Shown piece by piece: positions 1-64,000 of a DNA stretch of 64,000 nucleotides; the stretch's first letter is position 1; each line of letters begins with the position of its first letter. Below the pieces are notes generated by a model. That model did not search any database. It was not told the origin of the DNA and was given only the letters and a program-made list of their open reading frames with translations. This stretch comes from Sclerodactyla briareus (Eukaryota > Echinodermata > Holothuroidea > Dendrochirotida > Sclerodactylidae). The translations under genes were made by a program, and so were the position numbers. The stretch is taken from assembly GCA_026419785.1 (NCBI GenBank), contig JAODTK010001865.1, forward strand, positions 62,001 to 126,000. The letters run 5' to 3'.

Positions 1-1243
1 TCTTCAATTGGTTTTTTTGAACTGAGGAACACGGCTTTGGGTGGCTACAATTTATATTTTTTACTTGCCATGTGAGTATGAGGCAGTGTGTAATGAGAAT
101 ATTATGCAACATGAATACCTTTCACTTGTACCGTACCGTCAGTATCGTAAAATACATTGCAAACACTGGAAACTTTGTCCTTTGTTGAACTGAGGTCGCC
201 TGCTGTAAAAATGACATGGCGACACTTGGAATCCATTCATTTAATGAGTGGTCATTGTTTTTTTTCAGTCGATCTTGGAATAAGGGGTATTTTCTACTAC
301 TTCCCGTTTCTGCAAGACAACGTTGGATTGCACTCTGTGGTATCATTGCAAGCATCCCCAGTCAGAGGCCTATGAATGAGCATGTATTTCCTCTCTGGTG
401 ATTACTAAAAGTCTTGAGTGATTCTTCCAGGATGGAGATCTGATTTGATTTATATTGGAGAGGAAGCTGTCTGAACTTGTTGGTTCAATCAAACCCCATC
501 TTTAAACAATTATTCTGTTCTGAGTATCAATTTCCATGTATATTGGACATTTGCACCCATACACCCAAAACAAAGAATGACATCACAGTAGTAGAACCCA
601 GCAATTTTTTCTTTGTTTTCTCTCTCAAATTTGATGCTTTTTCCCTTTGAAAATCAATCCGTTTCACGCATGTTTGCAAGACATGTGCCTTCTTTCCTGA
701 AAAGTTTTTCAACATAAAAACAGAACGATACATAAGAAATGGCAAAGTTTGTTTGGCACACACATCAATCGATTTTTTCTGAGATATTGTGGGCAATATG
801 CATAGATCCCGAACTCACAACTTTAAGTATGATGATTTTGCAACAAAGTGATTGTATCCAGGACAGGGTTAGACCAATGATGGCCTTCCTGTGTACGATA
901 CTCTTTTATAATAATCCTGGAAGTACCTCCAACTAACAACTCTACTCTAAAAGTATATACCTGGTCCATTGAATAAGCATGCTTATATGTAGAGCTCTAT
1001 TTACAATCATTTTCAGTTCAGATTGCGTTGGTTTTGTGAAAGTTGCTCTTGTTCTTCTATATAATAAGACCACTGCCAGAATGAGTGACAAGGCTACTGT
1101 TCACGTACTTCACCCAGGTTATAGCACAGCTACCACATTACAGTCTAAACACTGGGTTCCTGCCAACAAGCAATCCTGTCTATGGCAGAATCATGTTAGA
1201 ACTGTTTCGCTTTTGTAACTATAGTCTGGTGGTCAGAAGAATA

Positions 1244-1294
<51 letters not shown>

Positions 1295-2098
1295 ACTTAC
1301 AGTAATTTCTTGAGATGGTTGTTCAGTGGCTCAACCTGAATAGTGGGACACAGTCAGGGAGACTCCAAGCTGCCATGAAAATTTGAATGTTGAACTGGTA
1401 CTGATTATATTACATTGGAGACCATTCCGGCTTGGTATTTCTTAGTCTTATAGCAATTGTTACGTCTTGTATTATCCGTATTCATCATTGGTCTCATAGC
1501 TGACAGGAAGTACCAACAGTTCAGCCAGTACTGATACTACATCAGTGAGAACTACAGTATAACATTTGCTGATCGGTTAGTACTGACATTACGGATATAT
1601 TTAGGGTTTGGGGTGTCAAGCCACCCTCATTTAGATGTTGGCCAAATACTCTCAATGTCTGATTTATTCACAAATCAACACAAACACAACCCACCTAAGA
1701 ATTCTTGAATTGGTTGCAAAGTGGGCGTCAACCACTTAGTCAAAACTGAATAATTCACCTAATTCATGTGTTTGTAAAGTTAATTGGAGTTTAATAAACT
1801 CGATGATGTGGACGACATTGAGTCCAGAAAAGAGTGGAGGCTATTTTGATGTTCATCTGGGTGAAATTTTGCACACTTTTGTCATATCCCAATGGAGGTT
1901 GCCGTCTAGTAGTAAGAGCAAGGCTCTGCACTATACTGTCATGAAACTTTTCATTCTGTATCTGTAAAGTTGTGAGAAAGGCAATTAATGCATTTCTGAA
2001 AAACCATGTATCACGGCACCATTATGTTAAATGGGGGTTCAAGTTCTATAGCTTAAAAACCTCTCTTACAAGTATTTTGGTAATGGCAGAAGACTGCA
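1..2098. other. Intronic sequence left of the first recognised exon
   Basis: This stretch is AT-rich and I see no convincing exon. It contains a 47-base G run at 1247-1293. No DOCK-like peptide was found in any frame. It is presumably the intron upstream of the first recognised DOCK exon, which also received the DIRS copy that starts near 2103. Confidence 0.5.
1247..1293 (+). repeat. Poly-G run, 47 bases
   Basis: An uninterrupted G homopolymer lies on the sense strand of the DOCK gene. Open frames across it read as poly-glycine and are artefacts. The true length is doubtful because homopolymers of this size are poorly resolved in assemblies. Confidence 0.95.
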
Positions 2099-2102
2099 AC
2101 TT

Positions 2103-2263
2103 ACCTTCAGCTTCAGGGCACTTACCTTCTTGCTGGACTTACTCAATTGCATATTTTTCGGCCAACGGCCGCTTCAACACACCCTTCCACTAAAAAAGAT
2201 GGGACGCACAGCGACGGTACCGAACGCAGCCGTACCATCTGGAGCGGTACGGGGGCTGCACTA
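2103..2263 (+). repeat. Left inverted terminal repeat of DIRS copy 1
   Basis: The stretch from the cttaccttct region to ggggctgca is the inverse complement of 6808-6945 with moderate divergence. The outermost ~20 bases are not in the right arm but are mirrored in the internal complementary region at 6640-6740. Confidence 0.8.
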
Positions 2264-5200
2264 TCCATTCTTTTCGGTGTGTGGTTCACAGCAACACGGC
2301 TACTGTTATCTCGTTGATTTTACGCTTCTCCACGCCACTTTCCTGTCTGCCCCATTTCCCTTCAACACTACAGGTGATCTAATTCTTTTTGGGTTGTGGT
2401 GTTATTTTTGAATTAGTTCCTCATTCCTGCCCTTCTTGGGAAGTAACTTTTGTAGCGGCGCCAAGTGCGGTTGTGTGTGCCCTGGTATTTGTATTGGGCT
2501 TCGTTTGGGCCGAACCGTTTTCCGTAGGGGCTGGGGTTTTCTCCCTTCCCTCCCCACCCGGGCTAGGTGCGTTATTTCTTCCGCTATCTTGTTTCGGTTC
2601 GTTCGAGCCCTTTCTGAGCTCTGTCCGCCCCTCTTGGCTCCGGAGGGGTAATTTCCCTCACAAGTTCGTAGCGGGTCTTCCCCCTCCTTCGCCTATCGAT
2701 AGCTTTGCACTAGGACTTTTACACACTGTGGCTATGGGGGTTTTCCGTCCGTTGATTTGTGTGTGTTTTCCCCCGTGGTCGGTGTGGCTAGGCCCTGAGG
2801 CGCTCAGAGCGCTTGGCTCCCAGGCCGTTGCCTAATTGCATATCAATAGGGCTCCCTCACGGTCCTTTTTAGCATTCACTACTCGCTATGGATGCCTTGG
2901 GTGTCCTATTTGTGGTGGTCTATAGTCCTATTTTTATATTCATATGTCATACAATTATGTGGCCCCCGCTTTTTGCGGGCTATAGCGGGATAGGGGCAAC
3001 ATTTTCTTTTCATGTCATGACCTGTAGCCTTTTTGTTCCTCTTTCAGAATGAGCCTCTCTCACTTGCGTCACCGCCAGTAGCTTTGGCGGCAATCTTTAT
3101 TTTTCGCCGTCGGGGCTTGTCCCCCTCCCTGGTGGCCGGGGGGCCGTTGCCCCCGGGGTTTGGGTTTCTTTGTTGGGTTCCCCCTCAAGTGGTCCACTTG
3201 ACTGTCATCTTTTCCCCTCCCCACCCCCCCTCGTCGTGGGGGTGGGCCTTTATACCGTTTTCGTGCAAGTTTTCACGTTTTGCCCTATATCTTGTAAATG
3301 GTAAGCCCTAGGGGGTCGCAGTTTTGCAACTTTGACTTTAAGAGGTAGGGCAAGCAGGGGTCATTGTGGACCCCCTCGGGCGCTCTCGCGTGTCCTTTGA
3401 CCTATTTCGGTAACATTGGTCTATGTAGATACTTAGGTTGAGTACATTACCTGATTTACTAACTCTGGTTCGTTTGTCTTTTTCACAGTTCTGTAAAATG
3501 AAGAGCATTACGTTCCAATGTCCTCGAGGCCAAGCCGCACTCCGAGCCCACCGGCAAGAATCAGCGGTCCTCCCCGTTTTTACTACTGCGGCGGTCGGCG
3601 CTTGCGTTCGCTCGGCTTTTTCCTGGACTTGTCAAAGACCCAGTATGCCTCTACGGAGGAAATCCGACAGGGCTGGGCGTGCGTTTGGACCAGCAACCCG
3701 GGAATCCCGCCTCCGCCCGCTCCCTATGCTCTCCCTAGTGGATGCCGCTTGACGTGTTCCAATATTTTCCAGGCTAGGGCCGGGACGGCCCGTCTGCGCG
3801 TCCCACAGCGGGAGGACCCGCCTCATTTAGTACCCCAGGCACAGTACGATGCATTCTCCGCCCCCCCCCCCCCCCCCCCCCCCCCCCACCCGGCCGCCGG
3901 AGGCGTGGGCCGGCTGGTCCTGTCGGGGAGGAGACGTCGGTTCTCTCCCGCCAAGGGAGGGGAGGGAGGCCTTCCTTCCGTCTGAAAGAATCGGACCCGG
4001 CGGACCGAGACGCCGATCTCCTCTCCCCGGTTTTTTTTGTACTCTGCAGCAGCGAGATTCGGTATCAATGTCTCGGCTCTCCAGCTTTTCTTTCTTAGCG
4101 GAGTGGTTCGCCCGGTGACGCACGTCAGCAACCCCCCCCTCCTTGCGGGAAGGTGATGGCGAGGGTCCAGTTGGCGGTTACAGGCTGGCCCGGGCGATCA
4201 GTTTGCCGGCATTGCCGTCAAGGCAACTTCTTTGCGGCGGAGATGTGTCCTAACCGGACTTGAACCTCCTTCCGCTCTCCGCCGCGGGCGAACTCCCTGA
4301 GTGCCCCCCCTATTTGGGCCCCGCCCCTCCTTGGAGGCTGTTGGCCCCGGGTCCTTGAACAGGACGGCTCTCGGAACAAGGGGAAACGTACTGGAAGACG
4401 GTGGACGTGTCTGCCCGTAGAGGACGCTCGTCTGGCAGAGCCGCCCGCGCTCGGGGGGAGCCCTCACGCGTCTCGGCCCTCCCGGAGGGCCGAGGGTTCC
4501 CCCACCCCCGTAAGCAGAGGGGAACCCGGCCAAGCGTCCCCGCAAGCCCAGGGGCGTCATTCTCCTGCCGTGGCAGAGAGCGATGCCCCCAGCCCGCCCG
4601 GGGGTAAGCGACTACCGGCCCCCTGTCCGGAACCCCCCCCGCGGGACCCCGCCTGTGGGGGGTCATCTCCGTGACTTTGCGGGGGCGTGGCCTGGCCCAC
4701 TGTCACCTCGGCAGGTGGATCCTGGCCGCGCTCTCCCAGGGGTATCGTCTGGTGTTTACGGCGCCTCCCCCCAGCTCCGTCGTTTTCGGGCTAAACGGCC
4801 GGTCTCCCCGCGGTACCAGCTCCCAGGCGTCAGCGATGGAGAGGGAAACCCTTTTGGTTTGGGCCAAGGGGGCCATTCCTCCCCTCCTCCCGCCAGAAGT
4901 GCCAACACGGTTTAGTGGCGTCCTTCTCTTTCCTGACCCCGAGAGGACTGTTTTGTTCGTGGTGGGGGTGTCCGATATTGAACTACGTCCTCTCAAACGC
5001 GTTTCGTCCAGCCCAACCCACTTCACTTCCGCATGGAAACAATAGCAGGTGATTTCAACCCTGCGAGGGTCTCTGGTCACTATCGGGTGGGACCTACTAG
5101 CGGATGCAACTTGCTATTCCCCTCCCCATCAGGAGGGATAGGCGGGAAGATTCCTTCTTCCTATGCTTCCTTTCCGCTACCGCGCTTGTGTCTCCCTATT

Positions 5201-6639
5201 TTTCTGCTTCTTCACTCCTACCAACTCGATTATTACACCAGTCTCCCTTTTGGGTTGTCGCGCACCCCGTGTGTTTACAACGGGTCACGAGGGCTATGGT
5301 GGCCCATCTGCGTCTTCAGGGGGTCCAACGCTTCACTTATCTGACGACTGGCTTATCGTGGGGACCCGCGGCGGAGGTTCAGAGAGCCCCGCACGTTCTG
5401 GACTTGTCGGAGCGTGGGATGGCTCGTCAACTTCCCAAGCCCGACTGCGACCGTCCCCCCAGATCCGTAGTTATGCTGGGTGCCGCGATCGAGTTTAGCG
5501 TCCGGGGTGGCCACCCCCACCCGGGAGCCTGGAGGCCCCTGCAATCCGGGTTGTCGGCTGCTTCAGGGCAGAACTCTCTCCCGGCGCGGGCGTGGCTGGT
5601 TCTCCTCAGCTCTCCTAGCTGCTTCATGGCGAACCTAGTAGACCTGGTCCCCTTTTGCTGGCTGTACAATGCGCCCCCGTCCAGATCCACCGTCTTGCGT
5701 GTTTTGCGCCCGTCGTCTGGGATCTGTTGACCTCCATGCCGTGGGCAGCCACAAACACCTGGACCCGATAATCATGGTGGCTGAACAGGAAAACGTCATG
5801 CAGGGGTAACGGTCCCACCTTCCCGTCAAGCTTTTTGCCTCCGATTGGACGCCTCGCTGGAGTTTGCGTTGGCTTCCACGTGTGGGATTCGGAGTTACGG
5901 GGGACCCCATAAATGTGCTCGAGTTGCTGGCGTCGTTCCGCGCCTGAAATTATTGAACCCGGTGGCGACCGTCTCGGTCTGGTCCGTTGCGACAGTACCA
6001 ACCCCCCCGCGGCGGTATCGTACATAACCCATCAGGGAGGATGCATTTGCGGGGTCTTTGGTCAGTGACCTGGAATCTGTTTCTGTGGGCCGCACGCACG
6101 GGGTGCGCTTTCAGGCGGTTCACCTCCGTGTTCAGAGAACTCCATCGCGGACAATGCTTCTCTCAGCTCATCACTCATGCTCCACGGAGTGTCTCTTCAC
6201 GTCGGAGTTTTGCAATCGTTGTTTGAGGCGTTTCAATTCAATCGTCCGGAGGGGCTGTTGTCGTCGCCTCTCCGCAAGGCTGGCCTCTCTTCTGCACAGA
6301 GTCCTTCGAGGGGCCGCTTGGGTGATCATAATGCTCTGGCTCGGGGTTTGGGCCTTTCCTCGATGCGTACGCCTTCCCGCCATTCGGCCTAGTCGAAAGG
6401 TTTGCAGGGAGCCCGTGTTGGGTCCCCTTCCCCCTTCCCCACCCGCGGCCCGCTCGTAGAGCGTGTTGTGTTTGCTGTGGGCTGGCTCGGAGACTCCTCT
6501 GTGACGGGTGGTGCCGCGCTCGGATGTCTGTAGTATGGTTTGACTGCGGAGGCGCTACTCAGACATCTTTCTTATGGTGAGGGTCTATTTCAGTTTGGAT
6601 TAATTCGCTCGCCGGCTTCCCACCTCCTTGCGGTGGGAG

Positions 6640-6740
6640 TCTTCAATTTGTAGTAAGTCCAGAAGTTAAGTGCCCTGAAGTAAGTTAACCCCCCTTCGTT
6701 AAGGGGGCTACTTCCGATGGGCAACTTACCTTCTTGACAG
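6640..6740 (+). repeat. Internal complementary region of DIRS copy 1
   Basis: The first half (about 6648-6690) is complementary to the outer left end. The second half (about 6690-6740, with ccccccttcgttaaggggg) is complementary to the outer right end at 6945-6984. In the DIRS family this region is thought to template completion of the circular DNA form. Confidence 0.75.
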
Positions 6741-6807
6741 ACCCCGCCCGCCTCCTCCCCACTACGCGGGTACCTCGGGTGGCTAGTTGAATGATATTGC
6801 AGCGCGG

Positions 6808-6984
6808 CAGCCCCGTACCGCTCCCAGCTAGTTAGGGCTGCGTTCGGTACCAGCGGGCGCTGTGCTTAACACTCTTTTTTGTGGTATGGTTGTGTTGAAG
6901 GCGCCGTTTGGCCGAAAATGCAATTTGTAGTAAGTCAGGAAGGTAAGTTGCCCCTCGTAAGTACCCCCCTTAACGAGGGGGTTA
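6808..6984 (-). repeat. Right inverted terminal repeat of DIRS copy 1
   Basis: This is the inverse complement of the left arm. It extends about 40 bases further out to aacgagggggttaa, an extension matched by the second half of the internal complementary region. The same terminus is seen in DIRS copy 2 near 37006, which fixes the element edge. Confidence 0.8.
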
Positions 6985-7526
6985 ATTGCTCACTTGACAG
7001 ATCTTGTGGGTTACATGGTATGTTATACGTGTATGCAATCCCTTACATGCAGGTGAATATTACCCCAAATTGAATCAACCTCCCTCTGCTAGTTGGAGAT
7101 TATAGAATGAGCCTTCAGTATTCCCATACCATCCATAAATTGAGCAAGAAGGTGAAAGAGAACTTGTAGAATGGTAAATCATTTTGTTAATGACTAATGG
7201 GGGTTTAACAAGTATTGTTAAACCTTATTCTCCCTTGACGGACTGACCATTCTCAAAATGCAATGGAGCACAGTCAATCATGTAGTTAACATTTGAACAC
7301 AGTTTTTAAACTAGGATCCACAACCATAAAATTTGTTGGTATCATAAATCTATGCAATCTTTTCCGGTGAGTACATTTTTGTGTAATATAAAAATGTTTG
7401 TTTCTTGTGATCTTCATAGGAACATATTTTCTTCTTTTGAACTTACAGCCCACAGCCTGTTGTTATTTGTTTGTTCCTCGACCAGCTTGCTGATACCTAA
7501 AAATTATTCTTTTATTTTGTGTACAG
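6985..7526. other. Intron, nothing recognised
   Basis: AT-rich intronic sequence between DIRS copy 1 and DOCK exon 1. I see no gene, repeat or structured element in it. Confidence 0.5.
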
Positions 7527-7678
7527 GAAACTGATAAGATCCTAAGACCTATGCTGGAATACCTCCAGTGACAATCTGTGAGATGGAGTCGGCTGCCCAT
7601 GAACCTCTCTACAAGGCTCTTAGGTCCATTGATTATCTGTTCAAAAGTCATCCTGAATCAAGGAGACGCTTTTTGTTC
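7527..7678 (+). CDS. DOCK1-like: DOCK exon 1 of window (middle helical region)
   Basis: The exon starts after gtacag and ends before gtgagt. Its 3' half reads EPLYKALRSIDYLFKS followed by an arginine-rich stretch, aligning with the DOCK1/5 segment that contains a LKALEYVFKF-like helix. The first 14 codons (ETDKILRPMLEYLQ) align with the preceding KLMTVLK-like helix but lie in another frame, so at least one indel separates the halves and a TGA appears at 7569 in the first frame. The region lies in the armadillo-like part between DHR-1 and DHR-2. Confidence 0.75.
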
Positions 7679-7947
7679 GTGAGTATTCCTCATTTAAGAA
7701 CAACTGCAAGCTTGAATACAAAACAGGGCTTATTATCGTGAGAATGGAAAACTGTATCTATAGAACACATGTCACCACCCATTTCATACGATGTTCCTAT
7801 GTGTAAGTTATTGGCCTTCAAAGTTGGTCATTATGCAGAAAATTGGAGAATCCCAATGGTGCAATAAGCTGACGTCACACTTGGACAACCCGGGAAGTTA
7901 TGTCATTGTATCTTTGTTTTTTTGTTGCATAAGTTAACATTTAGCAG

Positions 7948-8047
7948 AAGGTTCTTCACTATTCTGGCAAAGAAGGTGAAGTCCATCAGTTATACAGAAA
8001 CACAATTATTAGCACAGATTAATGCTCTTTTGTGTGGCCACAAAAAG
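7948..8047 (+). CDS. DOCK1-like: DOCK exon 2 (probable, middle region)
   Basis: The exon is bounded by tttagcag and a gtgacg donor. One frame reads GKEGEVHQLYR and another TQLLAQINALLCG. Together they resemble the family segment YGKDGDEFNNSIRQLFLAFNML of DOCK5, so an indel lies between them. Position and order (just after exon 1, before the GAAM helix of exon 3) support the call. The similarity is modest, so this is less certain than its neighbours. Confidence 0.55.
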
Positions 8048-8389
8048 GTGACGTATCTATCTACCCCTGCCGAGACATGACTGTTCTTCCAAGATCCTTA
8101 AACACTGATGGGTTGTGTGTTACTTTTACATGAATTTTAACTCTGATTTTTCAAATGTCATGTTATATACTGTACGAGGACTTTTTTGGTGATCTGAGGA
8201 GGGCCATAATCGAGGGGGTTCTGCAATAATAAAAAATAAGTTTTCCCCCGGAAATGCCCCCCATAGTCACATATGGTGCCGTGTGGGTGAGTCGCTTAAA
8301 AAGCTCCTATGGCGTGCTGTTGGGGTGTTGACTAAGTCGCCTGTTGTGCACTGTGTCGTGATTAATGAAGTTGTGGCCTATGGTGCGTT
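8048..8389. other. Intron segment, nothing recognised
   Basis: Intronic sequence before the LINE fragment. The LINE may begin somewhat before 8390, but no motif supports a more upstream start. Confidence 0.4.
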
Positions 8390-9082
8390 GTGGGGTTGTC
8401 AATCAAAGTTGCCTATGAACATTCAGATAGAAAAGGACTTACACTTGCTGCTAACAAAACAATTGGCTTCTTTCGTCTAAACCTGAACTCCTGTCCTAAA
8501 ACACCGAAGCAGAGTTTAATAAGACCCTCATCCGTCCCAATCATTGACCTCCTGGTTCCTACTGTTTGGGACCCGTACACTGTACAGCTCACTCAGAAGC
8601 TTGAAAGGGATCAGAGACGTGCAGCCAGTATGGTACACAACAACTATGATTGGACCACAGTGCATCTGGCCTTGTTCAAAACCTTCAGTGGGATCATTGA
8701 CCACTAGGAGTGAGATTAACCGGCTCTCTACTTTTCACAAAGCCATATGGGTGGCACCTTGCCATTCTATTCATGATCACCTTCATCCAGCCCAACGTAG
8801 AACCCGCCGCTCCAACTCCGACAATTAATTGAGCATACACACGTCGGGACTGCTACAAATCCTCCTTTTCTTCCAAGAACCACCAGGACTGGAACAACTT
8901 GCCGCATGAGATTACATATTGTCAGCCCCCCGACTTCAAGCTGCTGTTGATCGACACCTGAGGCTTCAGCATCGGGACTATGCACTCCCCCCGTTTAGTA
9001 GCACGGCACACACCACCCTGCTTGTTTTGTTCCTTAAGGAATGTTGGGCAGTCCCACCAAGAAGAAAAAGAAGAAGAAGAAC
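8390..9082 (+). mobile_element. LINE 3' fragment (CR1/L2-like reverse transcriptase tail)
   Basis: This is a 5'-truncated non-LTR retrotransposon. The first frame (8390-8707) reads ANKTIGFFRLNLNSCP, then VWDPYTVQL and DQRRAASMV. This is the conserved C-terminal end of CR1/L2-type reverse transcriptase (family pattern ANKTLGFLRRNL ... TVWDPYT ... QRRAARFV). A second frame around 8865-8960 carries DWNNLPHEIT, matching the family's terminal DWNNLPPEV motif, so there is at least one frameshift between them. An (AGA)n-rich microsatellite at about 9061-9082 probably marks the 3' end. The fragment is dead and lies in the sense orientation within a DOCK intron. Confidence 0.85.
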
Positions 9083-9905
9083 TTTTGATTGGTGTGCACC
9101 TATCTGTAGATGCCTTCACATAGTGAACAGTAACACCCAACTTGATTTGAACCATCACCTGTTCTGGTAGGATGTTACCCCTTTGTTATTAGTCATTTTA
9201 TGTGGTGACTAATGTGAGTTCCTCACCACAGAATGCATTGATATTTCAGTGTGTCCCTGGAGACACCTTGATGGATGGCTGCTGAGGTTCAGGATGCAAT
9301 GATCCCAAGTTAACTTGAGATATGATTATCCCCTAGTGGAATGCGACTTTGGAAATGAGGAACCTTGCTCAACAGCACACCCTTGGACCAAGTAACTGCC
9401 AAATATTTTCATGCTCGTCCTCTCGGAGTATTTCTGTTGGGTTGGGACTGATCAATAAAATGAAGTGTCCTCGAGGCAACTTTTGAACTCACACTTCCCT
9501 CTCTTTCCAGTTTCAGCTTGCTGTGTTTCCAATCTCACAACTTCCTTTATTTTCAGGCTCCACGGTGAAACAACGGCAAGCAACATTTCGAACCTCCGTG
9601 AGTGGGTGGTTCCATTCTCTGAGCTGGCTGATGACGATAACCTCAGATACTGTCCCTGACCTGCCAGTTTCGTTATAAATTATATGTTTTAGCTTTGATG
9701 ACTTGGACACAATTTTTTCAGCCACTTCAAAATGGGTCCTACATATCTCCTAAGAAAGTTCTAGAGTTGGAGCCAGCCAAGTGATCGTAGTGGACTAGTG
9801 TCCCCTTAATTGCCCAATCCACATCTATTACTCGGATTTTACTCATCAGCTCAACACAGATGATTTTCTCTCAGTCTTTTTTTTACTCCTTCCACCACTC
9901 ATTAG
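9083..9905. other. Intron, nothing recognised
   Basis: Intronic sequence with no convincing coding exon or transposon terminus. Confidence 0.45.
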
Positions 9906-10487
9906 GTAATTATATCCCCGCGACCTGAAGGGGTCCGGGCTATTATGTTTTGGGGTGTGTAGCCGCGCCACCGTCTCAGGCTTCCGCCCCACCACCAACT
10001 TTAGCATTATCGCAATAACTCTTTACCGCTTCATCCGATTGAGCTGAAATTGTACCCATTCCACCTTAATGAATCTCAGATGAGTTCGAAAGTGGGCTCC
10101 TACAATGCTGGTGTTCGCCTATTTTGCCTAATTCATCAAATTTCAAGTTAGTCGGATTTAACGAAACTTGGTGGGTAGGACTATAGTTGATCCCGAAAAT
10201 GTGGAGGTCATTTCAAAGTCATCAGAGGTAATTTGCGAATTAATGCGATTTTCCATACTTCGTCAGATTTGAACAAAACTCGGTGGATGGGGGGTACATG
10301 TGTTCCACAGAGAGAAGTCATTTCAAAGCATCGTGGGTCAAATTTTGCATAAGTCAATCTGCCTATAACTCCATAGATTACAACAACACTTGGTGGATGG
10401 GGTTTATCTTGGTTTCTGACCAAAATGGGGTCTTTATGGTGAGTTAGGTCCTTTCTTCCCAATGACTGCTCAATAGCGGGGATAATA
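9906..10487. repeat. Unclassified interspersed repeat with short inverted ends
   Basis: The left end has tatatccccgc followed by an inverted gggg block and ttatgttttgg. The right end has gcggggataatac, roughly its inverse complement. The interior repeats the phrase cttggtggatgg and has a degenerate AAGTCA-N4-AGGTAA. The left end resembles the repeat starting near 51905 (tatatcccc ... ggggatattattgttttgg), so both belong to one dispersed family with no coding capacity that I can see. Confidence 0.55.
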
Positions 10488-10532
10488 CACGTGGGCGGCT
10501 TTCCCCACCACACATGTCTAGTTTTGTGATGT

Positions 10533-10662
10533 ATAATCCCCCCCCCCCCCCTGTAGGTTATTTGCAGGTCTGCCTACCAAGCATCAACTATTCTTTGGGT
10601 GGTTTGCTCAGCTTGAGTGGGTTATGCAGTCGTGGCCAGCGGTTCCCCCCCCCCCCCCCTCC
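10533..10662 (+). repeat. Poly-C tracts
   Basis: Two C runs (about 10539-10550 and 10647-10660) flank ordinary sequence. Open frames through them read as poly-proline and are not considered genes. Confidence 0.85.
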
Positions 10663-11144
10663 CCGCCAGTCTATACTGGTATTAGTGATTTTCATGGTAT
10701 TATTGCATAGTCATATTATTTCGGTCCACTCCCGCTGTTAACATAACACATACGGTTTTATGAAACGTTTGTACCAATTGTGCACACAAGTTTTAAAGAT
10801 GTTCAAAGATCACCACTTTCAGCTCCAATTAATGAATCAAATTATGATTAATGCATGAAGTGACACTACACATCACTGTTATCTTGAAGAATTGCATCCA
10901 TATATTCTTTAATAAATTTAGCAATATTAGCCCCCCGACTTACATCTAAATTATAAGTTATCTATAAGAGATGCAAATTTGATCATGCTAATGGTGAGAA
11001 GCTCACAACCTGCATGCTTTGGCCTTGCTCAGACTATAAGAATATGACCTGTCCTCCCCTACCCCTGTTCAATACAATGTTGGTGTGACATTGAGTATCT
11101 GGGCATAAATCAATCTAGAAATGTCTCTTAAACACAGAGTGCAT
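10663..11144. other. Intron, nothing recognised
   Basis: AT-rich intronic sequence up to the 60-bp array. No exon or element seen. Confidence 0.45.
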
Positions 11145-12090
11145 AGTTCATGTATAACCGATGGTACTCTGCTCCAACCCAGGGCGCAGCGATGAGGTAC
11201 ATTTAGTTCATGTGTAACCAATGGTACTCTGCTCCTACCCAGGGCGCAGCAATGAAGTACATTTAGTTCATGTATAACCGATGGTACTCTGCTCCAACCC
11301 AGGGCGCAGCAATGAGGTACATTTAGTTCATGTATAACCGATGGTACTCTGCCCAACCCAGGGTGCAGCGTTGAGGTACATTTAGTTCATGTGTAACCAA
11401 TGGTACTCTGCTCCAACCCAGGGTGCAGCATTGAGGTACATTAGTTCATGTATAACCGATGGTACTCTGCTCCTACCCGGGGCGCAGCGATGAGGTACAT
11501 TTAGTTCATGTGTAACCAATGGTACTCTGCTCCTACCCAGGGCGCAGCAATGAGGTACATTTAGTTCATGTATAACCGATGGTACTCTGCTCCAACCCAG
11601 GGCGCAGCGATGAGGTACATTTAGTTCAGTATAACTGATGGTACTCTGCTCCAACCCAGGGTGCAGCGTTGAGGTACATTTAGTTCATGTATAACATGGT
11701 ACTCTGCTCCTACCCAGGGTGCAGCAATGAGGTACATTTAGTTAATGTATAACCAATGGTACTCTGCTCCAACCCAGGCGCAGCGATGAGGTACATTTAG
11801 TTCATGTATACCGATGGTACTCTGCTCCAACCCAGGGTGCAGCGTTGAGGTACATTTAGTTCATGTATAACCGATGGTACTCTGCTCCAACCAGGGTGCA
11901 GCAATGAGGTACATTTAGTTCATGTATAACCAATGGTACTCTGCTCCAACCCAGGGCGCAGCGATGAGGTACATTTAGTTCATGTATAACCATGGTACTC
12001 TGCTCCAACCCAGGGTGCAGCGTTGAGGTACATTTAGTTCATGTATAACTGATGGTACTCTGCTCCAACCCAGGGTGCAGCGATGAGGTA
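11145..12090 (+). repeat. 60-bp minisatellite carrying the exon 3 splice acceptor
   Basis: About 16 head-to-tail units of ~60 bp run directly into DOCK exon 3. Each unit contains a branch-point-like tataacc, a pyrimidine-rich ctctgctccaacccag ending in AG, and then ggtgcagcgatgaggtac, which is the first ~19 bases of exon 3 (codons for GAAMRY). The last unit is the real acceptor. The array is therefore a serial copy of a complete 3' splice site plus the exon's first residues. Units differ by a few substitutions and single-base indels. Reverse-strand open frames across it are by-products of the periodicity. Confidence 0.9.
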
Positions 12091-12252
12091 AATCCTGCAG
12101 TGGATTTCAGACACAATGGCGCTGTTCAGTCCCAAGGAGCTCGCTGAACTACTGAAGGAATTCATCATCAAGCTGCGGCCGAAGAACTGGTCAGACCAAA
12201 GCTGGAATGCATTCAGAGACTTTGTTCACCCGTGATGTTTTCAGGTGGCGGG
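12074..12252 (+). CDS. DOCK1-like: DOCK exon 3 (middle helical region)
   Basis: The exon begins after ccaacccag and ends at a gtgagt donor. One frame reads GAAMR, a TAA at 12089-12091, then ILQWISDTMALFSPKELAEL, aligning residue for residue with family sequence AALKYIPSVLHDV-x-MVFD-x-KLLSQLL. The frame then slips: LVRPKLECIQRL in the next frame matches the family's KLQKQKVQSMNEIV. The last base pairs with exon 4's first two bases to make Glu (E of ECPNILLP). The upstream minisatellite units carry TAC where the exon has TAA. Confidence 0.8.
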
Positions 12253-13159
12253 GTGAGTAAAATTACAATAGTTGCAACGAAATGAGGGCATGTATTACAG
12301 GTGTGTATTCTCTGCATAAATTGTTACGTATCCTAATGCATATGACTAGGCCTAGATCGAGGTATTAATTCAGATATAATAATCCTATCCTATATAGGTT
12401 GATCACCATCATGAGCCCAATCTAAGAGGGAAGGGCTACAACTCGATCTGAAATTCTGTCCGATTGTTTATTGACTACCTAGATAGAAAATGTGGCACGT
12501 GCAATCAATCGGAGTGCAAAATCAAGAGTACAGATGTTTGATGAGAGAAATTATGGACAGCTCAATCTGCAAAATATGAATCCTCGTCACAATCAGTCCT
12601 GATATCAGTCATGCAACTATGTTCATTTCTCCCAAATTGATGATTTGATTTGATGTGATTTCTACAGGTTTCAGTGAGCGCAGTAAGGCTCCTCAAGTAA
12701 CCCTGGCCATAGTGATTGTGGATGAGAACTGGCGAAACGGGTCGCCCCTCCTCTCTCTCGACTAGTGCTCAAATGATATTGCGGGCAGGGGTGTAACCCT
12801 TCCCAACCTGCTCCATTTCACACCATCCCAGAAGGATGATCAGGGAACCCCAGGATCCAGTCACCCTCATGGAATCTGGTGAAACTCAGACCTATTGCAA
12901 TATCCATAAAAAACCAGGAACCCAAGCCGAATCCCATGCTTATAGTCGGAAGCCATGAATTGGAGATCAAGACAAGACCACCTCGCCCACACACTGCAAG
13001 CACAGCCACCTAGGGAAAACGTCCGGTGACTGCTGGAAGTTGGCTCGGAATGTTGCTTGAGAAGCGTCACTTATACCACCACTTTGCCATTCTTCTGCTC
13101 TTGAATATTGTCTTCCAAAAGTCAGTGGCATCCACTGAGCATCTCTCTCTCGATTACAG
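12253..13159. other. Intron, nothing recognised
   Basis: Ordinary intron between exons 3 and 4. The end is pyrimidine-rich (tctctctcgattacag) and makes a strong acceptor for exon 4. Confidence 0.5.
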
Positions 13160-13287
13160 AGTGCCCGAACATCCTGTTACCAATGATGGCAGCACAGCTG
13201 GAGCACCACATGATGAAGAATGAAGAAATGGCCATGTGTGCTGAACTACTCACAGATATATTAGATGTGCTCTGGAGAAAAGAAATG
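13160..13287 (+). CDS. DOCK1-like: DOCK exon 4 (middle helical region)
   Basis: The exon reads without interruption: ECPNILLPMMAAQLEHHMM, then a KNEEMAMCAELLTDILD segment and VLWRKEM. It aligns with family sequence ECRDILLPV-I and CVELLNSILEVL. The acceptor is cgattacag and the donor gtcagt, a weaker form than most donors in this gene. Everything from codon MMKNEE to the donor is repeated downstream in the 111-bp array. Confidence 0.88.
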
Positions 13288-14890
13288 GTCAGTATGTGTG
13301 TTATCATGTAATCAGTCACATGATGAAGAATGATGAAATGGCCATGTGTGCGAACTACTCACAGATATATTAGATGTGCTCTGGAGAAAAGAAATGGTCA
13401 GTATGTGTGTTATCATGTAATCAGTCACATGATGAAGAATGATGAAATGGCCATGTGTGCTGAACTACTCACAGATATATTAGATGTGCTCTGGAGAAAA
13501 GAAATGGTCAGTAGTATGTGTTATATCATGTAATCAGTCACATGATGAAGAATGATGAAATGGCCATGTGTGCTGAACTACTCACAGATATATTAGATGT
13601 GCTCTGGAGAAAAGAAATGGTCAGTATATGTGTTTATCATGGAATCAGTCACATGATGAAGATGATGAAATGGCCATGTGTGCTGAACTACTCACAGATA
13701 TGTTAGATGTGCTCTGGAGAAAAGAAATGGTCAGTATATGTGTTATATCATGGAATCAGTCACATGATGAAAATGATGAAATGGCCATGTGTGCTGAACT
13801 ACTCACAGATATATTAGATGTGGCTCTGGAGAAAAGAAATGGTCAGTAGTATGTGTTATATCATGTAATCAGTCACATGATGAAGAATGAAGAAATGGCC
13901 GTGTGGGCTGTACTACTCACCGATTATTTAGATGTGCTCTGGAGAAAAGAAATGGTCAGTAGAATGTGTTATATCATGTAATCAGTCACATGATGAAGAA
14001 TGAAGAAATGGCCGTGTGGGCTGAACTACTCACAGATATGTTAGATGTGCTCTGGAGAAAAGAAATGGTCAGTATGTGTGTTATCATGTAATCAGTCACA
14101 TGATGAAGAATGAAGAGATGGCCATGTGTGTTGAACTACTGATGGATTAGATATACTCTGGAGAGAAGAAATGTCCAGTATGTGTGTTGTCCTGGATCAG
14201 TCACCTGATCAGTCACATGATATGGTCACATGATGAAGAATAAAGTAATGGCCATGTGTGTTGAACTACTCATGGATTAGATGTACTCTGTAGAGAAAAA
14301 ATTGCCAGAATGGTGTGTTTTCATGGGATCAGTCACGATTAGGTCACATGATGAAGAATGAAGAGATGGCCATGTGTGTTGAACTACTGATGGATTAGAT
14401 ATACTCTGGAGAGAAGAAATGTCCAGTATGTGTGTTTTCATGGGATGAGTCTCCTGATTAGGTCACATAATGAGAAATGAAGAGATGGCCATGTGTGTTG
14501 AATTACTCACAGAATAACTAGATGTACTCTGAAGAAAAGTAATAATCAGTATGTGCGTTCTCATCAAACAGTCACATGGTCAGGTAACTATATGAAGAAA
14601 TGGCCATGTGTGCTGAACCACAACTGTATTAGATGTACTCTTGAGAAAATAATTGTTAGTATTAGCACTGTCATTCGATCAGTCACATGGTTAGGTAACA
14701 TCATAAATCAGGGAGAATTGGCCATATGTGCTGAACTTATCACAGCTGTATTAGATTTGCTGTGGAGGGAAAAAACGGTCAGTATTTGCACTGTCATGTG
14801 ATAAGTCGCACTGTCACGTGATAAGTCACACTGTTAGATCACATGATGAAGAATGAGAAAAGGCCAAGTGTGCTGAAGTACTCACAGCTA
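13195..14890 (+). repeat. 111-bp minisatellite carrying most of exon 4 plus its donor
   Basis: About 15 units follow one another, starting inside exon 4 itself. Each unit holds about 85 bases of exon 4 (atgatgaagaatgaagaaatgg to the end), the gtcagt donor and ~25 bases of intron (atgtgtgttatcatgtaatcag). Units 1-9 are close to each other; those after about 14100 decay progressively. The acceptor half of exon 4 is not repeated. Each unit contains an in-frame taa in the intronic part, so the array cannot be one long reading frame. Confidence 0.9.
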
Positions 14891-15182
14891 TATAAGGTAT
14901 GTCCTGGAGATATATAATGGTCAGTTTTTGTGCTGTCCTGTGATCAGCGCCCTGATTTTGTGGATGTGGATTGAGTCGGTTGTGCAAACAGGAATAATGA
15001 TGATGAACAAGAGTGGATTTGCCTGAAGAAACAGCAAGCGTTGAGAACTCTTCAACCCGCTGGTTTGACCTTCCATTCTCATCAGTTTGTTTGTACACTG
15101 TCGAAAGTGGCTCATTTTGTGTTGAAGGCACTCAAGCCCCTCTGAAAATACCATGACAATAACTTTGTTCTTGCTCCTCCAG
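14891..15182. other. Intron end before exon 5
   Basis: Short intronic remainder after the array, ending in the pyrimidine-rich ttcttgctcctccag acceptor. Confidence 0.5.
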
Positions 15183-15279
15183 AAAGTGACTCACGGTGAT
15201 ATATCCCGCTGATGCACACATTACTACAGCCGACCATACAGTCAGCCTCATGATGAACTCAGAAGACCCACAGCTACTG
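15183..15279 (+). CDS. DOCK1-like: DOCK exon 5 (middle helical region)
   Basis: Bounded by ctcctccag and gtaaaa. The pieces KVTHGDI, LMHTLLQPTIQS and VSLMMNSEDPQLL, lying in different frames, align in order with family sequence of the type HIQLIMERLLRRINRTVIGM followed by NRQSPHI. At least two indels are present. Support comes from order and spacing between the ELLTDIL exon and the NVYPNDW exon. Confidence 0.68.
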
Positions 15280-16343
15280 GTAAAACACTTTTCAGCTACT
15301 ATAAAAGTGTGACAGACAAATGATAGTCATTTGTGATTCAGGTATGTCTTCTCTCTTGTGCCATGTTTAGTTTACATGGTCAGATTCATCTGATCAGACA
15401 CTAGGCACAGCAGAGCTGTAAAGAGTAATGTGACAGTGAGCTGTACCGTTGAATGTGTTATTGATAGCTGATCTAGGGTATCCAGGACAATGTTAACTTT
15501 TTTTTTTGGCGTCGCATTTCCATTCACAACTTAACATATGAAAATATTAACATCTACATGTGCAATAGTCCCACACATAACCAGTGAATGGTAACAAAGT
15601 GTTAACAAATACAAAGAAAGCTTAAACACTAGGTAGCATGTGGGCAACCTCCTTCTCTTGGGCCAAGATTAAAATAAAACAGTAATCGTAGGCTCATTGA
15701 GCACTCAGCCTTGCTGGCTAGATATGGTCCATACCCCCAGGATGTCCATAACTTAGGGAATAATGAACAGATACACAGGCCTTTGTTGCAGAATAAAATC
15801 AGGATGACATACATTAGGAGGTTAGAAAAGCCTGAGGGGCAGCCCCGACTACTATGACGTCAAATGGTTTTAATACCAAAAACAAAGGCCTGAATATTTG
15901 TCTATTATTCCATTCATAGAATACCCAATCACTTCACTTTTGCTTCATGTGAGAAGTGTGATAATGATGCCCCAAATTAGCAGCAAAACGTTTCGAGGAG
16001 TGTTTGATGAACTGTGCATGCTACATGTGTGCATGCAACTTGTACTTCGCATATCGTGTTTGCAACGGCTAAACCGCGTCAAATTGCTTGTGCGTGCTTG
16101 ACTTATACGTAACGCCAGGCATTAGGGTTGGTCGCCCACTTCTTCCTTATTTGGTCAGCTGGTGTTTAGTAATCAAATTATAACCGTCATAATTCACTTT
16201 TCAACCTTGTAGCCGCTCTTTTCTCTTTTGTTGTAAGCTGTTAAGTCAGATGAGGGAATGTCATGTGTATATCTCACCCACTATGCTAACTGTTCCATGG
16301 TCGTTTTAGTTCATTCTTTGCATTTTTTTCTCTTGTCTAATAG
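15280..16343. other. Intron, nothing recognised
   Basis: Ordinary intron sequence with a T run near 15499. No exon or element recognised. Confidence 0.5.
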
Positions 16344-16542
16344 GGAAAATCTGTGGGCACTGTATGATCTCACAGCCTGCTCCGTCAGAATGAAACTGAG
16401 TCCCACTACAGGAATACCTCATGCGTTACCATCCAATAGAACTCATAGACTTTCTCATGAAGAGCTTCCTTGTGTTCATAAACCTCGTCTCCAAGAACGT
16501 TTACCCCAATGACTGGTCAGTCATGATCATGCAAGTTAACAG
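16344..16542 (+). CDS. DOCK1-like: DOCK exon 6 (middle helical region, KNVYPNDW)
   Basis: The exon starts after tctaatag and ends at gtgagtg. The second half reads without a break: PIELIDFLMKSFLVFINLVS, then KNVYPNDWSVMIMQVNR. It aligns with family sequence [22 protein letters not shown]. The first half aligns as CMIS followed by LLRQNETESHY in a shifted frame, so there are two compensating indels. The last ~38 bases plus donor form the unit core of the downstream 108-bp array. Confidence 0.9.
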
Positions 16543-19310
16543 GTGAGTGATCCAGTCTATGTAGGGTGGGAACTGAACTGTGACACTGTTTCAGACATAC
16601 TGGTCTACCCAATGACTGGTCAGTCATGATCATGCACGTGAACAGATGAGTGATCCAGTCTATCTATGTAGGGTGGGAACTGAACTGTGGACACTGTGTC
16701 GGACATCTGGTCTCCCCAATGACGGTCAGTCCATATCATGCAAGTAAACAGTGAGGATCAGTCTATCCTATTTAGGGTGGGAATGTACTGTGAACACGTG
16801 TCAGCATACTGGTCTACCCTACGACTGGTCAGCGTCATGATCAGCCAGTAACATGTGAGTGATCCGTCTATCTACGTAGGGTTGGGAACTGAACTGTGAC
16901 ACTGTGCAACAACCGGCTACCCCAATGACTGGTCAGTCATGATCTTCAATTAAACGTTGAGTGACTCCATATATGTAGGGTGGGAACTGAACTGTGACAC
17001 TGTTTCAGACATACTGGTCTACCCCAATGACTGGTCTGTCATGATCATGCAATAAAACGGGTGATGATTTCAGTCCTATCTTTTAGGTGTTCACTGAACT
17101 GTGACCACTGTGCATACATACTGGTCTACCCAATGACTGGTCCAGTCATATCATGCAAGTTAAACGGGTGAGTGATCGAGTCTATTTATGGAGTGTGGGA
17201 ACTGTTGAAACTGTGTTTGGACTACTGGTCTACCCAATACTGGTCAGTCATGATCATGCACGTACCAGTGAGTGACCATCTAATCTAATGTAGGGTGGGA
17301 ACTGTGACAGTGTTCGTACAAACTGTCGACCCCATGCCTGGTCAGTCATGAGCATGCAAGTCAACAGGCGATGATCCATTCTTGTCGGGTGTGAACTGAA
17401 CTGTGCACTGTGTCAGACATACTGGGCTACCCCAATGACTGGTCAGCATCATGATCAAATCAAGTCAACAGGTGGTGTCATTCTTCTATGTATGTTGGGA
17501 ACTTTGACACTTGTCGGACATCTGTCCTACACCCAATGACTGGTCAATCATGACACGCAAGTAAACAGGTGATGATCCAGTCTATCTATGTTGGGTGGGA
17601 ACTGACTGTGACACTGTGTCAGACATCTGGTCTAGCCCCTACGACTGGTCAGTCATGACTCATGCAAGTAAACAGGTGAGTGATCCATTCTATGTGGGTG
17701 GGAACTGAACTGTGACACTGTGTCAGACATACTGGTCTACCCTAACGCCTGGTCAGTCATGATCATGCAAGTAAACAGGTGAGTGATCCAGTCTATCTAT
17801 GTAGGGTGGGAACTGAACTGTGACACTGTGTCAGACACACTGGGCTACCCCAATGACTGGTCAGTCATGATCATGCAAGTAAACAGGTGAGTGATCCAGT
17901 CTATGTAGGGTGGGAACTGAACTGTGACACTGTGTCAGACACACTGGGCTACCCCAATGACTGGTCAATCATGATCATGCAAGTAAACAGGTGAGGGATC
18001 CAGTCTATCTATGTAGGGTGGGAACTGAACTGTGACACTGTGTCAGACATACTGGTCTACCATTTGTCAGACGGACTGGTCTACCATGTGTCAGACGGAC
18101 TGGTCTACCATTTGTCAGACGGACTGGTCTACCATTTGTCAGACGGACTGGTCTACCATTGTCATACGACTGGTCTACCATGTGTCAGACGGACTGGTCT
18201 ACCATGTGTCAGACGGACTGGTCTACCATTTGTCAGACGGACTGGTCTACCATGTGTCAGACGGACTGGTCTACCATGTGTCAGACATACTGGGCTACCC
18301 CAATGACTGGTCAGTCATGATCATGCAAGTAAACAGGTGAGGGATCCAGTCTATCTATGTAGGGTGGAACTGTGACACTGTGTCAGACATACTGGTCTAC
18401 CCCAATGACTGGTCAGTCATGATCATGCAAGTAAACAGGTGAGTGATCCAGTCTATGTAGGGTGGGAACTGAACTGTGACACTGTGTCAGACATACTGGT
18501 CTACCATTTGTCAGACGGACTGGTCTACCATTTGTCAGACGGACTGGTCTACCATGTGTCAGACGGACTGGTCTACCATGTGTCAGACATACTGGTCTAC
18601 CCCAATGACTGGTCAATCATGATCATGCAAGTAAACAGGTGAGTGATCCAGTCTATCTATGTAGGGTGGGAACTGTGACTGTGTCGGACATACTGGTCTA
18701 CCATTTGTCAGACGGACTGGTCTACCATGTGTCAGACGGACTGGTCTACCATTTGTCAGACGGACTGGTCTACCATGTGTCAGACATACTGGGCTACCCC
18801 AATGACTGGTCAGTCATGATCATGCAAGTAAACAGGTGAGGGATCCAGTCTATCTATGTAGGGTGGGAACTGAACTGTGACACTGTGTCAGACATACTGG
18901 TCTACCCCAATGACTGGTCAATCATGATCATGCAAGTAAACAGGTGAGTGATCCAGTCTATCTATGTAGGGTGGGAACTGTGACTGTGTCGGACATACTG
19001 GTCTACCCCAATGACTGGTCAGTCATGATCATGCAAGTAAACAGGTGAGTGATCCAGTCTATGTAGGGTGGGAACTGAACTGTGACACTGTGTCAGACAT
19101 ACTGGTCTACCCCAATGACTGGTCAGTCATGATCATGCAAGTAAACAGGTGAGGGATCCAGTCTATCTATGTAGGGTGGGAACTGTGACTGTGTCGGACA
19201 TACTGGTCTACCCCAATGACTGGTCAATCATGATCATGCAAGTAAACAGGTGAGTGATCCAGTCTATCTATGTGTCTGTCTGTCTGTCTGTCTAACTTAC
19301 TTCCCTGTCT
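16505..19310 (+). repeat. 108-bp minisatellite carrying the exon 6 end and its splice donor
   Basis: About 26 units follow exon 6. Each repeats the last ~38 exon bases (taccccaatgactggtcag onward), the aacag|gtgagtg donor and ~65 intron bases ending ctgtgtcagacatactggtc. Units from about 16550 to 17650 are ragged with many single-base indels; those from about 17700 to 19260 are nearly identical. Nested inside are three blocks of a 24-bp satellite (about 18055-18290, 18497-18590, 18697-18790). The long open frames reading GLVYHVSD over and over are products of the 24-bp period. Confidence 0.92.
18055..18290 (+). repeat. Nested 24-bp satellite block
   Basis: About ten units of catttgtcagacggactggt(cta) lie inside one unit of the 108-bp array. 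Smaller blocks of the same 24-mer recur at about 18497-18590 and 18697-18790, showing the block was copied together with the larger unit. The 24-base period gives an eight-residue periodic open frame that I do not regard as a gene. Confidence 0.9.
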
Positions 19311-20681
19311 ACAGGACTGGGTCAATTTTGATAGAATGTGGTCACAGTGATGACCTAGTAAGTGCACATCCGTTATTGGCCAAAAAGCTGGGGTCAAGAG
19401 GATCTATGTATCAGTTTCGGGCATTTTGTAAGAATACGCAATGTAAGAAAATAATGCTTCTTCTCATACAGAATAAATTGGATTCTCCTGATAATTGGTC
19501 AGCAGCAAGTTCCCAGTATCATCGACTAGTACCTATAGGGTGTTCAGGGATTTTTTTAATTTTTTTATCAAAGGTCATTTGACCACCAAGGGTGATTTCT
19601 CTATAGTTTCATTTGGATAATCATGATGTATGGTCAGTGACATGACTGACCAATGGTGCATACAGGGTGTTCAGGAATTTGGGGTCAAGGGTCATTTAGT
19701 GGTCAGTTTCAGCCATTTTTGTGGACATAGCAAAATGCGTCTCAGCCAACAGATAAATTGTTTTTTTCTCTTACAGTTCGATTTGGATAATTCTGAGGTG
19801 TGGCAGGTCATCAATGACCAATGATGCAACCTAAACTCAATGACATTGATTTGCAAACTAGGCCTCACTTAAGATTTTGCAAAACAACTTTTTTTGGGGG
19901 TGCTCATATGCGCATAGCTATCCTCTGATGTGTTTGGAGCTTCTGAACAATTGGTTCTCTAGTATAAATCAACCATGTGTTAATGGTAATATTCTGCAGC
20001 TTGCCCTTCTTTGATGAATATGATGTTTCCTGCAGTGTTGAGCTAGCTTGTGACTTTGCAGTTATCGCTGCAGAAAATAGGGAGAATGACCCAGGCACAA
20101 TATTGTGCGATGGTCTGTCTTGAAGAGTTGTGCAGGATTTTTGTTATCTTAGGGAACACAGGTGGAGAGTAGTGTCAGAGCTAGAATCTTGAATGCTTGG
20201 AAAAAAATTACAGAGCTCTTGCTCTTGCTCTTGACTTTCAAGTCAAATACTTTCTCGATCCATAGAAGCTTGGTTGTTTGAGACCTGTGCCTGAGTAGTG
20301 TTATACTGTGTGGTACTGACCACTGGCTGTCATAGGTGAGGATATTGGATGACATGCTTATGATTTGCAGAATCTGTAAAGTGAATCTCTAAAATGGACA
20401 TAATTCGTATGTGTTGAGGAACAAGCTTAATTAAGCTTTGAAAACATTTAGTGTTCAAAAAAATGCAGATGAGTGCAGATATTTTGAGGTGGCCAAAGGT
20501 GGCCCAGAGTTACTTGAAATAGGGTTATCCAAAGAGATTTACAAGAGAATGGCATTAGTTATGATCTTGCTAGTAATCACTGTTCAGGAGGACCTTCAAT
20601 ATGGATCGTCCATTCCATATACTTGATGATGCACAGTGGCCATCCATCGTTTTTATCTGTATTTTGTTTGTTGCATTCTCG
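19311..20681. other. Intron with duplicated GGTCA-rich segment
   Basis: Two imperfect direct copies of ~220 bases (about 19330-19560 and 19640-19820) share gggtgttcagg, ggtcatttg and a catttttgt-type phrase. They resemble the GGTCA-rich repeats elsewhere in the window. No exon found until exon 7. Confidence 0.45.
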
Positions 20682-20865
20682 GTTGTTTTGTTTGCCATGA
20701 AGCAGTTTTCCAAGGTGCTAGCCCGGTCGTTTGTGACCATCGATGACTTTGTAGTACCAGCTGTTGAACCTTCTCTTCACCTGGCTTGTGGGCCTCGTCG
20801 TTACCCAGAGTTCCTTGCACTAGAGGCAGTTTCAGCGCTGGCAAAAGAAACTCGATCCTGGAAAC
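20682..20865 (+). CDS. DOCK1-like: DOCK exon 7 (helical region before DHR-2)
   Basis: One frame reads VVLFAMKQFSKVLARSFV, aligning with family VFLRAINQFAEVLTRFFM. The next frame reads YQLLNLLFTWLVGLVVTQSS, aligning with ELQLWNNYFHLAVAFLTQES. A later frame reads FSALAKETR. Two or more indels are present. The expected AG acceptor appears as tctcg, one base off. A 95-residue open frame overlapping here looks like a membrane protein only because it mixes intron with this shifted exon. Confidence 0.75.
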
Positions 20866-21797
20866 GTATTATAGACACCATGAGCTGATTAGATTTGATA
20901 GTATAAAATATATTTTTTTTTCATTCACTTAACAAAATCACTCGAAAAGTGGTGAGCATTACAAAATCCACTTAAGGTCATCTGCCATGTGGTGTTGTTG
21001 GGTATATGCTACTGATAACACTTTCAAAGGCATATGATATTTAGACCCATCATACAATAATATGGGAATCTTGCCATCTAGGTATTTTTACTTCCATGGT
21101 ACTCATATACTTCTATATGCTCAATTGTAGAATAGCCTGTGTCCGTCATATTCATTTTTCTCCCCTCAGTTTCATAATTTTGAGAGGCTTCGAGTTAGTA
21201 TTCTAGTTTTGAACCTGATGTTGTACTCTAACAGAAAGGTACCATTTATCATACAAAACCTCTAAAAGTGTGTGTAACTACTCTGGAATACAATCAGCTT
21301 CTGTTAGATGTGACGAAAACAAAAATGATCAAGTGAAGCATGTCCTGGTGTCCATGGCATGTCGCACTTGGGTGACTAATCTAACCACATGTAATCTTCA
21401 TAATGTATTGAAATGTGGAATTACTGTAACCTACATGTCCTGTTGAGGCACCTAGTGACCAAACATCCTCTGAAAAACATGGAACTTTGTGAGAGCAAGA
21501 AAATATCAATTTATTCCTGGAATGGTTTTCAGGCCCACTGATGGAATGATGGAGGAAATACTGAAAAATTATATCTAGTTTTCATATAACGCAATATCAC
21601 TGTGGAGATATTACCCAATACAGATCAAATGGTATGCAGTTAATTCGTAAATGAGTTTGTGTACTCATATTTCTGGTGGGTGGGTTGGCCATAGAGACAT
21701 GGAGCCTTGCCCAAGGGCACACAGATGGGCAGTCATAACCTGATACCTATACTGCCTACTCAACTTCATTACTGTGATCTTTGACCAATTTCATCAG
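20866..21797. other. Intron, nothing recognised
   Basis: Ordinary AT-rich intron between exons 7 and 8. Confidence 0.5.
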
Positions 21798-22006
21798 GTA
21801 CTCTGACATGAGGAGAGAGGTAGCCTTAGACATCATCAGGACCATGTGGAACTTCCTGGGCAAGAACAAGATCAAGTTCATCCCTGGGATGTTGGCCTTT
21901 CCTGAGGTGGACTCTGGTCCCAGAGGAGGAACTGAGGAAGGAGACCATACCAATCTTCTTTGACATGATGCAGTGTGAATACAACATCAACACGAACTTC
22001 AAAACA
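21798..22006 (+). CDS. DOCK1-like: DOCK exon 8 (conserved FIPGM / [11 protein letters not shown] block)
   Basis: Starts after tttcatcag with [20 protein letters not shown] then [12 protein letters not shown]. The next frame carries [20 protein letters not shown] and [12 protein letters not shown] up to a gtgagc donor. This is one of the best conserved blocks of DOCK1/2/5 (family: KYGDMR...[40 protein letters not shown]). One indel near 21900 separates the two frames. It lies immediately upstream of DHR-2. Confidence 0.95.
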
Positions 22007-22984
22007 GTGAGCAATATTCTTAGCTTTATAATTTTAGCTGCGGGAGAGTAGCTCTCAGTCGTCATGTCCACTACTCCTGTTCCTTCATTAGTTCGATTCG
22101 TCTCCTCGTTCGTCCGTATCTGTTTGTTCAGGTCTAACCTGTTGATTTTTTACCACCTGATAGATGCAAAGGGCAATAATGACTAGCTGTACATGCGTCT
22201 ATACAAATAAAAAAAATCTGTAAATCAGCAGTGTCAGAAAGTGTTACTGTAAATGTTCGCAGGACGCAGGGCAAAAAGCAATTTGCACCCCAATAAATCA
22301 GGCAGAATTTACACCCCTGCCGGTAACTTCCCATTGATCTATTCACATCAATTTACCCTGTACGCGGAAAAGTGGAGTACCCACTACAAGTTACGACATG
22401 TACGATATCAAATTATGAAAAGCACATGGTTAAGAAACACACACCAGGGCAGTTGAAATAAAAGCTAGGCTCTAAATTTCCCCCATTACAGATCGTAATT
22501 CGACGAGATTTGGGTATTTCCAGGGTTGTGTTAATGTTCGTGTTAGGTATCATTATAAACATGAATTTAATTTTCGTTAAAGTTTTGTTAGTTGAGATCA
22601 CATTGGATTTATTTGATTTGGTTTTTATGATCTTTTGTCCATGGATTTATAATGCAAACTAATTTGTACTAGTAAACTTCTTCGGCATACTCTTTCGCTC
22701 GCATGGATCTGTTATCTCCTAATGGAATATGTGACCGTAAAACATGTGAGCATGTGAAATTTCCTCCTGATTAGACACGAACAGTCGAATTAGTCGGGGA
22801 GTCGTTTTGGCTATTTGGATGGATGGTTGGGCTATTATGTTGGTGTCTTGTCGATCGTTAGAATCAAGTTCTTTTCCTTGAAAAAAAAATAGAGCACAAG
22901 GACTCCGGGCCGAGTCCTTGAGTCCGTTTTGGTGAGTGAGTCCGAGGAGAGGGGACAAGTAGTAGATAACACATTCACGCAACA
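22007..22984. other. Intron, nothing recognised
   Basis: Intronic sequence. No exon or clear repeat until the interspersed element at 22985. Confidence 0.45.
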
Positions 22985-24355
22985 CAGGTTTTTTTTTGGC
23001 GTTTTTGTCTCGCCTGAACTTGGTTCGAGGAGAGACATAGTGGTGACTTTGTTGTGTGTCTGTTCTGTCTGTCTGTCTTTCTTGTTCTGTCTGTCTGTCT
23101 GTCCGTAGTTGCGGTTCGATATCTCCTGAACCGTGAAAGCCTCATGCTGGGACCTTTTTTGGAGGTGCGCGATGAAGAGTTGCCGATGTGCATCCACTTT
23201 TCGGCTCGAAGACCATTACTCTTTGCATAAATTGCATATTTAACGAAAAATTGGCCCGGGAGCTTGTGTACAAGATATCTCCTTGATCGGTAGATAGATG
23301 CATTGGTGGTGCCGTTCAGAGTATATGACAACTATGGAGGGTACACGAATTGATTAGATTCCTGGCATGATATATGCTAATTAAGTAGTTAATGTGCATA
23401 TTTTCTGTGATATTTTGATGGACAGTTTGGTTGGATGTCGACTAAACGGTGGAGATGGTTTGTAGCTAGTAGTCCCAAGGAATTTTATCAGTAGGGACGA
23501 GGGCCACTGACAGTGTCATTTAATGTGACTAATCCGCATTCACCTGGTCCCATTTGGCCATTTAAATTTATGCAGATTTTAAAAGTGGTTGAATCCTCAT
23601 GAACTTGGTGGAGATGGTTACACCTTTGATCCTGATAAATGTAACAACAGTGTAAAGGTCAATTAAGGTCATTTAATGTGAATAATTTGCATAAACTATG
23701 CAATTTTTCGAATTTTGTGTAACTGGCCAGTAACAATTGGAATGAATGCTTTAGGGTGCTCGTAGAGATTTGTCATGGTAATTTTTTGGGTTTCATTAAT
23801 CAAAACAACATCTAAAGACCAGGTCAAAGGGTCCAAGTCAATTTTAAGAAAATGTGCTTATTTTCGGAGTTACAGGCCAAAGATATAAAAAATAGAAACT
23901 GACTCATTTTTGGATATGTGATATTTCTCTGTCTTGCTACATCGACGAAACCAACTCCCGCTTCGATCTGTCCCTGGTCTTCAAGTTACAGGGGCCAAAG
24001 GTTGACATTTACTACCTTTTGGGCGATAGCATAGAGCATGTACCTGATTACATAATTCTTTTGGTGCTTGGTGCATCACATTGAGCAGAGCATTTCATAA
24101 AAACCGTCATGTCATCAAAGGTCATTCGAGGTCGAGAAACTGCCAAATAATACATTTTCTGTGCAAGCTTCTAGTGACGTGAGTGATATGGCTGAAATTT
24201 GTGACATGCTGCATATGATCACGGGTAACATTTTTCATAAAAACTCGTTATGTCTCAAAGTCATTCCAGGTCACTTTATGGGGACCAAAACTGTCAATAA
24301 TAACATTCTTGCAAATCACTCTCCATGCCGTGGTATGATACCTTTTTAAGAATGG
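22985..24355. repeat. Unclassified long interspersed repeat rich in AGGTCA direct repeats
   Basis: It begins with a gtctcgcctgaacttgg ... cgaggagagac inverted motif, then a (TCTG/TGTC)n stretch at 23058-23104 followed by gtccgtagttgcgg and atctcctgaaccg. The body repeats a module with cataaaaaccgtcatgtcat and paired half-sites: AGGTCA-N4-AGGTCA at 23656-23671, and near matches at 24119-24134 and 24258-24273. A related body occurs at 51.9-53.6 kb. I see no protein-coding part and cannot assign a transposon class. Confidence 0.6.
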
Positions 24356-24978
24356 TCTAGTTATGGGGCAACCCTAGCTGACCAGCATGATGCTGAAATC
24401 CATTTTATAGCACTATAAATAACAAAATGTTGCAGGAGTTTTAATCATTTCAACCCCTCAGTCATGTTATTTCCATTCACCTAACATTATTCCTATCTGG
24501 ACAGACAGAGATTTCATCTATTGTCAAACCTGCCTTTTAACTTGAGGTTCACTCCTGCCTGGGGGGGGTTTCCCCCAATAACCTCTTCTGGCCCCCTACA
24601 CTGACCATATAATTAAACAATCAGTCATTTGTTTACTTACTCTCAGGCACCTATTCAGAATGAAGGGGGACAGGTTACACCTGCAGTAGCTCGGGGGTGT
24701 GAGATGGGGGGGGGGGGGGGGTGGGGGGGGGGGGAAGAAATAACTGCCATTGGACGGCTATTATTAAATGGAATCTTATGGGTGACACGTAGGATATAAC
24801 AGACAAACTAACTTAATTATTTGTTTAGTTTTTCTCTGGCATTACTATTTGCTTTGCCCATACATGGTGATTCGGGAATGAAATACTAATTTGTGTTCCT
24901 CTCGGGAATTCTGAAGCTGGCCGTTTGGTCACATACGATTGTATAAATGTACCCTTGCTCTTTTTTTTTCATATCCAG
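24356..24978. other. Intron with interrupted poly-G run
   Basis: Contains a G run at 24706-24734 broken by one T, then ordinary intron ending in a T-rich tract and atatccag. Confidence 0.6.
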
Positions 24979-25064
24979 TTTGAGCGTGAGATCATCACTC
25001 AGTTTGATGTTCTAGTGGAGGAGGAGGTGGGTGATGAGGAATCAGGAATCCTCTTCAAGTCCAT
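24979..25064 (+). CDS. DOCK1-like: DOCK exon 9
   Basis: Intact 86-base exon between atatccag and gtgagt. It reads FEREIITQFDVLVEEEVGDE then ESGILFKSM, aligning with family [22 protein letters not shown]. The phase joins cleanly to exon 8 (complete codon before it). Confidence 0.93.
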
Positions 25065-25669
25065 GTGAGTCATGGCTGATCTTACCCACTGTATTCACAG
25101 CATTAAATGTTGTCTGGACTGTTCAGAAAACTAAGTTTCCTCTTTGTTTTGCCATGTTTTCTTATGTGTATGTGTGTACCAAGTTTGCATTCTGGATGTG
25201 AAAAAAAATTCAGTATTCCTCAAAAAGGAACCAGATTTTCCAAGTTTCACCATATGAGTCTTCAGTTCACTTGACCGGTCAATAAGTGAACAAGAAGAAC
25301 AAAATCCAAGAGATCCCTATAAGAATATGTAAAGTGACTCATATTCGTGTGAGTGGTAGGCAGTTCGCAAGGTAACTTGGCACACATAACAAACGCGATC
25401 AGGAAATGGTCTGTACAGCAGCAGGATGTTGAACTTGGATATGCTTGTCTTTGAAAACAGAGGACCTTGATTCAAGACTAGATTTGAATCATTCTCATAA
25501 CTGATTTGCTCAATAATCTGAATGTTTTTCTACCTAGATTTGTAGCTACCTTTAGTGAAATGAATGTTAATTTGTGCAACACCCTTTGTTGCTCTTTTTT
25601 TCACACACTATACTGTCTAATCTCTCCTTTGTTGTGTTCTCTCTCTATGATTGCTGATTTCTTCAAAAG
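25065..25669. other. Intron, nothing recognised
   Basis: Ordinary intron. The 3' end is strongly pyrimidine-rich (tctctcctttgttgtgttct, ttgctgatttcttcaaaag). Confidence 0.5.
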
Positions 25670-25806
25670 CACAATGTCCTGCACAGAGATGGTCTTCACT
25701 TTGTAACTCTCATCAGTAAGCTTCTTGAGAGAATTGCTGGACTACAGGAACATCATCCATGAAGAGAATAGAGAGAACAAGATGAGCTGCACTGCTTCCA
25801 TCTACG
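25670..25806 (+). CDS. DOCK1-like: DOCK exon 10 (start of DHR-2 approach, LLDYRNII)
   Basis: In the phase set by exon 9 it reads TEMVFTL, a TAA at 25704-25706, then LSSVSFLRELLDYRNIIHEE and NRENKMSCTASIY. This aligns with family GEVFALLVSSLLENLLDYRT and DESKENRMSCTVN. Apart from that single in-frame stop the exon is open. It ends at a ggtgag donor and is followed in the protein by NFYKE of exon 11. Confidence 0.92.
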
Positions 25807-27144
25807 GTGAGAACTGCGTTACGTTCATGTTGAGTTATTTTCATTCACTCATGTTCAAAGTTTTCATTCGGTATTACAAACATTTTGGGCTTCCAGTTAG
25901 CCAGTGTTTTTTTTTTGGGACACATCCTGGGAATTTGGCCAGAATGGAACCATTCAGCGCCTCATGTGTAAAATTAAACTTGAGACGTTTTCAGAAGGTG
26001 AGTTATCCCAATCCGCAAATTTTGAATTTTGGGGTACCTCTGACAGACTGAAACTTTGGTCTAAAATACATCTCTGGGTCAGGAAGTAAACAGAAAACAT
26101 CTCTGGGCAGCCCTGAAACATTTTTGCTTGTATTTCCGAATAGGTACACCTCTCCCTCCTAGCCATAGCTTTATGGGTCCAGAAACATCATGGGCTGCAA
26201 TTACCAACAAAACTGGAGGTGAATTGCAGCAGTGCCATGCTCACTAAATGTTGTAAAAATCATGTCAAAAGGGGGGAGCACAGAGTGGCCTGATGATTGT
26301 AGACACTCATACTGGGATTGTACACGAGTGTATGCAGAAGCCATATGTGTGGTCAATCCATCTTCAGAAGTGGGGGGGGGGCATGACCAAAGTGGCAAAA
26401 AATTACTGTGTGAAAGAATAAGCAATTTGAAAAAAGGCCATCATCAAAATGTGGGGGGACACCCCCCCTCCCATCCCCCCAGTTTTGACACCAATGGCAG
26501 AGGCTATTCAGCCAGGGTTCTCTGTCCGGTGACTCAATGACAATCACACTAGTCTAAATGTTGAGAAGATACAATGACTGTTACCCTGAGAAACTGGAAG
26601 AGATTGATCGAGAAATGACTGATGACTGGTTCTTTGAGATGTTTCTAGCTCTCACCCTTAGTCATTGATTATTGTTTCGGAGGAGGATGTCTCCTCCCTC
26701 ATTACATGCCTAAGGTTGGTTACTGGTATTATCACTGCGATGTTGGTGCCACATTTGAATGAAACATCCTATAAGATAGAATAGATTCACTTTTCAATTT
26801 TAGTTATAGTTATAGTATAATTATAGTATCTATACCCTGGACAAGGGTGAGTCATTGTCAATTGTGTACTTTTCTTGTACATTGACACACACACCTCAGT
26901 AACCTGGATGACTACAACTCCACTCCCTGAAAAGCCCCCTCTCCCAAGAAAAAAAATGCTTCCTGTCCATCATCCTCTACATAATCAAGTGAAAAGACAC
27001 CCCAGAGTGAGTCAATTCTACGACCATTCTGTGACCATGTCCATGGTGTTGCGGGTGGGTCATTCATTTGACAAGTGTGCATTTTCTTGTATAGAGCTAT
27101 ACCACTGAGCATATCAATATAGCTCATTTCATCCAGTCAATAAT
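25807..27144. other. Intron, mostly unassigned
   Basis: Contains a G run near 26370-26380, and a short open stretch near 26570-26665 reading YPEKLEEIDREMTDDWFFEM that I cannot assign. No DOCK homology seen here. Confidence 0.4.
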
Positions 27145-27445
27145 CAGGGTTCCTGCAGTCATGGAAAAACCTGGAAACGTCATGGAATTTTCATCAAAAT
27201 AAAAAATCCAGGCCTGGAGAGAAGTTTTAAAAAATTCAGTGTGAGATTGTTGAGTCATGGAAGTTTTCATGAACTGATGTGTGTTTACTTTCTCACAGCT
27301 GTTTAATGTTGTTGCTTCGGCTCTCTTTAAATGTTCAGTTGAACATTCTATGCAAGTATGTCTAGAGAAGGGTCATGACTCCCGCCTATATTTGGTCACT
27401 AACAAAGTCATGGAAATTAATTGCTCAGAATCTGCAGGAACCCTG
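27145..27445. mobile_element. Short hAT-like non-autonomous element
   Basis: A 301-base segment is bounded by perfect 14-base inverted repeats, CAGGGTTCCTGCAG at 27145-27158 and CTGCAGGAACCCTG at 27432-27445. CAGGG termini are typical of hAT elements. The flanks (caataat / attaatat) only roughly match, so the 8-bp target duplication is not exact. The interior repeats catggaaattt-like phrases and has no coding part. Confidence 0.7.
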
Positions 27446-27536
27446 ATTAATATTCTGACAAGCATGAATGGGTTTAAATGTGTGTGTTTTTCGTTCTTCA
27501 CACTTTCAATAAACCACAATTGTAATTGTTTTGCAG

Positions 27537-27668
27537 AATTTTTACAAGGAGATTGACAGGCAGGACATGTACATACGGTATCTGTATAAACTATGAGACC
27601 TTCACCTTGAATGTGAGAACTACATCGAAGCAGCCTATGCTCTACAACTCCGAGCTAACAGACTCAAG
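27537..27668 (+). CDS. DOCK1-like: DOCK exon 11 (DHR-2 lobe A start, [12 protein letters not shown])
   Basis: A 132-base, 44-codon exon between ttttgcag and gtaact. It reads [19 protein letters not shown], a TGA at 27594-27596, then [19 protein letters not shown] and ANRLK. It aligns with family [20 protein letters not shown] and DLHRDCENYTEAAYTLLLHA. The stop replaces the conserved Arg of KLRDLH; the first tandem copy downstream has CGA (Arg) at the same codon (27780-27782). Otherwise intact. Confidence 0.95.
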
Positions 27669-28505
27669 GTAACTCAAGTCATACTGTACTAGATAGGGAT
27701 AGCCACGTGGGGATCATTAGAGGGGGGTGGGTGGGGTGGGCGTACTCTGTTCATGTACATCCGGTATCTGTATAAACTACGAGACCTGCACCTTGAATGT
27801 GAGAACTACATCATAGCAGCCTATGCTCTACAACTCCGACTCACAACCAAGGTAACCCAAGTCTACTGTACTAGATAGGGATAGCCATGTGGGGATCATT
27901 AGAGGGGGGTGGGGGGGTACTTCTGTTCATGTACATACCGTATCTGTATAACTACAGACCTGCACCTTAATGTGAGAACTACATCGATGCAGCCTATGCT
28001 CTACAAATCCGAGCTAACAGATCAGGTAACTCAAGACAATACTGTAAGCTAGATAGGAGGGATGTCCCCACGTGGGGATCATTGGAGGGGGGGTGGGTGG
28101 TACTCTCTGTTCTGTTACATAACGGTATCCGTATAACTACAGACCTGCACCTTGACTGTGAGAACTACATCGAAGCAGCCTATGCTCTACACAAACACCG
28201 AGCTAACAGACTCCAAGGTAACTCAAGACATACTGTACTAGATAGGGATAGCATGTGGGGATCGTGGAGAGGGGGGGGGGGGGGGGTAGGGGGGTACTCC
28301 GAGCTACAGACTCAAGGTTACTCAGGTCATTATGTAATAGATAGGGATAGCCATGTGGGGATCATTAGAGGGGGGGGGGTGCTGGGTGGGGGCGGACGCT
28401 GTTCATGTACATACGTGGTATATGTATAAACTAGAGACCTCCTTGAATGTGGAACTACATGACGCAGCCTATGCTCTACAACTCCAAGCTAACAGAGGGT
28501 GGGTT
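27545..28505 (+). repeat. ~180-bp minisatellite carrying most of exon 11 plus its donor
   Basis: Beginning within exon 11, five to six units repeat the exon from gtacatacggtatctg to its end, the caag|gtaact donor and ~70 bases of intron ending in a G-rich block (attagaggggggtggg). Copies start near 27754, 27930, 28117 and 28405, with a partial one near 28295. Later copies are ragged with many single-base gaps. The acceptor and first codons of exon 11 are not repeated. Confidence 0.88.
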
Positions 28506-29043
28506 CACACTATTCTGATACCCAGTGGACCCACCAGAAGAGAAGAAGTATTTGTATTCTTGTGTTAAGATGATTATTGTTTTAGCCCTCTTGAAGCTGG
28601 GGTTGTTCGTATCTGTTCCCAAAAAAAAAAAAAATATCAGCCCCGACTGACTGAAAGATTGTCTTTCTCCAAATTACCAATTGGGCGTGGCCGTGTGAGA
28701 AGCACATGTTTGCATTGTCAAACTGCTAACGGCAATCCTCGATGTCACGATGTGGTGAACAGCTGTTGCGGTCCAACCTTCACGGACCTTGAATATTCCG
28801 GAGTTAGGTGTATTTTTCTCTTTATCAGTGTATGCGATTAGCTTTATCCATATTGTAAGCAGATTTTAATTTGGACAAACACTTGAGTAGTATGTGTGTG
28901 CGTGATGGCGCACTGCAGAAATTCCGCTATTGGTGTACATAAAGCAGCAGGTAATCGGGGAATATCAAGTATCATCGTCTTAACGCAAGACTATATGCAT
29001 ACACAACATAGAATTTTAATTACTACCATGTTTGTTATTACAG
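28506..29043. other. Intron, nothing recognised
   Basis: Ordinary intron with an A run at 28621-28634. It ends in atgtttgttattacag before exon 12. Confidence 0.5.
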
Positions 29044-29154
29044 TGGTCAGATGTCCCCGTTGTTGCCAACCATAAGCATGTCCAAGATGCCAAACTGAGA
29101 GGCAGCTTAAAGATGTACCTACTCATGACTAGTGGAACTCTTTCGACAAGAAAG
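29044..29154 (+). CDS. DOCK1-like: DOCK exon 12 (DHR-2 lobe A, QWSD...FDKK)
   Basis: Between tattacag and gtaaga. It opens with WSDVPVVANHKHVQDAK and closes, in another frame, with SFDKKG. The family reads LLQWSDKPCVPHLL ... QQELKEKLYQEIISYFDKGK. The middle (QLKD / KMYLLM) slips frame twice. The following family segment beginning GKMWEKAI is not found downstream. Confidence 0.82.
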
Positions 29155-29576
29155 GTAAGAGCCATCTCACATTACTGCTCTGGAATGCTTGCTTGGATAT
29201 TTGTGGCAGTGTATTGATTCAAGAACCTGTCGAAACCCCATGTCCCCTAATTGGAGATTCTATAGCATATGCCTCATTGAGATTACCAATGTAACTTTGA
29301 TGAAATTTGACAAACTCAGGCATCCAATGTGGCGATGTTGGTGCAGCCCTTGAACTATATTCAGTGAATGGCGATTATTCAATTTTCTTCTCCATGATAA
29401 CAGCACAGCTGAAATTCATATCCTATTTTTAGTAGATAATCTTCATACATTCTATGTTTTCTTGTGAACAATTCTCAAGAACAGGTTTGAATGCAGCTTT
29501 CATAACAATTTTGTTTTTCACTTTTTCATATTTCAAATTGCATGTCTTACATTGACTTGATAATGCTGTCACAAGG
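29155..29576. other. Intron before DIRS copy 2
   Basis: AT-rich intronic sequence; searched for the expected next DHR-2 exon and nothing found. Confidence 0.5.
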
Positions 29577-29735
29577 TAAACTACTTCCGGGCATTACCTT
29601 CGTGGACTTACTACAAAATGCATTTTCGGCCAAACGACGCTTCAACCACACCCTATACCATAAAAAAAGAAGTTAAGCACAGCCCGGTACCGAAAGCAGC
29701 GTAACTAGCTGGGAGCTGTACGGGGCTGCACTATC
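29577..29735 (+). repeat. Left inverted terminal repeat of DIRS copy 2
   Basis: Aligns with the left arm of copy 1 (ttacttcc/cttcagg edge, then ggacttactac, cattttcggcc and ggggctgcac) and is the inverse complement of 36828-36965. Confidence 0.78.
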
Positions 29736-32700
29736 ATTCTTGTCGGTGTGTGTTGCACAGCAACAACCAGGCTACTGGTATTCGTTGAGTTCCGCTTCTC
29801 ACGCCACTTCTGCCACTATCCAACACTATCAGGTGATATAATCTTTTTTGGGGTTGTGGGTGTATTTTCCGTAATTAATTCACGATTCTGCATTCTTGGG
29901 ATCTTAAAACTTTCGATAGCCGCAGTGCGGTCTTGTGTGTGAGCGGGTATTTGTGTTTTAGGCTTCGTGCGGGCCGAACGTGCTTGGTGGGGGCTGGGGT
30001 TTTATCCATCCCTACCCGCCCGGGATAGGTGCGTTATTCCTTCCCGATATCTTGTTTTGTTCGTTTGAGCCTTTCTGGGCTCTGTCCGCCCCCTTGGGCT
30101 CCGGAGGGGGTGTTTTCCCCACTAGTCGTAGCGGTTTTCCCACTCCTTAGATATCGCTAGCTTTGCACTAGGACTTCTACAGACTGTGGCTAATGGGGGT
30201 TTCCGTTCCGGTGAATTTGTGTGTTTTCCCCCGTCGTCGGCCTCAGGGTGGCTAGGCCCTCAGGCGATCAGAGCGCTGGGCTCTCAGGCCGGTGCCTAAT
30301 TTGAATCATAGGGCAACCTCCGTCCTTTTTAGCATTGGCTCCGGATGCCTTTGGGGGTGCAAGTGTTGTGGTCTATAGTCTATTTATTTCATATGTCACG
30401 CATATGTTGCCGCTGTTGCGGGCTATAGCTGGGGAGGGGCAAAATATTTTCTTTTCACTGTCAGGACGTAGCAATTTTTGTTCCTCTTTAATGAGCCATC
30501 TTCGGCGGTGACGTCACCGCGGTAGCTTTGGCGGACATCTTTATTTTCGCCCGTCAGGGGATTTTTCCCCTCCCTGGTGGCCTAGGGGGGCCGTGGACTC
30601 AGGGGTTTGGGTGTCTTTGGGTTCCCTCTAAGGGCCCTCTGACCGGTCATGCTTTTCCCTCCCCACCCCTCCTCGGTAAGTGGGGGGGGGCCTTTAACGT
30701 TTCGTGCAGTTTTCACGTTTGCACTATATCTCGTAAACGGTAAGCCATAGGGGGGTACAAAGTTGCAACTTTGATTTTAGAGTAGGGCCGGAGGGGGTCA
30801 TTGTTGGACCACTGGGCGGCCTCTCCGGGTCCGTTGACCTATTTCGAGTACATTGTCTATGTAGAGTACTTAGTTTGAGTAATTACTGATTTACAAACTT
30901 GGGTTCGTTTGCTTTTTACAGTTCTGTAAGATGAGGAGCATTACGTTACATTGTCCTCGAGACAGCGCACTCCCGCAAGGGAATCAGGGGTCCTCCCGTT
31001 TTACTGCGGCGTCGGGCTTGCGTGCGCTCAAAATCCACGCTTGGTGGGGATCCCTTGGGTACCCGTCTTCGGAGAGTCGGGACCTTGGAGTAGTCTTCCT
31101 TCACCCTCCACTGCTGGCTCCTTTGTTGGGTCCGCCAGTACTGGGGGGAATGAGGCCCTGCGGTTGGCGAGACTCGGTGGTGACGGTCACTTGTTGAAGT
31201 GCCACGGGATTAATACATCGTCACCACGGGTCTTTCAGGGACCATTGCGATCCCTATGGGCACCTCGGTGTCTCAGTCACCCCTCCCTGCTCCCTTCCAC
31301 ATCAGGCGGACCGTGCTGCAGGCGGGCCTGGGTGGGGGGAATGAGGTCTCCGCGGGGACCACTGTTTTGAAGACGACTACGTTGGCGCTGCCGAACCTTT
31401 CAGGAGGTCCATGTCCCCTACACGGGTAGGGCAGGCCTCCGCGTGTGGGTTCGGCTCAGGCCACCCTACAGGACCCGGTTGGCCCTGCCTGGGGGTGGCA
31501 CGAACCAAGGGCGGGGCGGCCAGGGTCAGGGACGTTCCTTCCAGTGGGGGGGGGGACGGGTTCCTGGGAGCACCACCGCCATCTGTTTATGGCGTTCTCC
31601 CCGGAATACTGTTCGGGACGTAGGCCTGGTAAGTGTTCAGGGGACGGCCGCCACAAGGGGCTGTCAGGTGAAGTAGTCATTGTTAGTGCGGCCCACCCAT
31701 TGGGCTATCACGTCGGTCGCCCGAAGGGGCACCGTCATGGGCGTACGGGGTTTTGGGGGCGCGGCCCCATGGGCTGCCAGCCCAAACAAACCTCGCCACG
31801 GGTTCTCCCGCTTGGGTCTCTTTGGGGAGCCCCACCCACTCCTGGGATGCTCGGGAAAACTTGCGGTCCGAGACTGCGGGACCGGTCGGAGTCCATTGTT
31901 GTCCCTCCGATCAAACCCCAGAATGCAAGCCAGTCCGTGCGATGGAAAACGGGGGTCACACCCTGAAGTCGTCCTCGGATGAGGAAAAGGAGCAAACAAC
32001 CAAGCCTCGTACGTCCTGTAGCCTAAGAAGAAGAGCGATGCTTCAGGCAGGCAATTAGCTTCCACGTTGGAAGCTCTTCAGTCCCTGACGACGGGTGTTG
32101 GCTCAAGGGCGGTCAAGCCCGGAGTTGAAGGGACTCTCCAGCCCGGGACCGGGGGTCGTGGTCCAAATCCCCCATCCTCGAAACACCGGACACTCCCCGC
32201 GAGCCGGTATGGTTTTCAGTGTCCGGTCGTTCCTCCCCGGACGTCTCCGCCTGTTGTTAGGGCGACGGAGCCGTCGAGGGAGGACAGCGTCGATCTTCCC
32301 CGCCGGTATCGAACAGAGATAGACAGTGGCACGCATCCGACCGTTGGTCAGGATCGGACGCTACGTCTTCGCCGGCTGAATCTCCTGCCACAAAAGAGGG
32401 CGGGACGTAGGGCAGGAGTCCCTTCAGTTGACGGAAGAGCACCCGTTACGGGGCCTCGTTGAGGAGACACCGCGCGGCGGGACGGTAATGGCGCGGGCTT
32501 TTTTCCATGGACTGTCAAGACCAGGAGGCCGCGACGGAGGTCGCCAGGCTGGGGCGTTTGGACAGCCCGGGGTCCGCCTCCGACCGCTATACTCCCTATG
32601 CGCTGACGTATTACAGATTTCCAGGCTAGGGCTGGAAGTCCCCGTCGAGGTCCCACAGCGGGAGTACGCCTCTTTCGAGTACACAGGCACCAGTACGATG

Positions 32701-35700
32701 GCCATTTCGTTCCCCTCCCTGCCGCCGGCGGCGTGGGACAGGCTGGTATGTCGGGGAGGACGTCGGTTCTCCCGGCCAAGGAGGGGGGAAGGACTTCCTT
32801 CCGTCTGAGGAGAGGCACCAGGCGTGAACGAGACGGCCGATCTCAGGTTTTTGACCGTGCAGCGAGAGATCGTATCCATGTCTCGGCTCTCCAGATTTTC
32901 TTACGGAGTGGTTGCCAAGGTGACGGCGCAGCAGACCCCTCCTTGCGGGAGGGGTGATGGCGAGAGTCCAGTTGGCGATTACTAGACTGGCCTGCGATCA
33001 GTTTGCCCGCTTGCCGTTAGTGCAAGTCTTGCAGCGGAGCTGTGTCTACCGGACTGGAACATCTATCCGTCGACGAGGACGAATCCGAGCAACCCCTATT
33101 TTGGTCCCCGACTTGGAGGCTGTTTTCCCAGGGTCCTGGAACAAGCGACGCTTCCGGGTGGAAACGTACTGGGAGACGGCAGACGTGTCACCGTAGAGGA
33201 CAGTATTAGGGTCAGAGCCGCCGCGCTCGGGGGAGCCCTCACGCGTCTCGGCCCTCCCGGAGGGGGAGGGTTCCTCCAACCCCCATAAGCAGGAAGGGGA
33301 ACACGGCCAAGCGTAGGCAGCCCAGGGGGGCGCATTCTCCTGACGTGGCAGAAGGAGGAGGCGATGCCTCCAGCCAGCCCATGGGTAAGGGACTACCGGC
33401 CCCCTGTCCCGGAACACCCCCGGGCGGACCCCACCGGTGGGGGGGTCCTCTCCGGGACTTTGCGGGGCGTGGCCCACTGTCACCCCGGACAGGTGAATCC
33501 TGGCCACGCTCTCAAGGGGTATAGTCTCTGGAGTTTACGGCGCCTCCCCCGGTCCCGCGGACCGCCTCCCAGGCGTCGCGTTGGAGAGGGAGATCTAAAC
33601 CCTTTTGGCCAAGTGGGCCTTAGCCCCTCCTCCACGGAAGGGCCCCGGTTTGTGGCGTCCTTCTTCTGACGTCCAAGTGGGACGGTTCTTGGCGGCCGAT
33701 ATTGAATAGGCGTCCTCTCAACCGTGTAGTCCGCACACCCCACTTCCGCATGGACAAACCAGGCGGTGAGTTTCAAACACTGAGGAGGGGTCTCTTGGGC
33801 GACGTCGGTGGGACCTAGCGGATGCCATACTTGCATATCCCCGTCAGGCGGGGAGGATTCCTTATTCTATGCTTCCGCGACCACGCGACTTCTCCTACCG
33901 ACTACCGTACTCCAGTTTGGGTTGTCGGACGGCGCCCCGTGGTTTACACGGGTCTCGAGGCCCACGGTGTTGGCCATCGGCGTCGTCAGGGGGTAAGATC
34001 CACTTATCGGAACCGAATGGCTTATCGTGGTGGACTCAGCGGCGGGTTCAGAGGAGCACCGGCACGGTTCTGGACTTGGCTCGGACTGAGGATGGCTACT
34101 TCAAATTCGCCAAGTCCGACCTGGGACCGTCCCCACAGATCGTTTATCTGGCGTCATGTGGCAGTTGAGTGAGCGGACTGGGTGGCCACCCCCAACCCGG
34201 GGAGACTGGAATTTAAGTCCCTGAAGGGGTGTGTCTGCTCAGGGCAGAAGTCTGCCTGCGCGGGAGTGGGCGGTTATCTCGGCTTCATGGCGAACCTAGT
34301 GGACCTGGGCCCCTTTTGCCGGCTGTACATGCGCGCCCTCCAACCACTCTGGGCGTGTTTGCGCCGTCGTTGGAAACTGTCGACGCCCGGACGTGGCAGC
34401 CACACCCGGGACCCGATAATCCGGTGGTGGCGGAATAGGGAAAACGTTCATGAGGGGGTAACAGTTCCCCGCCTTCCCGTCCCACTTTTTGCCCACGTCC
34501 GACGCCTCGTGGATGCGTGGCCGTGTGGGTTCGGGAGTTACGGGGAACCACTAATGTGCTCGAGTTGCTGGCGTCGTTCCGCGCATTGAATTATTCAACG
34601 AGAGTGGCGGGGCCGTTCGCCCTCATAATGGTCCGTTGCGACCAGTACCGCGGGCGGTATCGTACATACCCAGCAGGGGCAGGACGCCTTCGCGGAGTCG
34701 ATGGTCAGTGACATAGGATCTGTTCCTGTGGTTCCGCACGCACGGGGTGCGGTTTCAGGCGGTTCACCTTACGGGTGCAAAGAACTCCATCGCGGACAAT
34801 GCTCTCGCGCATCACTAATGCTCCGACAGAGTGGTCTATTCACGTCGGAGTTGTGCAAGCGTTGTTCGAGGCGTGTCATGTCCGGAGTTGGACTTGATTC
34901 GCATAGCCTCTTAAAAGCAAAGATGCCTCTATTCTGCAACCCTAGTCCCGTAAAGGGGCGCCCTGGGTGGTTCGATGCTCTGGATCTGGTTTGGGCCTTT
35001 ATCGATGCGTACGCCTTCCCGCCGTTCGGCATAGTCGAAAGGTTGGCAGGGAGCCCGTGTTGGGTCCCACTGATAGTGCCGGTTTGGCCGAACAGAGCTG
35101 GGTTCCGGCGGGACACTTCTGGAGTTGCTGGCGGAGGCGCGCGCGACTTCTCCCCGGCCTTCTGGAACACCTGGTGCTACGGGTCTGGGGGAAAAGCGCC
35201 GTCCGCACGGAGCTCTGGGCTTGGTTGCGTGGCGTGTGTCAGGGATTACCTCCGAGCGTCGGGCCTTCGGAGACGGATGCCGCGTGGCGGCCTGGGGTCG
35301 GAGAATTTACACCCTTCGCCTGTGTGAATCGCGACTCGGATTGTAAGAGGGTGTGTGCTTGATCGCAGGTTTCTACAGGCCGCGTCCACTGTCGGGGAGG
35401 TGGCCCGATTTCATCCCTCCTTGTTCGTTAGGGCGGCAAGTGAACCGCTCCGCGGTTACCGTCGCTGTTGCGGCTGTACATACGGTTTCGGGAATGGTCA
35501 ACGGTGTATTTGCGAGGCCATTTGACCTTCTCCTTCGTAGTATGTTCTTGATATCGTCCTAGGGTTCGCACTTTCTAGTTCCGCACTGGGACATGGGGGA
35601 CGTCCTGCGGATACTAGCGGAAGCCTTCCAGTGAACTGTAGCGGACTCTATCGCTGCAGCTGTGCGGTTGAGACAGCGGTACTTCTTGCGGCGGGCATAG

Positions 35701-36639
35701 GCTCGGAGCCCGTGGGGCCTGCTGCTCCGTCTATCCTCCCCGGCCATATGCGTTTCGAGCCTAACGGGGTCAGCCTGGGTCCGGACCCGTCGTTTCTCAC
35801 TAAGCGCAGTCGGGTCAATTCTTCTCCCGGCTCCGATTTTCATCGCGTTGGCTTTTGGGGCGTGGAGGGGGACGAGGTGTGGTGTCCGGTTCGGGGCCTT
35901 TTGGGGTTTACCTGGTTCGGACCCGTCCCCTCCGTAGTCCGTGTACGTCGCTGTTTGTTTTCAAATCACGCAGCGACCTCATACGACGCTCCTCCATGGA
36001 TACGATCTCTGCGCTGGATCGTCAGCGAGTGATCCGCCGCGCGTTGGTCCGTCTCGACCACGCAGAGCTCTCGATTGGCGGGGGGTTGCCTCCTCCCTTG
36101 CTCCTCTATAAAATGGGTGGCCTTGGAGAGTTTCGTACAGGCTGCGCGATGGATTCTCGAGAGGATACCTGTAATTCGCTTCCCCCCTACCGTCGGGACC
36201 CCCTGCGGAGTGAATCCCCGCATGGCTAACCGCTTTCCTCCGTCCTTCCCCCGCGCGGGGGTCTCGTTCGTGTTCCGCGTCTGGTGGCGCCCCGGTCTCG
36301 CCGGGGGGGTACTGCCTCGCTCGATAAGCCTTCGGCTTTGTGCCTCTCCCCCCCCTCCCCACCCGCGGCCACCCGCGCCCTTGGTCGCTCTAGACGTGTT
36401 CTGTGTTGGGATGGGGAGGGATAGGGGGTTTTCCCCTCTCTCTTGTAATATAATGGGAAAAGGGGAGGGGATTTAAGATAGGATGTATGAGTAGGGTTTT
36501 GAATGGCCGGGGTGAGCTGTACTCAGACATCTTTCTTAATGGTGAGTGGTCTATTCTAGTTGGATTAATTCGCTCCCCCCCCCGGCTTCCCACCTCCTAA
36601 TGCGAGTGGTAGGCATAATAAAAAATTTTGTGGAAGTAA

Positions 36640-36765
36640 ACCACAAGCTCCTACACATGAAAAAGTAAAAACAAAATGCAACCCACACCTGAAGTACAAG
36701 TTAAACCCCAAACCCCTTCGTTAATGGGGGCTACTTACGAGGGGCAACGTTACCTTCTGGACAAA
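36640..36765 (+). repeat. Internal complementary region of DIRS copy 2
   Basis: Its right half (ccccttcgttaatgggggct onward to gcaacgttaccttct) is complementary to the right outer end near 36965-37006. The left half matches the left outer end only weakly. Confidence 0.6.
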
Positions 36766-36827
36766 ACCCGCCTGTCCTCCCCACTAAGGCCGGGGGACTC
36801 CTCAGGTGCTAGTTTGGCATGATAGTT

Positions 36828-37006
36828 GAGCCCCGACCCGCTCCCAACTAGTTACGGCTGCGTTCGGTACCAACGGGCTGTGCTTAATTACTCTTTTTTA
36901 GTGGTTATAGGGGTGTTGAAGCTGTCGTTGGCCGAAAATATGCAATTTGGTAGTAAGTCCCGAGGTAGTTCCCCTCGTAAGTAGCCCCTCTTAACGAAGG
37001 GGGTTA
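36828..37006 (-). repeat. Right inverted terminal repeat of DIRS copy 2
   Basis: Inverse complement of the left arm, ending cttaacgaagggggtta. This terminus matches that of copy 1 at 6984; sequences beyond diverge, which defines the border. Confidence 0.78.
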
Positions 37007-37269
37007 TTTTATACTATCCGATTGTGCCTTAATAATCGGCACACTGAGATCTTGAGTCACATGCAGAATCGTCATCCATTGATTTGAGTCATGGAACTTA
37101 GTGATAATTACAGTCGTGCAGTACCCAGGTCTTATTCTGCTATACACTTTTCCAGCATAAAGATATGCTGGTGCTTCCTTCCCCACTAATAATTAATTTT
37201 GCAATGATTTGCTTAAGTATCATTGCTATTTTTGCAAGCTTTTGGGAGAAGGGTATCCTCCTTTGTAAG
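37007..37269. other. Intron, nothing recognised
   Basis: AT-rich sequence right of DIRS copy 2. Confidence 0.4.
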
Positions 37270-37490
37270 GAGCTTGCAGACCAGTAACTGAGAAGAACTT
37301 TGACTACATCCAGCTCTAGAGTTACTACTGACCCAACAGGCACTCCTCCTCCTCTACTAACATCATGACGGTCCCTAGGCCAGCCCCAGAGTACTTCCCG
37401 TGGCCTACCATCGGCCTCGGCTTCCCAACGTTCCTCAGGGTGAGCATCAACGTTAATCGTGACTCTGGAGGGTTTTAGCTCCGATACCAC
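37270..37490 (-). mobile_element. Possible LINE endonuclease remnant
   Basis: On the minus strand an open frame contains RDRHDVSRGGGVPVGSV followed by TLELD. This resembles the FRRDRSDGRGGGVLIAV ... ELE motif in the endonuclease of CR1/RTE-type non-LTR elements. No other part of the element is seen nearby. A chance match is possible, so this is tentative. Confidence 0.35.
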
Positions 37491-38809
37491 TTACCATATC
37501 AATATAAACTGATTCCTATGTCATCACAATGTGCTACATAACTAAATAGCTTTAGATTACAAGACAAGGGGACTATGTGAAATATCACAAACTCCCTGGG
37601 CATGCAAAAACTTGAACACACGCACGGCTTACTTGGAGATTTATGATAGGAGTCACCTACTTTTACATTAAACCTAACTCTTCTGTGGACTTGGGCACAG
37701 CATATTGCTTGATTTGTGTATTGTTTGCCAGGGGCTTGAGAGCTATTTTATATGCGCGCTTTCATTGTTTGTCTAATTATGCAACCATGTCAGGGCCTTG
37801 TAGAACACTGAAGGAGACAACCGTGTGTCCATACAACGTGGAAGAAGTTCTCAATGTATAGGAACTACCTAATCATGGCTTGCCTCTCTGAGATCTCTGA
37901 ACACAATTCCATGGGCAGGTATGGGATCAGTGGGAAGAGAGGCTTAGGCTGTGATTCCATATATGCGTTGCTGTCCGGGCTGATTTGAAAACACATATGT
38001 AACGAAAACGAACTTTGTTTCAAAGAGAAAAACACATATAAGTCCATGCTAAAAGACCATAAAATGACCAGTCAGCCCATCATATTGTCGTTGCTTGGCT
38101 TTTCAGAAGTATACCGTAGAATTCATTCGCGTGATACGCATCCGTATACGCATTGGTAAATGTGCTTATTTCCCCTATTCAGTGTTAATTGGCCTTCTTT
38201 ATATAAAAAAAAAAAAAAAAATTAAATTGCCCTGTGGAACCAATATCTCTATCTTTGCCAACTAAATGGATATATTCAGACCCTGTCCCCCGCTCATGTT
38301 CACGTAAATTGGCGATTTTTCACGACCGCCCTGTCTGACCTGCATATGCATTTATGGAATCCCAGCCCTGGAGAAAAAAAAAGAGATGATGGGTGTGACA
38401 GGAATTCTGTTTGGTTCTCCATGTCCTTTAGTTTTCGTCGATGCTAAATAATGTAATCACATTCACAAATTCATATCCAATTGATAATAATTGTTCTCCG
38501 TCCCTCTTAATTGGAATAGCAGGCATTCACCCACTAGACCTACTTTTCATTCATTTCAGAAAAATAATTCAACATAGAACATCCAACTATAATAAACACA
38601 CTTGGAAAAATGATTATGCCTCGTTATCAAATATTACACATGGTTTAGTTCATGTTTGTACAATGGATTTTTATCCTTGTTGACGTGGAATTGGTTTTAA
38701 ATTTTATATGGAGGCCAATGCTTAGGAATGGGAATTTTTTTGTGGAGGGATTTACCCTTCTGTTATTGGTATGCTATGAATAATTTGTTTTTGGCTTGTA
38801 TCTCTGCAG
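37491..38809. other. Intron; expected DHR-2 exons not found
   Basis: Searched for the family blocks GKMWEKAI, FDYE and FAVGYYGQGFPSFLRNK, which should lie between exons 12 and 13, and none is visible. A run of A occurs at 38206-38220. The intron ends tgtatctctgcag. Confidence 0.5.
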
Positions 38810-38969
38810 ATAAAACTTTCATTTGCAGAGGGAAGCTCTAGCGTCTTACAGACTTTGTAGCTCGCATGCAGCAGCATATCCAGCGCTCAGCTGATGAACA
38901 AGACAAACCACACCCGATAAAGATACCTATGATCCAAGGGACAAAGTATCCTTTAATGCCAGGCTGTTG
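38810..38969 (+). CDS. DOCK1-like: DOCK exon 13 (DHR-2, FIYRGKEYERLEDF block)
   Basis: Between tctctgcag and gtgagt. One frame reads TFICRGKL, a TAG, then RLTDFVARMQQHIQ, aligning with family VFIYRGKEYERREDFSLRLL. Other frames then give AQLMNKTNHT and TTPDKDTYDPRDKVSFNARL, matching the family's NAEKMNTT and TTPPGEDIKSSPKQYMQCFT positions. Two indels are likely. This is the first exon after the missing lobe A block. Confidence 0.8.
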
Positions 38970-39981
38970 GTGAGTTCGTTCATTCGATTGGTAACTGCGG
39001 ATCAATTATGAATAATGTGATACGGTGCTCAGGAAAACCAATTTTTGGCTCAAAAACCTGAATGTTCATAGGCATTTCCTGCTTACTGTGTGTTTGGAGT
39101 TGAGTTTGTGCCTGTGTAATTTTGAATCAGAAATCGGAAACAGCGCATCCTGCAAAAATTGGGATGTCATTCTTGCACAACAGTGCAAATATTCTGTTTA
39201 CCTAATAAAATTTAAACAATATCATTTCACATTCACTTGAAATGAGGGGCTTGCTTGAATTGAGTTGCTACGTGTTGATTGTTACTGTTTGTAAATGGAC
39301 TAGACATATAACTTTCTGCCGAATGAATGTTGAAGTTAATTCAACACAGTAATATTTGAAAAACATATGGTATTTGCTGTATTGTTCAACTGTGATATAG
39401 GAACATCGTTTTGAAATGGGGTTTGTCCTGTAGAAAGTTTCCCAATTCTCACATATTACCCCTATTAAAAAATCTAATCCTGGAGTTTTCTCTTGAACAC
39501 TGAGAGACGGGTAAACTTGGCTTCTGCTTCCTTCCATTCAGTCGGTTGAGAGAATAAAAACCTAGAGCCAATTTTCCGCTGCCAGTTTTATGGCAATGGA
39601 ATATACCATATCCTGTAGGGTGGCAGAGAAATTGTGAGAAACTTTTGAATAGATATAATAATAATATCTTGTACTTTTGTAACGCTTCTCCAAGTTCAAG
39701 ACATGCTGCAAAAGTGCTCACATTCGGCTTTGCGTGTTTCCCCATTAGGCCAGAAGTGATTTAGGGGGAAAAACAACATGTGTGAATCTTTCAATTCTGA
39801 GCTTTGGGTTATGAATATTCCATGTTCATCTGTGCCATGATTAGGGCAATATGTTGTATATTCATTGACTTTTGGAGGTTGGAATGGCATTTGCAAATAA
39901 TTAACAATACTCTGGGACTGTTGGTATCACATTCAATCACAGAGATTATTTTGATATTTTTCTTAACTGCCATACTATCAG
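38970..39981. other. Intron, nothing recognised
   Basis: Ordinary AT-rich intron between exons 13 and 14. Confidence 0.5.
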
Positions 39982-40064
39982 CTCTGCAAGTAGTCCGGTC
40001 CTCCAAGCAGTCCGAGAGGAGAGGAAAGAATCAGGGGCAAGATGATCAGTGAACAAATAATGAA
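39982..40064 (+). CDS. DOCK1-like: DOCK exon 14 (DHR-2 lobe B, ISEQIM)
   Basis: Between catactatcag and gtaagc. Frames give ALQVVR, PSSPRGEERIR and RGKMISEQIM, aligning with family MQCFTVKPVM ... YKDKPVPEQILN. Its final AA joins the first C of exon 15 to give N-Y-Y, exactly as in the family's QILNYYRANEVQ, which is strong evidence for both junctions. Confidence 0.75.
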
Positions 40065-41060
40065 GTAAGCTCAGGCTCAGCAGTATGGTGTAATATCTGT
40101 GTTCAGCAGTGTCAGCATTGAGTTCAAAGTACAATGGTCATGTAAACATAACTTTTGCTATCCTGGTGTCTTATATCTAGTATATTTGGGAAACTCAAAC
40201 CTCAGAAAGAATTCCAGGCGATCCAATTGTGAGAAGGAGCCAATTCTGCTATTGTGCATGTGCCCGGGACGTTCACAGAGTAACTGGGGACCTGTGTAAA
40301 CAAAGGCAATACACAATATGTATTTTCACCAACCTAGTGACAAAAGAGCTAACAATAGAGTCTGATTGGAAACTTACAAATTTGTTCACAGAATATACAA
40401 GCATACTTTCATTAATTTCACTATGACTATTAGAGTAATCTTTCTCTGCTATTATGCTGCAGATATAATCATTTACGTGTACAGTCATGGGCAACCTCTG
40501 CAATTTTACCCTGGTGACGTCATCAGTTATGGTGAATTAATTTAAGTAAAATAAATAACTCAATAAGGGACAGACACATCGCAACTTTTGGTTGTGGGGT
40601 GTTGATTTGTCCTCTCTTCATCTGTGGCCAGTTTAAAGATTGTCTGTTGCTGACCATGTGTCTTTAATGATGCTATGTGATGGGGGGTTGTATATTCCCA
40701 GTGGGTGTTTAAGTCACATTAGATTCACTCTCTCAACTAATTTTGTTACTTTCTCAACCTTAACAAGAACTTTTGATATTTCTACATTATTGTACATGTT
40801 CTTCAGCTGGAATGCATTTTTTACTACTTGTTTTGGCATAACTCCAAAACTGTACCCAACACATCTATGTGTTGTCATGCAAACAATGGCGGTGGAAAAT
40901 ACATGATATTGCAATCCATCATTGAGGGTGTTTGACTATTCGTTTCTCGACATTGCCGTCATGATAGTGGTAGACTAGGATCAACCACAACACCAGGCAC
41001 CTTTGGTGCAAAAAAATATTGCCTTCAATTGTAATGTGACAATCAAATTCTTCACCATAG
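40065..41060. other. Intron, nothing recognised
   Basis: Ordinary intron between exons 14 and 15, with no repeat or exon recognised. Confidence 0.5.
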
Positions 41061-41144
41061 CTACTATTCTGTCAATGAGGTTCAGAAGTTTACCTACTCC
41101 AGACCATTTCACAAGGAGCAGAAGGACAAGGAGAATGAATTCAA
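41061..41144 (+). CDS. DOCK1-like: DOCK exon 15 (DHR-2 lobe B, KFTYSRPF)
   Basis: Intact exon reading YYSVNEVQKFTYSRPFHKEQ then KDKENEF, between ttcaccatag and gtgagt. Aligns with family NYYRANEVQQFRYSRPFRKG and EKDPDNEF. No disruption inside; a one-base discrepancy at the join with exon 16. Confidence 0.96.
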
Positions 41145-41747
41145 GTGAGTCTCGTCATCACACACACTGATAAATAAAACCTCAGTATTAACAATTGGAA
41201 CAAAAATGGAAACTTTTAATTGGTCAGTGTTTTTATATTGTTTGCATACAAGTGCTTACAGGCTAATTAGTATTATGTTGACAGTGAGGTTTTGAGTTCT
41301 CTTCCTTTCGCGTACCTCTCATCATTTTCTGAAGTGAAATATGGCTCATAGGTGAAGCACCCATAGTGTCTTGTTGGTTTCAGTTAACTAAAGAGCAATT
41401 CATAGTGAGTACATAATCGAGTGCTTGTGATCACTTTGAATTCCACTGTACTTGTATTAGGCAATCTGCAACATACTCGTAATGTCGAAAGGTGCACACA
41501 GATTCCGGTAATGTTCCACTAACACCAGTGACATATTAGGATATTTTTGCTTTCTTTTCAGGAAACATGAATTTGAAATGTAGTGAAGTGGAACCATGAT
41601 CTGAATGCTGGGGATGTTTCTGTCCCCAGCTCTTATTGGAAGTCCTTTCAATGTGGAGTACATCCCCCGGTGAATTACACCTTGATGAATATACTTGTGT
41701 TGCAAAATTCTTCTCATTCAGGTATTGTGTTGCTATTCATTTTGCAG
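41145..41747. other. Intron, nothing recognised
   Basis: Ordinary intron between exons 15 and 16. Confidence 0.5.
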
Positions 41748-41835
41748 ACGATGTGGGTAGAGAGGGACCTACTATACATATCATAGAAACTGCCCGGTAT
41801 CCTGAGGGTGGTTTGAAGTCATCAGCACAACAACG
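41748..41835 (+). CDS. DOCK1-like: DOCK exon 16 (DHR-2 lobe B, TMWVER...KLPGILRWFEV)
   Basis: Between cattttgcag and gtagga. Reads TMWVERDLLYIS, a TAG at 41784-41786, KLPGILR, then (after one extra G in a ggg run) WFEVISTTT in the next frame. Aligns with family TMWIERTTYTTAY-x-LPGILRWFEV. The extra G looks like a homopolymer error; the TAG replaces an expected Tyr codon. Confidence 0.93.
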
Positions 41836-42108
41836 GTAGGATCTCACTCCAAGCTTTGATACAAATTAAAATCACTTAATTTCTCCCCCCCTCAATCTCC
41901 AGGGAAAAACAACATCTCTGTGGTTGTGATACCTATCTCCTCTGAGTTGGAAATTAGCATCAAGCTGGAAAGAGGATAGGACATTAATTTGAAGATAAGC
42001 AGAGCTTTCATCTCACTACAGAACTGATCTGCTTTTGCCCAGCCCCCCATGAGGAAGGCTGCTTCATCCTCAAAGGAGGCTCAGTAAGGACTCCGTTGTC
42101 ATGTAGCC
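41836..42108. other. Intron left of the hAT element
   Basis: Ordinary intron; ends with the left target duplication atgtagcc at 42101-42108. Confidence 0.6.
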
Positions 42109-42508
42109 CAGTATTTCCCAAACTTTTCATGGTGGGGACCCCATTTCATGTAGCGCCATGCGAGCGGGACCAAAGTTTGGGTCTCCAGAATAATGAATAT
42201 GTACAGGCATTCATTTACCTGTAGTAGCATACTTATTGTATTTGAAAACAATATAATGAATATACAGAAACAGGGTGGCCAGCAACAATTGACAAAACGC
42301 CAGACTCCCCCGGAAAAATGCTAGAACATCCGCTAATAAATCCTAAATAATAGGTTTTCAGGGTGATTTGTAGGATTTTGACTGCGAAAGTTCAAATTCT
42401 GGTAAACTTGGGGTACCCCAGATTTTTTTTTTATTCTGAAACACATGCGACCCTAAAAATTGCTTCACTACCCCAGTTGGGTCGCGACCCCAGGTTTGGG
42501 AAACCATG
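42109..42508. mobile_element. Non-autonomous hAT transposon (MITE) with exact 8-bp target duplication
   Basis: A 400-base element begins CAGTATTTCCCAAAC and ends GTTTGGGAAACCATG, inverted repeats of the hAT CAGTG-TTTCCCAA type. It is flanked on both sides by the identical octamer atgtagcc (42101-42108 and 42509-42516). An 8-bp duplication is the hAT signature. The interior (ggggaccccatt ... gggtcgcgacccc) has no transposase. The exact duplication suggests a fairly recent insertion. Confidence 0.93.
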
Positions 42509-42516
42509 ATGTAGCC

Positions 42517-42926
42517 TACCACCCTTTCAAAGTACCTATGTCGAGGAAGTCATGAAGAGAGTAATGCGTCATATACATGTCGCTTCTCTAACTTTCTTAT
42601 TGATACCAAGAGTGAAGAAATTGGCCCTCAGTGATTTACTCTGGATGTTCCTATAAGAAGTCAAGTTTGTTTTCATCAGGGTCATCAGGTTTCATGGTAT
42701 TAATTAGGTCTGAAAATTATTTAACAAGACTTAGCAAGGTGTACAGAATACAGTTGTGAAGAATGAAATGAACATTTGGTTCCATAGCTGGAAATTCAAT
42801 ATATTTTCTTATATTTCTCTCATATTAAGCATGACCATTAGTTGTTATGACTTCTTGTGCAAGTAGTAAATTGACACAATCTGGTTAGAGTAGTGTCATC
42901 TATTCTATTTCATTATTCTATTCCAG
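42517..42926. other. Intron right of the hAT element
   Basis: Ordinary intron ending attattctattccag. Confidence 0.5.
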
Positions 42927-43102
42927 GAGGAGCTCAGTCCAATACAAACAGCATAGCGAAACCCCAGGAGGGAGATTAACCGTAACTGACGAATTATCAT
43001 ACACACACCAAGAAGAACCATCCCTCCAGGTTAACCCTCTCAGGATACTGAACAGGTGATGACGTCTGGGCTGTCATGGGGGGACCAGTGGTCTATGAAC
43101 AG
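42927..43102 (+). CDS. DOCK1-like: DOCK exon 17 (DHR-2 lobe C, AVMGG)
   Basis: Starts after tattccag with EELSPIQTA (family EISPLENAIETM). The pieces LQVNPLRILN and AVMGGPVVYEQ follow in other frames, aligning with LSVHPLSMLLSGIVDPAVMGG and YEKAFF. Several indels. The AVMGG segment corresponds to the insert in helix alpha-10 whose valine acts as the nucleotide sensor in DOCK exchange factors. The donor appears as agttatgg here but as aggtatgg in the tandem copies. Confidence 0.85.
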
Positions 43103-44320
43103 TTATGGAATAGATTGATAGTAACACATAACAGACAACTCAAACACACCAACTTACATCAGATGGATAGACAGGTTATGAGAGAGATGTGGGACTGATG
43201 AACGAGTGATAGACGCGGCTGTCATGGGGGGACCAGTGGTCCTTATGAAACAGGTATGGAATAGATTGATAAAACACAATTACAGCCACACTCACACACA
43301 CACACATACATACGATGGATAGACATAGTATAGAGAGAGTGGGACTTGTCGAACAGTGTGTGATAGACTCAGCTGTCATGGGGGGACCAGCTGGTCGATG
43401 AACAGGTATGGAATAGATGGGTCCATAGATAGAAACACAACACAGAAACACACATAAATACAGATGGACTAGAAATAGGTTATGGAGAGAGTGGACTAAT
43501 AACAGTGTGAAGCACTTCGCTCTCATGGGGGTGGGGACCAGTGCGTCTATGATCAGGATGGAATAGACACCACACAAGGACCGATGGACAGACAGGTATG
43601 AATACTGCTGACAGGTAATAAACTAGCTGTCATGGGGGACCTAGTGGTCTATGAGAGGTATGGACATGGTGGAAGAGATAGAAACACACATAATGGATGA
43701 TGGACAGGCTCTATTTTGTGCAAAGGTAGACTGCTGAATAAGTGATAGCCTGACTGATAGACCTGTGGTCTATGAGCCGGTATGGAATTGGTAGGAATAA
43801 ATAGACACACCACACAAACACAGATGGACAGACATTGGTATGAGAGAGTGAGCTGCTTAACAGTGTGATAGGCTCAGCTGTCTGGGGGAGAGGGGGGGGG
43901 GGAACTGAGGTCTATGAACAGGTAAGGAATTGGTGAGACTAGATAAACACACACAGATGGACAGACATAAGGTATGAATACTGCTGAACAGTGTAATAAA
44001 CTCAGCTGTCATGGGGGGACCAGTGGTCTATGAACAGGTATGGAATTGATAGATAGATGAACACATGACAGACAGACATAAGTGAGATAGTGGGTGCAGG
44101 AAAAGCGTGATAGACTCCGTGATAGACTCATGGAGGGGAGGGGGACCTGTGATCTATTAAAGGTATGGAATGGGTCCAGGGGAATAGATCACACACAAAC
44201 CAAAGGACACAGGTGTGTGAGTGGACTGTTGAACAGTGACATAGACCTGGAACACGCATGACATGTGTTATAGGGAATGGACAGATGGACATACACATAG
44301 ATATAGGTGCATGGAACTGG
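43060..44320 (+). repeat. ~130-bp minisatellite carrying the exon 17 end plus its donor
   Basis: Eight to ten units follow the end of exon 17. Each repeats gctgtcatggggggaccagt to tatgaacag, a gtatgg donor, and ~80 bases of intron rich in gatagat/acacacac and agatggacagac phrases. Clear copies begin near 43220, 43371, 43520, 43626, 43878 and 44005; others are degenerate. Units are ragged with single-base gaps. The repeated exon piece encodes the AVMGGPVVYEQ loop. Confidence 0.88.
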
Positions 44321-44461
44321 GCAGTGTGACCCATTGCACCCGTTGTCCACGAGCAATTATGGAATGAGTTGCAGGAATAATAGAGCAGATGAAATAAAGT
44401 ATTTAATGGAAATGTTTTATTATAGATGGCTGCAGTATTTTATTTTGTTTGTTTTTACATG

Positions 44462-44547
44462 GCATTCTGCTGTGATGAGTATGCGCAGTCCCATCCTGGA
44501 GGACATGATTCAATATCAAGGTTGAGAGGAACCTCTTCGCAGAACAG
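44462..44547 (+). CDS. DOCK1-like: DOCK exon 18 (DHR-2 lobe C, EYAQSHPGGHD)
   Basis: One frame reads AFCCDEYAQSHPGGHDSISR then LRG, aligning residue by residue with family [20 protein letters not shown] and LKD. The end reads LFAEQ in a shifted frame and joins exon 19 as EQIPLVE, like the family's AWQIPFL. The acceptor appears as ttttacatg (one base more than an AG). Confidence 0.8.
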
Positions 44548-45192
44548 GTTGTATTGCAATATTGTCCTTTAACTATTGTGACTTCCATAGAAGCTTGCAG
44601 GTGATACCTGTAGAACTATGAAATAACTATCGTTTGGTTGGAGAAGAATGGGATGGTGAAGGAATGGTGGGTTTTCTTCTTCATTAGAGCCCGTCCTGTG
44701 AGGTTTAGTTATGTGCTCTTCTGGAGAATCTATATTCCTGGAGTTTTTCAGTAAACCAGACTTCTTTTACAAACGTAAAGTTCCATTCAGCCTTTGAAAT
44801 ATTCAATAAATTAAGTATCGATATCTTGGAAAATGAATGTCATCGTACGATACCTCATCAGTAAGAACTTCAGTCAAGATTACAGCACTCAAATCATTTC
44901 TATTCTTCGAGAAAATAGTGATCAGTCTGTGAGTTGAAAAAAAAAGAAAGCGCCGGCGCAACAAGGTATAGGTTTCGCCACAGGGACCTATTCCGTAGAT
45001 TTATGAATTTTGACCCAATACTTTTTTCCAACAGAACTTATTCATTTGTAGTTTTTGTATCAGTCAATACAATAGATTACCACAGTATGGGTGGCTTCAT
45101 GGCTGATAAGGAGGACATAGAAAAAAAGGCTGAATGGAACTGAATAAAATGAGCATTACCATTGATCAGTTATTGTTCTTTTTTCCCCCCAG
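44548..45192. other. Intron, nothing recognised
   Basis: Ordinary intron; ends with the strong tract gttcttttttccccccag. Confidence 0.55.
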
Positions 45193-45324
45193 ATTCCTCT
45201 GGTGGAGGTCGGTCTCAGCATACATAAACGTAAGGTTACGGACATGTTGAAACCACTCCAAAACAAAATGGAGGAGATGTTCCACAGACGGAAGTCCTTG
45301 GTTGAAGAACGTTACGGCAAGAAG
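45193..45324 (+). CDS. DOCK1-like: DOCK exon 19 (end of DHR-2, lobe C helix)
   Basis: Intact 44-codon exon between tccccccag and gtaagg. Reads IPLVEVGLSIHKRKVTDMLK then PLQNKMEEMFHRRKSLVEE and RYGKK, aligning with family QIPLLTEGIRIHGEKLTEQL and KPLHSRLVSCFKELKEKVEK, LYG. This ends the catalytic domain. Confidence 0.97.
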
Positions 45325-45831
45325 GTAAGGATGTGGCTTTATTCTTTATTACTATTCACTTGTTAGCAGCCACTAAACAGCGAATTCACTTTTGTGGAGT
45401 GTTAGGATTCCATGACGTGGATGAATGAAGGTGACCCTTGGACTCAACACAGTGAAGTTATGGTTTCGCGCCCTAATATCAAATGGTCAGAAATAGGTAT
45501 TCACATAGAAAATAATAAGAATATTCCGATGAGGTTTCCTTCTAAATGTACTAAAGTAGAAGCAACATAAGTCATATTAACATACTATCATTCTTCAAAT
45601 CACATGAAATATATGTTTGATAAAATACTTTTTAAATTGACTAATTGTGCACCTTTCTTCTTACGATCAGTACAGACCCAAATATAGAGTACCCTTAATG
45701 TTTGACAATCGAATGGATTGTGGGAGATTCTCCATTATATTTCTAAGCTACATATTCCCCTATTCTTACAGTTGGTTGAGGAATTCTCTCATCACTGCTC
45801 ATGACAAATGGGTGCAAATCGTTTTTTTTAG
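45325..45831. other. Intron, nothing recognised
   Basis: Ordinary intron ending in a T run and tttttttag. Confidence 0.5.
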
Positions 45832-45977
45832 GAGAGCGTTCCCTTCGCCGGTTCCCGGGGTAACACCATTTCAGGAAGGCCTTCTCGACATGTCAAGTTC
45901 ATCCATCCCACTCCCTCCTCATCAGACACCCCTGGTACCGGGTCCAGGAGTAGCGTCATCTCTGTCACAGACAGTGT
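45832..45977 (+). CDS. DOCK1-like: DOCK exon 20 (Ser-rich linker after DHR-2)
   Basis: Open through its length between tttttttag and gtaagt: ESVPFAGSRGNTISGRPSRH, VKFIHPTPSSSDTPGTGSR, SSVISVTDSV. It corresponds to the basic/Ser-rich stretch after DHR-2 in DOCK1 and DOCK5 (family: SSSDNAPSRPGSD-like). Such linkers are phosphorylated and bind lipid in relatives; that role is inferred. A longer open frame through the same bases in another phase is a shadow. Confidence 0.88.
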
Positions 45978-46796
45978 GTAAGTATCATCTGCCCCCCTTA
46001 CAACCCCCAACCCTCCTCCCCAAACCCTCCTCCCCCACCCTTCCCCATCGCAGCCCTGCTTTCCCCTTCCTAAATCTGCTGGATATTTGCAATGAATGCA
46101 TAAAGCTATACCTACTTAGTATATTTCAGGAAACTTCAGAACCCACATAGTGGTGTTAAAAATTCTTGTTTAAACTATAACAGACGATTATTCATGGATT
46201 ATTGATAATTGTTTAGCATAGCTACATGGTGTAGGGATATCTGAGGGTTCAGCATGTGTCTTTGTAGTGGAGTACTGCAGCTGTTGAGTAGTGCTATTAA
46301 GTCCCCAACCTCTGCCTGGCGATCAGAAATTCACTTTGTCAACAAAAACAATGGAGAAAATGAAGCGAAACTGCCTAAACCCTACCTGAACAGCTTTGTC
46401 TAGAGATAAGAAATAGATTGTGTCTACACTGTGAAGAGAACATTATGCAAAACTAGGCCAGAGGAGAGAATGGAATGACGACATGTAGGGCATGCCTGCT
46501 GTGCACTTTATACTGTGAGCCCCCATGAGAGTTCCTATCAGGAAACAACGATTCATGATTAATTCATGGAAGCAGTAGGAGTTATGTGAAATAAGAGATG
46601 CTTGTCTGTCAGGAGCTAATCAATTACCTTCCTGTCATTCTTAATTGCAGTCAACATTAGTGTTTTGAGGTTTCTTCTAATGTTGTTGAGCTATTTTGCA
46701 TCTTTAATACATGGAAAAAAAACACCCAACACTGATATTTCGTAATCTGGGCCCTATCAATCAAACCAACCCTGAACTCATTCAAGGATAAGACAA

Positions 46797-46870
46797 GCTG
46801 TGGTTAAGTGGTTTAGAGCACCTGGCATAAACTTGGGAACCTTGGAGTTTGCAAACCTGATAAGTAAACA
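46797..46870 (+). repeat. tRNA-like patch, possible SINE remnant
   Basis: TGGTTAAGTGG matches the pol III A-box pattern TGGNNNAGYGG. About 45 bases on, GGAGTTTGCAAACCT is a poor B-box. No acceptor stem or clear tail is seen, so it is at most a decayed SINE head. Confidence 0.3.
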
Positions 46871-47284
46871 GTGTTGTAATGAGTGACTCAAATCGCCAGT
46901 TTTCAAGATTGGAGTAACTTGGGTAACTCCAGGAAATGTTCCCCCCATAGAGATGTCAGGTGATAACACCATCTTCATTACAGACTCTGACGCCTCTATA
47001 TAATATAAAATAGACAGCAAACCCAGACAGAAACTGAACAAATTCATCAGAATTTTTTATCTCCATGACAGTCCAGGGATCTATGCAGTCATGACAGTGT
47101 GTGTGTGTTTGTGTATGTAAGCCCTGGCCTTGTGGTTCTCATGGTCTGAGTACATGATCCCAATTATTTTTGGGGGTCAGGTCACAGGTATCTGCCGGTC
47201 AGCAGAGGTCAAAGTTGAAAAACCTTGTGACACAATACCGTTCAAAACGGTGGTTTATCGAAGCTGCGAATGTGCATACTGCTT

Positions 47285-47385
47285 GTATATGGGGAAGTAT
47301 AAGAAACCCGATTGTTCTTATGGGAAAGTATATATAAGAACCTATTGTTCTTATGGGAAGTATAATAACCCTATTGTTTTTTATG
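47285..47385 (+). repeat. Short tandem repeat, ~38 bp x ~2.5
   Basis: Three imperfect copies of cctattgttcttatgggaag with following tataa-type spacer. Non-coding. Confidence 0.75.
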
Positions 47386-48239
47386 TAGAGCAAGGGTCAT
47401 TCATAAAATTGTGAAAAACCTGGAATGGATCAAGCTCATACTTGTATGTGGGGTCCCGCGGGATAAGTAACATGATCCCAATGTTTGAGGTCAGGTCAAA
47501 GATAATCTGAGGTCGACCGAGGTAAGTCTGCAAGCTTTGGTGGACATGATAGATTGCAAAACTCTTGGTCCTTTATCGAGATAAATAGTTCAGTGTTTAT
47601 CATCCCATTGTCCTATTTGTTCTGTATCTGGTCATAGTTATTAGAATAAGCAAGAAATCACTAAGCCTTTGGCTTTCTAGTTGCATTTAACAGTCAGTTA
47701 CCCAGTGACTCAGAGGGGGTTTTGTGACCGTGGATGGTGTCACAAAAAATTATCGGGATGTGAATGACGCATGACTACAAGAAAGGGGATTTTAGGGGCA
47801 TGGAACCCATGTGAAAGCCTGCGAATGTAAACTCTCTTGGTTTTAAGTAGCTAAAGGTTAGGGTTGCGATGTCAATACAGTTGCAATGTACAAACCAATC
47901 AAAAGATCAGTACTAAATCATGCATGAGTTACACTAGTTCTCCTGGAAGATGCATGTTCCGAAGTTATCTGGATTATTTGCTAGGCTTGGAACCTAAGAA
48001 TCGCTGGCTTGCCTGCTCAACACTGGATTGAAATCAACTAAGTGAAGAGTAGAGTTCTCCCTTGAATCACAGGTAATGTTGGCTTGTTCAAATCTCAGCC
48101 ATGCAATCTCAACTGTACACGGCGTTTTACGCTAGCAGTTTTGTCTGGGTGGTTGGCCACGAGAGATGGCCCATGGACACTTAAGCCCACCCGCAGTTGT
48201 AAGGCCTCAACATAACTGGAGGATCAAGGATCAAGGCAC

Positions 48240-48380
48240 CAGGAGGCGGAGAGGACTAGCGGTTCAGAACCCACTTTTGTTTAACAGTACCTGGAACTCA
48301 GGGTTCGACTCAGAACACCATCCTGTCGCTATAGCCGGGGCATCAAATTCAGACAATAGTACCCCACTACAATAAAATGT
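48240..48380 (+). repeat. Probable tRNA-derived SINE fragment
   Basis: Contains an A-box-like AGGACTAGCGG near 48254 and a good B-box GGGTTCGACTCA near 48301, about 45 bases apart as in tRNA promoters. A non-tRNA body follows with a caataaaat-like end. No full cloverleaf can be drawn, so a SINE is likelier than a tRNA gene. Confidence 0.42.
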
Positions 48381-49850
48381 TACTGAGGAGCTATTATAAG
48401 AAATAGATTCAGCTGAAATAAATTGACCTCATATTTTATTTCCATCTGAGGGAGAGATTAGTGAGACTAGGTTCCGAGAATGTAGCTAATTGAAGATTTT
48501 CATGTTGTGGTTTGTTACAGTTCAACACACTATTAAGGACTGTGGAGTTTGTTTGTTTTTGTTCACCGGCACTTCACTAGAAGATGTCCCTTCATTTGTC
48601 AAAAATCTTACTTCATACATGTCAAGGACATATACTCTACAATGCTTCAGCAGTCGGACAATATTTCACCGTTTATATTGACCACCATGATATATTGCAC
48701 ATGACCTCTTCATCATAAAGGTTGATAATATTCACCATGGCTTTTGCCTCAGGATGCTTCAAGGTGCCATATGACAGGATGTGTCGATGGATCCACACTC
48801 ATTGAAGTCATTGGATCTTATTCTATGGATTTCTGGAATTCATCTCAGAATAACGACCTATTTGGTCATAGTGCCACCATAGTCCGAAAGTATTACACCT
48901 AAACCTGTCTGGCATATCTGGCCCAGTTCACGCCCCACCGCAAGGATGTACACAGCCTGCGGACATTCATTGTTTCCGTATGTACAGTCGAAGAGACTCA
49001 GTCTCTCTACAAACGGTTCTGGTAATGGCACCTTTTCAGTTAGTTGGCTCCATATCCGCCTTTGTAGTCATTCCCATTTATTTTATTGAAGCTTTCAACG
49101 GCTCTGTCTTTAGGTTTTCAATCGCAAGGGAAATGCCTAATCATTTCATGCCTAAACAATATACCTGAACCACCAGGTCATATGAAGCAATGAAATGAAT
49201 CAGATTTATATTTCCTTATTGACAATTTCAATAATATATAGAGAATTGCTTTGCTGCACATCTAGCATACATTTTACTTGTGATATAGATTCTTTATTGT
49301 AAAAACTTCTTCCCTCAAATTTGAGCCTATAAGATATATTAAATATTCTCTTGAAGGTTTAGGACTGCCCCTGTGTAATCAAATCAACATTTATAGTCGC
49401 ATCAGTTTGTAATGGACCCTGGTCTCTCATTGTTCATTAACAAGGGCTACGAAATAACCACACTCAGACCATGGATTGGTAAGGAGTATGTACATAAAGC
49501 ACATTGTTTTGAGCTTTGTTCAAGGTGACAATATCGTTTTGCCACAAACCTGTCAATCTGCGTCTCCCCCCCGGTGTCTTTACACCAGACGTCACTGCAA
49601 AAATGGTCCTCACACAGTATATCATAAATATATAGTACATGATATTGTTGGAGAGAGCCTGCACAGATTCATAACAAGGCATGCGATTATACATGGTAAG
49701 TGGGACAATCAGCAAAGGTGCTGCGGATTAGCTCACCCCAGCCATTTGGCTGGGTGGCTAGGGTGATCATGGCTAGCTATCTATGTTCTTTGGGCCCTGT
49801 CACGCCATCATTGTCTAGCGAGAGGATAAAACGGTTGGCAATGGAATCAA

Positions 49851-51894
49851 CCAGTTGAAGTAACATCAGGAGTAGTTTCACCAAATTAAGGTCATTTGCT
49901 GGGGAAATCATACCAAGCCTTTTAGGAAAAAATTGCAAATGCTTCTACATTGATTGGATGATCATAGTTTGGCAGTATTAGCAGGCCATATCTACATACA
50001 GGCAACACTCAGGGATTTATAGGGTCAGAAATTGGGGGGACAATTTTGGCCAAAATGCTCCTTTTAGATCATATGAACAAAACACTTCCTCTCCAACTGA
50101 CTCCTAATTTAGAATAGATTGATATTCGTATTAGCGGTATATGAACAAATGGTATTGTTTAGGAATTTGAGATCAAATGGCATCTTGACTGGGTCAATAA
50201 TCCCCATTTTTAGTTTGAGTGGTCAAGTGGCTTCTACTCTTGAAAACTAGTGGAATTCACAGAAGTTGGTCACAGTATCAGGGTCATATCATGCTACTTG
50301 GGGCCATACCCACCTTTTGCCAGCCTTGGACCCAAATTGAATAATGTGTGCACCAACGGGACTACCAAAAGGAGGAGAAACGGACCCGCTTCTCTCCAAT
50401 GACATGACAATGCTCCACCTGAATTTTGTGCTAAATTTCAAGATTGGACCCTGAAATTCGCGAGCCTAGCCCTAACCCTGGATCATAATGACCTTTAACC
50501 TAATGCGTATATCATATATGGGTTTTTCCTTTTTTCCATAGAGTCTAGTCTGCAGTCTAAGGTCATCTGGGGGTTGATTTTTGCCATTTTGTTCCATGGG
50601 CAAGCAATGCACCCTACTCTATAGAATAGATTAGATCATCCAGAAAGCGGGTCAAAATTATACATTACTAATGATAATGATGGGATGGTCAGTTGAAGTC
50701 AAAAGTCATCCCAAAATCAAACGGGGTGGAAATACGCCAGCCTAACATGCCCCATGAAAACCATCCACGCACTAAAGCGAACGTCATTACCGGATGCACC
50801 ATGAGCTTTTCAATTCTGTTTCATTAAGATCATCATTGTCATGGGCATTTGCAGTCTGCTATTTTGCATTTGCGTTGGTCAGAACTGTTTGTTATGAAAT
50901 GAAAAATGGGCTATGGTAATAGTACACATTTCAAAAGGGTTTCGTCTTTCTCTAGCTTATCGTGGTGATGTTGTATTTGGCATACACAGGTGTATCGTTT
51001 CTTGATAGAGGGACATACATACAAAGCTTGTGGTGTATGCAAATCTAACCTCACTATACATGTCATATACATTTGCGCGTGAAGTGCCTACTTTAGCAAA
51101 TGTTTGGACCACACATGTTCACATTGTCCTATAAAAAAGTGATGACATTTTCTCAGTTTTATATCAAGATTTCAATGATGTAACCCTGTCATCTATGTAT
51201 CGCCGCCATTCTGAGTTACATATATTTTTGGCAAATATATAGAAATGACAGTTGAACATGCATTGCAAACCATTACCACACTACCAAAACTAATTAGAGA
51301 TGCGTACATGTGTATATGCTGTCAACAATGACCTCTAGAAATTCCCGATGAGGGTTCAATCACTGCCTTTATGATGCAGCCAGGTCTCGAGGTCCTGTAA
51401 CATGTAGTGCTGGGGTAAAAATCACCGTCCTATCATTATCTGAATTAGTCCTGACATGAATGAGAGGAGGGTCCGGAACTGCGAGGCGGACAATATGTTG
51501 GACACGCTAAAAAGTAAGTTAATAAAAATATATTGACTAGTGTTTACCAATTACTCAGTCCCCCCCCAGAAAGGGTTATCAAATAGCTGCGTGCAATGCA
51601 ATATTACATGCTTGCATGAATACCATGTCCTAAGAAAGTTGATCTCGGGGCGAGTAATTCATATAACTCCTGTAGGACAAAGGAGATTTGACATGATTGG
51701 TGGATCTATATCATATGTCAACGTAGATTCATTGTTACCATTTTTAGCTCGCATCTTTATAGGAGTTGACAGTATACGTCAGGATGCTATTTCAGCAGGT
51801 TGGTGTGCTGTGGACCATAATCTAATCAGTTGACCCATTTAGCTCTAGACCAATAATGATTATATATGCTTACCCTTTTCCGGTTGTAACCTGA
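49851..51894. other. Large intron, middle part
   Basis: Unassigned. A stretch at about 49990-50470 is rich in gggtca/ggtca phrases like the other unclassified repeats. No coding block recognised. Confidence 0.4.
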
Positions 51895-53590
51895 ATGCAT
51901 AGTTATATCCCCCCCGGCCCCCGTCAACACTGTCAGTGTTCGGGGATATTATTGTTTTGGCCGGGTGCCCCCTCCCGCCGCCGCCGGCTTCTCCGCCGCC
52001 GCCGGAAACTTAGGCGTTAGCGCCTCAGTCTTCAACCTTATTTAGCGTTGACCCAAAACTTGGTACACATTCCGTATGAGTAAATCTCGGATATTCGGAA
52101 ATGGGCGATATCGTATATATTTTTGCCCTCTATTTTGCAGGTTTTTCGCAAAAATTTCAAGTTCGTGCGATTTCCACACGAAACTGGTGTTGCGGTAGTT
52201 GTTGGAGCCAAAAAAACATGGCGACAATTTTCAAGGTCATCCAAGGTCAGTTGCATTTTTGGCCATTAGCTTAATTATAGCATAATGTAGGTGATATTTC
52301 AAACTTCATTGGATTCCATGAAACTTGGTGAATCGGGCCAACTATCAGTGCCTTGAAATTGTCCTAATAGGGCCGAGGTCACGGGAGGTCATCTTGCAAT
52401 GACCAATTTGGCATCATAGTTGGCCTAATTAAGCAATAGGCAAATTTATAAACTTGTGTTGGATCTCACGAAACTTGGTGAGTGGACCTTCGAACAGCCC
52501 AATAAGAAATTTTTCAATTGTGTTGAAAATCACGGAAGGTCATTATGTGTGTTTAATTTACATATTGTTGCATAATTAAGAATAATGTATCATTACATTT
52601 TCTCACTTTTAGGGAATTTTGACGAACTTTGTGAATAGGAACCCACACCCTCCGTGATAAATTTATTTCAATAGCATCAAGATCACTGAGGGTAAATTTG
52701 TGGGACTATTTGCATATTATTGTCCTGCTCAGTCCAAATTATGAGTTTAATAATAAACTTTTTTTCGCAATACTTGGACATGGTCATTGGAAAGCAATAT
52801 GCGTCTAGGAGTGGATTCATCACAATGGAGTTAACTTGTCATAAAAACGCCATTTCCCTGCAAGGTCCTTAATGAGGTCAACTTAGGGGTCAAAAACTGA
52901 TTTTATTACTTTTCAGCAATACTGCACTGGTGTTTTCATCAGAATCTAAATGGCTCCTAGGAGTGACTGTATCACATGGAGAGTAACAATTCTCGATAAA
53001 AACGTCAAATCATAAAGGTCATTCGGGGTCACTTAAGGGTCAAAAACTGTTTTTTTTTTGGCTATAATCGGAGAATTGATCTCTGCGAGGCTGGATATTC
53101 ACGCATTGTGATATAAATGTTGACCGGCATGTGTGTTGACCTCTGACCCTGAATTTGACCTCTGTCCGGTGGTCATGTGGTTTAAAGGTCGAATCTTGAA
53201 ATAAATGTGCTTATTTAAGGAGTTAACGGCCAAAAAATAGAAACTGGTTATTTTTGGATAGTAATAGAGCTTTGTGTGCTTTTATTGAGGGAAACACTCC
53301 CGCTTCGATCGGTTACTTTGGTAGTTACAGGCGGTCAAAGTTCAATTTAACACCTTTTCGGCAATAACAGTTGGACCTGTTCATGGAATGCAATCTGCCT
53401 TCTAGGGTGGGATGCATCACATGGAGTGTAACAATTTTTATAAAAACCGCCATGTCATTGAAGGTCATGAAAGGTCATAGGGTCAAAACAACTGATTTAG
53501 TACTTTTTGCAATAGCACGGGTGGTGTTCACAGAACGCAAATGCTCCTAGGAGGATGTTAGCAATGGGAGAGTAATCCTAGTACATCACA
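51895..53590. repeat. Unclassified long interspersed repeat, GGTCA module family
   Basis: Begins tatatccccccc ... cggggatattattgttttgg, then a (CGCCGC)n patch near 51974-52006. The body has phrases gaaacttggtga and a ~190-base module with cataaaaaccgccatgtcat. It carries paired half-sites AGGTCA-N4-AGGTCA at 52234-52249, 52376-52391 and 53462-53477, plus AGGTCA-N4-GGGTCA at 53016-53031. The left end matches the repeat at 9906; the body matches that at 22985-24355. No right terminus recognised. Confidence 0.6.
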
Positions 53591-53837
53591 ATGGAGCTAA
53601 CTTTTTCTCATTTCATGGTCCCTAATATTAGTATAAACATTTCTAACCAAATATGAATAAAATATTTACATGGCATTGTCCCAATCCTCGAATTAATGTA
53701 AATTTTCTAGTTATCCTCCAAGGGGCTCAGTGCTGTGCTAATGTTGTAGGATCTAGTAGACCTAGGATTCCCATACACAGTTTCCTCGGAAGGATATAGT
53801 ATGGTCATAACAAACCTTGCTTTTTGTTTCTTTGCAG

Positions 53838-53918
53838 GCCAATCTGACAGCCGTATTCTAGTGCACGCTGAAGGAGGGTTCTAGCACCCTGTCAAAACAG
53901 CCACCACCAAGGCTCATC
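53838..53918 (+). CDS. Tentative DOCK tail exon 21
   Basis: Follows a good acceptor (tgtttctttgcag) and has a possible gtaaac donor. One frame reads NLTAVF, stop, CTLKEGSSTLSKQPPPRLI; another SDSRILVHAEGG. The Pro/Ser content suits the DOCK tail, and an exon here would bridge exon 20 and exon 22, but tail sequences are poorly conserved and both frames are interrupted. Confidence 0.3.
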
Positions 53919-54769
53919 GTAAACAGCAAGGATATGTCCTAATGAAGATATCTCCCATATTACTAGCAGTACACCGAAAGCCCCATTAAACCAATCATTC
54001 CGGATGAAAGGTTTGGAATATATCCATCTTTTTCTGTTTATTGGGGGTCATCGGGAATGAGAATGGAACAGGTTTAGCATATGAAGAGGAGGTTACAATA
54101 TAGGATCATCCTCTCGATAAGGGAGTCCCTAGGGATGAGAGGCCGGGGGGAGGGTTCAGTAAGATTAGCCGTATCAATAAAAATTTGATTGATCTGATTG
54201 GTGACATCTCCAATACACCATGAAGTAATCAATTCTGGGATAAAATATATATATTTCTATATGAAAATCAATCTCATGTAGGGTAATCATTGGTTATGAG
54301 AGGGGGGTTGTGTGAGTTATGTAGGATGTATTTGGAGCAAGACCTGCTAGGTCCTATGGAGACCCCTCCCATACACCATCAACCAATCTTTCTGATGGGG
54401 CGGTGGAAGAATATATTATTTAATCTCATATAGGTGGACTCATTGGAATGAGAGGAATATTACACATTTAAGTCCAAGCAAAATACGCATGTATGTCCTA
54501 GAAGACACCTTATATTGCTCCTAGTCAGCTCCTCCAGTTTCCTCTGGGGTATGTCCCCAAAACAGGGTGGCTGGATTAACCTCACTCTTGCAAAGCCCCG
54601 CCATCATGAGGATTTGTTTGGTACAAAATTTCCACGGGGGCATGCCCTTCCACCCCAACCTCAACTCTTCTGGCTTGATGGTCCAGGAGGTCCAAAACAA
54701 AAAAAAAAAAAAAAGGGTCTCTCACGTTTAAAAATGTGGCAGCAACATCAGCAGCTCATGAAGGGGTGA
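53919..54769. other. Intron, nothing recognised
   Basis: Intron with an A run near 54699-54714. No exon found. Confidence 0.4.
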
Positions 54770-55320
54770 TTGCCACCTTCAAAGACAACGAGTGGGGTCT
54801 ATGAGAGCCAGGCAGTAAGGGGTGATGCCACTCGAGACAAAGAGTGGGCGCTACTGAAGCAGGCAGTAAGGTTATCAGGTCGGAATTATCAGACAGGCCA
54901 AGACAAAGAGTGGGGTGCTAATGAGAGCAGGCAGTAAGGGTTGATTGCCACCTCAAAGACAAAGAGTGTGGCGCTAATGAGAGCAGGGAGTAAGGGTTAT
55001 CAGTCTGATTACAGACTAGGCCAGACAAAGAGTGGGGGCGCTATGAGAGCAAGCAGTAAGGGTTATCAGGTCTGAGTTACAGACTAGGCCAGACAAAAGA
55101 GGTGGGGTGCTAATGGGAGCAGGCATTAAGGGTTAGATTTATCGGTAGAGTTATCAGTCCGAGTACAGACAGCCAGACAAAGAGTGGGGTGCTATGAGAG
55201 CAGCCGTAAGGGTTATCAGGTCTGAGTTACAGACTAGGCTAGACAAGAGTGGGGTGCTATGAGAGCAGGAGTAAGGGTTTAATCCGGTGCTGAGTACAGA
55301 CTAGGCCAGACATGCACATA
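54770..55320 (+). repeat. Minisatellite (agacaaagagtggggtgct / gggttatcaggtctgag)
   Basis: Mixed tandem units of about 65-70 bases made of two sub-blocks: gacaaagagtggggtgctaa-type and agggttatcaggtctgagtt-type followed by acagactaggcc. About eight to nine copies, ragged in length. It does not correspond to any recognised DOCK exon. Confidence 0.85.
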
Positions 55321-55342
55321 GATTTGTTCTTGAGATTAGAAT

Positions 55343-55375
55343 GGGGGGGGAGGGGGGGGGGGGGGGGGGGGGGGT

Positions 55376-55412
<37 letters not shown>

Positions 55413-55432
55413 GGGGGGGGTGGGGGGGGGGT

Positions 55433-55466
<34 letters not shown>
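55343..55466 (+). repeat. Long poly-G tract, ~124 bases
   Basis: Nearly pure G with single A or T interruptions. Open frames read as poly-Gly on + and poly-Pro on -, and are artefacts. Potential G-quadruplex former on the sense strand. Smaller G runs follow near 55649-55662. Confidence 0.95.
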
Positions 55467-55467
<1 letters not shown>

Positions 55468-57600
55468 AGGACGGGGCTTTTGCATGGGTCTATAGCCAGA
55501 GACACATTGTAGACCTTATTGTTGTGATCCAATTCAGTTAACTTTCTTAAACCCATACTAGGGTGGAAACACAGAAAGCATCACATAGGCCCAAATACCA
55601 TCATACAGTATTGATATACTCCTTGTGTAGGCCCGGTACAGTTCAGGAAGGAGGGGGGGGGGGGGAGATTGGGGGTGGTGGTTTTCCAACTCCAAGGGAC
55701 CCCCGTACTTGCCTTGCAACCTTTCCTTGTGTTCTTTTGTCTGTTACTTTACTTTCATTCTGGCACCAACCCAGTCATGATGTTGATTTCCAATACTGTT
55801 AAAAATCTTGATATTTTTTCCTGAAGGACACTAAATGGATCTGGAGCATACTTAAGTCGTGAATGCCGGGTAAACTGCAATCAAATGAAAATTGACAAGA
55901 AAAGCTGGTCATCACAATTTCTGTTGGCCATACTTGTTTTTTTTCATTAATAAACGCTCACTGTTGTTTTCTTACACCTTGCACTACTGCAGTATTTTTA
56001 TTATTTTTAGGATTAAATTGTGAAGCATCGCCCTGTTTGAAGGCCACACTCAGCTGTGAATTTTTTGGCGGAAATATTATCGGTGGAGTGGAAATCTAGA
56101 TTTCCTGCAAGCAGGATACCACCTGCAGCTGTGTACAGGTCTTCGCACTGCTCAGAAAAATTTGCAGATTGCAAAGCACTAGTCACCCCAATGTATTAAG
56201 GCAGAAACTAATTCACAGTTTTGTTAATATTGCCCAAAAATGTGCACATATCATATATTCTCACTATAGAGCAATGACAGTGTTATGGAAGAATATTTTT
56301 GTCAAACTTCATCACCCAATGTGTTGTAGGTAATTGGAAACCAAAAAGTATTTACCTCCCCCACCTTCCACCTTTAAATGTATTGGCAGTAGTTGCTTGA
56401 AATGTCAACTCTGGGATCTTGGACAATAATGAATGCTTTGATGGTGTTTGCTCACACATATTTTTCAGGCACACCCCAGACCATATATAGTTCTAGCTGG
56501 TTGTTGCAAAAAAATCCGAATTCGACTGCTAATTGAATTGACGGCTGCTGTGCGTTCCATTGAACTTGTGATTATCGTAATTACCAGGTAAAGCAGACAA
56601 TGATTACAAGAGTTAGGCTAACCATCCACATGTATGTAGTGTTGGCGCAGCACAGGCCCGGGTAATTGATTACTTGGAGGGATCATGGGGGTCATCAACA
56701 TTTTCTTGCACTTGCATCCATCCTGCATGCGTGGAGAGAATTGAGCATTGAGAGGTTCCTGCAAAATTGTGCAGCCCTGTGAATGGTTCCATGGAGTGCC
56801 AGTTAAAACCAAAATAACATTTTTCCAGAGTTCAGTATAGACTCACTGGTCATGTAACAAATTCCCTTAGAACTGGCACAAGTCAACAGTAAAAATATCA
56901 AAATCCCAGCTCCAGTGGTTCTAGCATACTTCCTTGTTCAGATATATAGATTTACCTTCAAGGAATTCACAACAAGTGTGATACAGCAACAGTTTTGATT
57001 GATATATCATTAATGGTTGTTCATTACAGAGTTTGCAAAAGTACATGTTTTCCATATCACAAGAGGAATTTTGCAAAAGCTGACTTCAAGTATTATGGTA
57101 GATAAGTTGGAGAAAAGAAAAGAAAGGTTGCTCACATCTCAGGCATCGCTGTTGGAATTTCACTGGATCGATGTCATCTCTCACATGTACTTCAGCAAGA
57201 ACTAAAAACTACCAAGACTGAAGAGGCAAACACTTCATCTTGACCTCACAAAATACCTTTACACCCCAAATGGTTCAGACTGGTTTGTAAATTTTCAGCT
57301 CGCTAATGATGAGACCCCAAAACAAGTTGTGGGGTCATTGCCCCCCCCCCAACCACCACAACTGATGACCTTTGACATGGCACTGATTGAAATTATATCG
57401 ATATACATATCACCATGTCTTCTTTTGGGCCTCTCATGTAGAGTAGCATTTGTGAGTGGTGCAGGTGTTTTTTTTTTTTTCCACTCAGCCACTTTTCAGA
57501 TGATTTTTGGTTCGAGTTCTCTTATTTGTGTTGGTTCATCTCGCTTTCCTTTGTGGCGATTTTACTTTCAGTTCGCCACTGATCGATAAATCTGTTTATT
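55467..57600. other. Large intron, late part
   Basis: Unassigned AT-rich sequence. No homology recognised in any frame. Confidence 0.4.
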
Positions 57601-57603
57601 TAG

Positions 57604-57715
57604 TCCCAGGGTTGGTTGATTTAAATCACTTGATTTAGATCACTGATTTAAATCGCGATTTAAATCAAATGATTTTTTTTTTTAATCACTGATTTAAATC
57701 ACTTTTTCAAAGATT
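57604..57715. repeat. GATTTAAATC palindrome cluster, possible hAT-type end
   Basis: The block starts cccagggttggttgatttaaatc and then has several further gatttaaatc-like palindromes within ~100 bases. CAGGGTTGGTTGATTTAAAT resembles termini of hAT elements, but no matching inverse end (caaccaaccctg) was found downstream. Confidence 0.4.
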
Positions 57716-59147
57716 TCCCTCTTTTGTCAGGAAAAGTTGAGTTAAAGTGAAATTAATTATTGGAATGAACTATAAACACCAAAATATACACTGCAGAATA
57801 ATTTTAACACATGTAGGTATCCCTACCCCTAACATTCCATAACTCAACAGCATTTCACAAGAATTAGGTTACCAAAACATACAACTAGCCAAACCCACGC
57901 TATCCCAATCCCATGTTTTATCATAGTTTTTTAGTTGGAATTTTGATGCTCTGATGGAGGGAAATCTATGCTCTCTCTCACTTTATGCCATGGTCCTTTC
58001 ATAAGTATAGTTTATTATGATGGAAACAGGGCCGATATAGCCATACTGTAATAAAATAGGCCTAATGTGAATGATAGCATTATTCAAATATCTTCATTTA
58101 AAATGTTTGCATATTATCCATCACAGTAATATTTCTGAAATATATGAGCTGACTGATATATCTATGACTCCCAAAAGGATGATTCACAACTGTTTGTGTG
58201 CCACTGTGCCTGTTTACCTACATTATAGTCAACAGCATTAGGTCAGGTTGTGACTACAAATTTAATGTATATTTGTGTTCAATAGTTGCATTCGGGCCAT
58301 GAAGCAAACAGCACCAATCCAATACAAAACTTTCAAGAACTATTCAGGAAATGAAAGAATTACCAGTACAGAAATTGAACCTCAGTGAACCCAATGATGG
58401 TGGCATGGGTAATGGGTTGCATATTCCCGCTCCCCATATTTTCATTGATTTGATGTATATCTTGTTGTGTAGATATGGTGACAAATTAGTGACAATCGAT
58501 ATCACACAACTGGTCTTGAATTCAAGTTCAAATTAGGACCCAATGGGGTCCAACCAGGTGAATACCAAACCAAGACCACCAATTGGACATGTAGGCCTGC
58601 ATGTAATCCATGTATGGTATATCTGACACTGCATGGTCCTAATGTCTGCATTGTCATATGATGCAGTGTGTATGTTTTGAATATTCAAAGAAGAATAAGC
58701 CTCAGAGCCTTCATGATACCAGATTAGAAGTGCAGTGTATACTGGTTTCTAGCCAGTGTGTTCTGGTGTTTTTACAACGGTTAAGGCAACATTTGAGACG
58801 AAGTGGAAATGTGGATTTAAAAAAAATAAAAAACTTGTTTTCAATCAAACTCCGATTTTTTTTTTTTTTAATTAAAAAATTCACCAATCAGCTTTTCTGG
58901 TGTGCCTTGGGAAGGCACATCATCTCCAATAGCCAACCACACCAGAAGAATCTGAGTGCAACCTGCACCTACAAGGGCAGCAGCCTATTCTCTGGGATTG
59001 CGAGAGCAAATACCGGTTCCAATTATCAGGATAATATCTATGAAGTGCTTCGAGAATGTCTGTGATGTTTGAAAGCATCCAGATGTAGGTATGTATATCT
59101 TTCTCTCATTTAGATTTTGTTTTTTTCACTTCTTTCATCTTCCACAG
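57716..59147. other. Intron, nothing recognised
   Basis: AT-rich, with T run at about 58858-58870. A 135-residue open frame at 58658-59065 has no recognisable domain and is not supported as a gene. Confidence 0.4.
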
Positions 59148-59247
59148 TTGTCAAGTACCAGGCCCCTGAGGAAAGACATCAAGAAGGTGAACCATTCTCC
59201 CATCAACATGCAGCGACCAATGAGAGCCCTGACACTGCAGGGGATGA
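59148..59247 (+). CDS. DOCK1-like: DOCK exon 22 (tail)
   Basis: Between tcttccacag and gtgagt: LSSTRPLRKDIKKVNHSPIN then MQRPMRALTLQGM. Open throughout. The final A joins CT of exon 23 to give Thr, and both exons keep one frame, which supports them as parts of the same tail. No domain; basic and serine-containing. Confidence 0.72.
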
Positions 59248-59685
59248 GTGAGTATTATCAAGACATAGGGGAATTGATGGAGTGGGGGGGGGGGGGGGGT
59301 AATAACCATCAGTGTAGGTAGCTGTCACCCAAGCTTTGAGATAATAACATCGTGGCTGCAAATTATTATAATTTTATTCCTTGATAAGGCATGTAATGTT
59401 TCACAAATCATATTCTGTTGACCTTTAGTTTGACACTAATTGAATCCTCCATGTGAACTTGTAGCCAACATATTTTGTGATTAAGTAGGGAGAACAGTAC
59501 AGACCCCCACTTGAAGGAGAATGGCTGTGTGCACTGCTAATCTAAGTCTATGGGGCAGCCTTTGAATCATTCCCCACGTGATGTCATCGATGCCTCAAAT
59601 TCCTTGAAATGAAATTGAAATACTCCGGCCATGCAAACCCTCCACATTTTTGGTGGTGGTTTTTGGACATGTCCCTGTCTTTTTT
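59248..59685. other. Intron with poly-G
   Basis: G run at 59283-59300, otherwise ordinary; contains the first divergent copy of the phrase ggctgtgtgcactgctaat near 59523. Confidence 0.5.
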
Positions 59686-60238
59686 GTGCACTGCTAATTA
59701 AATTAGAATTGAAGCATATATACCACCCGATGCTGTGTGCACTGCTTGTTCAAGCATATATACGACCCGACCCGATGGCTGTGTGCACTGCTAATTAATC
59801 CAGAATCAAGGCATATATACCACTGGATGGCTGTGTGCACTGCTAATTAAACCAAAATTGAGGCATATATACCACCCGATGGCTGTGTGCACTGCTAATT
59901 AATCCAGAATCAAGGCATATATACCACCTGATGGCTGTGTGCACTGCTCATTAAACCAGAATCAAGGCATATATACCACCTGATGGCTGTGTGCACTGCT
60001 AATTAAACCATAATTGAGTCATATATACCACCTGATGGCTGTGTGCACTGCTAATTAATCCAGAATCAAGGCATATATACCACTGGATGGCTGTGTGCAC
60101 TGCTAATCAACCAGAATTGAGGCATATATACCACCCGATGGCTGTGTGCACTGCTAATCAACCAGAATTGAGGCATATATACCACCTGATGGATGTGTGC
60201 ACTACTAATCAACCAGAATTGAGGCATATATAGCATTC
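59686..60238 (+). repeat. ~52-bp minisatellite (ggctgtgtgcactgctaatt)
   Basis: About eleven units of ~52 bases, each ggctgtgtgcactgctaatt, then aaccagaattgaggcatata and taccacccgat. Units are well conserved with alternating forms (aatccagaatcaagg / aaccagaattgagg). Not derived from an exon I recognise. Confidence 0.92.
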
Positions 60239-61116
60239 AATGACCTGTACATATCTAAATAAATATATCTGTTGATTACTGCCATTGGATGCACATCAGT
60301 GAATCAGCACATTTCTGAAAAGAGATCCCTCGACCTGTCATATACCAATAATATTTAGGATTAGTCTGCTGTGGAACCAGCAGGCACAATCATTGCGATG
60401 GTTATCAACTGTATTATATAGATGCATTTTTCATCTATATATATTCTTTTTTCTTTCCACATTTTGTATTAATCGCATGCATCTGGATCAGTGTAAATAT
60501 GAGAGCTTGGAATATTTTACTCAAAGTTTCACCAATCATTCTAATACTTTCCAGGCCACCTTCAAATTTGTAGAGCATGGTTGCCTTATTTGTTTAGGCA
60601 GCAAGTTAACCCCACGTTGTAGCTTTGAGCTAGGTGATTAGTTCCCATTGTTCTTGTTGTGTGTCATTCTTAGTATGTTAATAATATCGGGTGCTCATAA
60701 AGTTCTCTTTGACATCAAAGACATGTGATCGAAGCATTCTACTGATGTTGCCCTTGATCACCGTTTGCTTGACCCCCCACCCTCCAATGCACCATTCCAA
60801 TACGTCACTTCATTGTGTCTTCCAGGAGACTTACCAATGGGGCTGTAGCATACAGTGCTAGCTACTTTTCCGAGGTACCCACCTTTACACGGGTATGTGA
60901 AACATTTTCACAGCACTGCGGAATGGTCTAGTTTTGAATGGGCTCTGAACTTGTGAATGAGCCTCTCTTTCAACTTAACAGTCATGCCATCTAGGTATTC
61001 TGTATCCTAATCAGAATTCCCAGCTGGGAAAAAAAATTGAAAAAAAGTAACAGTATTCCTTATCTTAGCCAGGATTGTCCTCCACTTAAGCCATAAAAAC
61101 TCTTATCTCTCTCCAG
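60239..61116. other. Intron, nothing recognised
   Basis: Ordinary intron; ends tcttatctctctccag, a strong acceptor. Confidence 0.5.
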
Positions 61117-61322
61117 CTGCTCCATCAACGCCACCATCCTCCTCCTCCTCTGCTACATCAACTCCAACAGACCTGGACCCAGAGATACCCCCTAAACTTC
61201 CCCCCAAGGTGTCTCATGACATGTCACACACACAGGCAGACATCAGCCCCACCCATAACCCGGTACCACCACCCAAACCAGCTGGAAGTCCAGTCCTCAG
61301 GATCAATCAAGACAACGATGAT
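61117..61322 (+). CDS. DOCK1-like: DOCK exon 23 (proline-rich tail with SH3 ligand)
   Basis: Intact, open exon between ctctctccag and gtaagt. Reads (T)APSTPPSSSSSATSTPTD, LDPEIPPKLPPKVSHDMSH, TQADISPTHNPVPPPKPAGS, PVLRINQDNDD. PPKLPPK contains P-x-L-P-x-K, the ligand type bound by the N-terminal SH3 of Crk; VPPPKPAGSP is a second proline-rich site. DOCK180/Mbc/CED-5 tails use such sites to bind Crk/CED-2, which brings the GEF to adhesion sites. Confidence 0.9.
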
Positions 61323-62535
61323 GTAAGTTTATGAATATTCTCTTACTTTGTGTCTGTGTATGCGTATATGTTGAATGCCCAAACATTTGCATTTCTTCAA
61401 TGAACTGAGAATATGAATTATGTTGAGCATGTGCTATTCCCTTCGTCTTACTATAAATGATCATCAATCATGGAACCTGTCGAGCACCCTCAGAGGTTTT
61501 AAGGTTTCCGAATGTGTAACTGCTGCTCTTTGCACGGCAGCTAGAATCTATAACCCTACAACTCTTTGACACATCATCAGAAACCTTTCACACATATGTC
61601 TGCCATAGAGAAATGGATGGGTTGTGAGGGTGAATGTCCCCACACTACTCTGATGACAGTCCACTACTACCAGATTCTTTTCAAAAACTTCACTGATTTT
61701 TGCATTTCGGAATATGGTGACCGTTTTGGGACCAACTGATATTTTCCCCATAGGACGCTCCCGGGAGCCTATCGCTATAAAGAATGTATGTGGTGATGTG
61801 CTATGTTTAGTGCATTTCCATATTTGAATAAATGATTTGGAATGTACCCTCTTTGAAAATTTCAACAAGCATGTGAGGGTATTATATTAGTTGAAACACT
61901 GAGAATCCTATCAATGCATCAAAAGCAAATGTTGCATTCCTTCCAGCTAAGTGATATTCTCACAATTTTCCATACTCTATGCAGACATTTCCCTAAATAC
62001 ACAACCTGACGATGCCGCATGAGCTAGAGATACAGTTGATCAGTGTTGTTTTTTTGCTGTCAACACACAAGCTATACAGCATATCATTATTGAATGCCCA
62101 AAAAGTTGTTTGGTCAGGTCATAGGAACCCAGTATGGATTCTCAGTTACCCAGGAGTTCTTGTTTCTTATTGTCTTATTCATCATAGCACTATTTTTCAT
62201 TGAAGGGGAAAACTTACCAGTTAATAATTGGTCACAGCTCCGTATTCCACAATGAGTACAAAATGTTTAGGATGCTATAAAAGTAAGAATGATTGCAGTT
62301 TATCTCTGTTCTGCAATGCTCCTGAATTAAAAAAAAAAAAAAACTGAGGGAAGAGAACATAGTGGAGGAGCTGTGAAATGTATCTAAGACAAAACGTTAT
62401 AATTTGAACATTAGTGAGAGGCTTGTATGAATCGTTCTTTAGTATGCGCAACTGCTGGTGTCATCCTATCAAACTGACCCTGCAAAATTTATCTAGTATT
62501 CACAATAAAATAAGCCTTATGCTCCACTGCTCCAG
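61323..62535. other. Intron, nothing recognised
   Basis: Last intron; AT-rich with an A run near 62330-62343. Ends actgctccag. Confidence 0.5.
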
Positions 62536-62625
62536 GAACCACCACCCATTCCAAAGAAGGGCAACTCTCTGAAGAGGAGTACGCTGGAAAGGAAGAGCTC
62601 TGATGAACCACCCCCCAAACCCTGA
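62536..62625 (+). CDS. DOCK1-like: DOCK exon 24, terminal coding exon
   Basis: In the frame carried from exon 23 it reads EPPPIPKKGNSLKRSTLERK then SSDEPPPKP and a TGA at 62623-62625. Two further proline/lysine SH3-ligand-like motifs (PPPIPKK, EPPPKP) resemble the ends of DOCK1 and DOCK5 (family: PPPPPKARKSG-type). Uninterrupted 29 codons. Confidence 0.9.
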   Translation, partial: EPPPIPKKGNSLKRSTLERKSSDEPPPKP

Positions 62626-64000
62626 TGAAGATCTGATGAGGAATCAGCCAGTCAGTCAGCCTGAATCAGAGACTTCCATCAGTTAATCTGGGAGCGTAAC
62701 CAAAATTACAGCGGCTACGAAGAACAAAATCAAGATGGTGATGAGGTTTTGGAGCCAAGCGATTGGCGAACTGATCGTAAGATTCTCATCTATCCGGAGT
62801 CTGCTGCTGAGCTTCTGACACTCTGCTGTGGGGAAGGGTCTCCCCTGAGGCTGTGTGTTAGCTAGTGATAGAATGGAGCTCACTCCAGATCCACTCGATG
62901 AATCTAATTATCTTGATCAAACATGGTGAACAGGACATTATTATGACTGAACCCATGCAGTGTTATCTGGTTGCATTAACATGTATTGTCATTGGTGAGT
63001 CAGCTTGGACAGTCTATTTGGCTGCTCACAACCTGCTGTAAATGGTTCTAGCTTCTGCCAGGAATTATTCTGGTGATGACTGGTTGTCATTAGAATAAAC
63101 ATAGTGAAGTTAGACGTCTAAAGAGGGCTCTGGTCTCAGCTAGGAATTGAACTATTAACAGACTGATACTTACCCAAATGGTTTATCTAGTTGATTGCAC
63201 ATGATGAAGCTGGATATTGTATTATTCTCAACAGCCACCAATGCAGTGGTTCAAATTATGTTAAGCTGCTAACAACTTGCTGGAAATGATCTCACAACTA
63301 GGTTTTACCTGTTTTCAGGTGATAGTCTGATACTATTGGATGTGTTTAATTTTTGATCACACTTGGTGAATCAGACCTCGTACCAATTATTTAGCGGTGA
63401 TGCATTAGTTCAGGAACAGTAGCATTTTAGTCTGTTTATAAGAAAGCTAGACTAGTCACTGTTGGACTGTGAGCATTGTGCTGTGATGCTAGAGTCTAGG
63501 TTTTCCGGTCATAGAGTGATACTCCTCAGATGAAGTGAATCATTCCAGTTAACATGCTACCATTCTCCTTGACTGTGAAGATACAGTGGTTGCAGATACT
63601 CTACTGAGATTGGTTCTGGTTTCAGACCCTGCTCGATTGATTTGCCTGATCGATGACATTGCACTACAATTAAATGATAATTGTGTGTAAGGTAAGCTGT
63701 ACTCCTTCCTATAATAGTCCGGATGGCTCACTAGGCCTCAGTGACCATAATCTGAATGCTCTCAAGGCCATTCAATCAATCAATTTGATCAATGAGTTGA
63801 ATGATTGCAACTCTCTGTACTAGTTTATTGTTGAGTGTTTTTTAGTGTGTTTCGCGTAATCAGCCACACCCCCACCATACAGTTGACACAGGAAAACAAT
63901 CTCCTGCAACCATGACTAATGACTTGGAGAGGAGAGAGTGCATGTGATCTGAACACTTGTGGGTGCCCCACATTGAAGGTTTGAAGCTTCCAATAGCACC
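62626..64000 (+). other. 3' UTR and downstream flank
   Basis: No further coding exon recognised. From about 62900 to 63700 there is weak ~190-base periodicity with phrases such as cttgatcaaacatggtgaa / tgatcacacttggtgaatca and ggttctggtttcag / tggttctagcttctg, suggesting an old diverged tandem repeat. Confidence 0.45.
63094..63099 (+). terminator. Candidate polyadenylation signal AATAAA
   Basis: A canonical AATAAA lies 469 bases after the stop codon, and it is a plausible signal for the DOCK transcript end. A G/T-rich element within 40 bases downstream is not obvious, so it remains a candidate. Confidence 0.4.

Follow-up and report, generated by a model that had tools for sequence, protein, structure and literature searches.

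Exon-edge arrays in a DOCK gene

Several minisatellites of the DNA studied here lie on exon edges of one gene, which raises the question of whether chance, selection or the way in which tandem duplications begin has placed them there. The window is the whole stretch of 64,000 nucleotides that was analysed. Array limits were set by TRF and by wrap-around alignment to a cyclic consensus, and the exons, which belong to a gene of the DOCK1/2/5 type, were located with tblastn, the queries being human DOCK5 and Apostichopus japonicus DOCK1. TRF, alignment and homology agree on the five arrays of the original prediction (A1 to A5, Table 1), each with a unit that includes one DOCK exon edge and its splice signal, and the claimed division into one 3′ splice site (A1) and four 5′ splice sites (A2–A5) was borne out by homology to DOCK. 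Unit lengths had been given as 60, 111, 108, 180 and 130 bp, which is right to about 20 bp, and the units are as unrelated as stated, with no match at E 0.1 among the A1–A5 consensus units. A sixth exon-edge array, A0, lies in the same gene about 9.6 kb upstream of the window and has a 63-bp unit with a 5′ splice site; with A0 included, the consensus units still lack any mutual match at E 0.1 save one 11-base word shared by A0 and A3.

Table 1. Positions of arrays and adjoining exons in the window (a slash marks the exon-intron junction).
Feature	Positions	Strand	Description
Array A1	11144..12093	+	60-bp unit, 16.0 copies (TRF, cyclic alignment)
Exon entered from A1	12074..12252	+	homology to DOCK
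Exon ending in A2 copy 1	13159..13287	+	..LDVLWRKEM/gtcagt; intron base 1 = 13288
Array A2	13207..14947	+	110–113-bp unit, 15 copies (TRF, cyclic alignment)
Exon ending in A3 copy 1	16345..16542	+	..NVYPNDWSVMIMQVNR/gtgagt; intron base 1 = 16543
Array A3	16499..19273	+	101–108-bp unit, 26.6 copies (TRF, cyclic alignment)
Exon ending in A4 copy 1	27531..27668	+	..YALQLRANRLK/gtaact; intron base 1 = 27669
Array A4	27564..28520	+	about 183-bp unit, 3.9 good copies to 28284, degraded ones beyond
Exon ending in A5 copy 1	42928..43102	+	..AVMGGPVVYEQ
Array A5	43049..44330	+	about 145–152-bp unit, 7.6 copies to 44074, degraded copies beyond
Comparison array	54761..55312		about 66-bp unit; no exon recognised by homology
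Comparison array	59685..60232		52-bp unit; no exon recognised; about 450 bp beyond an exon

The A1 unit joins 39 nt of intron end, including the 3′ splice site ctccaacccag, to 21 nt of exon start; the repeated junction reads ..ctccaacccag/GGCGCAGCGATGAGGTACATT, with an exon part (GAAMRYI) that agrees with A. japonicus DOCK1. The last A1 copy is the one joined to the exon body, and its Y codon reads TAA as against TAC in the other 15; the cyclic alignment also revealed recurring variant types among the copies. The A2 unit comprises 81 nt of exon end with the 5′ splice site and about 30 nt of intron, and the decay of its copies grows with distance from the exon. In A3, 41 nt of exon end and about 67 nt of intron are repeated around the 5′ splice site junction ..YPNDWSVMIMQVNR/gtgagt, and the array contains composite units, abundant indels in its middle copies and nested 24-bp sub-arrays, one of them at 18039–18299. 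The A4 unit consists of 105 nt of exon end and about 78 nt of intron, a G run included, with an in-frame TGA in copy 1 where copy 2 has CGA. The exon part of A5 amounts to at least 33 nt (up to LLNSVIDSAVMGGPVVYEQ), the remainder being intron, and its copies are unequally degraded. The consensus A5 junction is the 5′ splice site ..AVMGGPVVYEQ/gtatgg, and the assembly has cagTTatgg in copy 1 against cagGTatgg in the consensus; with TT in place of the donor GT in copy 1, a later copy may form the exon end here, unless the base is an error.

The best five of the 120 proteins listed are echinoderm DOCK1, with A. japonicus on top at 66%, and the two Branchiostoma proteins among the 120 both stand at 44%; on this listing the host is an echinoderm and not an amphioxus or a salp, both of which had been considered. 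A genome search for the GFP family gave no match, which counts for little because its controls matched nowhere either, and COX1 likewise had no match in the genome. To judge from the sequence it is most likely a sea cucumber (holothurian). Stretches of A. japonicus DOCK1 from residue 19 to residue 1900 follow in order across 110 kb of a single contig, and some residues, such as 1392–1404, have no placement on it. Several DOCK exons contain frameshifts and stops. These had suggested a pseudogene, a reading against which the ordered protein stretches over 110 kb speak, and in a search of the whole genome for DOCK all 25 scored candidates, of 41, fell in this locus. Since frame breaks occur in many DOCK exons, the assembly appears to be noisy, and in view of the ordered match and of the single locus noise is likelier than a pseudogene, though the breaks might still be those of a damaged allele. 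No second haplotype was found in a genome search with two DNA pieces: 331 bp of an exon region and 301 bp of A1 each matched the contig of the window only.

Preference for exon-intron junctions

Two other sizeable arrays in the window had been said to lack exon sequence, and homology indeed recognised none at 54.76–55.31 and 59.69–60.23 kb; an additional small array with a 31-bp unit lies at 47.29 kb. Long G runs are present as well. Coverage of the edge is not a rule, since two DOCK arrays begin 32 and 76 bp after the donor and leave the donor itself out. Under a null model in which founder units are placed at random within the gene, an exon edge was found in 5/8 arrays of the window against 0.63 expected (P = 1.3e-4) and in 6/13 arrays of the whole 110-kb gene against 0.81 expected (P = 4e-5), both P values being post hoc because the window was chosen for its arrays. 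The upstream 48 kb alone, outside the window, had an edge in 1/5 arrays against 0.21 expected (P = 0.19). The claim that chance is unlikely holds, post hoc, for the window and the gene; in the upstream part taken by itself the excess is not significant. A preference of arrays for exon-intron junctions within the DOCK gene is supported.

Eighteen exons of other genes, chosen regardless of repeats, were surveyed for recurrence. One, in an AGC-kinase gene on a contig separate from that of DOCK, carries an exon-edge array (171–181-bp unit, about 4.4 copies); an edge array is absent from the remaining 17, and two other exons are followed by arrays that begin 7 and 86 bp beyond the donor. One exon in 18 is no excess (0.24 to 0.42 expected, P = 0.21 to 0.34). 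Protein match tables are insensitive to such arrays, as the AGC-kinase table has no repeated segment despite the array at one exon. In 60 random kb there were 4 weak arrays, and a clathrin heavy chain query gave one weak match (E = 2.5). The predicted process that amplifies junctions is upheld in part, by the preference within the DOCK gene and, as to recurrence elsewhere, by one unrelated kinase gene.

Arrays that cover an edge or start within 100 bp of it involve 10 donors and 1 acceptor (7 v 1 in DOCK, 3 v 0 in the sample of other genes), with a two-sided P of 0.012 that is post hoc; for arrays covering the edge proper the split is 6 donors v 1 acceptor (one-sided P = 0.06). The junction preference therefore leans, post hoc, towards 5′ splice sites, which would fit an origin linked to transcription or R-loops.

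Splicing and alternative explanations

A selected device for splice-site buffering or alternative exons had been suggested; its spare sites would be donors, or acceptors in the case of A1, and they might also tune splicing of the exon. A perfect donor or acceptor dinucleotide in 63/77 copies would favour it, yet this rate is close to that of dinucleotides elsewhere in these units. Partner sites are lacking too: none of the five 5′-site units (A0, A2–A5) has an acceptor-like site, in the 3′-site unit (A1) no donor reaches 7 of the 9 consensus positions, and no array unit has an open frame flanked by both an acceptor and a donor, so the arrays are not arrays of cassette exons. In 4/4 arrays tested, a reading frame continued beyond the first donor hits a stop 0 to 12 codons later, and unit length, phase and sequence vary from exon to exon. 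With no acceptor in the 5′-site units, early stops on read-through and splice signals that are not specially kept, the copies look like intronic passengers, and we regard the suggested device as very improbable. The sequence signals of A0, A2, A3 and A4 agree with correct splicing.

Chance combined with the choice of window, i.e. a gene rich in minisatellites in which a few arrays happened to land on edges, draws on that choice, on the upstream 48 kb and on the 17 surveyed exons lacking an edge array, one in 18 being within chance. It is at odds with the whole-gene count and with a kinase case met in so small a sample, and we consider it unlikely, though less so than the other alternatives treated here. 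That noisy long reads made or inflated the arrays might be supposed from the frameshifts and stops in several exons, from the long G runs and from the indel-rich middle of A3, as expected where polishing fails. Yet substitutions are shared in ordered patterns (the variant types of A1, the composite units of A3), the units differ from site to site and an array of the same kind lies on another contig. Indel errors that strike at random do not produce arrays with such order, and an artefact is hardly credible, although copy numbers may still be wrong. The arrays might also be a stage in the conversion of duplicated AG/GT junctions into new introns and exons (the Rogers model), as proposed for amphioxus globins in PMC3087553, and the donor is multiplied in every 5′-site array. 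Against this, each DOCK array lengthens an existing intron, the borders of the exons concerned fit A. japonicus DOCK1 with no extra residues, and no new intron was seen at the DOCK arrays; intron birth under way is accordingly most doubtful.

Origin and relation to known minisatellites

PMC3087553 and PMC3902484 describe amphioxus 'mirage' minisatellites in Adh3, the globins BflGb6 and BflGb9, PGBD5 and troponin C, whose units, tens to about 160 bp long, lie across a 5′ or 3′ exon-intron boundary and have lengths unrelated between sites. In amphioxus the arrays are reported to vary in length, to be somatically unstable and to leave splicing correct, the globin and PGBD5 genes being cases in which it is reported as undisturbed. 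Like these, the units of A0–A5 and of the AGC-kinase array span an exon-intron boundary with its splice signal, and both boundary types are hit, the 3′ in A1 and the 5′ in A0 and A2–A5. They differ in the echinoderm host, in the occurrence of six arrays in one gene and in copy numbers of up to about 27. Our literature searches returned no echinoderm report of such arrays, and the described mirage cases found were cephalochordate. The kind of array is already known from amphioxus.

The arrays, whose host is most likely a sea cucumber, are probably minisatellites of the mirage kind, carried as intronic passengers. A founder segment of 60–180 bp across one exon-intron junction would have been duplicated in tandem, and slippage or unequal exchange would then have expanded and shuffled the copies. 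Coding sequence is retained in the copy next to the exon body, the remaining copies being intronic and free to drift as neutral sequence. This exon-attached copy has an intact donor in A0, A2, A3 and A4 and an intact acceptor in A1, the first A5 donor being the exception. As each unit has one kind of splice signal, no additional copy should be recognised as a full internal exon, and the array is expected to be discarded by splicing. We infer this duplication mechanism and the presumably normal splicing of the arrays, and the junction bias, chiefly at the 5′ ends of introns, would be mutational (e.g. linked to transcription) and not selective.

A wider reading, which we advance tentatively and hold to be possible but doubtful, is that tandem duplications arise by preference where introns begin, through a process connected with transcription or splicing, and that the donor and the end of the exon are often copied with them. 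This would apply to the present sea cucumber and perhaps to many invertebrate deuterostomes. Amphioxus mirages would be products of the same process, which would steadily feed introns and could corrupt exon ends. If echinoderms also have junction-spanning minisatellites, these are not a lancelet curiosity, and the edge bias becomes a measurable property of the duplication process; exon-edge arrays may be a wider route by which genomes duplicate splice junctions. A gene with six arrays of diverged copies is suited to asking how tandem duplications begin at splice junctions, how splicing handles dozens of decoy donors and whether arrays seed new introns. A duplicated segment with a splice signal is common to the DOCK arrays and to intron gain by AG/GT tandem duplication (PMC4974935 on potato RdRp; Rogers 1989); in the intron-gain cases the new intron arises inside an exon, whereas in DOCK existing introns grow. 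Tandem repeats overlapping exon structure are also shared with human segmental duplications, where internal tandem repeats change exon structure (PMC2812944); unlike the DOCK arrays, those repeats concern recent human paralogues.

Exon-edge arrays and their host gene

The exon-edge arrays of this DOCK1/2/5-type gene are real, and their origin by chance within the gene is unlikely. All five arrays of the original prediction (A1-A5) were recovered by Tandem Repeats Finder (TRF), and spans, copy numbers and unit structure were obtained by aligning each array to its cyclic consensus; a sixth, A0, lies upstream of the window. Each unit carries one exon boundary with its splice signal, as had been read from the sequence (an acceptor in A1, donors in A2-A5). 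The units were also correctly described as unrelated, the A1-A5 consensus units having no match with one another at E 0.1; with A0 included in the pairwise comparison, the sole match was one 11-base word (A0 versus A3). In the A5 unit, LLNSVIDS probably precedes AVMGGPVVYEQ. Substitutions are ordered among copies, with recurring variant types in A1, and A3 has composite units with nested 24-bp sub-arrays; such order fits slippage and unequal exchange and is unlike random sequencing error. Two further DOCK arrays, with units of 80 bp and 50 bp, start 32 and 76 bp past donors without covering the donor itself, and the first hundred bases of introns may in general be a favoured place for arrays.

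Features of the DOCK locus and of sampled loci on other contigs. Window positions unless a contig or locus is named (the window is C1816:62001-126000; negative, upstream flank); a slash marks the exon end; intact, copies with intact splice dinucleotides; stop, codons read through past the first donor
Feature	Position	Unit (bp)	Copies	Exon edge	Intact	Stop	Junction copy
A0	-9594 to -9151 (C1816:52406-52849)	63-64	7	KGQGIWVALKMIPGESKQ/gtgaga	7/7	12	
A1		60	16.0	intron end, acceptor, then GGCGCAGCGATGAGGTACATT (exon start GAAMRYI of A. japonicus DOCK1)	14/16		in-frame stop TAA, TAC in other 15 copies (12074-12110)
A2		110	15.0	HMMKNDEMAMCAELLTDILDVLWRKEM/gtcagt	11/15	7	
A3		108	26.6	YPNDWSVMIMQVNR/gtgagt	22/27	0	
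A4		183	3.9 + degraded	34-residue exon end/gtaact	4/4	7	in-frame stop TGA (27531-27668)
A5		about 145	7.6 + degraded	AVMGGPVVYEQ/gtatgg	5/8		lacks donor GT
Two near-donor DOCK arrays	C1816:55622-56311 and 46026-46428 (-6378 to -5689 and -15974 to -15572)						
AGC-kinase exon (L028)		171-181	about 4.4	GKPVDWWSMGVVL.EFLVGCPPFFGETTDELFTQAING/gtaagtt			TAG, common to copies 1-3 (L028 221-380)
NEK1-like exon (L027)	C2260:31897-32567						
Myosin exon (L024)	C2020:109500-110170						
G+C-rich repeat, two copies	2111-6639 and 29584-36612						
Its short inverted piece	2135-2265 v 36821-36960						
Base runs, among others	55343-55466, 1247-1293, 24706-24734						

Translated exons of the gene match chains of human DOCK5 and DOCK2 in the PDB. 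When relatives were sought with a composite of the gene's exons (residues 140-640), the sea cucumber Apostichopus japonicus supplied the top-ranking protein among the 120 listed, its DOCK1 (identity 66%, score 664 bits). Next came proteins from two sea urchins, at 53-55%, and from two sea stars, at 60 and 46%; two Branchiostoma proteins in the same list had 44% identity. Since echinoderm DOCK1 proteins are the best matches, the host is an echinoderm, and in all likelihood a sea cucumber of another species than A. japonicus. About 46 exons, spread between -48.0 and +62.6 kb, were located by aligning the 1,900-residue A. japonicus DOCK1 to the window together with its flanking sequence; their limits derive from the alignments and may be some bases off. 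No second locus was found with two DNA pieces or with the whole A. japonicus protein (25 of 41 candidates scored in the protein search). The assembly (319 Mb, 3,171 contigs) seems incomplete, judged by searches of it for clathrin heavy chain, which gave no real match, and COX1, which gave none.

Chance and preference for junctions

For each array, a founder unit (the segment first duplicated) of the array's length was placed randomly in the gene and overlaps with exon edges were counted, using the exon list compiled by hand from the alignments and arrays with a TRF score of at least 100 and a period of at least 25. Over the whole gene 6 of 13 arrays cover an exon edge against 0.81 expected (P = 4e-5); at scores of at least 400 the count is 6 of 9 against 0.64, a number reached in 0 of 200,000 placements, and the window alone has 5 of 8 with 0.63 expected (P = 1.3e-4). 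The window was chosen for its arrays, which leaves the 48 kb upstream, outside the window, as the one part whose figure carries no selection bias, and that figure is weak (1/5 against 0.21, P = 0.19). The view that chance is unlikely is supported over the whole gene, not by the upstream part taken by itself.

Eighteen exons of other genes were picked blind to repeats, comprising all 8 myosin-head exon matches with about 300 bp either side and 10 of 39 kinase exon matches with 220 bp either side. A junction-spanning array was present in one, an AGC-kinase exon with SGK1 and PKC as best PDB matches, which we take to be MAST-like; 1/18 against 0.24 to 0.42 expected is no excess (P = 0.21 to 0.34). 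Arrays start 7 bp past the donor of a NEK1-like exon and 86 bp past that of a myosin exon, and the same self-comparison of the 46 DOCK exons gave 6 edge arrays and 2 near-donor arrays. Arrays covering a donor or within about 100 bp of one numbered 3 in the sample against 0.24 to 0.42 (P = 0.002 to 0.009), in a test devised post hoc on data already seen. For DOCK and sample together, donors exceed acceptors 10 to 1 among arrays covering or near an edge (two-sided P = 0.012) and 6 to 1 among edge-covering arrays only (one-sided P = 0.06). A further array, with a 29-bp unit, ends about 108 bp upstream of the NEK1-like exon start.

Probable origin and tolerance of the arrays

The arrays most likely originated by a tandem duplication spanning the junction: a segment across the exon-intron boundary would have been duplicated, minisatellite turnover would next have reshaped the array, and the array would be tolerated, its surplus copies being removed by splicing. 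The junction copy, joined to the exon body, would alone be spliced, having the exon's other splice site within its reach, and the remaining copies would, on sequence grounds, be intron. No acceptor-like site was found in any of the five 5'-site units, nor a donor with 7 of 9 consensus positions in the 3'-site unit (A1), and a stop codon ends read-through beyond the first donor in A0, A2, A3 and A4. A selected splice-site device had also been proposed, but splice dinucleotides are retained near the mean of all dinucleotides in the same unit, which argues that the decoy sites are under selection neither for keeping nor for destruction. The in-frame stops in three junction copies (A1, A4 and the kinase exon) are absent from all other copies of A1 and from some of the other copies in the remaining two arrays. 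These stops and the missing GT of A5 are likely sequence error, because frame breaks occur in many exons; damage to the true end of an exon through exchange between copies would give an identical picture, and a damaged allele may be another source.

Arrays of this structure are known in amphioxus as mirages, minisatellites whose unit spans an exon-intron boundary. The globin report describes a mirage repeating the intron end plus exon start in BflGb6 and one repeating the exon end in BflGb9, haplotypes differing in repeat number, and RT-PCR read as undisturbed splicing (PMC3087553); repeats of 60 and 108 bp are given for amphioxus PGBD5 in a second (PMC3902484). The DOCK arrays agree with the structural definition but are set apart by phylum, number per gene and copy number. 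Searches of open-licence literature, directed at echinoderms and sea cucumbers and at the wider topic, listed no echinoderm report of such arrays. The DOCK arrays are of a known kind, in a phylum that seems new for it. A possible genome-wide preference for junctions, and its mechanism, can now be tested directly.

Other repeats in the window

Two stretches of the window hold copies of a G+C-rich repeat several kb long, and in three blocks the copies agree at 73-79% of positions. The repeat has a core of 54-63% G+C in surroundings of about 41%, and a short inverted piece. Five ORFs of the first copy had no Pfam match, and the repeat may be a retroelement with inverted ends. Runs of at least ten bases number 18 for G or C and 11 for A or T; the G/C runs could be real or long-read error, and one G-rich tract extends over 124 bases.
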